From: Xestospongia bergquistia
Lineage: Eukaryota; Porifera; Demospongiae; Haplosclerida; Petrosiidae
Assembly (NCBI GenBank): GCA_963965975.1
Contig: OZ014411.1
Span: 17,698,446 to 17,762,445, forward strand
Direction: 5' to 3'
DNA length: 64,000 bases
This document shows positions 1 to 64,000 of the stretch, in pieces. The notes below the pieces were generated by a model that was not told where the DNA came from, made no database searches, and saw only the letters and a list, made by a program, of their open reading frames with translations. Both the position numbers and the translations under genes were made by a program. Every line of letters begins with the position of its first letter. The first letter of the stretch is position 1.

Positions 1-128
1 TCAATGATTGACCTTTATGAATACCAAATTATATTAACTTCCTGCTCAAGATGGATGCGTAGCTGCACAAGCGTTTGTTCTAAATTCGCTTGAGCGTTAT
101 TGATACCATTTTCGTATTTATGGTCACA
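1..128. mobile_element. Right half of a palindromic MITE upstream of BAF-A
   Basis: This is nearly identical to the right arm of the complete 252-bp palindromic element at 19147-19398. The terminal motif TGGTCACA followed by TA ends at 128. The left arm lies outside the window. It sits about 110 bp before the BAF start codon and so is probably part of the promoter region. Confidence 0.7.
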
Positions 129-241
129 TATAGAATAATTAATAATAGACCACGCCCATTATGATCAAGTTGCTTGCATTACCGGATGTTTTATCTGCTT
201 CGCTAGCTCAGCACGGCTGGTCGCTAACTTCAACCTATCAA

Positions 242-1053
242 ATGCCTTACAGATACGCAACGAAAAAATATAAAAAATTTCTAAAAGAACCTATGACCAA
301 GAAAGACGTCTTTGAATTACCTGGAATTGGTTCAAGAAATGGTGAAAGGCTGATAAGAGCAGGTTTTAACAATGCTGATGATGTGTTTGATAAATATCTT
401 GAATACAAAGGGGACAAATCGTCTTTTATTGTAAGTTAGCTAATATTGCTGCCTGACATAGAAGCAAAAGTACATATATAACAGTAACATTAACAGTATA
501 CTTTATTATAACAACAAACTTTCTGTAGTCAATTTTGATGTGGCTAGCCTGTGCATGCAAGATATGGTGGCAATACTATATACCAAGTAATTATCAGGAA
601 ATAGCCTACTCTAGTTTTTAATAAAATATTCTTACCTATACACTGCCTACTAGTCTAGCTAGCTAGACCCTCCTTTTTGATAAGCTGACGTGGGGTGGAA
701 GCGAAGGCTTACCGCAGCATTGGAATGTATGGAATGTGGGGCAGTACCGCAATGTTTACATAGTGATTATAAACTGTTATTACAATTGCCACGTGGACTT
801 ATATATGGAGGAACACTTGCAATTCAATTTGGATTAGAATGTCTTCCTTTTCTCTGGTGCTAGAGCTTTGTAAACGTTTATAGTAGGCCTTGCAAACATT
901 TGACCATATAAGACTTGGTGCAAAAACACTAACAATATTATAATTGTATTTATTCCTTTTTAGGATTGGTTCAAGAAAATGAATATTCGTCGGCAGTATG
1001 CTGAACAATGTTGGAAGGCATTTGATGATTGGAATGAGCAAAATACTGACTGA
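242..1053 (+). CDS. BANF1-like: Barrier-to-autointegration factor, copy A (two exons)
   Basis: Exons are 242-430 and 964-1053, with a GTAAGT donor at 431, a TTTTTAG acceptor at 963 and phase 0. They encode 92 aa, close to the usual 89-90 aa of BAF. Residues 16-20 carry the conserved EPM-type motif. Residues 28-42 (PGIGSRNGERLIRAGF) form the helix-hairpin-helix DNA-binding element, and exon 2 gives the C-terminal W/F-rich helices (DWFKKM, QCWKAFDDW). Family role: a small dimer that bridges double-stranded DNA, binds LEM-domain proteins and lamins, helps nuclear-envelope reassembly and can restrain foreign DNA. An upstream in-frame ATG at 161 is unlikely to be the start, because the duplicate has a 7-bp deletion there that throws that ATG out of frame, while the ATG at 242 is kept. 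Compared with copy B this protein is less basic (net about +4 against +7, counting K/R minus D/E), with N, D and L where B has K or R. Function beyond BAF homology is inferred. Confidence 0.88.
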
Positions 1054-1553
1054 CATTAAATTTACAAATTTAAATTCATTGCTGCACAGTCTTGTTATGC
1101 ACTATATTTTTTTTGCTACAGTTTGAGTAAAATTTGTTGTGTATGTCAGTACGGAAAATACAAGTATACAGAGTAAAGCTAAAAGCTGTATATGTAAACG
1201 TGTGTCAATATTATACATATCAGCTTTTTCTTAATTATTGTAGGTACAGTAACTCATTTTAATTGTATATATTAGGTAATGTCTTAAAGGCTGTTTAAGC
1301 ACTAGCTAGGTAGCATCTTTTTTATGTCTTTGGAAAAGATATTCTTGTTATAATTTTGCTTGATCTAGCTAGAGCAAGCTAGCCCCTCCTCCTTTTGGAT
1401 ATACTGACAGTCGAAGGACTGTACACCAACTAGTAGACCCAGTCCAGTAATACTACTAGTGTAAGATGAAATGACTGCAGAAATAATTATTATAAACTTA
1501 CTGGTATGTCATACTATTCTACATTCCTTTATCATTAGTTTGTATTTTGCTAG

Positions 1554-2033
1554 TTATGGAGCTATTACTGACACTATATTAGTACTGATGATAACACATT
1601 GATGTGTAATGTATCCTATTCCATATGTGATATTGAGATAGTCTACAGGAATATAGCTAGGTACACACCATAAGATAACAGCCCATATAGTAGACATCAA
1701 ACTGGATAGTGTACTAACTGGATCAGGATCTGAGTAAAAATATAATTGTTGTTCATTAGACAATGTTCTTACCAGTTCCAGTCTGTTCTTCAATATGATC
1801 ACTGAAGGGACATCTTCCAGTAGAGTTCACACTAGCTACACTCATGTTATATATGTTGCCAAATACTAGATCATTCATGACAATATATTGCACAGTACTA
1901 GTGAGGTTGTGTGTGATACTATTGTTACTGATGACAACAATACACTCAATAATTCTACTATTACATAGATGACAATCAATCTCTTCCCATGTGATTTTGT
2001 TGGATGTCAAACTAACAGATAAACCATGATCAA
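1554..2033 (-). CDS. FN3-domain protein fragment (two exons, 3' end of gene)
   Basis: Minus-strand exons are 2033-1773 and 1729-1554, separated by a 43-bp intron (GTAAGA donor, TTACTCAG acceptor) and joined in phase 1 into one open frame ending in TAA. Exon 1 encodes a fibronectin type III domain: a core tryptophan in KITWEEIDC and the family signature YNMSVASVNSTG in strands F-G. The second exon looks like part of another FN3 domain (WCVPSYIPVDYLNITYGIG). No transmembrane segment is obvious and the upstream exons are not clear. Such domains are common in extracellular adhesion or receptor proteins. The short intron supports real splicing, but the gene may be an incomplete duplicate. Confidence 0.6.
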
Positions 2034-2189
2034 CTAAGATGGTCCCATAGGTTCTAAAGTTATATTAAGTTTCTATAAAAGCTTTAAAGTATTAGTTACC
2101 ATTAGTACTGTTGTGATGCAATTAACATGATATTGAGTGTTTTCAAGTTTAGTAATGAATGAGATAAATGTTCAATTTTTTCATGAAAT

Positions 2190-2640
2190 TGCTAAAAGAA
2201 TTATCTTATATATAATGACCAATAATAGGCGGACATTAGAATATCTGACAAATGTTTGTATATTGATTACAATATTAGTTGGCACAGTATATCTTGATAG
2301 GTTCTGATTGATGTCAAAAGATGTTATCAGTCCCTTCTATGTCATCTCATTTTGACTATACCTTACTTTACCTGTTATGTCACATTGTATGTGTCACTAG
2401 TGATATTGATTACATATGCTTTAGCATCGTATTGAACAGATATGCAAATGTCATTGTGAGTCTGAATATAATATTCACTTAAAATTTATGACTAACTTCT
2501 TCCATAGCATTCCACAGAAAATATTATTATTCATGAGTAAAACACTCAAATTTGACTTTGTTAACAATGTTTCTATGAATGATATTTTTATTGATGAGGG
2601 CATCAATTACTTTACATATATACTTTTTTATACTTGTATT
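2190..2640. repeat. Old duplicate of 9870-10430, with an FN3 relic on the minus strand
   Basis: Runs such as ATTAGAATAnCTGACAA, GATGTCAAAAGATGTT and CCATAGCATTCCACAGAAAA recur at 9870-10430 in the same order, but much more diverged than the recent duplications. On the minus strand around 2452-2390 an FN3-like piece (ICISVQYDAKAYVINITSD) can be read. It parallels the exon at 10044-10191 and ends in a stop just before a GTAAAG donor-like site. Treated as a decayed exon. Confidence 0.5.
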
Positions 2641-3751
2641 GTAGCGTATGTTATATGCGTACTGAACTCGTGTTATACTCATGCTAATTATATCATCATA
2701 TGTCATTTCCAATCTCTTGTTTATATGAGTGTTACTTTGGGGCCAGATAGTACACGTCGAAGAACGGTCATGTTTGACTCGGTACTGAAGAATATTTATC
2801 TGTATCAAAATGATGTCATTGTCATATCATTTCTGTGGCGTATAAAATGTGATACACATCGAATTTACACTTTGATTCAGTTGTTCGTATCCCAGTATGA
2901 TACAGACTTTCACTGATTCAGACCGTACTGGGCTCGCATATGCATCAGGTATGAGATCAGATCTGTCACTGATTCAAGATGTTTGGGGATATTAGAAAAA
3001 ATATAAGTGTATACTTATCGCCTATTGCCTTTATATATGATATGATTCATGGTGTTAGAAAGTAGAGTATATGAACTTGAAGAATCAGAAACTTTTTTTG
3101 ATAGTTAAATAGAAAGGTCAAGAGCAACAGTAACTTGAATAGTATAAGTCTTGTAATTGCCTCTTTTTCAACAGGTATATATGCATTGTCAACTCTCTGA
3201 AGAAACACTTTTGTGAAAGAGGCAGAGAAAACACAATTCTGAGACTAAATCTGAAAATCTTGAAATAGAAAGCTAAAAAGTCAGATGTAGCATCTATTAA
3301 TATGTAGTGCTAATATTTCAGAAGATTAATCAGTTGGTGCTGGTTCTAGCACAAGTAGTTTAAGGTTCAAACATGAATTTCTATTTTACTTGCATCATGT
3401 GTATTTGTACATACAGTGAGGACAATAAAAAAAAATGATGTCAGCAAAGTGTATGTATAGATTATGTACTATACTCTGTAGCTGCTCCAGTAGCTATACT
3501 AGCTGGTGAACAAAGGGTTCATAACTCATTGGATTAGTTCCTGTTGCTGTATAGCTAGCATATATTTTCTTAGCAAGTGGCTCTTCAATAGACACTTGAA
3601 TACTACTTATATCATTGAATATTGTTGTCACAAGTACAATGTCAAATTACAAAGAGTACTTCAGCGTTCGAGAGTCAGTTTCCCTTGGTTCGAGTCCGTT
3701 CTATGAAGTTATATTGTCATCCTTATTGGGGAGATACCAGTACAAGCTTAG

Positions 3752-4183
3752 ATGTTCAAGTTTATTCTGGTGTTGAAAGCATCAAGATGTTTACTTCATT
3801 CTACAGTAGAAACAGCATCTCTGATGGTGAGATTATTACTCAAAGTTCAAGCCCTGAGAATATCTATTGCAATGATTAAATTTAAATGGGATGCCAAAGA
3901 TCAGCAATATCCCCATGATAGTAATCAAAATGGTCAACTTTTCTTTCGTGGTAACATCTTTTGTGATTTCGTTTGTACTTTCTATGGGAATAGGAGTACT
4001 TTGACTGTGGATCAGCGTTATTTTGGTGATAATATCAATCCAATTGAGTGGGAAGGGGCATATATCGAAATAAGGAAAGATTATGTCATGCCAACAAAAT
4101 CTATTAGTTGCTGTAGAATTCCAGAGTCTGAGTTTAAAGAAAGATTTGAAAATTTGTCCGTAGAAGCTAAGACATATTTATAA
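3752..4183 (+). CDS. Unrecognised open frame, probably not an intact gene
   Basis: I do not recognise this. The most protein-like part is the C-terminal ~100 residues from KFKWDAKDQ to EAKTYL, which is mixed in composition with several aromatic and cysteine residues. The N-terminal part overlaps another open frame (3622-3879) and reads like non-coding DNA. The duplicate at 23029-23427 has several amino-acid changes (including W to R and R to C) and a small indel that removes the last ~15 residues, so constraint appears weak. It could be a decayed exon cluster. Confidence 0.2.
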   Translation: MFKFILVLKASRCLLHSTVETASLMVRLLLKVQALRISIAMIKFKWDAKDQQYPHDSNQNGQLFFRGNIFCDFVCTFYGNRSTLTVDQRYFGDNINPIEWEGAYIEIRKDYVMPTKSISCCRIPESEFKERFENLSVEAKTYL

Positions 4184-4264
4184 GCAGTTGAATCAAGAAT
4201 TAAAGTGGGATTGAAGGAAAAGACAATCTCACCCCTGCCATCAGACTGAGATACCTGGAAAGAT

Positions 4265-4345
4265 ATGTAATTAGCACGAGTATAACATGAGTTTAGCATG
4301 CATATGTTATATGCATGCTGAACTAATGTTATACTCGTGCTAATT
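4265..4345. repeat. Near-perfect hairpin, arms about 37 bp
   Basis: The left arm ATTAGCACGAGTATAACAT and right arm ATGTTATACTCGTGCTAAT are complementary. The centre GCATGCATATGTTATATGCATGC is itself palindromic. Only the right arm survives in the duplicate (about 23549-23592), and a related right-arm sequence lies at 2640-2700. Likely the fold of a small palindromic transposon end. Confidence 0.65.
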
Positions 4346-4419
4346 ATATCATCATATATCATTTCCTGTGTCTTGTTTTAAGAGTGTTACTTTGGGGGCA
4401 GATAGTAGTTTAGTATTTT

Positions 4420-5164
4420 AAATGATACAACACTAATACCATATACTGATATACAAAATAATACAAACAATTCAGTTTGAGACGAGATGATCACAACACG
4501 AGGTACCAGTCTAGACTATATCTTAGTAACTTACTCTGTGCACTACATCACTCCTCCACCAGAGAGTAAAATGAACAATACAAATTATAAATCTAACCGA
4601 TCAGGCCAGTGTACATGACGACCAGAGCAAGTGATCGACACAGGGGCTGATGATATTGAAGTAGGGGATGAAGGTTGAGGGGTTGGTGCAAGGGGAAGTG
4701 GTTTGGTATGGGGTAGAGTCACACGAGTCTAAATGTGCTGCCTTTAAATGGTCGAGAGAAATAACTTTTTGTTGTCTGTTGACCTCTAGGGTGAAATGTT
4801 TGTCAGAATGTTTTAACACTTTATAAGGTCCATCATATGGAATCTGAAGTGGTTTTCATATGGCATCATGTGTCACAAATACATGAGTACAAGTACTGAG
4901 GTGATGACTAACATGAACTTTATCATAGGAGGAGTCCCCACGTGTTGGGACCACTTTAAGATTGGATATGGCAGCTTTTAGTTGAGAGACAAACTCTGCC
5001 AGGTTAGTCTTTGCTGTCTGCTCTGAAATGAAAAATTCACATATCACAAATGATTTTACCATCAGACATAGGGATAGGACAAGCCTTGAGAAGTAGTGTT
5101 GATGAAGACGTCTGCAGTTTGAAAAAATCAGGGTCTTGTTTTCGAGCTGCAGCCATCTCTTTAA
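4420..5164 (-). mobile_element. Ty3/gypsy retrotransposon pol relic (integrase C-terminus)
   Basis: The minus strand encodes the end of a gypsy polyprotein. It reads LAEFVSQLKAAISNLK, then HVSHHLSTCTHVFVTHDA, a stop codon, then IPYDGPYKVLKHSDKHFTL (the GPY/F module), then ISLDHLKAAHLDSC. This is the integrase C-terminal tail seen in many animal gypsy elements. A TGA interrupts it and the catalytic integrase core is missing, so the element is dead. In the third copy (54914-55754) the same relic starts with the RNase H-integrase linker (EMAAAQKQDPDFFKLQT) and jumps straight to the C-terminus, so it is an internally deleted derivative. The foldback element at 5165 is inserted in it. Confidence 0.85.
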
Positions 5165-6408
5165 GGTAAAAATATCTAAAATTTTTTTTTCAGCTTTTTT
5201 TGATGCAATCATGTAAAGATACATGTTCTAATAATTGATCATGCTTTAAAAAACTTTTTAAACCCTAGTACTTTGCAGAAATGTAGTTTGATTCCTTAAT
5301 ATCTGCAATGATTTGGAGACATCAAATAATAATATTAAAGAACCTAGAGAGCTGAAACTTTTGAAAATTAAAGATGAAGTCATTTACTACAATTATACGG
5401 ATGGATTTATTTCTACAGTAATATTTGACATTTTTACAAAACTATAAACCTTGCTTACTTTAATCACTATTATTATTACATGTTATACAAATCGTACAAA
5501 GAAATGCATCCGTAAAAGTACTAAAATTGATCATTTTCGTTCTTGAACTTGTCAGCAGGTTTTTACATTATCCATAGAATCAAAAATCACAACAACAGTA
5601 TCTAACAGTGCAAAAGTCGCCATCTTGATAATGAATGATCGATTTTCATTAATTAAAGGCAATGAATACACTTAGTGTCAGGTTATTGATAAGTGACTTT
5701 CGCGGGGTTAAAATAGTTAAATATATTATTACTATTTTTATTATTGTTGTTATTATTGTTATTAAAGCGTGATCTGCTTTGAGATGAAGGCACATAAAAC
5801 TACGAACAATAATAATAATAATAATAATAGTAATAATAATTAATACATTTTATTTAACCATTCTAACCCCGCGAAAGTCACTTATCAATAACCTGACACT
5901 AAGTGTATTCATTGCCTTTAATTAATGAAAATCGATTATTCATTATCAAGATGGCGAAATTTGCACTGTTAGATACTGTTGTTGTGATTTTTGATTCTAT
6001 GGATAATGTAACAACCTGCTGACAAGTTCAAGAACGAAAATGATGAATTTTTAGTACTTTTACGGATGCATTTCTTTGTACGATTTGTATAACATATAAT
6101 AATAATAGTGATTAAAGTAGGGAAGGTTTATAGCTTTGTAAAAATGTCAAATATTATTGTAGAAATAAATCCATCCGTATAATTGTAGTAATTGACTTCA
6201 TCTTTAATTTTCAAAAGTTTCAGCTCTCTAGGTTTTTTAATATTATTATTTGACGTCTCCAAAGCATTGCAGATATTAAGGAATCAAACTACATTTCTGC
6301 AAAGTACTAGGGTTTAAAAAAATTTTAAAGCATGATCAATTATTAGAACAAGTATCTTTACATGATTGTATCAAAAAAAGCTGAAAAAAAATTTCAGATA
6401 TTTTTACC
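5165..6408. mobile_element. Foldback (long inverted repeat) transposon, 1.24 kb
   Basis: The left arm (5165-5763) is the reverse complement of the right arm (5805-6408) with few mismatches. A 41-bp loop begins AAAGCGTGATCTGC. The arms start GGTAAAAATATCTRAAA and end TTTCAGATATTTTTACC, flanked by TTAA on both sides. Poly-AAT runs lie near the loop. No coding capacity is seen, so it must be non-autonomous. The target is the gypsy relic, whose unoccupied form is visible at 55655-55665. Confidence 0.88.
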
Positions 6409-6480
6409 TTAAAAATCCGTATAACCCGTTATATTGAAATTGGAATGTCCGTCTGAGGCTTCCGTATATTTTAATAAATA
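6409..6480. mobile_element. Fragment of MITE family M
   Basis: The run around 6417-6470 (GTTATATTGAAATTGGAATG, then CCGTCTGAGGCTTCCGT) is the reverse complement of the left end of the 357-bp element at 14498-14854. Only the terminal ~60 bp is present. Confidence 0.6.
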
Positions 6481-6570
6481 ATACAAGAGTTAGGGAGATT
6501 ACAAGAAGTGGTTATCTTACAGTAACAAGTAAATACTTTTACTAGTATAGTGATATGATGTCATATGTAG

Positions 6571-6719
6571 TCCCATCAGCTCCAGTATTCACTTCCTCTC
6601 TTCCTACTATGGTTAATAAGACAGCTACCACTATCACTATCAATTGGACACCTGTTCCATGTGATGCTGATGGATGTGTAATCAATGTTGCTAGTGACAG
6701 ACACACTGTGACACAACAG
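6571..6719 (+). CDS. Isolated FN3-domain exon
   Basis: An open exon of 149 bp lies between a TATGTAG acceptor and an ACAG/GTAAAG donor. It translates to PSAPVFTSSLPTMVNKTATT, then ITINWTPVPCDADGCVINVA. This is the A-C strand half of a fibronectin type III domain with the core tryptophan. The second half of the domain (Y-x-V-x-A-x-N) is not seen downstream, so this is an orphan exon or relic. Copies lie at 26333-26481, 32592-32740 and 56632-56780, with substitutions but no stops. It is paralogous to the minus-strand exon at 10044-10191. Confidence 0.5.
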
Positions 6720-6860
6720 GTAAAGGAAGGTAGTCATAATATTAATACAGTTTGTGTGTCACTTATGGATTATCTATGGGGCGCCATTTGTATCAAAAAT
6801 TTCAAAATTTTCATAATATAATAATGAAAATGAGCGCATTTCCTTGTTTAATTAATGGTA

Positions 6861-7352
6861 GAATCTGTTAATAGAGTTGACATGTCTAAGTGTGAGTGAG
6901 TAGAAAATTGTTTAAATGATTGTATTTATTCATGTGTACTTCTTCAGAGTCTCACTTTGTCCCCTCCATTAGAACCAGTAAGTCAGTAAACAATAAGTTT
7001 ACCAAATGATCAAATTGACTTCAAATCATTGTGACTGCAAATTCATAAATTGTAATTGCATTTGTTTACTAATTATTTAGTATATCCTGACTGTTAAACC
7101 ACCTCACTGTTTTGTCAATAAGAGCTAATAATGTTTTTCATCAAATATATGCAGGATCTGTTAGTCGTAGTGATGTGACTAATGGTGAGCATGTTCATTT
7201 TAATGATTTATATTTTATACTCAATTTCATTTATTGACACTATTTCAACATTTCCTTTGAGTGCCAGTAAAACCAGTAAGTAGACAGCAAATATAATGTG
7301 TTTCATCTTATATATAATATGGGATCTGTCATTTGTAAAGACCTGTCTAATA
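6861..7352 (+). other. Micro-exon-like 30-bp units, first cluster
   Basis: Units b1 (7155-7184) and b2 (7323-7352) are 30 bp long, begin GATCTGT and end at a GTGAG donor-like site; b1 follows AG. A decayed unit lies at 6861-6890. A second class, a1 (6948-6977), is also 30 bp, between TTCTTCAG and GTAAGT, and reads SLTLSPPLEP. A shorter a2-like piece lies at about 7261-7275. Phases of a1 and b1 do not join with the FN3 exon in one frame, so functional splicing is unproven. Confidence 0.45.
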
Positions 7353-7520
7353 GTGAGTGTGTGTGTGAATAGGTTCAAGTCAAACAATACACTATACAGA
7401 TTTTCCCATTATTTAGATGGTTTTCCAATCCAATACAAGTAGTATGACCCAATTAAACTTGAGAAAGCTGTTGAACCTATTACAAATGTGGTAATGTCCT
7501 GTCATCAAACTAATTAGAGT

Positions 7521-9140
7521 ATGGTATCCCTTGTTCTGCTCATACTATGTAGGATGTCTTCATCTCTTGGGAGCTTGAGTGGACCTAGAAGATATCTAGC
7601 TGTTGATGAACAACTTGTTCATTTCATAATATACCCTACTGAAATTGGTTATGGCTATACTGTCTGTGAAATCATGAGTTTTGTTAAGGAATGTATGAAT
7701 CACAAAGACATAAAAATTAGAGTCCAGTGAGATACATATGTCATCTATATTGAAGTTTTGTTCTGGGTGATTTTCTAGATCATTGTTTAAAGTGCATCCT
7801 AGTACATAGAAAGAATGCTGAAGAACTTTAGGTTGTGAAGAATTAGAGTACAAATAAGATTAAGATTCTTAATACAATATTTGGTTCCATCAAATTAAAC
7901 TTCTCTGATCATCCATGAAACATAACAAGGCTTCTTTAAAAATTTGTGCTAGGGATCAGGAATACTCAAGTTATACTTCTAGTCGTGCAAAAGTTGAAAT
8001 CACAGTTTTATCATGTTGTGGTGCTGCAGGTTATACAATCCTACATTTTGTAATTTTTGATCACAAATCTCATAAACCAGACCTTACTTTGGTGAACCAT
8101 CGGGAACCACGTTTGGCTTGTTGACTCTGGTTGAATGGACACCAAACTCTTTCATTTATAATCTCAAACCAACTTTCTAGCTTCTTCATCTGTTAGACCA
8201 CTTCTTATAATGGATGGACATATTGTTCCCATTTCAGTTCTGATACAATTCAAATAGCAACTGAGGAAGGTGTGATCATGTTTTTCTGCCCCCTAATACA
8301 ACAGATCACACAACCACTTGACAAAGGTTGTTTGGGACCTTTAAAAGTCGTTTTGGAAGTGTCAGCTTTATATTAAAGTTAATCTGGTAAAGTGGCTACT
8401 TGCTACCAATTTTCTGAATTATTTGGGAAAGCCTGCATTAAAGTTATGACAACGACAAAACTGATGTCATACTTATGTTGGGTTCAGAAGCATTGGGATT
8501 TATCATTTCAATCCCAAACCATGTCACTACTTCCATCTTCAAAGTCCCCAGTACCATCTTGGTTCAAAAATCTATCAAAATATACAGGACTAAATTTTTT
8601 CTACTTTTTAGTCTCTTACCTAGTTGTTACATACAATGTCAAGAAAGTCCATTACCAAGATGTTGGGGCAATCTCTTAATAAGTATCTTTGTCATGTCAG
8701 ATTTTAAGTTCTTGCAACAGTCCTGTGCCAAGGTATTATGTTAGTTGTTGAAATAGCCCCATGCCAGGTATTTTTGGTAGCCCTGGAAAAAAATCATTGT
8801 GAATAATGACTATTGCCTTTGGATGACTCACACAATACTACCATACTTGAAGAAATGTGTCAGTTCAGTTAATGGTATGAAGAAGATTGTGATCTGAAAG
8901 GATGAGTGCTATGACGAACGTAAAAATGATGGTGATTATGATGAATAGCTTCCTAAACATGTAACTGATGCTGAGATTTGAAAGCAAGCACTTAAAAACC
9001 TTGGCAAAAGTATTGATTAGCAAGGAAAATATTGAGTTTATTTTATGATAAATTTACAGAAGAAAAAAGAACTAGATGAAAGGGATGAAACGAGAAAGAG
9101 GTATAAGGCAAAAGACAAACAAACCTTCAAAACAAGATAT
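7521..9140 (+). pseudogene. Degraded pogo/Tigger/jerky-like DDE transposase
   Basis: Pieces in changing frames follow the order of the DDE_1 (CENP-B/Tigger) transposase family. First comes a helix-turn-helix region (GPRRYLAVDEQLVHFIIYP, EIGYGYTVCEIMSFV). Next is SSRAKVEITVLSCCGAAGYT with FVIFDHKSHKPDLTL (catalytic-core strands), then MDGH (around the second catalytic aspartate, near 8210). QPLDKGCLGPLK then lies near 8310-8350, followed by SGKVATCYQFSELFGKACIK. Many stops and frameshifts separate them. A lysine/glutamate-rich tail is visible around 9050-9130. Copies: 27299-28925, 33558-35184 and 57596-58950, the last with an internal deletion of about 180 bp. Terminal repeats were not identified. 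Confidence 0.8.
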
Positions 9141-9207
9141 AATCATTTCCTATTCGGAAACGAAAGGTCACATTGAAGTGTTGATGTATGTTTTGTTAGT
9201 GTCTTAG

Positions 9208-9372
9208 GATCTGTTAAAAGAAAAGATGTCTCCAAGAGTGAGTGAGTAACTTAAACAATTTTGTTATTGTATTTTGTTTGTAGAGACTACTACAGTTTCT
9301 CACTTGGTTGATACCAAAACCAGTCATCACTTATATAATAAGGATATTTGATCACAAATGATGTGCCTAATG
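9208..9372 (+). other. Micro-exon-like 30-bp units, second cluster
   Basis: Units b3 (9208-9237) and b4 (9343-9372) are again exactly 30 bp, preceded by AG (CTTAG, ATAAG) and followed by GTGAGT. Between them a3 (9284-9322) follows TTTGTAG. In the frame that is open in all b units the peptides are of the form (G)SVxxxDVxN: SVSRSDVTN, SVICKDLSN, SVKRKDVSK, YLITNDVPN. They flank the dead transposase on its other side, suggesting the transposon landed inside a row of repeated small exons. Confidence 0.45.
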
Positions 9373-9654
9373 GTGAGTATATTTCATTTGATGAGTTAAA
9401 TTTTTATACTTATAGACCTTTCATTTGAGTGCGAATATGTAGATTAAATGAAAATAAGTGAGTTTTTTTAGATAAGTATCTACTTTACTTTCTATTATAC
9501 CAAAGGTATTAATGGAGGAACTAGTTAGAGATTCACTTCTTTCCTCATATTCATTTGACTATAAGAAAAGCAAATTCAATGACATTGAATAAATCAGGGG
9601 TCTTACCTGCAAAGATTGAAGAATCTCACATCAAGATGTTAATTAAAACATATC

Positions 9655-9679
9655 AGAGAGAGAGAGAGAGAGAGAGAGA
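9655..9679. repeat. (GA)n microsatellite
   Basis: A run of AG dinucleotides whose length differs among copies: shorter at about 29434 and 35693, interrupted at about 59480. No gene is seen in the surrounding 9373-10043 stretch. Confidence 0.9.
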
Positions 9680-10043
9680 ATACAGTTGAGTTTGATACTA
9701 GTCTCATTTAAAATAAATGTCATTACACTATATAGATGGAGAGACTGGGAAATAGAAATGAGTAAGCTTTGTTAGGATGAACAATTAACTTTCACATACC
9801 TCACAATTTCACTGTAGTTCACTCCTTTATACATTGCTATACAGGTAACATTAACTGACACTCCCAAAATTGCTAAAAAATTAGCTTATATTGACCAATG
9901 CTTAATGGATATTAGAATACCTGACAATGTTTGTACACTGATTACAGTACTAGTACATCTTAATAGGCTCTGACTGTGATGTCAAAAGATGTTGCTGGTA
10001 TCAGTCTCTTCAGTGTCATCTCATTTTGACTATCTCTCTTTAC

Positions 10044-10191
10044 CTGTCATGTCGAAGTATGTGTCACTAGTGGCATTGCCTATGCATGTTTCAGCATCAT
10101 ATGGAACAGGTATCCAAATGTCAATATGAGTCTGAATAAATCTCTTCAAATTTCTTACTTTACCTTCAATTAATAGTACATCATATAATAC
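10044..10191 (-). CDS. FN3-like exon relic, minus strand
   Basis: A 148-bp open exon runs between a TTTTTATTTCAG acceptor and an ACAG/GTAAAG donor on the minus strand. Its core FIQTHIDIWIPVPYDAETCI with SDTYFDMTG matches the plus-strand FN3 exon at 6571-6719 (ITINWTPVPCDADGCVIN). The tryptophan and VPxDA turn are kept. Copies lie at 29814-29961, 36073-36220 and 59869-60016. It is probably a half-domain of a receptor-like gene that also contained the EGF pieces further upstream on this strand. Function unknown. Confidence 0.4.
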
Positions 10192-10930
10192 CTGAAATAA
10201 AAAGACAAATAACACAACTACAATATCACTCTTCATTTACCAATATGAGTACTCAAATGATCAAATTCTTCCATAGCATTCCACAGAAAATAACATGATT
10301 CATGACAAAAACACTCAAACTTGAGTTTGTTAATTAAATAATAAAAAAGTTTCTACTCATAATATTAATAGAATTTTTATTGATGAGGTCATAAATTACT
10401 TTACATTATATAATTTCTTATGCATGTATCATTAGAATGTTTTATTAGAAGAATTGACATAATAGTGTATATCAACTGGTAAGTTTTTACATGTGAACAC
10501 TGTCTATAATAGCATAATTTTATCACACATCACCCCATGGATATTACGTTGAGGTCTGATAATCTAGTGGTTGCACCAGTTACTTAAAGACACTTAATAA
10601 TTGATTTATCATGAACTAATACAGTAATACCAGGTAAAGAAAATGAATTATATAAAAAGAAAGGAACAAAGCTGGATTACATGATGGACATTGTTCTTTA
10701 TAGCACATCTCTTATTTTGTAGTATCAAGTATCTAAATAAAATAGTTAAATTATAGTGAGTTATTTAGTTATTTCATTGGAGTATTAAGTATTAAGAAGC
10801 CAGCAGTAGTCTTTACTTTAGTGGTAAGAGCTATGTAAATGTCTCTACAATAATATCATTATAAATCTTACACTTTATTTAGGGTATTCACTATAATGTG
10901 ACTGTGTTCTTTTATAACTTCATAACTTAC

Positions 10931-11278
10931 TTGTCCAGTACGATATTCACATCCAGGTTTACAATATTATGGTATATAAACATGTAAAAGAGCATCATTC
11001 ATGTATATGATATACAATATGACTTAAAGATTTGTACTGTATCTCATATATGATTATGAGATAGTCTACAGAAATGTAACGACTCTTACTATAAAGGTGT
11101 GTATTCTGGCAACTATTAACTTGTAAACTGTACAAAGAAATCATTTTAGGATTTATAGGTTACTGATTTGAACTGATACTGTGCACCATTGACACATCCT
11201 GGAGAACACACTGCTACTGTACAATTGTAACCAACCAACCACTCCTACATGTACAAGTGTCAGCTACTGTACAGAAAC
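10931..11278 (-). pseudogene. EGF-like domain relics, minus strand
   Basis: Minus-strand reading from 11278 gives CTVADTCTCRSGW, then after a one-base deletion GYNCTVAVCSPGCVNGAQ. This is the cysteine spacing of tenascin-type EGF repeats. A second piece, CKPGCEYRTGQ, ends at a GTAAGT donor (boundary at 10931). The frameshift is present in all copies (30701-31048, 36960-37307, 60756-61103), so the loss predates the duplications. Likely part of the same decayed receptor gene as the FN3 exon at 10044-10191. Confidence 0.6.
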
Positions 11279-11959
11279 CATAAGTTAGACTGCAATAAGT
11301 TTGACATTTAACTGAGTAAACAAAAGAACAATAGTGTAATGTTGGCTCAAATTTTGAGCTACAGAGTATAGATTACTGAGCACATGTGTACTTACTATAA
11401 AATCTATAAGAATCAGACCTGGGTGTTTGGTAGATTAGTGTTTTAATATTTATTTTTCTTTCACCAAACAAAATTATAGTTCGTTAGCTTTACACATGCT
11501 TTGAATACCATTAAAAGTTTAACCAAATATGGTCTACAGAAATGTATAGCATTCACAACTAATAATACCGGGATAGTGGGAAATATTGATGATCATAAAA
11601 TTTGACAGAAGCACATAAGTTAGCTTAGCATTGTTATTACTGGTCATTATACCCTCATACTAACAAAGCAAGCTATAGCTTTTAGTAATAGGAGAAGCAA
11701 ATATCGTAGATGTCTTGCAGTCTTCATTTTATGGGTGTGGTTAATACAAAATTATTGCTGATGATATATAAATATTGCAAACTTACTTTGATTCACTAAA
11801 CTGCCAAACTAAATTCATCACTAATATTTCTTATTGTACAGTTAGTTCAAAATGGAAATCATAATCATGGCCTGAAACTATTAAAGATTATTATATATAC
11901 ACACATGTACATGAGGTAACATAATGATAACATAAGTTATTACTTTTATCTCTTACTAT

Positions 11960-12668
11960 TTATAATTCAATAGGAAATTTGTTCTTATTTTTTAGAAAAC
12001 AGTCCAAGCAATATCTTCTAGTATAAATATACTGGAATGCTACAAAAGAGAACCTATTATAGGTTTCTAATCACAATTAAGACATTTCATTTAATATAAT
12101 GTATAGATTCACTAGATATAAAACCCGCCAATGAGTTTTAAGACAAAATGACATTATATTAATCTCCTATAAAAGCTACATTCAAATATACTATAACTGT
12201 ACACTGACCTTTATAAGGTTGATACGAGGCCAAATTAACATCTTGAATAGATGATCCAACTAATTACTATATAGTGGGTTTGTTGGTAATTTTGTAACAC
12301 AAGACAAGTGTATTAAAACTGTAGTTGTATAATGACTTTAAACTGATCTACCAGTTATCTTGAAACAATCACTGCTGTAATTTAACTCTGTTATTAAAGG
12401 AAGGATTTTTCCCTACAACAGCATTCTATATTCTCTAGTAAATGTAACATCCTCTCACAACATTTTCAATCTGTACTTCATTAAAGTATGTGTGGTTATT
12501 AAATTGTTACAATTTCATCAAAGAGATTTGACTCTACATATATTATATTATGGACTTACTTTACTAACATAGACAATTCTTTTACACACTACACAGTGTG
12601 ATCCTAGAATTAGTGGCTTAAACATCTCAGAGAAAGGGTCTCTACCAATGATTGTATCTTCTAAATAC
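11960..12668 (-). CDS. CDPF1-like: CDPF1-like cysteine-rich DPF-motif protein (3' exons)
   Basis: Two minus-strand exons: 12668-12560 (GTTACAG acceptor, GTAAGT donor) and 12031-11960 (CCAG acceptor, TAA stop), joined in phase 0. The first encodes YLEDTIIGRDPFSEMFKPL with the DPF motif, then LGSHCVVCKRIVYVSK. The second encodes YIYTRRYCLDCFLKNKNKFP and IEL-stop. Order and spacing match the C-terminal half of CDPF1 (DPF, then LGSxCxxC, then a KRFCLPC-type knuckle, then a short basic tail). About three residues are missing at the exon junction relative to the family. CDPF1 function is poorly known. The 5' exon carrying the first cysteine knuckle was not found with certainty; a weak candidate is 12960-12890 ending at GTAAGT, but its phase does not fit. 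Copies: 37989-38697 and 61786-62470. Confidence 0.65.
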
Positions 12669-13371
12669 CTGTAACATCAATGAAGGAAGTTACAATAGGA
12701 ATATAATTTAAGCAGGACAAAAATTGTTATAATGGCAACATTGAAATATTTTACAAAATGTATTTTGTACCATGACAATGGCTTCGTGAACCCTTAACAC
12801 TAGTAATTTACAACAAAGCAGACACTTTTTGTGTGTTCTTTTAATATTTTATGATGAACAAAGCAAGACACTTACTTACTACAATATTAAATACAACAGC
12901 GATCATTTTTAGAAATGATGGTTCTGTATATGAAATTTCATTTTTATTGAATCACCATATTACTCCTAAACTTCCTTATTCTAATTCAAAATGAAATAAA
13001 TAGTCAAAAATAGATTTACAACCAACACCTAATTTTATGAATTTTGGCTCACACATGATCCATGTGGCATGCAAGACTGCAGGTCTGGAGTCTGTGAGAA
13101 TAGTTCTCATTTATTCCAACATTATTTAGTGTCTCAATTAGTCTACAGTGAGATAGCATTTATTCTATGTGATAAATACTATTATAATATACAAAAAAAA
13201 TGTCCATAAAGTCAGTTTTGTTTCAATCCTTACATGAATCCTCCCTTTACTTACACTAATCCATTTGAAAATGGACAAATACGTCCAAAATCATATCTAA
13301 CATCAAAAAGACCATACTTATGGCAAAGAAAAGTTCACCTTTTTTTCAAACGCCTTTCTCAAAGTTGCCAT

Positions 13372-13504
13372 TCGAGTACATTTTAAGCCACACCTCTATT
13401 ACGTGACAGGATGATGACATTGCATGCTTCGCTGGGGAGGAAAGTCTATAAAGTGAGCTACTGGGCAAAGGTCTATGTTACACTGCCACTACTCTCAGAA
13501 AGTA
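13372..13504. promoter_or_regulatory. Promoter of the DUF1917 gene, with TATA box
   Basis: TATAAAG lies at 13447-13453, about 50 bp before the ATG at 13505, leaving room for a short 5' UTR. An ACGTGAC element (CRE/E-box-like) lies near 13401. This is the best-conserved non-coding stretch among the three copies (13380-13505, about 39410-39530, about 63210-63327). CDPF1-like exons lie on the opposite strand upstream, so it could serve both directions. Confidence 0.5.
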
Positions 13505-16490
13505 ATGGCTGAAGCAACTACTATGACAGAAGAGACAGTTGAAGGTAAATAACAATTGGTAAACTAGAGTCAGTGAGCAAAGACATTTGTACAGAAGTTG
13601 AGGACTATTCTTATTTCCTATTTCTTCCGTGCACCTTCGCGTATTTGGAAATTTAATCCAGTTGGTAGGGAAGCCAAGAGTAGACATTACAATATACAAC
13701 CCAAATCAAAATTAACTGGAAACAACACTTTGATGCTTGATTCCAAGAGATGGATCATGTTCCGATTAAATAAGCCTAATAAAAATTAGAAATGGGTCAT
13801 ATGCCAAGAATGGAATAAGGAATTAGAACTCACCAAATTGGGGAATTTTAAAATATGCAAAGGTGTGTGGAAGTAATAGGAAATAGGAATTTAATTATCC
13901 ATTCTCAGCTTCTGTAAAGTGTATAGATTATCCTTATTTTAATGTGGAATTAATATTTAACATCAGTTCATAGTAAATCATTGGTATTTTAAAGTTAAAG
14001 CATTTGTTATATGCTATATATATAGCTAATGTTGTGAGTAGAATGATTTTGTTTACAAAAATTGGAAGAGGAATGCCATACTCAATGCAAAATTAATATA
14101 ATTAGGTTCTGAGGTTTACATTTTAGGGTCTAGAGATTAGTGGAAATTTCACAATAATGTACAGTATTCTGAGCCTTTTATCTAGATGCAGCCACTTGTT
14201 CATAACGTTATGATTTACTCAACAAATAAACTGTGCAGCCACACCTATTTATAATTAATAACAGCGAATAATACTAGAGAAAATGTATAGACTATATGTA
14301 TCTTGCTCTCTGGAGAATATGAGACCTTTTGTATATACAGTCAGTATTAATGAAATTATTCTGAGTATGATCTCTTAAAACAAAGCTTACAAGGCAATAT
14401 ATATGTTTATGTTAAAGACTAGTTTATTATAAACTAAAATATGTATGGAATGATTAATAATTGAGAAATAGCAATAAATGTTATATCTAAAGTATATGAA
14501 AGCGTCAGACAGACATTCCAATTCCTATTTCCAATTTCAATATAACGGGGTTATACAGAGTTTTAATGTCCATTCTCGGCTTCTCTAAATAATCGAACTA
14601 CAATATACAACCAAAGTCAGGGACCTAACTTAACTGGAAACATCTCGCTGACGCTCCATTTTAAGAGACAGTTCATGGTACTCACGCTCCGCGTTTTATT
14701 AACAAGAAAAGCCTAGAAATGGTGCACATGCCAAAATTGGAATTAAGAATAACAAATTAGACTCATCAAATGGATCGATAATTGGAGTTTTAAAATACGC
14801 TAGGGTGCGCGGAAGAAACAAGAAAAAGGAATTGGAATGTCTGTCCGCGGCTTCCGTAAAAGTACATTTCAGTCATCCTTTTGTTACATTTTAGCACTGG
14901 TTTGAATAAAGAAATGTTTATTTTCTAAAATTCCTTTCTTTGGGTTAGTATCATTTATTCCTATATGAAAACAACGTGATAATTTGACTCAAACAAGGAG
15001 CTACAGTTGACTCTACAAGGCTAGCCTTTGATTTCTAATTCTTTATAAACTCAACAATCACTGGTATTGATAATAAGTTTAAGCTCTGGTTACTAGTTCA
15101 GATAGATTGAACAAGTTTAAACACACCAACTAGAGTGAAAAAAAACAAGCAGAAAGAACTTTTTGTAGTAGTGAAATCAGAGCTATAAGTAGACCTTATA
15201 GAGTCAACTGTAGCTCCTTATTTTTATGTACTCTTTACAGGGTTGTATGTCTCAAGAATGATGCCAATTTTTCAATAGGAATAAATAGTACTATATCCAA
15301 AGGAAACAATTTTTTAAAAATGAATGTTTCTCTATTCAAACCTGTACTAAAACACAACAACATGGAGTCTGAAATGTGCTCCAGATGTAATAATTGTATA
15401 GTTTAATCCTTATGATAAACTAGGCTATTGGTTACCTTACAAAATGGTATCTATGACAACAGTAGCATTACAGAAACAGGTGTGGCTGCATAAGATCTCT
15501 TATTTAACACCACAATGTTATCTGCTTTCTTTATATAATGCAACAGAATACTATTCACAGTGTTGTTCTGAGGGTATAGAAAGTCTTAAAAAGCCTACAG
15601 AAATCTATGATCACTTTTGGGTTTATGTAAGGGTTCCAACACCAGACAAGGAGCTAGATATTCTTGGTAAATGGCTCGTTTTTAAAGACTATGATAAACT
15701 TGATGAGGTATGGGAAAAGATTCGAACTGCTATTGTCACTAATAACTTACAAGGTTGTGTAAGTGCCAACTGTTCCACTATGAGATATAATCCTACAGGA
15801 GGAGGTCCTGGGCCCTGTACATATGGTGTCATATGTGTTTATACAGAGGAGCATAATATGGATAAAATTGGTTTCAAACTTATTGAAATAGTACAACAGG
15901 ATATCAAGTACAAAACTGATAGTGATACTCTGGCAGGAAAGTATGCACACACAGGTTCCGGAAAAGTTACCATCAAAACAATTTTCTGGAACAATGGGAG
16001 ACCATCCTTTGTATGCAAGGATAAGCCATGCTATGGAACATCCAGATACAAGGAGGATATATGGCATCTTAATGTTGTTGAGGCTCCTAAAGAATTTGCT
16101 CCAAAAGAAATCTTTGGAAGGTGGATTCTAGAGCTAGAAAATGAAGACCTGACTGAGTTATGGCACATTTTAAAGGAGGAAATTGAATGTAAGACTAAGA
16201 ATTTTGGAGTTGCTAGAATGGTGTGTCCTCCTAAAAGAAACCGAAGATCACCAGAAGAAGATGCTGTTTTTCTGTTGTATGTCGACAAGGAATGGAAAGA
16301 TTTAGTTGGTTATAAATTAATTGATTTAGTGGAAACAGATATAGTGTTTGAACAGAAAAGGAGAAGCGATTCTGATGACAGGAGATCTCATCATTATGAG
16401 ACTCTATACTGGAACAATGGTGAACCAGCTTATGAGATTGTAAAACGACCTGGAATTACCAAAAATTGGAGGACTGGAGAAGATATTTAA
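13505..16490 (+). CDS. Two-repeat DUF1917 (Bles03/C11orf68-like) protein
   Basis: Exon 1 (13505-13544, ATG after a TATA box, donor GTAAAT) joins in phase 1 to exon 2 (15424-16490, acceptor AAACTAG), giving 368 aa. The protein has two related modules. Repeat 1 (about residues 78-208) has GKWLVF, DKLDEVWEKI, VICVYTEEHN and WNNGRPSF. Repeat 2 (about 235-350) has FGRWILELEN, LWHILKEEI, VFLLYV and WNNGEPAYE. This pattern resembles the DUF1917/Bles03 family, whose known structure is eIF4E-like. Cytosolic RNA or cap-related function is a family-level guess. Exon 2 alone could start at ATG 15444; the phase match, with GYWLPYK conserved in other copies, supports the spliced form. Intron 1 (1.9 kb) hosts two MITEs. 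A possible poly(A) signal AATAAA lies at 16692. Confidence 0.72.
13591..13915. mobile_element. MITE family M, element M1, in intron 1
   Basis: Terminal inverted repeats start ACAGAAGTTGAG and end CTCAGCTTCTGT. They continue as TTATTTCCTATTTCTTCCG, matched inversely by GGAAGTAATAGGAAATAGG. The interior is related to M2 at 14498-14854. Copies at 39617-39941 and 63413-63736. No coding capacity. Confidence 0.7.
14498..14854. mobile_element. MITE family M, element M2, in intron 1
   Basis: The ends GACAGACATTCCAATTCC and GGAATTGGAATGTCTGTC are inverted repeats about 310 bp apart. The interior shares CTACAATATACAACC and AACTGGAAACA with M1, so both belong to one non-autonomous family. Copy at 40524-40880. 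A terminal fragment sits at 6409-6480 and its equivalents. Confidence 0.75.
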
Positions 16491-17705
16491 TATCCTGTAT
16501 GTGTATAATTATATCAGCGTCTGTATTTAGAAAATTATTTTTGTTTTAAAAATTAATTTTACACAATGTATACTACTGCAGTTATTCAATTATGTAACAG
16601 TAATAACTCTTATAGAGATGACATTGAGTTTCTTATAAATAGTAGATTGTGTTATAGGTTACTACTAGTAACCTGCAACTCCTAATTATTAAATAAATAT
16701 TTCTTTATTGATATTGAAGTTGTTACTGCCATAGTTTTTGATTTATGACTGTTTTGAGATTTAGCCATAACTTAAGTAGAATATTCCTATATACATTAAC
16801 AAGATATTGTATAATTAGAAAAAAAAGAAATTGGTACTTAAGGTTTATCATTTTGAATCAAAACATGTCTTATATAATTATTACATTCTTTTGAAATATT
16901 TTAACTGATCAATTGTCTATCTCAATGAATAGTTAGTTAACATTTTCACTTCACACAGAAACCAATTAATACAGTTGTAACATTGTTATGGATCATGTAT
17001 AAAATAGTGCTCTTACTCCATTATTGAATGTAACAATGAAAACTATGAATGGAATGAAATGTACATACTCATCATTGATGTACATTACTGTAATATTGAT
17101 CAAGATAATCTTAGGACAATATATTTAATAAATATAATTTTGTATACTTGCTAACAAAACCTATATAGTACATTAATATGTTGTCATTATATTACTTAAT
17201 TTACATGTGCGTGTATATATGATTGTTACAGTCTACATAAAATGTGTCTTGAGATTTACACTTTGTACTTACTGTACACTGGGAAATATTGGTGAGTCAT
17301 TTAATTTGATATTTTAGTGACTCAAAATAAGCTAGTGGTTGATTACAAATGACAATGATATACTGACTGATGAGATGTTTGTCAAATGAAATGTTTGTTA
17401 ATATTTCTCACTAATATGGTATTGTTATTTGTGAATGTTATAGTTGTATTTAAACTCATAATATATGAGTGAAAAGTCTTAGATGTAAGAGTTAGTCTGT
17501 ATAGTGACGAACTTACCTTGATTATTGAGTTTAAAGATTGTGGTATGTGTATATATGTTGACCTAAATAATAGAGATTTGACTATATATCAAAAGTACCT
17601 ATATTCCTTAAACATAATACTCAATTTCTATCTAACTAAACAGTCTTTTACTTTAGACTTCTCAATGAGAATATTTGCTTCATACAACTGCCACAACAAA
17701 GTATT
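16491..17705. other. 3' flank of the DUF1917 gene, no gene seen
   Basis: AT-rich non-coding sequence. It is conserved in the duplicate at 42518-43739 with several percent differences and indels. It contains the likely 3' UTR to about 16710. Nothing else is supported. Confidence 0.6.
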
Positions 17706-19146
17706 ATACCCTTGATATTGTGGCTACTATATATGGATGTCCATACAGCCTTAAGTTTAATGAATTTTTAAGAAATTTTATTTACTTGTACATTATAATA
17801 CAGACTTACTTTACCAATACAGACATACTTTTACATACTACTTAGTGTGATTCTAGAATAAGTAGATTAAACATCTCAGAGAAAGGTCTCTACAATGAAT
17901 GTATCTTCTAAGAAAGCTATAAATGTTTAAGTATTGATATAATTTAGGGACAAAACTTGGTTGTATAGACTGGCATTGTAGAATTGAAACATTTTATAAA
18001 ATGTATGTCATATCATGATATTGACCTCATGTAACACTAACATTATTAATGTACTATGTGTACAAAGCAGAGGCTTTTGTCTGTTCCTTTGATATGAGAT
18101 AAATAAAAAATTAGAATTTATACTGTAACAGCAGAGACAGAAACATTTGCTTTTGTGGTCTTGGACATTAAATTTGATATTTAATAAAGAATCATGCAGT
18201 ACCATCAGAAATAAACAACTTTAGAAATATTGTTCAGGCCTTTTCTTAAGGTGTTTAAAGTAATGTGTCAGTAGTATTTGATCCTGTCTGTTACTCGGGC
18301 ACCATGAAACTGGATAGCCCTTGCTGCATTCATCAACAATAATTTCTGTGGTCAACTGAAAATTGTATCCAGTTGTCTTGTGTGTTCAGCCAACACTAAT
18401 GATCTTGTTTTCAAATTCTTTCATCATTGCACACTGCAATGGTGCCTTAAGAATATTAATCAGTACAAAGTCATTATTACAGGCAGTCAGTTGTTGGTTT
18501 ATGTCCTTGAGGTTTGTAAAGAAATTGGATTATCAGCACCTTTTGCCTCATTCCTCCACCCATAGTACTACATTCATTGAGTTCTTAGGATGACATTTCA
18601 CTCCCTTGAGACCATGTGCTTTCTCTATGTTGACTATGTCATTTCTAGTTACTAAATGTATTCTGTTAATTTTAGTTGACACACTGTTTCTGATGTCATC
18701 TAAAATTCTGTTAATTAAGAATACCTTCAGATAATTTACCAGCAATTTCATCATGTTTTAATTTGATTGTGATATTTGTAAGTGTCCAAGTTGTTTGTCA
18801 TGATCATATTGTTTGAGTGTAATTAATTTAGTGTGCTTGTCACTTGTAAATATAATAGTTAAAGTTGTTGTACAATGAATGTTTATCTGTTGTGATTTCA
18901 GACTTCTCATGCCAGTTGTTTCATTAACAAAAAGTTATAATATTGACAGTAACAATTCTTACTGCTTTATTCATGTTTGTTTATATATTCTTGTAGATGA
19001 ATATGAAGGATTGCCTGAAGAGTTGCATTTACAAAGTAAGTGTTTCCCATATTTGTTAATCCTGAAGGAAGACTTCAGTCCATCACAGCTCTCAGTAATT
19101 CAAACATATCATGTACATTATGTTTTATTATTCATTTAAAATGATA
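17706..19146. other. Unique spacer with a CDPF1-exon relic and a candidate small exon
   Basis: This stretch is absent from the other copies. On the minus strand 17915-17809 is a diverged copy of the CDPF1 DPF exon (LEDTFI kept, then a frameshift before DPF), so it is a pseudogene fragment of an older duplication. On the plus strand 18997-19035 is a 39-bp open segment between TATTCTTGTAG and GTAAGT encoding an acidic peptide (DEYEGLPEELHLQ). It could be an internal exon of an unknown gene, but no partners were found. Confidence 0.45.
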
Positions 19147-19398
19147 TGTGACCATAAATACGAAAATGGTACCTAACGTGCAAACAAATTTCGATTGAAC
19201 GCTTGCATATAAACTGTTGCTATGCAGCCATCTTAAACAAGAAGTTATTAATATTCAGTATGTGACAAGATCAATGATTGACCTTTATGAATACCAAATT
19301 ATATTAACTTCCTGCTCAAGATGGATGCGTAGCTGCACAAGCGTTTGTTCTAAATTCGCTTGAGCGTTATTGATACCATTTTCGTATTTATGGTCACA
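19147..19398. mobile_element. Palindromic MITE, 252 bp, upstream of BAF-B
   Basis: The terminal inverted repeat TGTGACCATAAATACGAAAA, continuing TGGTA, is matched at the other end by TTTTCGTATTTATGGTCACA. TA lies on both sides. Similarity between arms continues inward at a lower level (CATCTTAAACAAGAAGTTA against TAACTTCCTGCTCAAGATG), so the whole element is a decayed palindrome. A TA target suggests a Tc1/mariner-type mobiliser (inference). It ends 106 bp before the BAF-B start codon. Confidence 0.8.
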
Positions 19399-19504
19399 TA
19401 TAGAATAATTAATAATAGACCACGCCCATTATGATCAAGTTGCTTGCATTATTTTATCTGCTTCGCTAGCTCAGCACGGCTGGTCGCTAACTTCAACCTA
19501 TCAA

Positions 19505-20315
19505 ATGTCTTACAAATACGCAACGAAAAAATATAAAAAATTTGTAAAAGAACCTATGACCAAGAAAAAAGTCTTTGACATACCTGGAATTGGTTCAAGA
19601 AATGGTGAAAGGCTGATAAAAGCAGGTTATAAAAAAGCTGATAAAGTGTTTAAGAAATATCGTGAATACGACGAGGACAAATCGTCTTTTATTGTAAGTT
19701 AGCTAATATTGCTGCCTGACATAGAAGCAAAAGTACATTATAACAGTAACATTAACAGTATACTTCATTATAACAACAAACTTTCTGTAGTCAATTTTGA
19801 TGTGGCTAGCCTGTGCATGCAAGATATGGTGGCAATACTATATACCAAGTAATTATCAGGAAATAGCCTACTCTAGTTTTTAATAAAATATTCTTACCTA
19901 TACACTGCCTACTAGTCTAGCTAGCTAGACCCTCCTTTTTGATAAGCTGACGTGGGGTGGAAGCGAAAGCTTACTGCCGCATTGGAATGTATGGAATGTG
20001 GGGCAGTACCGCAATGTTTACATAGTGATTATAAACTGTTATTACAATTGCCACGTGGACTTATATATGGATGAACACTTGCAATTCAATTTGGATTAGA
20101 CTGTCTTCCTTTTCTCTGGTGCTAGAGCTTTGTAAACGTTTATAGTAGGCCTTGCAAACATTTGGCCATATAAGACTTGGTGCAAAAACACTAACAATAT
20201 TATAATTGTATTTATTCCTTTTTAGGATTGGTTCAAGAAAATGAATATTCGTCAGCAGTATGCTGAACAATGTTGGGATGCATTTGATGATTGGAATGAG
20301 CAAAATACTGACTGA
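19505..20315 (+). CDS. BANF1-like: Barrier-to-autointegration factor, copy B (two exons)
   Basis: Exons 19505-19693 and 20226-20315 (GTAAGT donor, TTTTTAG acceptor, phase 0) encode 92 aa with the same BAF architecture as copy A: EPM motif at 16-18, helix-hairpin-helix PGIGSRNGERLIKAGY, and C-terminal aromatic helices. Against copy A there are 15 changed codons in exon 1 and two in exon 2, all non-synonymous. D22, N43, N44, D47 and D50 of A are lysines here, L53 is arginine, K56 and G57 are D and E, and R73 and K81 are Q and D. The changes surround rather than break the hairpin motif, so both copies look functional. The protein is more basic (net about +7), as might suit stronger DNA contact; that is inference. 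Upstream lies the palindromic MITE, downstream the FN3 fragment in the opposite direction. Confidence 0.9.
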
Positions 20316-20817
20316 CATTAAGTTTACAAATTTAAATTCATTGCTGCACAGTCTTGTTATGCACTATAATTTTTTTTTGCTACAGTTTGAGTAAAATTTG
20401 TTGTGTATGTCAGTACGGAAAATACAAGTATACAGAGTAAAGCTAAAAGCTGTATATATAAACGTGTGTCAATATTATACATATCAGCTGTTTCTTAATT
20501 ATTGTAAGTACAGTAACTCATTTTAATTGTATATATTAGGTAATGTCTTAAAGGCTGTTTAAGCACTAGCTAGGTAGCATCTTTTTTATGCCTTTGGAAA
20601 AGATATTCTTGTTATAATTTTGCTTGATCTAGCTAGAGCAAGCTAGCCCCTCCTCCTTTTGGATATACTGACAGTCGAAGGACTGTACACCAACTAGTAG
20701 ACCCAGTCCAGTAATACTACTAGTGTAAGATGAAATGACTGCAGAAATAATTATTATAAACTTACTGGTATGTCATACTATTCTACATTCCTTTATCATT
20801 AGTTTGTATTTTGCTAG

Positions 20818-21297
20818 TTACGGAGCTATTACTGACACTATATTAGTACTGATGATAACACATTGATGTGTAATGTACCCTATTTCATATGTGATATTGA
20901 GATAGTCTACAGGAATATAGATAGGTACACACCATAAGATAATAGCCCATATAGTAGACATCAAACTGGATAGTGTGCTAACTGGATCAGGATCCGAGTA
21001 GAAATATAATTGTTGTTCATTAGACAATGTTCTTACCAGTTCCAGTCTGTTCTTCAATATGATCACTGAAGGGACATCTTCCAGTAGAGTTCACACTAGC
21101 TACACTCATGTTATATATGTTGCCAAATACTAGATCATTCATGACAATATATTGCACAGTACTAGTGAGGTTGTGTGTGATACTATTGTTACTGATGACA
21201 ACAATATACTCAATAATTCTACTATTACATAGATGACAATCAATCTCTTCCCATGTGATTTTGTCGGATGTCAAACTAACAGATAAACCATGATCAA
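20818..21297 (-). CDS. FN3-domain protein fragment, copy B
   Basis: Duplicate of 1554-2033 with exons 21297-21037 and 20993-20818, the same 43-bp intron and splice sites, and an open frame throughout. Amino-acid changes from copy A are few (for example N to D before KITWEE, C to Y, S to I, G to E). The FN3 signature YNMSVASVNSTG is unchanged. Upstream exons were not identified. Confidence 0.6.
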
Positions 21298-23028
21298 CTA
21301 AGATGATCCCATAGGTTCTAAAGTTATATTAAGTTTCTATAAAAGCTTTAAAGTATTAGTTACCATTAGTACTGTTGTGATGCAATTAACATGATATTGA
21401 GTGTTTTCAAGTTTAGTAATGAATGAGATAAATGTTCAATTTTTTCATGAAATTGCTAAAAGAATTATCTTATATAATTATAATGACCAATAATAGGCGG
21501 ACATTAGAATATCTGACAAATGTTTGTATATTGATTACAGTATTAGTTGGCACAGTATATCTTGATAGGTTCTGATTGCTGTCAAAAGATGTTATCAGTC
21601 CCTTCAGTGTCATCTCATTTTGACTATACCTTACTTTACCTGTTATGTCACATTGTATGTGTCACTAGTGATATTGATTACATATGCTTTAGCATCGTAT
21701 TGAACAGATATGCAAATATCATTGTGAGTCTGAATATAATATTCACTTAAAATTTATGACTAACTTCTTTCATAGCATTCCACAGAAAATATTATGATTC
21801 ATGAGTCAAACACTCAAATTTGACTTTGTTAACAATGTTTCTATGAATGATATTTTCATTGATGAGGGCATCAATTACTTTACATATATACTTTTTTATA
21901 CTTGTATTGTAGCGTATGTTATATGCGTACTGAACTCGTGTTATACTCGTGCTAATTATATCATCATATGTCATTTCCAATCTCTTGTTTATATGAGTGT
22001 TACTTTGGGGCCAGATAGTACACGCCGAAGAACGGTCATGTTTGACTCGGTACTGAAGAATATTTATCTGTATCAAAATGATGTCAATGTCGTATCATTT
22101 CTGTGGTGTATAAAATGTGATACACATCGAATTTACACTTTGATTCAGTTGTTCGTATCCCAGTGTGATACAGACTTTCACTGATTCAGACCGTACTGGG
22201 CTCGCATATGCATCAGGTATGAGATCAGATCTGTCACTGATTCAAGATGTTTGGGGATATTAGAAAAAATATAAGTGTATACTTATCGCCTATTGCCTTT
22301 ATATATGATATGATTCATGGTGTTAGAAAGTAGAGTATATGAACTTGAAGAATCAGAAACTTTTTTTGATAGTTAAATAGAAAGGTCAAGAGCAACAGTA
22401 ACTTGAATAGTATAAGTCTTGTAATTGCCTCTTTTTCAACAGGTATATATGCATTGTCAACTCTCTGAAGAAACACTTTTGTGAAAGAGGCAGAGAAAAC
22501 ACAATTCTGAGACTAAATCTGAAAATCTTGAAATAGAAAGCTAAAAAGTCAGATGTAGCATCTATTAATATGTAGTGCTAATATTTCAGAAGATTAATGA
22601 AACTGGAAGCAGTGAGTGCTGGTTCTAGCACAAGTAGTTTAAGGTTCAAACATGAATTTCTATTTTACTTGCATCATGTGTATTTGTACATAGAGTGAGG
22701 ACAATAAAAAAAATGATGTCAGCAAAGTGTATGTATAGATTATGTACTATACTCTGTAGCTGCTCCAGTAGCTATACTAGCTGGTGAACAAAGGGTTCAT
22801 AACTCATTGGATTAGTTCCTGTTACTGTATAGCTAGCATATATTTTCTTAGCAATTGGCTCTTTAATAGACACTTGAATACTACTTATATCATTGAATTT
22901 GTTGTCACAAGTACAATGTCAAATTACAAAGAGTACTTCAGCGTTCAAGAGTCAGTTTCCCTTGGTTCGAGTCCATTCTATGAAGTTATATTGTCATCCT
23001 TATTGGGGAGATACCGGGACAAGCTTAG

Positions 23029-23427
23029 ATGTTCAAGTTTATTCTGGTGTTGAAAGCATCAAGATGTTTACTTCATTCTACAGTGGAAACAGCATCTCTT
23101 ATGGTGAGATTATTACTCAAAGTTCAAGCCCTGAGAATATCTATTGCAATGACTAAATTTAAATGGGATGCCAAAGATCAGCAATATCCCCATGATACTA
23201 ATCAAAATGGTCAACTTTTCTTTCGTGGTAACATCTTTTGTGATTTTGTTTGTAGTTTCTATGGGAATAGGAGTACTTTGACTGTGGATCAGTGTTATTT
23301 TGGTGATAATACCAATCCAATTGAACGGGAAGGGGCATATATTGAAATAAGGAAAGATTATGTCGTGCCAACAAAATCTATTAGTTGCTGTAGAATTCCA
23401 GAGTCTGAGTTTAAAGTAAACATTTGA
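23029..23427 (+). pseudogene. Copy B of the unrecognised frame, C-terminally truncated
   Basis: Equivalent of 3752-4183. A small indel changes the end to FKVNI-stop instead of continuing to EAKTYL. Several replacements, with loss of a W and gain of a C, indicate relaxed constraint. No function recognised. Confidence 0.25.
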
Positions 23428-23666
23428 AGATTTGTCCATAGAAGCTGAAATATATTTATAAGCAGTTGAATCAAGAATTAAAGTGGGGTTGAGAGAAAAG
23501 GCTATCTCACACCTGCCATCAGACTGAGATACCTGGAAAGAGTGTAGCATATGTTATATGCATGCTGAACACATGTTATACTCGTGCTAATTACATCATC
23601 ATATATCATTTCCTGTGTCTTGTTTTAAGAGTGTTACTTTGGGGGCAGATAGTAGTTTAGTATTTT

Positions 23667-25449
23667 AAATGATACAACACTAATACCATACACTGATATA
23701 CAAAATAATACAAACAATTCAGTTTGAGACGAGATGATCACAACACGAGGTACCAGTCTAGACTATATCTTAGTAACTTACTCTGTGCACTACATCACTC
23801 CTCCACCAGAGAGTAAAATGAACAATACAAATTATAAATCTAACCGATCAGGCCAGTGTACATGACAACCAGAGCAAGTGATCCACACAGGCGCTAATGA
23901 TATTGAAGTAGGGGATGAAGGTTGAGGGGTTAGTGCAAGGGGAAGTGGTTTGGTATGGGGTAGAGTCACACGAGTCTAAATGTACTGGCTTTAAATGGTC
24001 GAGAGAAATAACTTTTTGTTGTCTGTTGACCTCTAGGGTGAAATGTTTGTCAGAATGTTTTAACACTTTATAAGGTCCATCATATGGAATCTGAAGTGGT
24101 TTTCATATGGCATCATGTGTCACAAATACATGAGTACAAGTACTGAGGTGATGACTAACATGAACTTTATCATAGGAGGAGTCCCCACGTGTTGGGACCG
24201 CTTTAAGATTGGATATGGCAGCTTTTAGTTGAGAGACAAACTCTGCCAGGTTAGTCTTTGCTGTCTGCTCTGAAATGAAAAATTCACATATCACAAATGA
24301 TTTTACCATCAGACATAGGGATAGGACAAGCCTTGAGAAATAGTGTTGATGAAGACGTCTGCAGTTTGAAAAAATCAGGGTCTTGTTTTCGAGCTGCAGC
24401 CATCTCCTTAAGGCAAAAATATCTGAAAATTTTTTTCAGCTTTTTTTGATGCAATCATGTAAAGATACTTGTTCTAATAATTGATCATGCTTTAAAAAAT
24501 TTTTTAAACCCTAGTACTTTGCAGAAATGTAGTTTGATTCCTTAATATCTGCAATGCTTTGGAGACGTCAAATAATAATATTAAAGAACCTAGAGAGCTG
24601 AAACTTTTGAAAATTAAAGATGAAGTCATTTACTACAATTATACAGATGGATTTATTTCTACAATAATATTTGACATTTTTACAAAACTATAAACCTTGC
24701 TTACTTTAATCACTATTATTATTACATGGCACATAAAACTACGAACAATAATAATAATAATAATAATAGTAATAATAATTAATACATTTTATTTAACCAT
24801 TCTAACCCCGCGAAAGTCACTTATCAATAACCTGACACTAAGTGTATTCATTGCCTTTAATTAATGAAAATCGATTATTCATTATCAAGATGGCGACTTT
24901 TGCACTGTTAGATACTGTTGTTATGATTTTTGATTCTATGGATAATGTAACAGCCTGCTGACAAGTTCAAGAACGAAAGTGATCAATTTTTAGTACTTTT
25001 ACGGATGTATTTCTTTGTACGATTTGTATAACATATAATAATAATAGTGATTAAAGTAGGGAAGGTTTATAACTTTGTAAAAATGTCAAATATTATTGTA
25101 GAAATAAATCCATCCGTATAATTGTAGTAATTGACTTCATCTTTAATTTTCAAAAGTTTCAGCCCTCTAGGTTCTTTAATATTATTATTTGACGTCTCCA
25201 AAGCATTGCAGATATTAAGGAATCAAACTACATTTCTGCAAAGTACTAGGGTTTAAAAAAAATTTTAAAACATGATCAATTATTAGAACAAGTATCTTTA
25301 CATGATTGCATCAAAAAAAGCTGAAAAAAATTTTCAGATATTTTTACCTTAAAATCCAAGACAGGTGGGTTTTTTTGCAGTACAGAGTCAACTCCCATTT
25401 GTGAAATTGTGTCAGGTGGTATGTTGTTGGATCCTTTAACATATCTTAT
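23667..25449 (-). mobile_element. Ty3/gypsy pol relic, copy B, interrupted by a foldback element
   Basis: The left part (23667-24411) carries the integrase C-terminus with the same in-frame stop as copy A. The right part (25353-25449) is the RNase H-integrase linker that continues across the insertion site. The insertion is the foldback element at 24412-25348. The right part and the duplicated DNA to 26169 recur at 31612-32428. Confidence 0.8.
24412..25348. mobile_element. Foldback element IR1, left arm internally deleted
   Basis: It starts GGCAAAAATATCTG and ends CAGATATTTTTACC, with TTAA on each side. The left arm stops after TTATTATTACATG and jumps to the loop sequence GCACATAAAACTACG, so about 300 bp of the left arm is lost (937 bp against 1244 bp). 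The right arm is complete. Confidence 0.85.
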
Positions 25450-26169
25450 GTGACTTTCGCGGGGTTAAAATAGTTTAATATATTATTACTATTTTATTAT
25501 TGTTGTTATCATTGTTATTATAGCGTGGTCTGCTTTGAGATGAAGGCACATAAGACTCCGAACAATAATAATAATAATAATAATAATAATAGCAATAATA
25601 ATTAATACATTTTATTTAACTATTCTAATCCCGCGAAAGTCACTTATCAATAACCTGACACTAAGTGTATTCATTGCCTTTAATTAATGAAAATCGATTA
25701 TTCATTATCAAGATGGCGACTTTTGCACTGTTAGATACTGTTGTGGTGATTTTTGATTCTATGGATTATGTAACAACCTGCTGACAAGTTCAAGAACGAA
25801 AATGATGAATTTTTAGTACTTTTACGGATGCATTTCTTTGTACGATTTATATAACATATAATAATAATAGTAATTAAAGTAGGGAAGGTTTATAGCTTCG
25901 TAAAAATGTCAAATATTATTGTAGAAATAAATCCATCCGTATAATTGTAGTAATTGACTTCATCTTTAATTTTCAAAAGTTTCACCCCTCTAGCTTTTTT
26001 AATATTATTATTTGACGTCTCCAAATATTGCAGATATTAAGGAATCAAACTACATTTCTGCAAAGTACTAGGGTTTAAAAAAAATTTTAAAGCATGATCA
26101 ATTATTAGAACAAGTATCTTTACATGATTGTATCAAAAAAAGCTGAAAAAAATTTCAGATATTTTTACC
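25450..26169. mobile_element. Foldback element IR2, left arm mostly missing
   Basis: It begins within the arm at GTGACTTTCGCGGGG beside the loop, then has the full right arm ending TTTTTACC and TTAA. The outer left arm is replaced by gypsy linker sequence. Duplicated at 31709-32428, and found with the same left breakpoint at 55755-56468, so this truncated form predates the segment duplications. Confidence 0.8.
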
Positions 26170-26332
26170 TTAAAACTCCGTATAACCCCGTTATATTGAA
26201 ATTGGAATGTCCGTCTGAGGCTTCCGTATATTTTAATAAATAATACAAGAGTTAGGGAGATTACTAGAAATGGTTATCCTACAGTAACAAGTAAATACTT
26301 TTACTAGTATAGTGATATGATGTCATATGTAG

Positions 26333-26481
26333 TCCTATCAGCTCCAGTATTCACTTTCTCTCTTCCTACTATGGTCAATAAGACAGCTACCACTATCACT
26401 ATCAGTTGGACACCTGTTCCATGTGATGCTGATGGATGTGTAATCAATGTTGCTAGTGACAGACACACTGTGACACAACAG
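26333..26481 (+). CDS. Isolated FN3-domain exon, copy 2
   Basis: Same as 6571-6719, with S in place of N before WTPVP and L for P at the start. Open, same splice sites. No partner exon found. Confidence 0.45.
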
Positions 26482-27298
26482 GTAAAGGAAGGTAGTCATA
26501 ATATTAATACAGTTTGTGTGTCACTTATGGATTATCTATGGGGCGCCATTTGTATCAAAAATTTGAAAATTTTCATAATATAATAATGAAAATGAGCGCA
26601 TTTCCTTGTTTAATTAATGGTAGAATCTGTTTATAGAGTTGACATATCTAAGTGTGAGTGAGTAGAAAATTGTTTAAATGATTGTATTTATTCATGTGTA
26701 CTTCTTCAGAGTCTCACTTTGTCTGCTCCATTAGAACCAGTAAAAGTCAGTAAACAATAAGTTTACCAAATGATCAAATTGACTTCAAATCATTGTGACT
26801 GCAAATTCATATTAATGTCTTTCATAAATTGTAATTGCATTTGTTTACTAATTATTTAGTATATCCTGACTGTTAAACCACCTCACTGTTTGTCAATAAG
26901 AGCTAATAATGTTTTTCATCAAATATATGCAGGATCTGTTAGTCGTAGTGATGTGACTAATGGTGAGCATGTTCATTTTAATGATTTATATTTTATACTC
27001 AATTTCATTTATTGACACTATTTTAACATTTCCTTTGAGTGCCAGTAAAACCAGTAAGTAGACAGCAAATATAATGTGTTTCATCTTATATATAATATGG
27101 GATCTGTCATTTGTAAAGACCTGTCTAATAGTGAGTGTGTGTGTGAATAGGTTCAAGTCAAACAATACACTATACAGATTTTCCCATTATTTAGATGGTC
27201 TTCCAATCCAATACAAGTAGTATGACCCAATTAAACTTGAGAAAGCTGTTGAACCTGTTACAAATTTGGTAATGTCCTGTCATCAAACTAATTAGAGT

Positions 27299-28925
27299 AT
27301 GGTATCCCTTGTTCTGCTCATACTATGTAGGATGTTTTCATCTCTTGGGAGCTTGAGTGGACCTAGAAGATATCTAGCTGTTGATGAACAACTTGTTCAT
27401 TTCATAATATACCCTAATGAAATTGGTTATGGCTATACTGTCTGTGAAATCATGAGTTTTGTTAAGGAATATATGAATCACAAAGACATAAAAATTAGAG
27501 ACCAGTGAGATATACATATGTCATCTATATTGAAGTTTTGTTCTGGGTGATTTTCTAGATCATTGTTTAAAGTGCATCCTAATACATAGAAAGAATGCTG
27601 AAGAACTTTAGGTTGTGAAGAATTAGAGTACAAATAAGATTAAGATTCTTAATACAATATTTGGTTCCATCAAATTAAACTTCTCTGATCATCCATGAAA
27701 CATAACAAGGCTTCTTTACAAATTTGTGCTAGGGATCAGGAATACTCAAGTTATACTTCTAGTCGTGCAAAAGTTGAAATCACAGTTTTATCATGTTGTG
27801 GTGCTTCAGGTTATACAATCCTACATTTTGTAATTTTTGATCACAAATCTCATAAACCAGACCTTACTTTGGTGAACCATCGGGAACCACGTTTGGCTTG
27901 TCTGACTCTGGTTGGATGGACACCAAACTCTTTCATTTATAATCTCAAACCAACTTTCTAGCTTCTTCATCTGTTAGACCACTTCTTATAATGGATGGAC
28001 ATATTGTTCCCATTTCAGTTCTGATACAATTCAAATAGCAACTGAGGAAGGTGTGATCATGTTTTTCTGCCCCCTAATACAACAGATCACACAACCACTT
28101 GACAAAGGTTGTTTGGGACCTTTAAAAGTCGTTTTGGAAGTGTCAGCTTTATATTAAAGTTAATCTGGTAAAGTGGCTACTTGCTACCAATTTTCTGAAT
28201 TATTTGGGAAAGCCTGCATTAAAGTTATGACAACGACAAACCTGATGTCATACTTATGTTGGGTTCAGAAGCATTGGGATTTATCATTTCAATCCCAAAC
28301 CATGTCACTACTTCCATCTTCAAAGTCCCCAGTACCATCTTGGTTCAAAAATCTATCAAAATATACAGGACTAAATTTTTTCTACTTTTTAGTCTCTTAC
28401 CTAGTTGTTACATACAATGTCAAGAAAGTCCATTACCAAGATGTTGGGGCAATCTCTTAATAAGTATCTTTGTCATGTCAGATTTTAAGTTCTTGCAACA
28501 GTCCTGTGCCAAGGTATCATGTTAGTTGTTGAAATAGCCCCATGCCAGGTATTTTTAGTAGCCCTGGAAAAAATCATTGTGAATAATGACTATTGCCTTT
28601 GGATGACTAACACAAAACTACCACACTTGAAGAAATGTGTCAGTTCAGTTAATGGTATGAAGAAGATTGTGATCTGAAAGGATGAGTGCTATGACGAACG
28701 GAAAAATGATGGTGATTATGATGAATAGCTTCCTAAACATGTAACTGATGCTAAGATTTGAAAGCAACGACTTAAAAACCTTGGCAAAAGTATCGATTAG
28801 CAAGGAAAATATTGAGTTTATTTTATGATAAATTTACAGAAGAAAAAAGAACTAGATGAAAGGGATGAAACGAGAAAGAGGTATAAGGCAAAAGACAAAC
28901 AAACCTTCAAAACAAGATATAATTA
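27299..28925 (+). pseudogene. Degraded pogo/Tigger-like transposase, copy 2
   Basis: Same fragment order and disabling changes as 7521-9140. The KPDLTL to GWTPNSF segment is open slightly further than in copy 1, where a stop follows RLAC. Confidence 0.78.
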
Positions 28926-29813
28926 TTTCCTATTCATAAACAAAAGGTCACATTGAAGTGTTGATGTATGTTTTGTTATTGTGTCTTAGGATCTGTTAAA
29001 AAAAAGATGTTTCCAAGAGTGAGTGAGTAGCTTAAACAATTTTGTTATTGTATTTTTTTATAGAGACTACTATAGTTTCTCACTTAGTTGATACAAAAAC
29101 CAGTCATCACTTATATAATAAGGATATTTGAGCAGAAATGATGTGTCTAATGGTGAGTATATTTCATTTGATGAGTTAAATTTTTATACTTATAGACCTT
29201 TCATTTGAGTGCGAATATGTAGATTAAATGAAAATAAGTGAGTTTTTTTAGATAAGTATCTACTTTACTTTCTATTATACCAAAGGTATTAATGGAGGAA
29301 CTAGTTAGAGATTCACCTCTTTCCTCATATTCACTTGACTATAAGAAAAGCAAATTCAATGACATTGAATAAATCAGGGGTCTTACCTGCAAAGGTTAAA
29401 GAATCTCACATCAAGATGTTAATTAAAACATATCAGAGAGAGAGAGAGAATACAGTTGTGTTTGATACTAGTCTCATATAAAATAAATGTCATTACACTA
29501 TATAGATGGAGAGACTGGGAAATAGAAATGAGTAAGCTTTGTTAGGATGAACAATTAACTTTCACATACCTCACAATTTCACTGTAGTTCACTCCTTTAT
29601 ACATTGCTATACAGGTAACATTAACTGACACTCCTAAAATTGCTAAAAAATTAGCTTATATTGACCAATGCTTAATGGATATTAGAATACCTGACAATGT
29701 TTGTACACTGATTACAGTACTAGTACATCTTAATAGGCTCTGACTGTGATGTCAAAAGATGTTGCTGGTATCAGTCTCTTCAGTGTCATCTCATTTTGAC
29801 TATCTCTCTTTAC

Positions 29814-31048
29814 CTGTCATGTCAAAGTATGTGTCACTAGTGACATTGCCTATGTATGTTTCAGCATCATATGGAACAGGTATCCAAATGTCAATATGAG
29901 TCTGAATAAATCTCTTCAAATTTCTTACTTTACCTTTAATTAATAGTACATCATATAATACCTGAAATAAAAAGACAAATAACACAACTACAATATAACT
30001 CTTCATTTACCAATATGAGTACTCAAATGATCAAATTCTTCCATAGCATTCCACAGAAAATAACATGATTCATGACAAAAACACTCAAACTTGAGTTTGT
30101 TAATTAAATAATAAAAAAGTTTCTACTCATAATATTAATAGTATTTTTATTGATGAGGTCATAAATTACTTTACATTATATAATTTCTTATGCATGTATC
30201 ATTAGAATGTTTTATTAGAAGAATTGACATAATAGTGTATATCAACTGGTAAGTTTTTACATGTGAACACTGTCTATAATAGCATAATTTTATCACACAT
30301 CACCCCATGGATATTATGTTGAGGTCTGATAATCTAGTGGTTGCACCAGTTACTTAAAGACACTTAATAATTGATTTATCATGAACTAATACAGTAATAC
30401 CAGGTAAAGAAAATGAATTATATAAAAAGAAAGGAACAAAGCTGGATTACATGATGGACATTGTTCTTTATAGCACATCTCTTATTTTGTAGTATCAAGT
30501 ATCTAAATAAAATAGTTAAATTATAGTGAGTTATTTAGTTATTTCATTGGAGTATTAAGTATTAAGAAGCCAGCAGTAGTCTTTACTTTAGTGGTAAGAG
30601 CTATGTAAATGTCTCTACAATAATATCATTATAAATCTTACACTTTATTTAGGGTATTCACTATAATGTGACTGTGTTCTTTTATAACTTCATAACTTAC
30701 TTGTCCAGTACAATATTCACATCCTGGTTTACAATATTATGGTATATAAACATGTAAAAGAACATCATTCATGTATATGATATACAACATGACTTAAAGA
30801 TTTGTACTGTACCTCATATATGATTATGAGATAGTCTACAGAAATGTAACGACTCTTACTATAAAGGTGTGTATTCTGGCAACTATTAACTTGTAAATTG
30901 TACAAAGAAATCATTTTAGGATTTATAGGTTACTGATTTGAACTGATACTGTGCACCATTGACACATCCTGGAGAACACACTGCTACTGTACAATTGTAA
31001 CCAACCAACCACTCCTACATGTACAAGTGTCAGCTACTGTACAGAAAC
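29814..31048 (-). pseudogene. FN3/EGF receptor relics, copy 2
   Basis: The FN3-like exon at 29961-29814 and EGF-like pieces at 31048-30701 are as in copy 1, including the one-base frameshift between RSGW and GYNC. The CDPF1-like gene that should follow is cut off by the tandem-duplication junction at 31190. Confidence 0.5.
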
Positions 31049-31611
31049 CATAAGTTAGACTGCAATAAGTTTGACATTTAACTGAGTAAACAAAAGAACA
31101 ATAGTGTAATGTTGGCTCAAATTTTGAGCTACAGAGTATAGATTACTGAGCACATGTGTACTTACTATAAAATCTATAAGAATCAGACCTGATTCTATGG
31201 ATAATGTAACAGCCTGCTGACAAGTTCAAGAACGAAAGTGATCAATTTTTAGTACTTTTACGGATGTATTTCTTTGTACGATTTGTATAACATATAATAA
31301 TAATAGTGATTAAAGTAGGGAAGGTTTATAACTTTGTAAAAATGTCAAATATTATTGTAGAAATAAATCCATCCGTATAATTGTAGTAATTGACTTCATC
31401 TTTAATTTTCAAAAGTTTCAGCCCTCTAGGTTCTTTAATATTATTATTTGACGTCTCCAAAGCATTGCAGATATTAAGGAATCAAACTACATTTCTGCAA
31501 AGTACTAGGGTTTAAAAAAAATTTTAAAACATGATCAATTATTAGAACAAGTATCTTTACATGATTGCATCAAAAAAAGCTGAAAAAAATTTTCAGATAT
31601 TTTTACCTTAA

Positions 31612-32428
31612 AATCCAAGACAGGTGGGTTTTTTTGCAGTACAGAGTCAACTCCCATTTGTGAAATTGTGTCAGGTGGTATGTTGTTGGATCCTTTAACA
31701 TATCTTATGTGACTTTCGCGGGGTTAAAATAGTTTAATATATTATTACTATTTTATTATTGTTGTTATCATTGTTATTATAGCGTGGTCTGCTTTGAGAT
31801 GAAGGCACATAAGACTCCGAACAATAATAATAATAATAATAATAATAATAGCAATAATAATTAATACATTTTATTTAACTATTCTAATCCCGCGAAAGTC
31901 ACTTATCAATAACCTGACACTAAGTGTATTCATTGCCTTTAATTAATGAAAATCGATTATTCATTATCAAGATGGCGACTTTTGCACTGTTAGATACTGT
32001 TGTGGTGATTTTTGATTCTATGGATTATGTAACAACCTGCTGACAAGTTCAAGAACGAAAATGATGAATTTTTAGTACTTTTACGGATGCATTTCTTTGT
32101 ACGATTTATATAACATATAATAATAATAGTAATTAAAGTAGGGAAGGTTTATAGCTTCGTAAAAATGTCAAATATTATTGTAGAAATAAATCCATCCGTA
32201 TAATTGTAGTAATTGACTTCATCTTTAATTTTCAAAAGTTTCACCCCTCTAGCTTTTTTAATATTATTATTTGACGTCTCCAAATATTGCAGATATTAAG
32301 GAATCAAACTACATTTCTGCAAAGTACTAGGGTTTAAAAAAAATTTTAAAGCATGATCAATTATTAGAACAAGTATCTTTACATGATTGTATCAAAAAAA
32401 GCTGAAAAAAATTTCAGATATTTTTACC
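31612..32428. mobile_element. Gypsy linker relic plus truncated foldback IR2, unit 2
   Basis: Unit-2 copy of 25353-26169. It contains the short gypsy linker piece followed by the foldback with missing outer left arm, ending TTTTTACC at 32428. Confidence 0.8.
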
Positions 32429-32591
32429 TTAAAACTCCGTATAACCCCGTTATATTGAAATTGGAATGTCCGTCTGAGGCTTCCGTATATTTTAATAAAT
32501 AATACAAGAGTTAGGGAGATTACTAGAAATGGTTATCCTACAGTAACAAGTAAATACTTTTACTAGTATAGTGATATGATGTCATATGTAG

Positions 32592-32740
32592 TCCTATCAG
32601 CTCCAGTATTCACTTTCTCTCTTCCTACTATGGTCAATAAGACAGCTACCACTATCACTATCAGTTGGACACCTGTTCCATGTGATGCTGATGGATGTGT
32701 AATCAATGTTGCTAGTGACAGACACACTGTGACACAACAG
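32592..32740 (+). CDS. Isolated FN3-domain exon, unit 2
   Basis: Same as 26333-26481 with no differences seen. Confidence 0.45.
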
Positions 32741-33557
32741 GTAAAGGAAGGTAGTCATAATATTAATACAGTTTGTGTGTCACTTATGGATTATCTATGG
32801 GGCGCCATTTGTATCAAAAATTTGAAAATTTTCATAATATAATAATGAAAATGAGCGCATTTCCTTGTTTAATTAATGGTAGAATCTGTTTATAGAGTTG
32901 ACATATCTAAGTGTGAGTGAGTAGAAAATTGTTTAAATGATTGTATTTATTCATGTGTACTTCTTCAGAGTCTCACTTTGTCTGCTCCATTAGAACCAGT
33001 AAAAGTCAGTAAACAATAAGTTTACCAAATGATCAAATTGACTTCAAATCATTGTGACTGCAAATTCATATTAATGTCTTTCATAAATTGTAATTGCATT
33101 TGTTTACTAATTATTTAGTATATCCTGACTGTTAAACCACCTCACTGTTTGTCAATAAGAGCTAATAATGTTTTTCATCAAATATATGCAGGATCTGTTA
33201 GTCGTAGTGATGTGACTAATGGTGAGCATGTTCATTTTAATGATTTATATTTTATACTCAATTTCATTTATTGACACTATTTTAACATTTCCTTTGAGTG
33301 CCAGTAAAACCAGTAAGTAGACAGCAAATATAATGTGTTTCATCTTATATATAATATGGGATCTGTCATTTGTAAAGACCTGTCTAATAGTGAGTGTGTG
33401 TGTGAATAGGTTCAAGTCAAACAATACACTATACAGATTTTCCCATTATTTAGATGGTCTTCCAATCCAATACAAGTAGTATGACCCAATTAAACTTGAG
33501 AAAGCTGTTGAACCTGTTACAAATTTGGTAATGTCCTGTCATCAAACTAATTAGAGT

Positions 33558-35184
33558 ATGGTATCCCTTGTTCTGCTCATACTATGTAGGATGTTTTCAT
33601 CTCTTGGGAGCTTGAGTGGACCTAGAAGATATCTAGCTGTTGATGAACAACTTGTTCATTTCATAATATACCCTAATGAAATTGGTTATGGCTATACTGT
33701 CTGTGAAATCATGAGTTTTGTTAAGGAATATATGAATCACAAAGACATAAAAATTAGAGACCAGTGAGATATACATATGTCATCTATATTGAAGTTTTGT
33801 TCTGGGTGATTTTCTAGATCATTGTTTAAAGTGCATCCTAATACATAGAAAGAATGCTGAAGAACTTTAGGTTGTGAAGAATTAGAGTACAAATAAGATT
33901 AAGATTCTTAATACAATATTTGGTTCCATCAAATTAAACTTCTCTGATCATCCATGAAACATAACAAGGCTTCTTTACAAATTTGTGCTAGGGATCAGGA
34001 ATACTCAAGTTATACTTCTAGTCGTGCAAAAGTTGAAATCACAGTTTTATCATGTTGTGGTGCTTCAGGTTATACAATCCTACATTTTGTAATTTTTGAT
34101 CACAAATCTCATAAACCAGACCTTACTTTGGTGAACCATCGGGAACCACGTTTGGCTTGTCTGACTCTGGTTGGATGGACACCAAACTCTTTCATTTATA
34201 ATCTCAAACCAACTTTCTAGCTTCTTCATCTGTTAGACCACTTCTTATAATGGATGGACATATTGTTCCCATTTCAGTTCTGATACAATTCAAATAGCAA
34301 CTGAGGAAGGTGTGATCATGTTTTTCTGCCCCCTAATACAACAGATCACACAACCACTTGACAAAGGTTGTTTGGGACCTTTAAAAGTCGTTTTGGAAGT
34401 GTCAGCTTTATATTAAAGTTAATCTGGTAAAGTGGCTACTTGCTACCAATTTTCTGAATTATTTGGGAAAGCCTGCATTAAAGTTATGACAACGACAAAC
34501 CTGATGTCATACTTATGTTGGGTTCAGAAGCATTGGGATTTATCATTTCAATCCCAAACCATGTCACTACTTCCATCTTCAAAGTCCCCAGTACCATCTT
34601 GGTTCAAAAATCTATCAAAATATACAGGACTAAATTTTTTCTACTTTTTAGTCTCTTACCTAGTTGTTACATACAATGTCAAGAAAGTCCATTACCAAGA
34701 TGTTGGGGCAATCTCTTAATAAGTATCTTTGTCATGTCAGATTTTAAGTTCTTGCAACAGTCCTGTGCCAAGGTATCATGTTAGTTGTTGAAATAGCCCC
34801 ATGCCAGGTATTTTTAGTAGCCCTGGAAAAAATCATTGTGAATAATGACTATTGCCTTTGGATGACTAACACAAAACTACCACACTTGAAGAAATGTGTC
34901 AGTTCAGTTAATGGTATGAAGAAGATTGTGATCTGAAAGGATGAGTGCTATGACGAACGGAAAAATGATGGTGATTATGATGAATAGCTTCCTAAACATG
35001 TAACTGATGCTAAGATTTGAAAGCAACGACTTAAAAACCTTGGCAAAAGTATCGATTAGCAAGGAAAATATTGAGTTTATTTTATGATAAATTTACAGAA
35101 GAAAAAAGAACTAGATGAAAGGGATGAAACGAGAAAGAGGTATAAGGCAAAAGACAAACAAACCTTCAAAACAAGATATAATTA
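33558..35184 (+). pseudogene. Degraded pogo/Tigger-like transposase, unit 2
   Basis: Same as 27299-28925 with no differences seen. Confidence 0.78.
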
Positions 35185-36072
35185 TTTCCTATTCATAAAC
35201 AAAAGGTCACATTGAAGTGTTGATGTATGTTTTGTTATTGTGTCTTAGGATCTGTTAAAAAAAAGATGTTTCCAAGAGTGAGTGAGTAGCTTAAACAATT
35301 TTGTTATTGTATTTTTTTATAGAGACTACTATAGTTTCTCACTTAGTTGATACAAAAACCAGTCATCACTTATATAATAAGGATATTTGAGCAGAAATGA
35401 TGTGTCTAATGGTGAGTATATTTCATTTGATGAGTTAAATTTTTATACTTATAGACCTTTCATTTGAGTGCGAATATGTAGATTAAATGAAAATAAGTGA
35501 GTTTTTTTAGATAAGTATCTACTTTACTTTCTATTATACCAAAGGTATTAATGGAGGAACTAGTTAGAGATTCACCTCTTTCCTCATATTCACTTGACTA
35601 TAAGAAAAGCAAATTCAATGACATTGAATAAATCAGGGGTCTTACCTGCAAAGGTTAAAGAATCTCACATCAAGATGTTAATTAAAACATATCAGAGAGA
35701 GAGAGAGAATACAGTTGTGTTTGATACTAGTCTCATATAAAATAAATGTCATTACACTATATAGATGGAGAGACTGGGAAATAGAAATGAGTAAGCTTTG
35801 TTAGGATGAACAATTAACTTTCACATACCTCACAATTTCACTGTAGTTCACTCCTTTATACATTGCTATACAGGTAACATTAACTGACACTCCTAAAATT
35901 GCTAAAAAATTAGCTTATATTGACCAATGCTTAATGGATATTAGAATACCTGACAATGTTTGTACACTGATTACAGTACTAGTACATCTTAATAGGCTCT
36001 GACTGTGATGTCAAAAGATGTTGCTGGTATCAGTCTCTTCAGTGTCATCTCATTTTGACTATCTCTCTTTAC

Positions 36073-37307
36073 CTGTCATGTCAAAGTATGTGTCACTAGT
36101 GACATTGCCTATGTATGTTTCAGCATCATATGGAACAGGTATCCAAATGTCAATATGAGTCTGAATAAATCTCTTCAAATTTCTTACTTTACCTTTAATT
36201 AATAGTACATCATATAATACCTGAAATAAAAAGACAAATAACACAACTACAATATAACTCTTCATTTACCAATATGAGTACTCAAATGATCAAATTCTTC
36301 CATAGCATTCCACAGAAAATAACATGATTCATGACAAAAACACTCAAACTTGAGTTTGTTAATTAAATAATAAAAAAGTTTCTACTCATAATATTAATAG
36401 TATTTTTATTGATGAGGTCATAAATTACTTTACATTATATAATTTCTTATGCATGTATCATTAGAATGTTTTATTAGAAGAATTGACATAATAGTGTATA
36501 TCAACTGGTAAGTTTTTACATGTGAACACTGTCTATAATAGCATAATTTTATCACACATCACCCCATGGATATTATGTTGAGGTCTGATAATCTAGTGGT
36601 TGCACCAGTTACTTAAAGACACTTAATAATTGATTTATCATGAACTAATACAGTAATACCAGGTAAAGAAAATGAATTATATAAAAAGAAAGGAACAAAG
36701 CTGGATTACATGATGGACATTGTTCTTTATAGCACATCTCTTATTTTGTAGTATCAAGTATCTAAATAAAATAGTTAAATTATAGTGAGTTATTTAGTTA
36801 TTTCATTGGAGTATTAAGTATTAAGAAGCCAGCAGTAGTCTTTACTTTAGTGGTAAGAGCTATGTAAATGTCTCTACAATAATATCATTATAAATCTTAC
36901 ACTTTATTTAGGGTATTCACTATAATGTGACTGTGTTCTTTTATAACTTCATAACTTACTTGTCCAGTACAATATTCACATCCTGGTTTACAATATTATG
37001 GTATATAAACATGTAAAAGAACATCATTCATGTATATGATATACAACATGACTTAAAGATTTGTACTGTACCTCATATATGATTATGAGATAGTCTACAG
37101 AAATGTAACGACTCTTACTATAAAGGTGTGTATTCTGGCAACTATTAACTTGTAAATTGTACAAAGAAATCATTTTAGGATTTATAGGTTACTGATTTGA
37201 ACTGATACTGTGCACCATTGACACATCCTGGAGAACACACTGCTACTGTACAATTGTAACCAACCAACTACTCCTACATGTACAAGTGTCAGCTACTGTA
37301 CAGAAAC
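36073..37307 (-). pseudogene. FN3/EGF receptor relics, unit 2
   Basis: Same as 29814-31048. The single C/T difference between the units (37269) lies in the EGF-like piece. Confidence 0.5.
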
Positions 37308-37988
37308 CATAAGTTAGACTGCAATAAGTTTGACATTTAACTGAGTAAACAAAAGAACAATAGTGTAATGTTGGCTCAAATTTTGAGCTACAGAGTATAG
37401 ATTACTGAGCACATGTGTACTTACTATAAAATCTATAAGAATCAGACCTGGGTGTTTGGTAGATTAGTGTTTTAATATTTATTTTTCTTTCACCAAACAA
37501 AATTATAGTTCGTTAACTTTACACATGCTTTGAATACCATTAAAAGTTTAACCAAATATGGTCTACAGAAATGTATAGCATTCACAACTAATAATACCGG
37601 GATAGTGGGAAATATTGATGATCATAAAATTTGACAGAAGCACATAAGTTAGCTTATCATTGTTATTACTGGTCATTATACCCTCATACTAACAAAGCAA
37701 GCTATAGCTTTTAGTAATAGGAGAAGCAAATATCGTAGATGTCTTGCAGTCTTCATTTTATGGGTGTGGTTAATACAAAATTATTGCTGATGATATATAA
37801 ATATTGCAAACTTACTTTGATTCACTAAACTGCCAAACTAAATTCATCACTAATATTTCTTATTGTACAGTTAGTTCAAAATGGAAATCATAATCATGGC
37901 CTGAAACTATTAAAGATTATTATATATACACACATGTACATGAGGTAACATAATGATAACATAAGTTATTACTTTTATCTCTTACTAT

Positions 37989-38697
37989 TTATAATTCAAT
38001 AGGAAATTTGTTCTTATTTTTTAGAAAACAGTCCAAGCAATATCTTCTAGTATAAATATACTGGAATGCTACAAAAGAGAACCTATTATAGGTTTCTAAT
38101 CACAATTAAGACATTTCATTTAATATAATGTATAGATTCACTAGATATAAAACCCGCCAATGAGTTTTAAGACAAAATGACATTATATTAATCTCCTATA
38201 AAAGCTACATTCAAATATACTATAACTGTACACTGACCTTTATAAGGTTGATACGAGGCCAAATTAACATCTTGAATAGATGATCCAACTAATTACTATA
38301 TAGTGGGTTTGTTGGTAATTTTGTAACACAAGACAAGTGTATTAAAACTGTAGTTGTATAATGACTTTAAACTGATCTACCAGTTATCTTGAAACAATCA
38401 CTGCTGTAATTTAACTCTGTTATTAAAGGAAGGATTTTTCCCTACAACAGCATTCTATATTCTCTAGTAAATGTAACATCCTCTCACAACATTTTCAATC
38501 TGTACTTCATTAAAGTATGTGTGGTTATTAAATTGTTACAATTTCATCAAAGAGATTTGACTCTACATATATTATATTATGGACTTACTTTACTAACATA
38601 GACAATTCTTTTACACACTACACAGTGTGATCCTAGAATTAGTGGCTTAAACATCTCAGAGAAAGGGTCTCTACCAATGATTGTATCTTCTAAATAC
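37989..38697 (-). CDS. CDPF1-like: CDPF1-like protein (3' exons), copy 2
   Basis: Exons 38697-38589 and 38060-37989, same splice sites and reading frame as 11960-12668. The DPF, LGSHCVVC and RRYCLDCF motifs are all kept. No inactivating change was seen in these two exons. Confidence 0.62.
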
Positions 38698-39530
38698 CTG
38701 TAACATCAATGAAGGAAGTTACAATAGGAATATAATTTAAGCAGGACAAAAATTGTTATAATGGCAACATTGAAATATTTTACAAAATGTATTTTGTACC
38801 ATGACAATGGCTTCGTGAACCCTTAACACTAGTAATTTACAACAAAGCAGACACTTTTTGTGTGTTCTTTTAATATTTTATGATGAACAAAGCAAGACAC
38901 TTACTTACTACAATATTAAATACAACAGCGATCATTTTTAGAAATGATGGTTCTGTATATGAAATTTCATTTTTATTGAATCACCATATTACTCCTAAAC
39001 TTCCTTATTCTAATTCAAAATGAAATAAATAGTCAAAAATAGATTTACAACCAACACCTAATTTTATGAATTTTGGCTCACACATGATCCATGTGGCATG
39101 CAAGACTGCAGGTCTGGAGTCTGTGAGAATAGTTCTCACTTATTCCAACATTATTTAGTGTCTCAATTAGTGTACAGTAAGATAGCATTTATTCTATGTG
39201 ATAAATACTATTATAATATACAAAAAAATGTCCATAAAGTCAGTTTTGTTTCAATCCTTACATGAATCCTCCCTTTACTTACACTAATCCATTTGAAAAT
39301 GGACAAATACGTCCAAAATCATATATAACATCTAAAAGACCATAGTTATGGCAAAGAAAAGTTCCTTTTTTTCAAACTTCTTTCTCAAAGTTGCCATTCG
39401 AGTACATTTTAAACCACACCTCTATTACGTGACAGGATGATGACATTGCATGCTTCGCTGGGGAGGAAAGTCTATAAAGTGAGCTACTGGGCAAAGGTCT
39501 ATGTTACACTGCCACTACTCTCAGAAAGTA

Positions 39531-42517
39531 ATGGCTGAAGCAACTACTATGACAGAAGAGACGTTTGAAGGTAAATAACAATTGGTAAACTAGAGTCAGT
39601 GAGCAAAGGCAATTGTACAGAAATTGAGGACTATTCTTATTTCCTATTTCTTCCGTGCACTTTCGCGTATTTGGAAATTTCATCCAGTTGGTAGGGAAGC
39701 CAAGAGTAGACATTACAATATACAACCCAAATCAAAATTAACTGGAAACAACTCTTTGATGCTTGATTCCAAGAGATGGATCATGTTCCGATTAAATAAG
39801 CCTAATAAAAATTAGAAATGGGTCATATGCCAAGAATGGAATAAGGAATTAGAACTCACCAAATTGGGGAATTTTAAAATATGCAAAGGTGTGTGGAAGT
39901 AATAGGAAATAGGAATTTAATTATCCATTCTCAGCTTCTGTAAAGTGTATAGATAATGCTTATTTTAATGTGGAATTAATATTTAACATCAGTGCATAGT
40001 AAATCATTGGTATTTTAAAATTAAAGCATTTGTTATATGCTATATATATAGCTGATGTTATGAGTAGAATGATTTTGTTTACAAAAATTGGAAGAGGAAT
40101 GCCATACTCAATGCAAAATTAATATAATTAGGTTCTGAGGTTTACATTTTAGGGTCTAGAGATTAGTGGAAATTTCACAATAATCTACAGTATTCTGAGC
40201 CTTTTATCTAGATGCAGCCACTTGTTTTTAACGTTATGATTTACTCAACAAATAAACTGTGCAGCCACACCTATTTATAATTAATAACAGCAAATAATAC
40301 TAGAGAAAATGTATAGACTATATGTATCTTGCTCTCTGGAGAATATGAGACCTTTTGTATATACAGTCAGTATTAATGAAATTATTCTGAGTATGATCTC
40401 TTAAAACAAAGCTTACAAGGCAATATATATGTTTATGTTAAAGACTAGTTTATTATAAACTAAAATATGTATAGAATGATTAATAATTGAGAAATAGCAG
40501 TAAATGTTATATCTAAAGTATATGAAAGCGTCAGACAGACATTCCAATTCCTATTTCCAATTTCAATATAACGGGGTTATACGGAGTTTTAATGTCCATT
40601 CTCGGCTTCTCTAAACAATCGAACTACAATATACAACCAAAGTCAGGGACCTAACCCAACTGGAAACATCTCGCTGACGCTACATTTTAAGAGACAGTTC
40701 GTGGTACTCACGCTCCGTGTTTTATTAACAAGAAAAGCCTAGAAATGGTGCACATGCCAAAATTGGAATTAAGAATAACAAATTAGACTCATCAAATGGA
40801 TCGATAATTGGAATTTTAAAATACGCTAGGGTGCGCAGAAGAAACAAGAAAAAGGAATTGGAATGTCTGTCTGCGGCTTCCGTAAAAGTACATTTCAGTC
40901 ATCCTTTTGTTACATTTTAGTACTGGTTTGAATAAAGAAATGTTTATTTTCTAAAATTCCTTTCTTTGGGTTAGTATCATTTATTCCTATATGAAAACAA
41001 CGTGATAATTTGACTCAAACAAGGAGCTACAATTGACTCTACAAGGCTAGCCTTTGATTTCTAATTCTTTATAAACTCAACAATCACTGGTATTGATAAT
41101 AAGTTTAAGCTCTGGTTACTAGTTCAGATAGATTGAACAAGTTTAAACACACCAACTAGAGTGAAAAAAAAACAAGCAGAAAGAACTTTTTGTAGTAGTG
41201 AAATCAGTGCTATAAGTAGACCTTATAGAGTCAACTGTAGCTCCTTATTTTTATGTACTCTTTACAGGGTTGTATGTCTTAAGAATGATGCCAATTTTTC
41301 AATAGGAATAAATAGTACTATATCCAAAGGAAACAATTTTTTAAAAATGAATGTTTCTCTATTCAAACCTGTACTAAAACACAACAACATGGAGTCTGAA
41401 ATGTGCTCCAGATGGAATAATTGTATAATTTAATCCTTATGATAAACTAGGCCATTGGTTACCTTACAAAATGGTGTCTATGACAACAGTAGTATTACAG
41501 AAACAGGTGTGGCTGCATAAGATCTCTTATTTAACACCACAATGTTATCTGCTTTCTTTATATAATGCAACAGAATACTATTCACAGTGTTGTTCTGAGG
41601 GTATAGAAAGTCTTAAAAAGCCTACAGAAATCTACGATCACTTTTGGGTTTATGTAAGGGTTCCAACACCAGACAAGGAGCTAGATATTCTTGGTAAATG
41701 GCTCGTTTTTAAAGACTATGATAAACTTGATGAGGTATGGGAAAAGATTCGAACTGATATTGTCACTAATAACTTACAAGGTTGTGTAAGTGCCAAATGT
41801 TCCACTATGAGATATAATCCTACAGGAGGAGGTCCTGGGCCCTGTACATATGGTGTCATATGTGTTTATACAGAGAACCATAATATCGATAAAATTGGTT
41901 TCAAACTTATTGAAATAGTACAACAGGATATCAAGTACAAAACTGATAGTGATACTCTGGCAGGAAAGTATGCACACACAGGTTCCGGAAAAGTTACCAT
42001 CAAAACAATTTTCTGGAACAATGGGAGACCATCCTTTGTATGCAAGGATAAGCCATGCTATGGAACATCCAGATACAAGGAGGATATATGGCATCTTAAT
42101 GTTGTTGAGGCTCCTAAAGACTTTGCTCCAAAAGAAATCTTTGGAAGGTGGATTCTAGAGCTAGAAAATGAAGACCTGACTGAGTTATGGCACATTTTAA
42201 AGGAGGAAATTGAGTGTAAGACTAAGAATTTTGGAGTTGCTAGAATGGTGTGTCCTCCTAAAAGAAACCGAAGATCACCAGAAGAAGATGCTGTTTTTCT
42301 GTTGTATGTTGACAAGGAATGGAAAGATTCAGTTGGTTATAAATTAATTGATTTGGTGGAAACAGATATAGTGTTTGAACAGAAAAGGAGAAGCGATTCT
42401 AATGACAGGAGATCTCATCGTTATGAGACTCTATACTGGAACAATGGTGAACCAGCTTATGAGATTGTAAAACGACCTGGAATTACCAAAAATTGGAGGA
42501 CTGGAGAAGATATTTAA
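39531..42517 (+). CDS. Two-repeat DUF1917 (Bles03/C11orf68-like) protein, copy 2
   Basis: Exon 1 is 39531-39570 and exon 2 is 41451-42517, phase 1, 368 aa, with the TATA box conserved about 50 bp upstream of the ATG. The protein differs from copy 1 at about a dozen positions (V to F in exon 1, Y to H at the junction, A to V, A to D, N to K, D to N, H to R and others). A handful of silent changes were also seen. All motifs of both repeats (GKWLVF, VICVYT, WNNGRPSF; GRWILE, FLLYV, WNNGEPAYE) are kept. The open frame over 1 kb argues that it is expressed. Two MITEs in intron 1, as in copy 1. Confidence 0.72.
39617..39941. mobile_element. MITE M1, copy 2
   Basis: Same element as 13591-13915. Confidence 0.68.
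40524..40880. mobile_element. MITE M2, copy 2
   Basis: Same element as 14498-14854. Confidence 0.72.
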
Positions 42518-43739
42518 TATCCTGTATGTGTATAATTATATCAGCATCTGTATTTAGAAAATTATTTTTGTTTTAAAAATTAATTTTACACAATGTATAC
42601 TACTGCAGTTATTCAATTATGTAACAGTAATAACTCTTATAGAGATGACATTGAGTTTCTTATAAATAGTAGATTGTGTTATAGGTTACTACTAGTAACC
42701 TGCAACTCCAAATTATTAAATAAATATTTCTTTATTGATATTGAAGTTGTTACTGCTATAGTTTTTGATTTATGACTGTTTTGAGATTTAGCCATAACTT
42801 AAGTAGAATATTCCTATATACATTAAGAAGATATTGTATAATTAGAAAAAAGAAATTGGTACTTAAGGTTCATCATTTTGAATCAAAACATGTCTTATAT
42901 AATTATTACATTCTTTTGAAATATTTTAACTAATCAATTGTCTATCTCAATGAATAGTTAGTTAACATTTTTACTTCACACAGAAACCACTTAATACAGT
43001 CATAACATTGTTATGGATCATGTATAAAATGGTGCTCTTACTCCATTATTTAATGCAGCTATGAAAACTATGAATGGAATGAAATGTACATACTCATCAT
43101 TGATGTACATTACTGTAATATTGATCAAGATAATCTTAGGACAATATATTTAATAAATATAATTTTGTACACTTGCTAACAAAACCTATAATATGTTGTC
43201 ATTATATTACTTAATTTACATGTGCGTGTATATATGATTGTTACAGTCTACATAAAATGTGTCTTGAGATTTACACTTTGTATTTACTGTACACTGGGAA
43301 ATATTGGTGAGTCATTTAATTTGATAGTTTAGTGACTCAAAATAAGCTAGTGGTTGATTACAAATGACAATGATATACTGAGTGATGAGATGTTTGTCAA
43401 ATGAAATGTTTGTTAATATTTCTCACTAATATGGTATTGTTATTTGTGAATGTTATAGTTGTATTTAAACTCATAATATATGAGTGAAAAGTCTTAGTTG
43501 TAAGAGTTAGTCTATAGAGTGACGAACTTACCTTGATTATTGAGTTTAAAGATTTTGGTATGTGTATACGTTGACCTAAATAATAGAGGTTTGACTATAT
43601 ATCAAAAGTACCTATATACCTTAAACATAATCCTCAATTTTTATCTAACTGAACAGCCTTTTACTTTAGACTTCTCAATGAGAATATTTGCTTCATACAA
43701 CTGTCACAAGAAAGTATTATGTCACAAGAAAGTATTATA

Positions 43740-44138
43740 AAATCAAAGATTACTGGTATTTGACATTACGTTTAAGCTCTGGTATTAAGTGTAGTTAGAT
43801 TGCCACAAGCAACTAGAGTAAAAAGATGAGCAGAACTGAAGTTGAAGTTTATGTAGTAATGACATCAGAAGTGTAAGTAGATCTTATAGAGTCAACTGTA
43901 GTTCCTTACTTGAGTTAGCTTTTCATGTACCTTTTACAATATTGAAATGTCAAGAATGATACTTTTCTTACTATTTTTAAATAGGAATAATAAACAGTAC
44001 TATATCCAAAGGAGGTAATTTCAAAAAATGAATGTTTCTCTATTCAAACGTATACTAAAACACAACAAGATATAGTATGAAATGTGCTCCAGATGTAATA
44101 ATAGTTTATTGTATGGTTTAATTCTTATGATAAACTAG
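43740..44138. repeat. Diverged copy of DUF1917 intron 1 (3' part)
   Basis: Shares AAGCTCTGGT, TATAGAGTCAACTGTAG, ACAGTACTATATCCAAAGGA and TTATGATAAACTAG with 15040-15423, with many differences. It belongs to an older duplication of the DUF1917 gene than the one separating the two intact copies. Confidence 0.7.
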
Positions 44139-45040
44139 GCTATTGGTTACCTTCCAAGATGGTGTCTATGACACCAGGCATGTGTGAAGCATTACAGAAA
44201 CAGGTGTGGCAGCATGGGATCTCTTATATAACATCACAATTTTATCTTCTTTATATAATACAGAACAATATTCACAATATTGTTATATGAGTACAGAAGG
44301 TCTTCATAAGCCATCTGAAATTTACGATCACTTTGCTGTTATTGCAGATGTTTCAACACCAGACAAGAAAGTAAATATTCTTGGTAAATGGCTTGTTTTA
44401 AACACTTTGATGAAATTGATGACATTTGGGAAAAGATTCGAACTTCTATTGGGGACTGATAACGTACAAGGCTGTGTACTTGCTGCATGCACCACCATGA
44501 AATATGATCCTACACAGGAAGGTCCTGGACCCAGTACTACATGTGTCATTTGTGTTTATACAGAAGAGCACAATATGGATACAATTGGTTTTAAACTAAT
44601 TGAGATAGTACAACAGGACATCAAGTACAAAACTGAGAGTGACACTTTGGCAGGAAAATATGTGCACACAGGTTGTGGAAACGTTACCATCAAAACAATT
44701 TCCTGGAACAATGGGAGACCATCTTTTGTATGTGAGGATAAACCATGCTATGGAACTTGCAGATACAAGGAGGATATACGGCATCTTAATGTTGTTGAGG
44801 CTCCTAAAGAGTTTGTTCCAGAAGAAATCTTTGGAAGGTGGATTCTAGAGCTGGAAAATAAAGATCTGACTCCATTACGGCACATTTTAAAGGACAAGAT
44901 TAAATGTAAGACTAATAATTTTGGAGTTGCTAGAATGGTGTGTCCACCAAAAAGAAACTATTGTTCAGCAGAAGAGAAAGCTGTTTTTCTATTGTATGTG
45001 TCCAAGAGATGGAAAGATTTAGTTGGTTATAAATTAATCG
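44139..45040 (+). pseudogene. DUF1917 paralogue, frameshifted and truncated by the minisatellite
   Basis: Homologous to exon 2 of the DUF1917 gene, starting at the same acceptor (AAACTAG then GGCTATTGG). Compared with the intact copies there is a 4-bp deletion near 44240, a 1-bp deletion near 44398 and a compensating 1-bp insertion near 44453, so residues between the last two are out of frame. Repeat 1 core motifs (VICVYTEEHNMD, LAGKYVHTG, WNNGRPSFV) and the start of repeat 2 (GRWILELENKDL) are well kept. After KLIDI the gene runs into satellite sequence and stops, losing the last ~55 residues. No exon 1 is visible upstream. A shortened protein from GTG 44206 or an internal start cannot be excluded. 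Confidence 0.8.
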
Positions 45041-45659
45041 ATATCAAAATTAGTGTCAGATGAGATATCAGTGATAAGAATTATGTTGATATCAGTATGT
45101 AGTAGATCAGATATCAACAGACGTTACATCAGGATCAGTCTTAAGAATTGTGTTAATGTCAGTGTGTAGTAGATCATATATCTACATGAGTAAATCAAAT
45201 TTAAGTGTTAGATCACATATCACTGTCTTAAGAATCATGATGATCTCAGTGTGTAGATCAGATATAAACAGTCATTAGATTAGGTATCAGTGTTAAGAAT
45301 TGTGTTAATGTAAGTGTGTAGTAGATCGTATGTCAACATAAGTAAGTGAGATTTCAGTGTTTGATCAGATAAGATTGTCAGTGCCTGATGAGATATCAGT
45401 GTTAAGAATCATGTTGATGTCAGAGTGTAGATCAGAAATCAAGAGTAAATCAGATCTCGGTTTTAAATCAGGTATCAGTGTTAGGAATCATAAGAATCAT
45501 GTTAATGTCAGTGTGTAGTAGATCATATATCAACATGAGTAAATCAGATCTCAGTGTTAGTTCAGATATCAAAGTCTCAGATGAGATATCAGTGATAAGA
45601 ATTATGTTGATGATGGAGTGTAGTAGATTAGATATCAACAGACGTTAGATCAGGTCTTA

Positions 45660-46010
45660 GTGTTAAGAATCATGTTGATATCTGTTTGTAGTAGATCAGA
45701 TAACAACTAGAGTAAATCAGATCTCGGTGTTGGATCAGGTATCAGTGTCAAGAATCCTGTTAATGTCAATGAGAGATATCAGTGTTAAGAATCATGTTGA
45801 TATCAGTGTCTGGTAGATCAGGTATTAGTGTTAAGAATCATGTTGATATCTGTTTGTAGTAGATCAGATAACAACTAGAGTAAATCAGATCTCGGTGTTG
45901 GATCAGGTATCAGTGTCAAGAATCCTGTTAATGTCAATGAGAGATATCAGTGTTAAGAATCATGTTGATATCAGTGTCTGGTAGATCAGGTATTAGTGTT
46001 AAGAATCGTG
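45660..46010. repeat. Exact 168-bp tandem duplication inside the array
   Basis: Two adjacent 168-bp blocks (for example GTTGATATCTGTTTGTAG at about 45674 and again at about 45842) appear identical over their full length, unlike neighbouring units that differ by 10% or more. A recent local expansion. Confidence 0.85.
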
Positions 46011-49000
46011 TTAATGTAAGTGTGTAGTAGATCATATATCAACATTCAGTATATAAAGTATTCTATGTTAGATCAGGTGTCATAGTCAGAGCCAGATCAG
46101 ATATCAGTGTTAAGATCATGTTGATGTCATTGAGTAGATCAGATATCTATGGGTGTTAGATCAGGTATTTGTGTTAAGAATTGTGTTGATGTCAGTGTGT
46201 TGTAGATAAGATATCAAGAAGAGTAAATCAGCTCTAAGTGTTAAATCAGGTATTAAGGTTAAGGATTATCTAAATATCAATCCTTATTAAATCATACATC
46301 AACATGGGTAGTTCTGACCTCAGTGTTAGATCAGATATCAGTTTGTCTTAAATCAGATATTAGTGTTAAGAACCATGTTGATATCTGTTTCCAGTAGATC
46401 AGATATAAACATGAGTAAAATCGATCTGTGTTACATCAGATATCATAGTGGCAGATGACATATCAGTGTTAAGAATTGTGTTGATATCAGTGTGTAGTTG
46501 ATCAGATAGCAACATGAGTGAATCAGATCTCAGTATTAGATCAGGTGTCATAGTCAGTGTTAGATCAGATATCAATATTAAGAATCATGTTGATGTCTGT
46601 GTGTAGATCAGATATCAACATTAGTAATTTAGATCTCAGTGTTAATTCAAATTTCAGTATCAGATTAGATATCAGTGTTAAGAATCATGTTAATGTGAGT
46701 GTTTAGATCATATATCAACATGAGTAAACCAGATCTCTGTTTTAACTCCGATATAAGTTTGTGTTAAATCAGATGTTAGTGTTAAGAATCATGTCAATGT
46801 CTGTGTGTAATAGATCAGATATAAACAAGAGCAAATCAGATCTCAGTGTCTGATCAGGTATCATAGTCAGTATCAGATCAGATATCAGTGTTAAGAATCA
46901 TGTTGATGTCTGTGTGTATATCATATATCAACATTAGCAATTTAGATCTCAGTGTTAAATCAGGTGTTAGATCAGGTATCATTTGTTAAGAATCATGTTA
47001 ATGTTAGCATTTAGTAAATCATATATCAACTTGAGTAAATCTGATCATTGTGATAGATCAGATATCGTTTTGTGTTAAATCAGATGTTAGCTTTAAGGAT
47101 CATGTTGATGTCTGTTTGCAGTAGATCAGATATCAACATGAGTAAATCAGATCTCAGTTAGATCAGACATCATAGTCAGTGTCAGCTGAGTTATCAGTGT
47201 TAAGAATCATGTTGATGTCAGTGTGTAGATCAGTTATGAACTGGTGTTAGATCAGTTATCAGTGTTAAAACTTCTGTTGATGTCAGAGTGTAGTAGATCA
47301 TATATGAACATGAGTAAATCAGATCTCAGTGTTAGATCAGATGTAATAGTCAGTGTTAAGAATCACGTTGATGTCTGTGTGTATATCAGATATCAATATT
47401 AGCAATTTAGATCTCAGTGTTAATTCAGATATTGTTATGAGATCAGATATCAGTGTTCAGAATCAAATTGATACCGCTTTCTAGTAAAAAACAGATATTA
47501 ACATGAGTAAATCAGATCTCGGTGTTGAATCAGATATCACTTTGTTTTAAGTCAGATGTTATTGTTAAAAATCATGTTGACGTGTCTTTGCGGTACATCA
47601 GATATCAACATGAGTAAATCAGATGTCAACATTAGATCAGATATCATAATCAGTGTGAGATGAGATATCAGTGTTAATAATCATGTTGATGCCATTGCAG
47701 GATTAGATCTAAACAGATGTTAGATCAGGTATCAGTGTCAAGAATCGTGTTGATTTCAGTGTGTAGTAGATCAGATATCAAGAAGAGTAAATCAGATCTC
47801 AGTGTTATATCGGGTATCAGTGTTAAGATTCGTGTTGATATCTCTTTTCAGTAGATCAGATATCAACAAGAGTGTTAGATCAGGTTTCATAGTCAGTGTC
47901 AGATGAGGTATCAGTGTTAAAAATCGTGTTAATGTCAGTGTTTAGTAAATCATATATCAACATGAGTAAATCAGATATCAGTTTGTATTAAATCAGATGT
48001 TAGTGTTAAGAATCATGTTGATGTCTTTTTGCAGTAGATCAGATATCAACATGAGGAAATCAGATCTCAGTGTTAGATCAGATATCATAATCAGTGTCAG
48101 ATGAAATATCAGTGTTAAGAATCATGTTGATATCAGTGTGTAGTAAATCAGATATCAACAGGTGTTAAATCAGGTTTCATTGTTAAGAATCGTGTTGATG
48201 TCAATGTGTAGTAGATCAGATATCAACAAGAGTAAATCAAACCTTGATGTTTAATCAGGTATCAGTGTTAAGAAACATGTTAATGTTGGTGTGTAGATCA
48301 CATTCAGCATGAGTAAATCAGATCTCAGTGTTAGATCAGATATCATAGTCAGTGTTGGATTAGATACGAATGTTAAGAATCATGTTGATGTCATTGTGTA
48401 GTAGATCAGATAACAGGTGTTAGATCAGGTATCAGTATCAAGAATCGTGTTGATGTCAGTGTGTATTAGATCAGATATCAACATGAATAAATCAGATCTC
48501 AGTGTTAGATCAGATATCATAGTCAATGTTAGATCAGATGTCAGTGTTAAGAATCATGTTGATGACTGTGTGTAGATCAGATATCAATATCAGATCAGAT
48601 TTTGTTCTCAGTATTCATTCAGATATCAGTATCAGATCAGATATCAGTGTTATGAATGAAATTGATGCCTTTGTAGTAAAATCAGATATTAACATGAGTA
48701 AATGAGATCTCGATGTTAGATCAGGTATTAGTGTTAAGAACCTCATTGCTAAGGATCATGTTGATGTCAGTGAGTAGTAGATTAGATATCAACAGGCGTT
48801 AAATCAGGTATCAGTATTAAGAATCATGTTGATGTCAGTTTGTTTTAGATCAGATATCAACAAGAGTAAATGAGATCTCAGTGTTCGATCAGATATCATA
48901 GTGTCATATCAGATATCAACCATGTTGATGTCTGTGTGTAGATCAGATATCAACATTAGTGATTTAGATTTCAGTGTTCATTCAGATATTGTTATCAGAT

Positions 49001-49041
49001 TAGATGTCAGTGTTATGAATCAAATTGATGCTGCTTTGTAC

Positions 49042-49185
49042 TGACATCAATTTGTTCTTAATACTGATACCTGATCTAACACCAAGATGTGATTTACTCA
49101 TCCATCTATTTAGATATTTATGAGTTCATCAATCCATCTATCATTTCAATCATCCATCCATCTAATCATTCATTTAAGATCAGGT
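49042..49185. repeat. Reversed unit and ATCCATC-rich patch in the left arm
   Basis: A short minus-oriented satellite piece is followed by a patch rich in CATCCATC and CATCTAT words unrelated to the satellite, then plus orientation resumes at AAGATCAGGTAGTG. Confidence 0.7.
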
Positions 49186-52100
49186 AGTGTTAAGAATTGT
49201 GTAAATGTCAATGTTTAGTAAATCAATGTTTCGTAAATAAGATACCAACTGGTGTTAGATCAGGTGTCAGTATTAAGAATCATATTGATATAAGTGTGTA
49301 GTTGATCAGATATCAATATGAGTAAATCAGATCTCAGTGTTAGATCAGATATCATAGTGTCAGATCTGATATCAGTCTTAAGAATCACATTGATGTCTGT
49401 GTGTAGATCAGATTTCAATATCAGTAATTTAGATGTCAGTGTTAATTCAAAGATCGTTATGAAATCAGATATTAGTGTTAAGAATTAAATTGATGCCACT
49501 TTGTAGTACAATCAGATATCAACATAAGTAAATCAGATCTCAAAATTAGATCAGGTATCAGTGTTATGAATCGTGTTGATGTCAGTGTGTAGTAGATCAG
49601 ATATCAACAAAAGTAAATCAAACCTGGATGTTTAATCAGGTATCAGTGTTAAGAATCATGTTAATGTTTGTGTGTAGTAGATCATATATCAACATGAGTA
49701 AATCAGATCTCAGTGTTAGATCAGATATCATAGTCAGTGTCAGATTAGATATCAGTGTTAAGGATCATATTGATGTCAGTGAGTAGTAGATCAGATATCA
49801 ACAGGTTTTAGATCAGGTATCAGTATTAAGAATCATGTTGATGTCAGTGTGTATTAGATCAGATATCAACATGAGTAAATCAGATCTCAGTGTTAGATCA
49901 GATATCATAGTCAATGTTAGATCAGATATCAGTGTTAAGAATCATGTTGAAAACTGTGTAAATCAGATATAAACATTAGTGATTTAAATCTCTGTTAATT
50001 CAGACATTGGTATCAGATCAGATATCGGTGTTATGAATAAAATTCATGCCTTTGTAGTAAAATCAGATATAAACATGAATAAATGAGATTTCTATGTTAG
50101 ATCTGGTATCAGTGTTAAGAATCATGTTAATGTCAGTGTGTAGATCATATATCAACATGAGTAAATCAGATCTCAGTGTTAGATCAGATATCGGATTTTT
50201 AAAAAAATGTTAGTGTCAAGAATCATGTTGATGTCTGTTTGCAGTAGATCAAATATCCACATGAGTAAATCAGATTTCAGTGTTAGATCAGATATCATAG
50301 TCAGTGTTCTCAGTGTTAGATCAGATATCAATTTAATTCTTAACACTGATATCTAATTTCATAATGATCTTTGAATTAACACTGACATCTGAATTACTAA
50401 TATTGAAATCTGATATCAGTGTTAAGAATCATGTTAATGTGAGTGTGTAGATTATATATCAACATGAGTAAACCAGATCTCTGTTTTAACTCCAATATAA
50501 GTTTGTGTTAAATCAGATGTTAGTGTTAAGAATCATGTCGATGTCTGTGTGTAGTAGATCAGATATAAACAAGAGTAAATCAGATCTTAGTGTTTGATCA
50601 GGTATCATAGTCAGTATAAGATGAGATTTTAGTGTTAAGAATCATGTTGATGTCAGTGTCCAGTAGATCAGTTATCAAAAGGTTTTAGAACAGATATCAG
50701 TGTTAAAAATCGCGTTGATGTGAGTGTGTAGATAATATTCCAAAATGAGCAAATCATATCTCAGCGTTAGATCAGATGTCAGATGATAGTGTTAAGAACC
50801 ATGTTGATGTCAGTGTATAGAAGATCAGATATGAACAAGAGTTAATAAGATATCAGCGTTAGATCAGGTAACTGTTAAGAATCGTGTTAATGTCCGTGTT
50901 AGATCAGATATCATTGTCAGTGTTCTCAGTGTTAGATCAGATATCAATTTAATTCTTAACACTGATATCTGATTTCATAATGATATTTGAATTAACACTG
51001 ACATCTGAATTACTAATATTGAAATCTGATCTACACACAGACATTAACGTGAGTCTTAAGATTTATATCTGATCTGACATTGACTATGATATCTGATCTA
51101 ACACTGAGATCTGATTTACTCATGTTGATATCTGATCAACTACATACTTATATCAATATGATTCTTAATACTGACACCTGATCTAACACCAGTTTGTATT
51201 TTATTTACGAAACATTGATTTAGTAAACATTGACATTTACACAATTCTTAACACTAATACCAAATCTAACACCGAGATCTGACTTACTGTTCTTCATATC
51301 TGATCTACTACACACTGACGTCAACACGTTTATTAACACCAATACCTGATCTAACACCTGTTGAGATCTGATCTACACATCAACATGATCTTAACACTGA
51401 TATCTCATCTGACACTGACTATGATATCTGATCAAACAATGAGATCTGATTTACTTGTTGATATCTGATATACTGAAAACAGACAACTACATGGTTCTTA
51501 ACACTAACATCTGATTTAACATAAACTGATATCTGATCTAACACTGAGATCTTATTTACCCATGTTAATACAAGAAGTACTACACACTGACATTAGCATG
51601 ATTCTTAACACTGATACCTGATATGTGACTGAGATCTGATTTACTCTTGTTGATATCTGATCTACTACACATTGACATCAACACGATTCTTAACAATGAA
51701 ACCTGATTTAACACCTGTTGATATCTGATTTACTACACACTGACATCAACATGATTCTTAACACTGATATTTCATCTGACACTTATTATGATATCTGATC
51801 TAACACTGAGATCTGATTTCCTCATGTTGATATCTGATCTACTGCAAAAAGACATCAACATGATTCTTAACACTAACATCTGATTTAACACAAACTGATA
51901 TCTGATCTATCACTTTAATCTTATTTACTCATGTTGATATGTGATTTACTAAATGATAACATAAACATGATTCTTAACACTGATACTTGATCTAACACGA
52001 TCTAACACTGAGATCTAAATTGCTAATAATAATATATTATACACAGAGACATCAACATGATTCTTAACACTGATATTTGATCTGACACTGACTATTATAT

Positions 52101-54913
52101 CTGATCTATTACACACTAACATCAACACAATTCTTAAAGCTCATCTAACACCTGTTGATATCTGATCTGCTACACACTGACATCAACATTATTCTTAACA
52201 CTGATATCTCATCTGACACTGACTATGATATCTGATCTAACACAGATCTCTTTTACTTATGTTAATATCTGATCTACTGCAAACAGACATCAACATGATT
52301 CTTAAAACTAATGTCTGATTTAACACAAACTGATACCTGATTTAACTCCTGTTGATATGTGATCTACTACTCACTGATATCAATATCATTCTTAACACTG
52401 AAATCTCATCTGACAGAGACTATGAAATCTGATCTAACACTGATCAGATTTACTCATGTTGATTTATGAACTACTACAAACTGACATTAACATGATTCTT
52501 AACAGTTATCTGATCTAACGCTGATATCTTATTTACTGCTGTTGATATCTGATCTATACACTGACATCAACATGGTTCTTAACAATATCATCTGATATCT
52601 GATCTAACACTGAGATATGATTTGCTCATTTTGGAATATTATCTACACACTCACATCAACACGATTTTTAACACTGATACCTGTTGTAACACCTGTTGAT
52701 AACTGATCTACTGGACACTGACATCAACATGATTCTTAACGCTGATATCTAATCTGATACTGAAATTTGAATTAACACTGAGATCTAAATTACTAATGTT
52801 GATATCTGATCTACACACAGACATCAACATGATTCTTAATACTGATATCTGATCTAACACTGACTATGACACCTGATCTTACACTGAGATCTGATTCACT
52901 CATGTTGCTATCTGATCAACTACACACTGATATCAACACAATTCTTAACACTGATATGTCATGTGCCACTGACTATGATATCTGATGTAACACTGAGATC
53001 TTTTTTACTCATGTTTATATCTGATCTACTGCAAACAGACATTAACATGATTATTAACACTAACATATATGATTTGACACAAACTGATATCTGATCCAAC
53101 ACTGGGATCTGATTTAATCATGTTGATTTATGAACTACTACACATTTACACGATTCTTAACACTGTTACCTGATCTATCGCTGATATCTTATTCACTCTT
53201 GTTCATATCTGATCTTCTATACACTGACATCAACATGGTTACACTGATATGTCATGTGCCACTGACTATGATTTCTGATGTAACACTGAGATCTTTTTTA
53301 CTCATGTTTATATCTGATCTACTGGAAACAGATATCAACATGGTTCTTAACACTAATATCTGATTTAAGACAAACTGATATCTGATCTAACATTGAGGTC
53401 AGAATTACCCATGTTGATGTATGATTTAATAAGGATTGATATTTAGATAATCCTTAACCTTAATACCTGATTTAACACTTAGAGCTGATTTACTCTTCTT
53501 GATATCTTATCTACAACACACTGACATCAACACAATTCTTAACACTAATACCTGATCTAACACCCATAGATATCTGATCTACTCAATGACATCAACATGA
53601 TCTTAACACTGATATCTGATCTGGCTCTGACTATGATACCTGATCTAACATAGAATACTTTATATACTGAATGTTGATATCTAATCTACTACACACTTAC
53701 ATTAACACAATTCTTAACACTAATACCTGATCTACCAGACACTGATATCAACATGATTCTTAACACTGATATCTCTCATTGACATTAACAGGATTCTTAA
53801 CCCTGATACCTGATCCAACACTGAGATCTAATTTACCTATGTTGATATCTGATCTACTGCAAACAGACATCAACATGATTCTTAACACTAACACCTGATC
53901 TAACACCGAGATCTGATTTACTTATGTTGATATATGATCTACACACTGACATTAACACGATTCTTAAGACTGATCCTGATGTAACATCTGTTGATATCTG
54001 ATCTACTACATACTGACATCAACATAATTATTATCACTGATATCTCATCTGACACTAACTTTGATATCTCATCTAACACTGAGATCTGGTTTACTAATGT
54101 TGATATTAGATCTACTGCAAACAGACATCAACATGATTCTAAACAGTAACGCCTGATCTAACACTGAGATCTGATTTACTCATGTTGATTTATGATCTAC
54201 CACACACTGACATTAACACGATTCTTAAAACTGATACCTGATCTAAAACCTAGACCTGATTCACTCTTATTGACATCTCATGTACTACAAACTGATCAAC
54301 ATGATTCTTAACACTGATACATGATCTAACACCCGTTGAAATCTGATCTACTACACACTGACATCAACATAATTCTTAACACTGGTATCTATTCTGACAC
54401 TAACTATGATATCTCATCTAACACTGAGATCAGATATACTCATGTTGATATCTGATCTACTACACACTTACATTAATACAATTCTTTACACTGATACTTG
54501 ATTTAACACCAATATCCGATTTACTCTTGTTGATATCTGATCTACACTGGCATCAACACGATTGTTAACACTAATGCCTGATCTAACACATGTTTATATA
54601 TGATCTACTACACACTGATGTGAACATGATTCTTAAGACTGATATCTCATCTGACACTAACTTTGATGTCTGATCTAACACTGAGATCTGATTTACTCAT
54701 GTTGATAACTGACCTACTGCAAAAAGACATCAATATGATTCATCACAGTAACATCTGATTTAATATATACTGATATCTAATTTAACACTGAGATCTGATT
54801 TACTCTTGCTGATATCTCATTTACTACACACTGACATCACCACAATTCCTAACACTGATACCTGATCTAACATCTGTTGATATCTGATCTACTATACACT
54901 GACATTTTAACAT

Positions 54914-55754
54914 AAATGATACAACACTAATACCATACACTGATATACAAAATAATACAAACAATTCAGTTTGAGACGAGATGATCACAACACGAGGTAC
55001 CAGTCTAGACTATATCTTAGTAACTTACTCTGTGCACTACATCACTCCTCCACCAGAGAGTAAAATGAACAATACAAATTATAAATCTAACCGATCAGGC
55101 CAGTGTACATGACGACCAGAGCAAGTGATCCACACAGGGGCTGATGATATTGAAGTAGGGGATGAAGGTTGAGGGGTTGGTGCAAGGGGAAGTGGTTTAG
55201 TATGGGGTAGAGTCACACGAGTCTAAATGTGCTGGCTTTAAATGGTCGAGAGAAATAACTTTTTGTTGTCTGTTGACCTCTAGGGTGAAATCTTTGTCAG
55301 AATGTTTTAACACTTTATAAGGTCCATCATATGGAATCTGAAGTGGTTTTCATACGGCATCATGTGTCACAAATACATGAGTACAAGTACTGAGGTGATG
55401 ACTAACATGAACTTTATCATAGGAGGAGTCCCACGTGTTGGGACCGCTTTAAGATTGGATATGGCAGCTTTTATTTGAGAGACAAACTCTGCCAGGTTAG
55501 TCTTTGCTGTCTGCTATGAAATGAAAAATTCACATATCACAAATGATTTTACCATCAGACATAGGGATAGGACAAGCCTTGAGAAGTAGTATTGATGAAG
55601 ACGTCTGCAGTTTGAAAAAATCAGGGTCTTGTTTTTGAGCTGCAGCCATCTCTTTAAAATCCAAGATAGGTGGGTTTTCTTGCAGTACAGAGTCAACTCC
55701 CATTTGTGAAATTGTGTCAGGTGGTATGTTGTTGGATCCTTTAACATATCTTAA
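54914..55754 (-). mobile_element. Ty3/gypsy pol relic, copy C (foldback-free site)
   Basis: It starts exactly where the satellite ends (AAATGATACAACAC). On the minus strand it reads the RNase H-integrase linker (VDSVLQENPPILDFKEMAAA, then QKQDPDFFKLQT), jumps to the integrase C-terminus (AEFVSQIKAAISNLK) and the GPY-type module, with the same TGA before KPLQIPYDGPY. At 55655-55665 the site CTCTTTAAAATCC is uninterrupted, giving the unoccupied target of the foldback elements in copies A and B. Confidence 0.85.
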
Positions 55755-56468
55755 GTGACTTTCGCGGGGTTAAAATAGTTAAATACATTATTACTATTTT
55801 ATTATTGTTGTTATCATTGTTATTATAGCATGGTCTGCTTTGAGATGAAGGCACATAAGACTACGAACAATAAAAATAATAATAATAATAGCATTAATAA
55901 TTAATACATTTTATTTAACTATTCTAATCCGGCGAAAGTCACTTATCAATAACCTGACACTAAGTGTTTCATTGCCTTTAATTAATGAAAATCGATTATT
56001 CATTATCAAGATGGCGACTTTTGCACTGTTAGATACTGTTGTTGTGATTTTTGATTCTATGGATTATGTAACAACCTGCTGACAAGTTCAAGAACGAAAA
56101 TGATGAATATTTAGTACTTTTACGGATGCATTTCTTTGTACGATTTGTATAACATGTAATAATAATAGTGATTAAAGTAAGGAAGGTTTATAGCTTTGTA
56201 AAAATGTCAAATATTATTGTAGAAATAAATCCATCCGTATAATTGTAGTAATTGACTTCATCTTTAATTTTCAAAAGTTTCACCCCTCTAGCTTTTTTAA
56301 TATTATTATTTGACGTCTCCAAATATTGCAGATATTAAGGAATCAAACTACATTTCTGCAAAGTACTAGGGTTTTTAAAAATTTTTAAAGCATGATCAAT
56401 TATTAAAACAAGTATCTTTACATGATTGTATCAAAAAAAGCTGAAAAAAAATTTCAGATATTTTTACC
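55755..56468. mobile_element. Truncated foldback element, copy C
   Basis: Same left breakpoint (GTGACTTTCGCGGGG) and full right arm as IR2 at 25450-26169. Ends TTTTTACC before TTAA. Confidence 0.8.
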
Positions 56469-56631
56469 TTAAAACTCCGTATAACCCCGTTATATTGAAA
56501 TTGGAATGTCCGTCTGAGGCTTCCGTATATTTTAATAAATAATACAAGAGTTAGGGAGATTACAAGAAATGGTTATCTTACAGTAACAAGTAAATACTTT
56601 TACTAGTATAGTGATATGATGTCATATGTAG

Positions 56632-56780
56632 TCCTATCAGCTCCAGTATTCACTTCCTCTCTTCCTACTATGGTCAATAAGACAGCTACCACTATCACTA
56701 TCAGTTGGATACCTGTTCCATGTGATGCTGATGGATGTGTAATCAATGTTGCTAGTGACAGACACACTGTGACACAACAG
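56632..56780 (+). CDS. Isolated FN3-domain exon, copy 3
   Basis: Same as 6571-6719 with WIPVP in place of WTPVP. Open and with the same splice sites. Neighbouring 30-bp micro-exon units follow as in copy 1. Confidence 0.45.
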
Positions 56781-57595
56781 GTAAAGGAAGGTAGTCATAA
56801 TATTAATACAGTTTGTGTGTCACTTATGGATTATCTATGGGGCACCATTTGTGTCAAAAATTTGAAAATTTTCATGATATAATAATGAAAATGAGCGCAT
56901 TTCCTTGTTTAATTAATGGTAGAATCTGTTAATAGAGTTGACATGTCTAAGTGTGAGTGAGTAGAAAATTGTTTAAATTATTGTATTTATTCATGTGTAC
57001 TTCTTCAGAGTCTCACTTTGTCCGCTCCATTAGAACCAGTAAGTCAGTAAAAAATAAGTTTACCAAATGATCAAATTGACTTCAAATCATTGTGACTGCA
57101 AATTCATATTAATGTCTTTCATAAATTGTAATTGCATTTGTTTACTAATTATTTAGTATATCCTGACTGTTAAACCACCTCACTGTTTCGTCAATAAGAG
57201 CTAATAATGTTTTTCATCAAATATATGCAGGATCTGTTAGTCGTAGTGATGTGACTAATGGTGAGCATGTTCATTTTAATGATTTATATTTTATACTCAA
57301 TTTCATTTATTGACACTATTTCAACATTTTTTTTGAGTGCCAGTAAAACCAGTAAGTAGACAGCAAATATAATGTGTTTCATCTTATATATAATATGGGA
57401 TCTGTCATTTGTAAAGACCTGTCTAATAGTGAGTGTGTGTGTGAATAGGTTCAAGTCAAACAATACACTATACACATTTTCCATTATTTAGATGGTCTTC
57501 CAATCCAATACAAGTAGTATGACCCAATTAAACTTGAGAAAGCTGTTGAACCTGTTACAAATGTGGTAATGTCCTGTCATCAAGCTAATTAGAGT

Positions 57596-58950
57596 ATGGT
57601 ATCCCTTGTTCTGCTCATACTATGTAGGATGTCTTCATCTCTTGGGAGCTTGAGTGGACCTAGAAAATATCTAGCTGTTGATGAACAACTTGTTCATTTT
57701 ATAATATACCCTACTGAAATTGGTTATGGCTATACTGTCTGTGAAATCATGAGTTTTGTTAAGGAATGTATGAATCACAAAGACATAAAAATTAGAGACC
57801 AGTGAGATACATATGTCATCTATATTGAAGTTTTGTTCTGGGTGATTTTCTAGATCATTGTTTAAAGTGCATTCTAGTACATAGAAAGAATGCTGAAGAA
57901 CTTTAGGTTGTGAAGAATTAGAGTACAAATAAAATTAAGATTCTTAATACAATATTTGGTTCCATCAAATTAAACTTCTCTGATCATCCATGAAACATAA
58001 CAAGGCTTCTTTAAAAATTTGTGCTAGGGATCAGGAATACTCAAGTTATACTTCTAGTCGTGCAAAAGTTGAAATCACAGTTTTATCATGTTGTGGTGCT
58101 GCAGGTTATACAATCCTACGTTTTGTAATTTTTGATCACAAATCTCATAAACCAGACCTTACTTTGGTGAACCATCGAGAACCACGTTTGGCTTGTCTGA
58201 CTCTGGTTGGATGGACACCAAACTCTTTCATTTATAATCTCAAACCAACTTTCTAGCTTCTTCATCTGTTAGACCACTTCTTATAATGGATGGACATTGT
58301 TCCCATTTCAGTTCTGATACAATTCAAATAGCAACTGAGGAAGGTGTGATCATGTTTTTCTGCCCCCTAATACAACAGATCACACAACCACTTGACAAAG
58401 GTCGTTTGGGACCTTTAAAAGTCGTTTTGGAAGTGTCAGCTTTATATTAAAGTTAATCTGGTAAAGTGGCTACTTGCTACCAATTTTCTGAATTATTTGG
58501 GAAAGCCTGCATTAAAGTTATGACAACGACAAAACTGATGCCACAGTTATGTTGGGTTCAGAAGCATTGGGAAATAGCCCCATGCCAGGTATTTTTGGTA
58601 GCCCTGGAAAAAATCATTGTGAATAATGACTATTGCCTTTGGATGACTCACACAAAACTACCACACTTGAAGAAAAGTTGTCAGTTCAGTTAATGGTATG
58701 AAGTAGATTGTTATCTGAAAGGATGAGTGCTATGACGAACGGAAAAGTGATGGTGATTATGATGAATAGCTTCCTAAACATGTAACTGATGCTGAGATTT
58801 GAAAGCAAGCACTTAAAAACCTTGGCAAAAGTATTGATTAGCAAGGAAAATATTGAGTTTATTTTATGATAAATTTACAGAAGAAAAAAAAGAACTATAG
58901 ATGAAAGGGATGAAACGAGAAAGAGGTATAAGGCAAAAGACGAACAAACC
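57596..58950 (+). pseudogene. Degraded pogo/Tigger-like transposase, copy 3
   Basis: As in 7521-9140 but with a deletion after WVQKHWE that removes about 180 bp present in the other copies and joins directly to AIAPCQVFL-type sequence. Same order of helix-turn-helix, core, MDGH and QPLDKG pieces before that. Confidence 0.75.
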
Positions 58951-59868
58951 TTCAAAACAAGATATAATCATTTCCTATTCGGAAACGAAAGGTCACATTG
59001 AAGTGTTGATGTATGTTTTGTTAGTGTCTTAGGATCTGTTAAAAGAAAAGATGTCTCCAAGAGTGTGAGTAACTTAAACAATTTTGTTATTGTATTTTGT
59101 TTGTAGAGACTACTACAGTTTCTCACTTGGTTGATACCAAAACCAGTCATCACTTATATAATAAGGATATTTGATCACAAATGATGTGCCTAATGGTGAG
59201 TATATTTCATTTGATGAGTTAAATTTTTATACTTATAGACCTTTCATTTGAGTGCGAATATGTAGATTAAATGAAAATAAGTGAGTTTTTTTAGATAAGT
59301 ATCTACTTTACTTTCTATTATACCAAAGGTATTAATGGAGGAACTAGTTAGAGATTCACCTCTTTCCTCATATTCACTTGACTATAAGAAAAGCAAATTC
59401 AATGACATTGAATAAATCAGTGGTCTTACATGCAAAGATTGAAGAATCTCACATCAAGATGTTAATTAAAACATATCAGAGAGAGTGAGAGAGAGAGAGA
59501 GAGAATACAGTTGAGTTTGATGCTAGTCTCATTTAAAATAAATGTCATTACACTATATAGATGGAGAGACTGGGAAATAGACATGAGTAAGCTTTGTTAG
59601 AAAGAACAATTAACTTTCACATACCTCACAATTTCACTGTAGTTCACTCCTTTATACATTGCTATACAGGTAACATTAACTGACACTCCCAAAATTGCTA
59701 AAAAATTAGCTTATATTGACCAATGCTTAATGGATATTAGAATACCTGACAATGTTTGTACAGTGATTACAGTACTAGTACATCCTAATAGGCTCTGACT
59801 GTGATGTCAAAAGATGTTGCTGGTATCAGTCTCTTCAGTGTCATCTCATTTTGACTATCTCTCTTTAC

Positions 59869-61103
59869 CTGTCATGTCGAAGTATGTGTCACTAGTGACA
59901 TTGCCTATGCATGTTTCAGCATCATATGGAACAGGTATCCAAATGTCAACATGAGTCTGAATAAATCTCTTCAAATTTCTTACTTTACCTTCAATTAATA
60001 GTACATCATATAATACCTGAAATAAAAAGACAAATAACACAACTACAATATAACTCTTCATTTACCAATATGAGTACTCAAATGATCAAATTCTTCCATA
60101 GCATTCCACAGAAAATAACATGATTCATGACAAAAACACTCAAACTTGAGTTTGTTAATTAAATAATAAAAAAGTTTCTACTCATAATATTAATAGTATT
60201 TTTATTGATGAGGTCATAAATTACTTTACATTATATAATTTCTCATGCATGTATCATTAGAATGTTTTATTAGAAGAATTGACATAATAGTGTATATCAA
60301 CTGGTAAGTTTTTACATGTGAACACTGTCTATAATAGCATAATTTTATCACACATCACCCCATGGATATTACGTTGAGGTCTGATAATCTAGTGGTTGCA
60401 CCAGTTACTTAAAGACACTTAATAATTGATTTATCATGAACTAATACAGTAATACCAGGTAAAGAAAATGAACTATATAAAAAGAAAGGAACAAAGCTGG
60501 ATTAGATGATGGACATTGCTCTTTATAGCACATCTCTTATTTTGTAGTATCAAGTATCTAAATAAAATAGTTAAATTATAGTGAGTTATTTAGTTATTTC
60601 ATTGGAGTGTCAAGTATTAAGAACCCAGCAGTAATCTTTACTTTAGTGGTAAGAGCTATGTAAATGTCTCTACAATAATATCATTATAAATCTTACACTT
60701 TATTTAGGGTATTCACTATAATGTGACTGTGTTCTTTTATAACTTCATAACTTACTTGTCTAGTACAATATTCACATCCTGGTTTACAATATTATGGTAT
60801 ATAAACATGTAAAAGAACATCATTCATGTATATGATATACAACATGACTTAAAGATATGTACTGTACCTCATATATGATTATGAGATAGTCTACAGAAAT
60901 GTAACGACTCTTACTATAAAGGTGTGTATTCTGGCAACTATTAACTTGTAAACTGTACAAAGAAATCATTTTAGGATTTATAGGTTACTGATTTGAACTG
61001 ATACTGTGCACCATTGACACATCCTGGAGAACACACTGCTACTGTACAATTGTAACCAACCAACCACTCCTACATGTACAAGTGTCAGCTACTGTACAGA
61101 AAC
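59869..61103 (-). pseudogene. FN3/EGF receptor relics, copy 3
   Basis: FN3-like exon 60016-59869 and EGF-like pieces 61103-60756, with the same frameshift between RSGW and GYNC as the other copies. Confidence 0.5.
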
Positions 61104-61785
61104 CATAAGTTAGACTGCAATAAGTTTGACATTTAACTGAGTAAACAAAAGAACAATAGTGTAATGTTGGCTCAAATTTTGAGCTACAGAGTATAGATTA
61201 CTGAGCACATGTGTACTTACTATAAAATCTATAAGAATCAGACCTGGGTGTTTGGTAGATTAGTGTTTTAATATTTATTTTTCTTTCACCAAACAAAATT
61301 ATAGTTCGTTATCTTTACACATGCTTTGAATACCATTAAAAGTTTAACCAAATATGGTCTACAGAAATGTATAGCATTCACAACTAATAATACAATTATA
61401 GTAGGAAATATTGATGATCATAAAATTTGACAGAAGCACATAAGTTAGCTTATCATTGTTATTACTGGTCATTATACCCTCATACTAACAAAGCAAGCTA
61501 TATCTTTTAGTAATAGGAGAAGCAAATATCGTAGATGTCTTGCAGTCTTCATTTTATGGGTGTGGTTAATACAAAATTATTGCTGATGATATATAAATTT
61601 TGCAAACTTACTTTGATTCACTAAACTGCCAAACTAAATTCATCACTAATATTTCTTATTGTACAGTTAGTTCAAAATGGAAATAATAAATCATGGCCTG
61701 AAACTATTAAAGATTATTATATATACACACATGTACATGAGGTAACATAATGATAACATAAGTTATTACTTTTATGTCTTACCAT

Positions 61786-62470
61786 TTATAATTCAATAAG
61801 GAATTTGTTCTTATTTTTTAGAAAACAGTCCAAGCAATATCTTCTAGTATAAATATACTGGAATGCTACAAAAGAGAACCTATTATAGGTTTCTAATCAC
61901 AATTAAGACATTTCATTTAATATAACGTATAGATTCACTAGATATAAAACCCGCCAATGAGTTTTAAGACAAAATGACATTATATTAATCTCCTATAAAA
62001 GCTACATTCAAATATACTATAACTGTACACTGACCTTTATAAGGTTGATACAAGGCCAAATAAACATCTTGAATAGATGATCCAACTAATTACTATATAG
62101 TGGGTTGCTAATTTTGTAACACAAGACAAGTGTATTAAAACTGTAGTTGTATAAGGACTTTAAACTGATCTACCAGTTATCTTGAAACAATCACTGCTGT
62201 AATTTAGCTCTGTTATTAAAGGAAGGATTTTCTATATATGACATCCTCTCACAACATTTTCAATCTGTACTTCATTAAAGTAGGTGTGGTTATTAAATTG
62301 TTACAATTTTATCAAATATTCTAAGAGGTTTGACTCTACATATATTATATTATGGACTTACTTTACTAACATAGACAACTCTTTTACACACTACACAGTG
62401 TGATCCTAGAATGAGTGGCTTAAACATCTCAGAGAAAGGGTCTCTACCAATGAATGTATCTTCTAAATAC
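61786..62470 (-). CDS. CDPF1-like: CDPF1-like protein (3' exons), copy 3
   Basis: Exons 62470-62362 and 61857-61786. This copy reads YLEDTFIGRDPFSEMFKPL, LGSHCVVCKRVVYVSK, and then RRYCLDCFLKNKNKFLIEL. The F in place of I after EDT is closer to the family pattern. One P to L change near the C-terminus. 5' exons not identified. Confidence 0.62.
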
Positions 62471-63326
62471 CTGTAACATCAATGAAGGAAGTTACAATAG
62501 GAATATAATTTAAGCAGGACAAAAATTGTTACAATGGCAACATTGAAATATTTTACAAAATGTATTTGTACCATGACAATGGCTTCATGAACCCTTAACA
62601 CTAGTAATTTACAACAAAGCAGACACTTTTTGTGTGTTCTTTTGATATTTTATGACGAACAAAGCAAGACACTTACTTACTACAATATTAAATACAACAG
62701 CGATCATTTTTATTCCTTATAGAAATGATGGTTCTGTATATGAAATTTCATTTTTATTGAATCACTATATTACTCCTAAACTTCCTTATTCTAGTTCAGA
62801 ATGAAATAAATAGTCAACCAAGTTTTAAAAAATAGATTTACAACCAACACCTAATTTTATGAATTTTGGCTCACACATGATCCATGTGGCATGCAAGACT
62901 GCAGGTCTGGAGTCTGTGAGAATAGTTCTCACTTATTCCAACATTATTTAGTGTCTCAATTAGTGTACAGTGAGATAGCATTTATTCTATGTGATAAATA
63001 CTATTATAATATACAAAAAAAATGTCCATAAAGTCAGTTTTGTTTCAATCCTTACATGAATCCTCCCTTTACTTACACTAATCCATTTGAAAATGGACAA
63101 ATACGTCCAAACTCATATATAACATCAAAAAGACCATACTTATGGCAAAGAAAAGTTCCTTTTTTTCAAACGGCTTTCTCAAAGTTGCTATTCGAGTACA
63201 TTTTAAGCCACACCTCTATTACGTAGGTCAGGATGATGACATTGCCTGCTTCGCTTGGGGGGAAAGTCTATAAAGTGAGCTACTGGGCAAAGGTCTATGT
63301 TACACTGCCACTACTCTCAGAAAGTA

Positions 63327-63366
63327 ATGGCGGAAGCAACTACTATGACAGAAGAGACATTTGAAG
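63327..63366 (+). CDS. Exon 1 of a third full DUF1917-type gene (runs off window)
   Basis: Encodes MAEATTMTEETFE, identical to exon 1 of the copy at 39531, with donor GTAAAT and the same TATA-box promoter upstream. MITE M1 follows at 63413-63736. Exon 2 would lie beyond 64000. Confidence 0.65.
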
Positions 63367-63412
63367 GTAAATAACAATTGGTAAACTAGAGTCAGTGAGC
63401 AAAGGCATTTGT

Positions 63413-63736
63413 ACAGAAGTTGAGGACTATTCTTATTTCCTATTTCTTCCGTGCACCTTCGCGTATTTAGAAATTTCATCCAGTTGTAGGGAAGCCAAGA
63501 GTAGACATTACAATATACAACTCAAATCAAAATTAACTGGAAACAACTCTTTGATGCTTGATTCCAAGAGATGGATCATGTTCCGATTAAGTAAGCCTAA
63601 TAAAAATTAGAAATGGGTCATATGCCAAGAATGGAATAAGGAATTAGAACTCACCAAATTGGGGAATTTTAAAATATGCAAAAGTGTGTGGAAGTAATAG
63701 GAAATAGGAATTTAATTATCCATTCTCAGCGTCTGT
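63413..63736. mobile_element. MITE M1, copy 3
   Basis: Same element and position in intron 1 as 13591-13915. Confidence 0.68.
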
Positions 63737-64000
63737 AAAGTGTATAGATAATGCTTATTTAATGTTGAATTAATATTTAACATCAGTGCATAGTAAATCA
63801 TTGGTATTTTAAAATTAAAGCATTTGTTATATGCTATATATATAGCTAATGTTGTGAGTAGAATGATTTTTTTTACAAAAATTGGAAGAGGAATGCCATA
63901 CTCAATGCAAAATTAATATAATTAGGTTCTGAGGTTTACATTTTAGGGTCTAGAGATTAGTGGAAATTTCACAATAATGTACAGTATTCTGAGCCTTTTA

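Follow-up and report, generated by a model that had tools for sequence, protein, structure and literature searches.

A tandem array of BAF-like genes in the sponge Xestospongia bergquistia contains three copies with an open frame (A, B and C) whose amino-acid changes, since the three split, amount to several times the divergence of their flanks, on the lineage of A and B as well as on that of C. Synonymous sites, introns and flanks stayed near background meanwhile. Comparison of the copies makes positive selection on these BAF-like genes a well-supported reading, in a small sample. With moderate confidence we read them as tandem BAF duplicates in which selection would have favoured dimer or partner preferences that differ from copy to copy. 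BAF, a protein that varies very little among animals, anchors chromosomes to the nuclear envelope, links them to one another and keeps invading DNA in check.

Copies B and C lie on the + strand of the window, the 64,000-nucleotide stretch of DNA that was analysed, and copy A lies just to its left. Copy B comprises an upstream flank (1..241), a first exon of 63 codons that includes the GIG hairpin along with 15 of the 17 codons changed between B and C (242..430), a phase-0 GT...AG intron placed as in the ordinary BAF gene (431..963), and a second exon, stop included, that departs from copy C at codons 73 and 81 (964..1053). Copy C has its first exon at 19505..19693, its intron at 19694..20225 and its second exon, again with the stop, at 20226..20315. 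Frame, splice sites and GIG are all intact in the three copies; the protein of copy A is four residues shorter at its end, and this copy may be decaying. The remaining members of the array, D and E, are broken pieces, dead in appearance. The ordinary BAF gene, with the same phase-0 intron position as the copies, lies on contig C8, outside the array contig. The array probably arose when an intron-bearing BAF gene was duplicated and amplified as tandem units of ~19 kb. About 3 kb 5' of copy C, the same unit carries a Bles03-like gene (PF08939; 15444..16490, + strand) that served as a control within the unit.

Both B and C matched the SAM_BAF family (PF02961; 72.5 and 72.6 bits, cut-off 25; family match 4e-20) over nearly its full length, residues 6–89 aligning to positions 3–87 of the 88 in the profile. 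The GIG hairpin (codons 28–30) is identical in A, B, C, D and E. In excerpts of PMC6459885, human BAF contacts DNA beyond GIG through K6, V29, L30, S4, Q5, A71 and R75, and contacts LEM through R37, F39, Q48, V51, L52, L58, E61 and W62. By alignment, K6 is kept in the copies, and the other DNA-contact positions read S4→T, Q5→K, V29→R, L30→N, A71→R or Q and R75→E. Five of the eight LEM-contact positions are replaced in A, B and C (R37→A, Q48→K, V51→E, L52→Y, L58→S), E61 has become D, F39 is F or Y, and W62 is kept. Because the LEM-contact residues are mostly replaced, our claim is limited to BAF-derived proteins and extends to no working LEM partner; judged by residues alone, a LEM-binding surface does not appear to be present. 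The proteins would retain the BAF fold and the GIG DNA clamp, with most of the known LEM contacts gone. They resemble BAF/BANF1 in the SAM_BAF match, the GIG, the lysine at DNA-contact position K6, and the position and phase of the intron, but differ from it in their tandem arrangement, fast amino-acid change, E at R75, and D or K at G47.

An earlier note on this DNA had counted 22 nucleotide differences in 17 codons between the exons of B and C, none of them synonymous, and had named synonymous differences as evidence that would overturn its view. Our recount gave the same figures (Nd = 22, Sd = 0, for N = 227.3 and S = 48.7 sites). The near-identity reported for the surroundings was likewise recovered, with 7/532 differing sites and a 1-bp indel in the intron, and no substitutions and a single 7-bp indel in the 241 bp upstream. 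Exon 1 differed at 19/189 positions, all nonsynonymous, and exon 2, with its stop, at 3/90. The exon 1 divergence of ~10% therefore stands as noted earlier, but the setting of ~1.5% does not, the wider background being ~2.2% (182/8321). In the sliding-window comparison proposed at the time, exon 1 ranked first in divergence among the 189-bp windows of the three-copy alignment (8.7 kb) in both B–C and A–C; the highest B–C background window held 16 differences, at a block end (14 without that end). Because the background is overdispersed, the rate alone is far less extreme than the Fisher value for B–C exons against background (6.8e-7), and a negative binomial on 44 background windows gave P = 0.001 for 19 or more differences. 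For nonsynonymous sites (22/227 versus 182/8321) p was 2e-8.

These rates bear on whether constraint was simply relaxed, or the copies were decaying, with a nonsynonymous excess arising by chance. The state of D and E and the shortening of A would suit such a course. Relaxation alone does not, however, exceed the neutral rate, and nonsynonymous divergence was 9.7% against a background of ~2.2%; frame, splice sites and GIG were also kept in three copies. We consider this explanation very improbable.

Codon-based tests, which the earlier note had called for, rejected neutrality for B–C (omega free versus 1, 2dlnL = 9.2, p = 0.0012), in a pair picked because it looked extreme and offering a sample of 22 changes; the omega estimate lay at its upper bound because Sd was 0. 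With A, B and C taken together omega was 6.2 (p = 0.009). Tying the neutral rate to flank divergence yielded an omega of 4.9 (p = 3e-9), and tying it to the intron yielded 8.2, with kappa fixed at 3 and a star tree in the codon models, and with overdispersion ignored by the fixed-rate tests. The probability of zero synonymous B–C changes lay between 0.0007 and 0.037, varying with kappa and with whether nucleotides or codons were counted. The A–C comparison gave Nd = 22.5 and Sd = 1.5. Between A and B there were 5 nonsynonymous and 1 synonymous changes (pN ~ pS).

The adjoining Bles03 genes had an ordinary synonymous content. Between the B and C units they showed 10.5 synonymous and 36.5 nonsynonymous changes, and the synonymous share differed between the BAF-like genes (0/22) and Bles03 (10/37; p = 0.024). 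This comparison covered 6 of 8 copies, leaving out J, with 5 stops, and H, which was read in a wrong frame (15 stops) although an open frame of 291 codons is listed there.

Conversion or recombination seems to have acted between A and B, which differed at 8/3463 positions from –2500 to 963 versus 73/3205 from 1054 to 4260. Such exchange would fit old exons in young flanks, gene conversion having homogenised the intron, flanks and synonymous sites as selection kept the amino-acid differences. This would require tracts of a few bases between changed codons, the B–C intron is not significantly below background (p = 0.22), and selection would be needed anyway; we regard such a history as quite improbable.

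Because D and E, the outgroups, are fragments, polarisation was limited to 43 codons (12–54). Within these, the derived state fell on A/B at 6 sites and on C at 7, all of them altering the amino acid, with one further site in A alone and one ambiguous. At six sites C agreed with D and E where A/B differed, as might be expected if copy C had been converted from a third, diverged BAF locus. Yet C carried 0/16 of the sites that separate D/E from A, B and C, which argues against conversion from a D/E-like donor, and a diverged donor should have brought synonymous changes with it. Collecting the BAF paralogues of this genome, another step suggested earlier, returned A, B, C, D, E and the ordinary BAF on another contig; all 7 family and 10 protein matches were exons of these, and the family and protein searches of the assembly found no additional BAF locus that could have been the donor. 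Conversion from a third locus was rejected on the protein matches and the 0/16 sites, and we find it scarcely credible.

The position and charge of the changed residues bear on what was selected. At least ten charge-altering changes had been claimed; the count held (10/17), but simulation showed it to be unremarkable (mean 6.5, P = 0.074). The five charge reversals among the B–C changes were, by contrast, an unusual number (simulated P = 0.00055). The changes had also been placed around the hairpin motif rather than in it, which is true of the GIG itself, with codons 22, 25 and 26 changed just before it. Nine of the 17 changes fell in codons 39–57 (P = 0.001, for a region chosen after the data were seen), which by sequence alignment surround the human G47 position, involved in dimerisation, and the LEM contacts. 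Human G47E disrupts BAF dimerisation and LEM binding (excerpt of PMC10668030). At the G47 position, A and B have D, C has K, and D and E have G; the exon-1 net charge is +6 in A, +5 in B and +11 in C. Among nine human DNA-contact positions, one differed between B and C (A71, codon 73). The changes thus appear to gather at the dimer/LEM side more than at DNA contacts, an assignment made by alignment to a distant relative (C is 40% identical to its own genome's BAF over codons 6–52).

We infer that selection reshaped charge around the dimer junction and the LEM groove. Selection of the copies for differing dimer or partner preferences is the likeliest mechanism, and would have kept new BAF-like clamps from interfering with one another and with ordinary BAF; an external antagonist may lie behind it. 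With the changes gathered at the dimer/LEM side and 1/9 DNA contacts changed, such re-specification seems to suit them at least as well as an arms race does.

An arms race with transposons or DNA viruses had been named as the driver in the earlier note; of that interpretation, positive selection itself was supported here by the codon models, the flank and intron controls, Bles03 and the change on both lineages. The copies would then be anti-transposon or antiviral BAF-like DNA clamps, their surface recurrently changing to escape an antagonist or to track foreign nucleoprotein. Consistent with this are the nonsynonymous change in both lineages, the copy turnover in tandem that left D and E broken, and an A–B exon 2 faster than the 3' flank (8/90 versus 73/3205, p = 0.0014, including one synonymous change and changes at or after A's early stop). 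BAF has also been described as an antiviral factor of the cell that a vaccinia kinase inactivates (excerpt of PMC6395007). Against it, no antagonist was found, and B and C differ at a single one of the nine DNA-contact positions; we think it possible but rather unlikely. A single scan of viral contigs turned up 159 pattern matches, none confirmed as related to these copies. Coevolving LEM partners were dropped as a candidate because LEM-domain genes are not expanded near the array; the 6 LEM-domain matches lie on 4 contigs, two of them on C3 (6 kb apart) and two on C10. We also entertain, tentatively, a clamp array in which recurrent selection has reversed the electrical polarity of the dimer/partner surface, the copies forming separate or mutually complementary dimers (at G47, acidic in A/B and basic in C) in a genetic conflict, either genome defence or paralogue or chromosome rivalry in the germ line.

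Two other known systems come close to this array. Banf2 is described as regulating Banf1 and as forming homo- and heterodimers, and BANF2/BAF-L, with the cichlid banf2w, resembles the present case in having BAF duplicates, amino-acid-changing differences and copy-number variation; as described in excerpts of PMC8268354, banf2w is set apart as a fish gene with three non-conservative substitutions, compared with 17 changed codons here. Duplicated homomers that escape paralogue cross-assembly are likewise dimer copies with charge change near the dimer junction (excerpts of PMC6711710 and PMC11066126), a likeness drawn here from sequence only. Our searches of open-licence papers turned up no report of positive selection in BAF paralogues. 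Tandem paralogues whose amino acids change faster than the neutral rate, next to an ordinary BAF, would offer a naturally occurring set of charge variants close to the dimer/LEM surface. The array makes testable both the recruitment of BAF-type clamps into genetic conflict and the way in which an essential dimeric protein yields duplicates without poisoning the original.

BAF protein searches returned 1/1 and 3/9 candidates, all on one contig and reading as pieces of this array, and none from other species, which is weak evidence of absence for so short a gene, interrupted as it is by an intron. Judged by eye, P0001 matches copy A, P0097 copy D and P0098 copy E; this comparison covered all but two members of the P0001 cluster. 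The structure predicted for the exon-1 frame P0001 (with P0097 and P0098) was poor (pLDDT 51.9) and was kept out of the argument. A DNA search of the genome gave at least 67 matches, with 40 of 87 candidates scored. Outside the array, most of these aligned with the query's intron portion (498–749), with one match at the intron start (C1:17475518, window 428–531) and another in the 3' flank (C1:17847549).

The genome comprises 146 Mb in 21 contigs, and the window, bases 17,698,446–17,762,445 of contig C1 (OZ014411.1), holds two BAF-like genes of a tandem array: copy B (exons 242–430 and 964–1053 of the window) and copy C (exons 19505–19693 and 20226–20315). Copy A, the third in which the spliced frame is open, is located to the left of the window (C1:17,679,596). 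Two broken BAF pieces lie further out than A on the left (D, about C1:17,648,205) and outside the window on the right (E, about C1:17,767,515). Compared with A, B and C, D carries indels, has AT instead of GT at the splice donor and lacks a match to exon 2; in E, the 5' end could not be aligned and an in-frame stop stands at the point where exon 1 would be expected to continue. Both D and E appear to be dead; an open frame still crosses each of them (82 codons in D, 91 in E). The array units are ~19 kb long and also carry Bles03-like genes (PF08939); in the window these lie at 15444–16490, 41471–42514 and about 44188–45060, with others elsewhere on C1. The ordinary BAF of this genome is a separate gene on contig C8 (exon 1 183 bp, intron 248 bp, exon 2 90 bp), and its intron matches those of the array copies in position and phase. 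Part of the BAF-like intron (window 647–898) was found at dozens of sites on many contigs, so this intron contains a dispersed repeat. Upstream of the presumed start by 81 bases, A and B have an in-frame ATG, which would extend the frame in the 5' direction (window 161–241); this extension is disrupted in C by a 7-bp indel.

Recounting the B–C differences gave 22 in 17 codons, all nonsynonymous and none synonymous (227.3 nonsynonymous and 48.7 synonymous sites), the same as in the earlier note. Its figures for the intron and the upstream flank were also borne out: the intron, put at about 7–8 differences, has 7/532, and the ~240 bp upstream described as nearly unchanged have 0 substitutions and one 7-bp indel over 241 bp. 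A and C differ by 22.5 nonsynonymous and 1.5 synonymous changes, and A and B by 5 and 1. When the three units were aligned over 8.7 kb, divergence per 189-bp window peaked in exon 1 (19 differences for B–C, 20 for A–C). The B–C background divergence of 182/8321 was more variable than Poisson; a negative binomial model of 44 windows put the probability of divergence at least as high as that of exon 1 at P = 0.001.

The flank rate predicts just 1.07 synonymous B–C differences, so that observing zero is by itself unsurprising; the surprise is rather the 22 nonsynonymous differences, against about 5 expected. Nonsynonymous divergence was 9.7%, and synonymous divergence was below ~6% (Poisson upper limit of 3 over 48.7 sites). 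A purpose-written codon model (kappa fixed at 3, star tree) rejected omega = 1 for B–C (p = 0.0012), with the estimate sitting at the upper bound, and yielded omega of 6.2 for A, B and C jointly (p = 0.009 against omega = 1). Fixed-rate tests, which ignore overdispersion, gave omega of 4.9 with the neutral rate set to flank divergence (p = 3e-9) and 8.2 with it set to the intron. As a control, Bles03 in the BAF-bearing units showed 10.5 synonymous and 36.5 nonsynonymous B–C differences over 339 codons (synonymous/nonsynonymous, BAF 0/22 vs Bles03 10/37, Fisher p = 0.024), and pN/pS across the 15 pairs of 6 Bles03 copies ranged from 0.44 to 1.05.

Codons 12–54 could be polarised with D and E as outgroups: the A/B lineage acquired 6 derived sites and the C lineage 7, all amino-acid-changing, so both lineages moved. 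One further site changed only in A, and another is ambiguous. The tandem BAF paralogues exceed the local background in amino-acid change on both lineages. C has 0/16 of the sites that distinguish D/E from A, B and C, and hence overwriting of C by a donor resembling D/E is unlikely. At codon 50 (human G47), D and E have GGT, A and B have GAT and C has AAG, most simply read as loss of glycine first, followed by two further changes in C. At codon 22 the lineages diverged from E, to D on A/B and to K on C; at codon 81, B has AAG where A and C have GAT, with both changes probably on B.

In coordinates relative to copy B, A and B are near-identical between −2500 and 963, a stretch that takes in 2.5 kb of upstream sequence and runs to the end of the BAF intron (8/3463), and more divergent downstream, between 1054 and 4260 (73/3205). 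Relative to this downstream stretch, exon 2 (8/90, p = 0.0014) is a second, weaker local excess, which contains one synonymous change as well as changes at and past the early stop of A. A conversion or recombination boundary appears to lie near exon 2 between these two copies.

The single structure model was too poor for use. Human positions were assigned by sequence alignment only, with chain numbering shifted by four, which places the GIG of the DNA-clamp hairpin at 25–27, as published. The changed codons correspond to V11, P19, S22, L23, E36, F39, D40, K41, V44, G47, L50, K53, K54, A71 and G79, with two further ones in the N-terminal tail. Codons 39–57, a region picked after seeing the data, hold 9/17 changes (P = 0.001). 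Human G47E disrupts dimerisation and LEM binding (PMC10668030). The contacts named in PMC6459885 are R37, F39, Q48, V51, L52, L58, E61 and W62 for LEM, and K6, G25, G27, V29 and L30, assisted by S4, Q5, A71 and R75, for DNA. By alignment to these, B–C changes hit one contact of each kind, F39 for LEM (F to Y) and A71 for DNA (R to Q), with several more located between LEM contacts; 5/8 LEM contacts are replaced in A, B and C alike. All three copies have E at the R75 position, and human R75E reduces DNA and emerin binding and enhances histone binding (PMC6459885).

The earlier note had counted at least ten charge-altering changes; the count stands at 10/17, but not as an excess, since simulated neutral change gave P = 0.074. 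Five changes reverse charge by exchanging D and K (codons 22, 47, 50, 56 and 81), an outcome reached in 0.055% of 20,000 neutral runs. Exon 1 carries a net charge of +11 in C, against +6 in A and +5 in B. We suggest that the copies still fold as DNA clamps and would be poor LEM partners, and that selection favoured differing dimer or partner preferences among them. An arms race with transposons or DNA viruses, as proposed initially, may have been the driver; nothing in the results points to an antagonist. Among the papers listed on BAF/BANF1/BANF2 duplication, selection, arms races and sponges, we found none on such a BAF array. The nearest published case is banf2w of cichlids, an additional BAF paralogue that carries three non-conservative substitutions and is concordant with female determination (PMC8268354).

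Bles03-like genes are amplified, with at least 33 domain matches genome-wide and clusters on C1 near 14.08–14.20, 16.28–16.36 and 17.43–17.87 Mb; in Bles03 copies A and B the aligned frame is interrupted by a stop at codon 39. At about 24931–37450 the window contains a tandem duplication of 6.26 kb whose copies differ at 1 of 6261 bases; it is either very recent or an assembly duplication. A diverged satellite-like array occupies 45000–55000, with periods near 85, 107 and 168–179 bp, and by eye its consensus units up to ~50.7 kb are reverse complements of those from ~51.1 kb.
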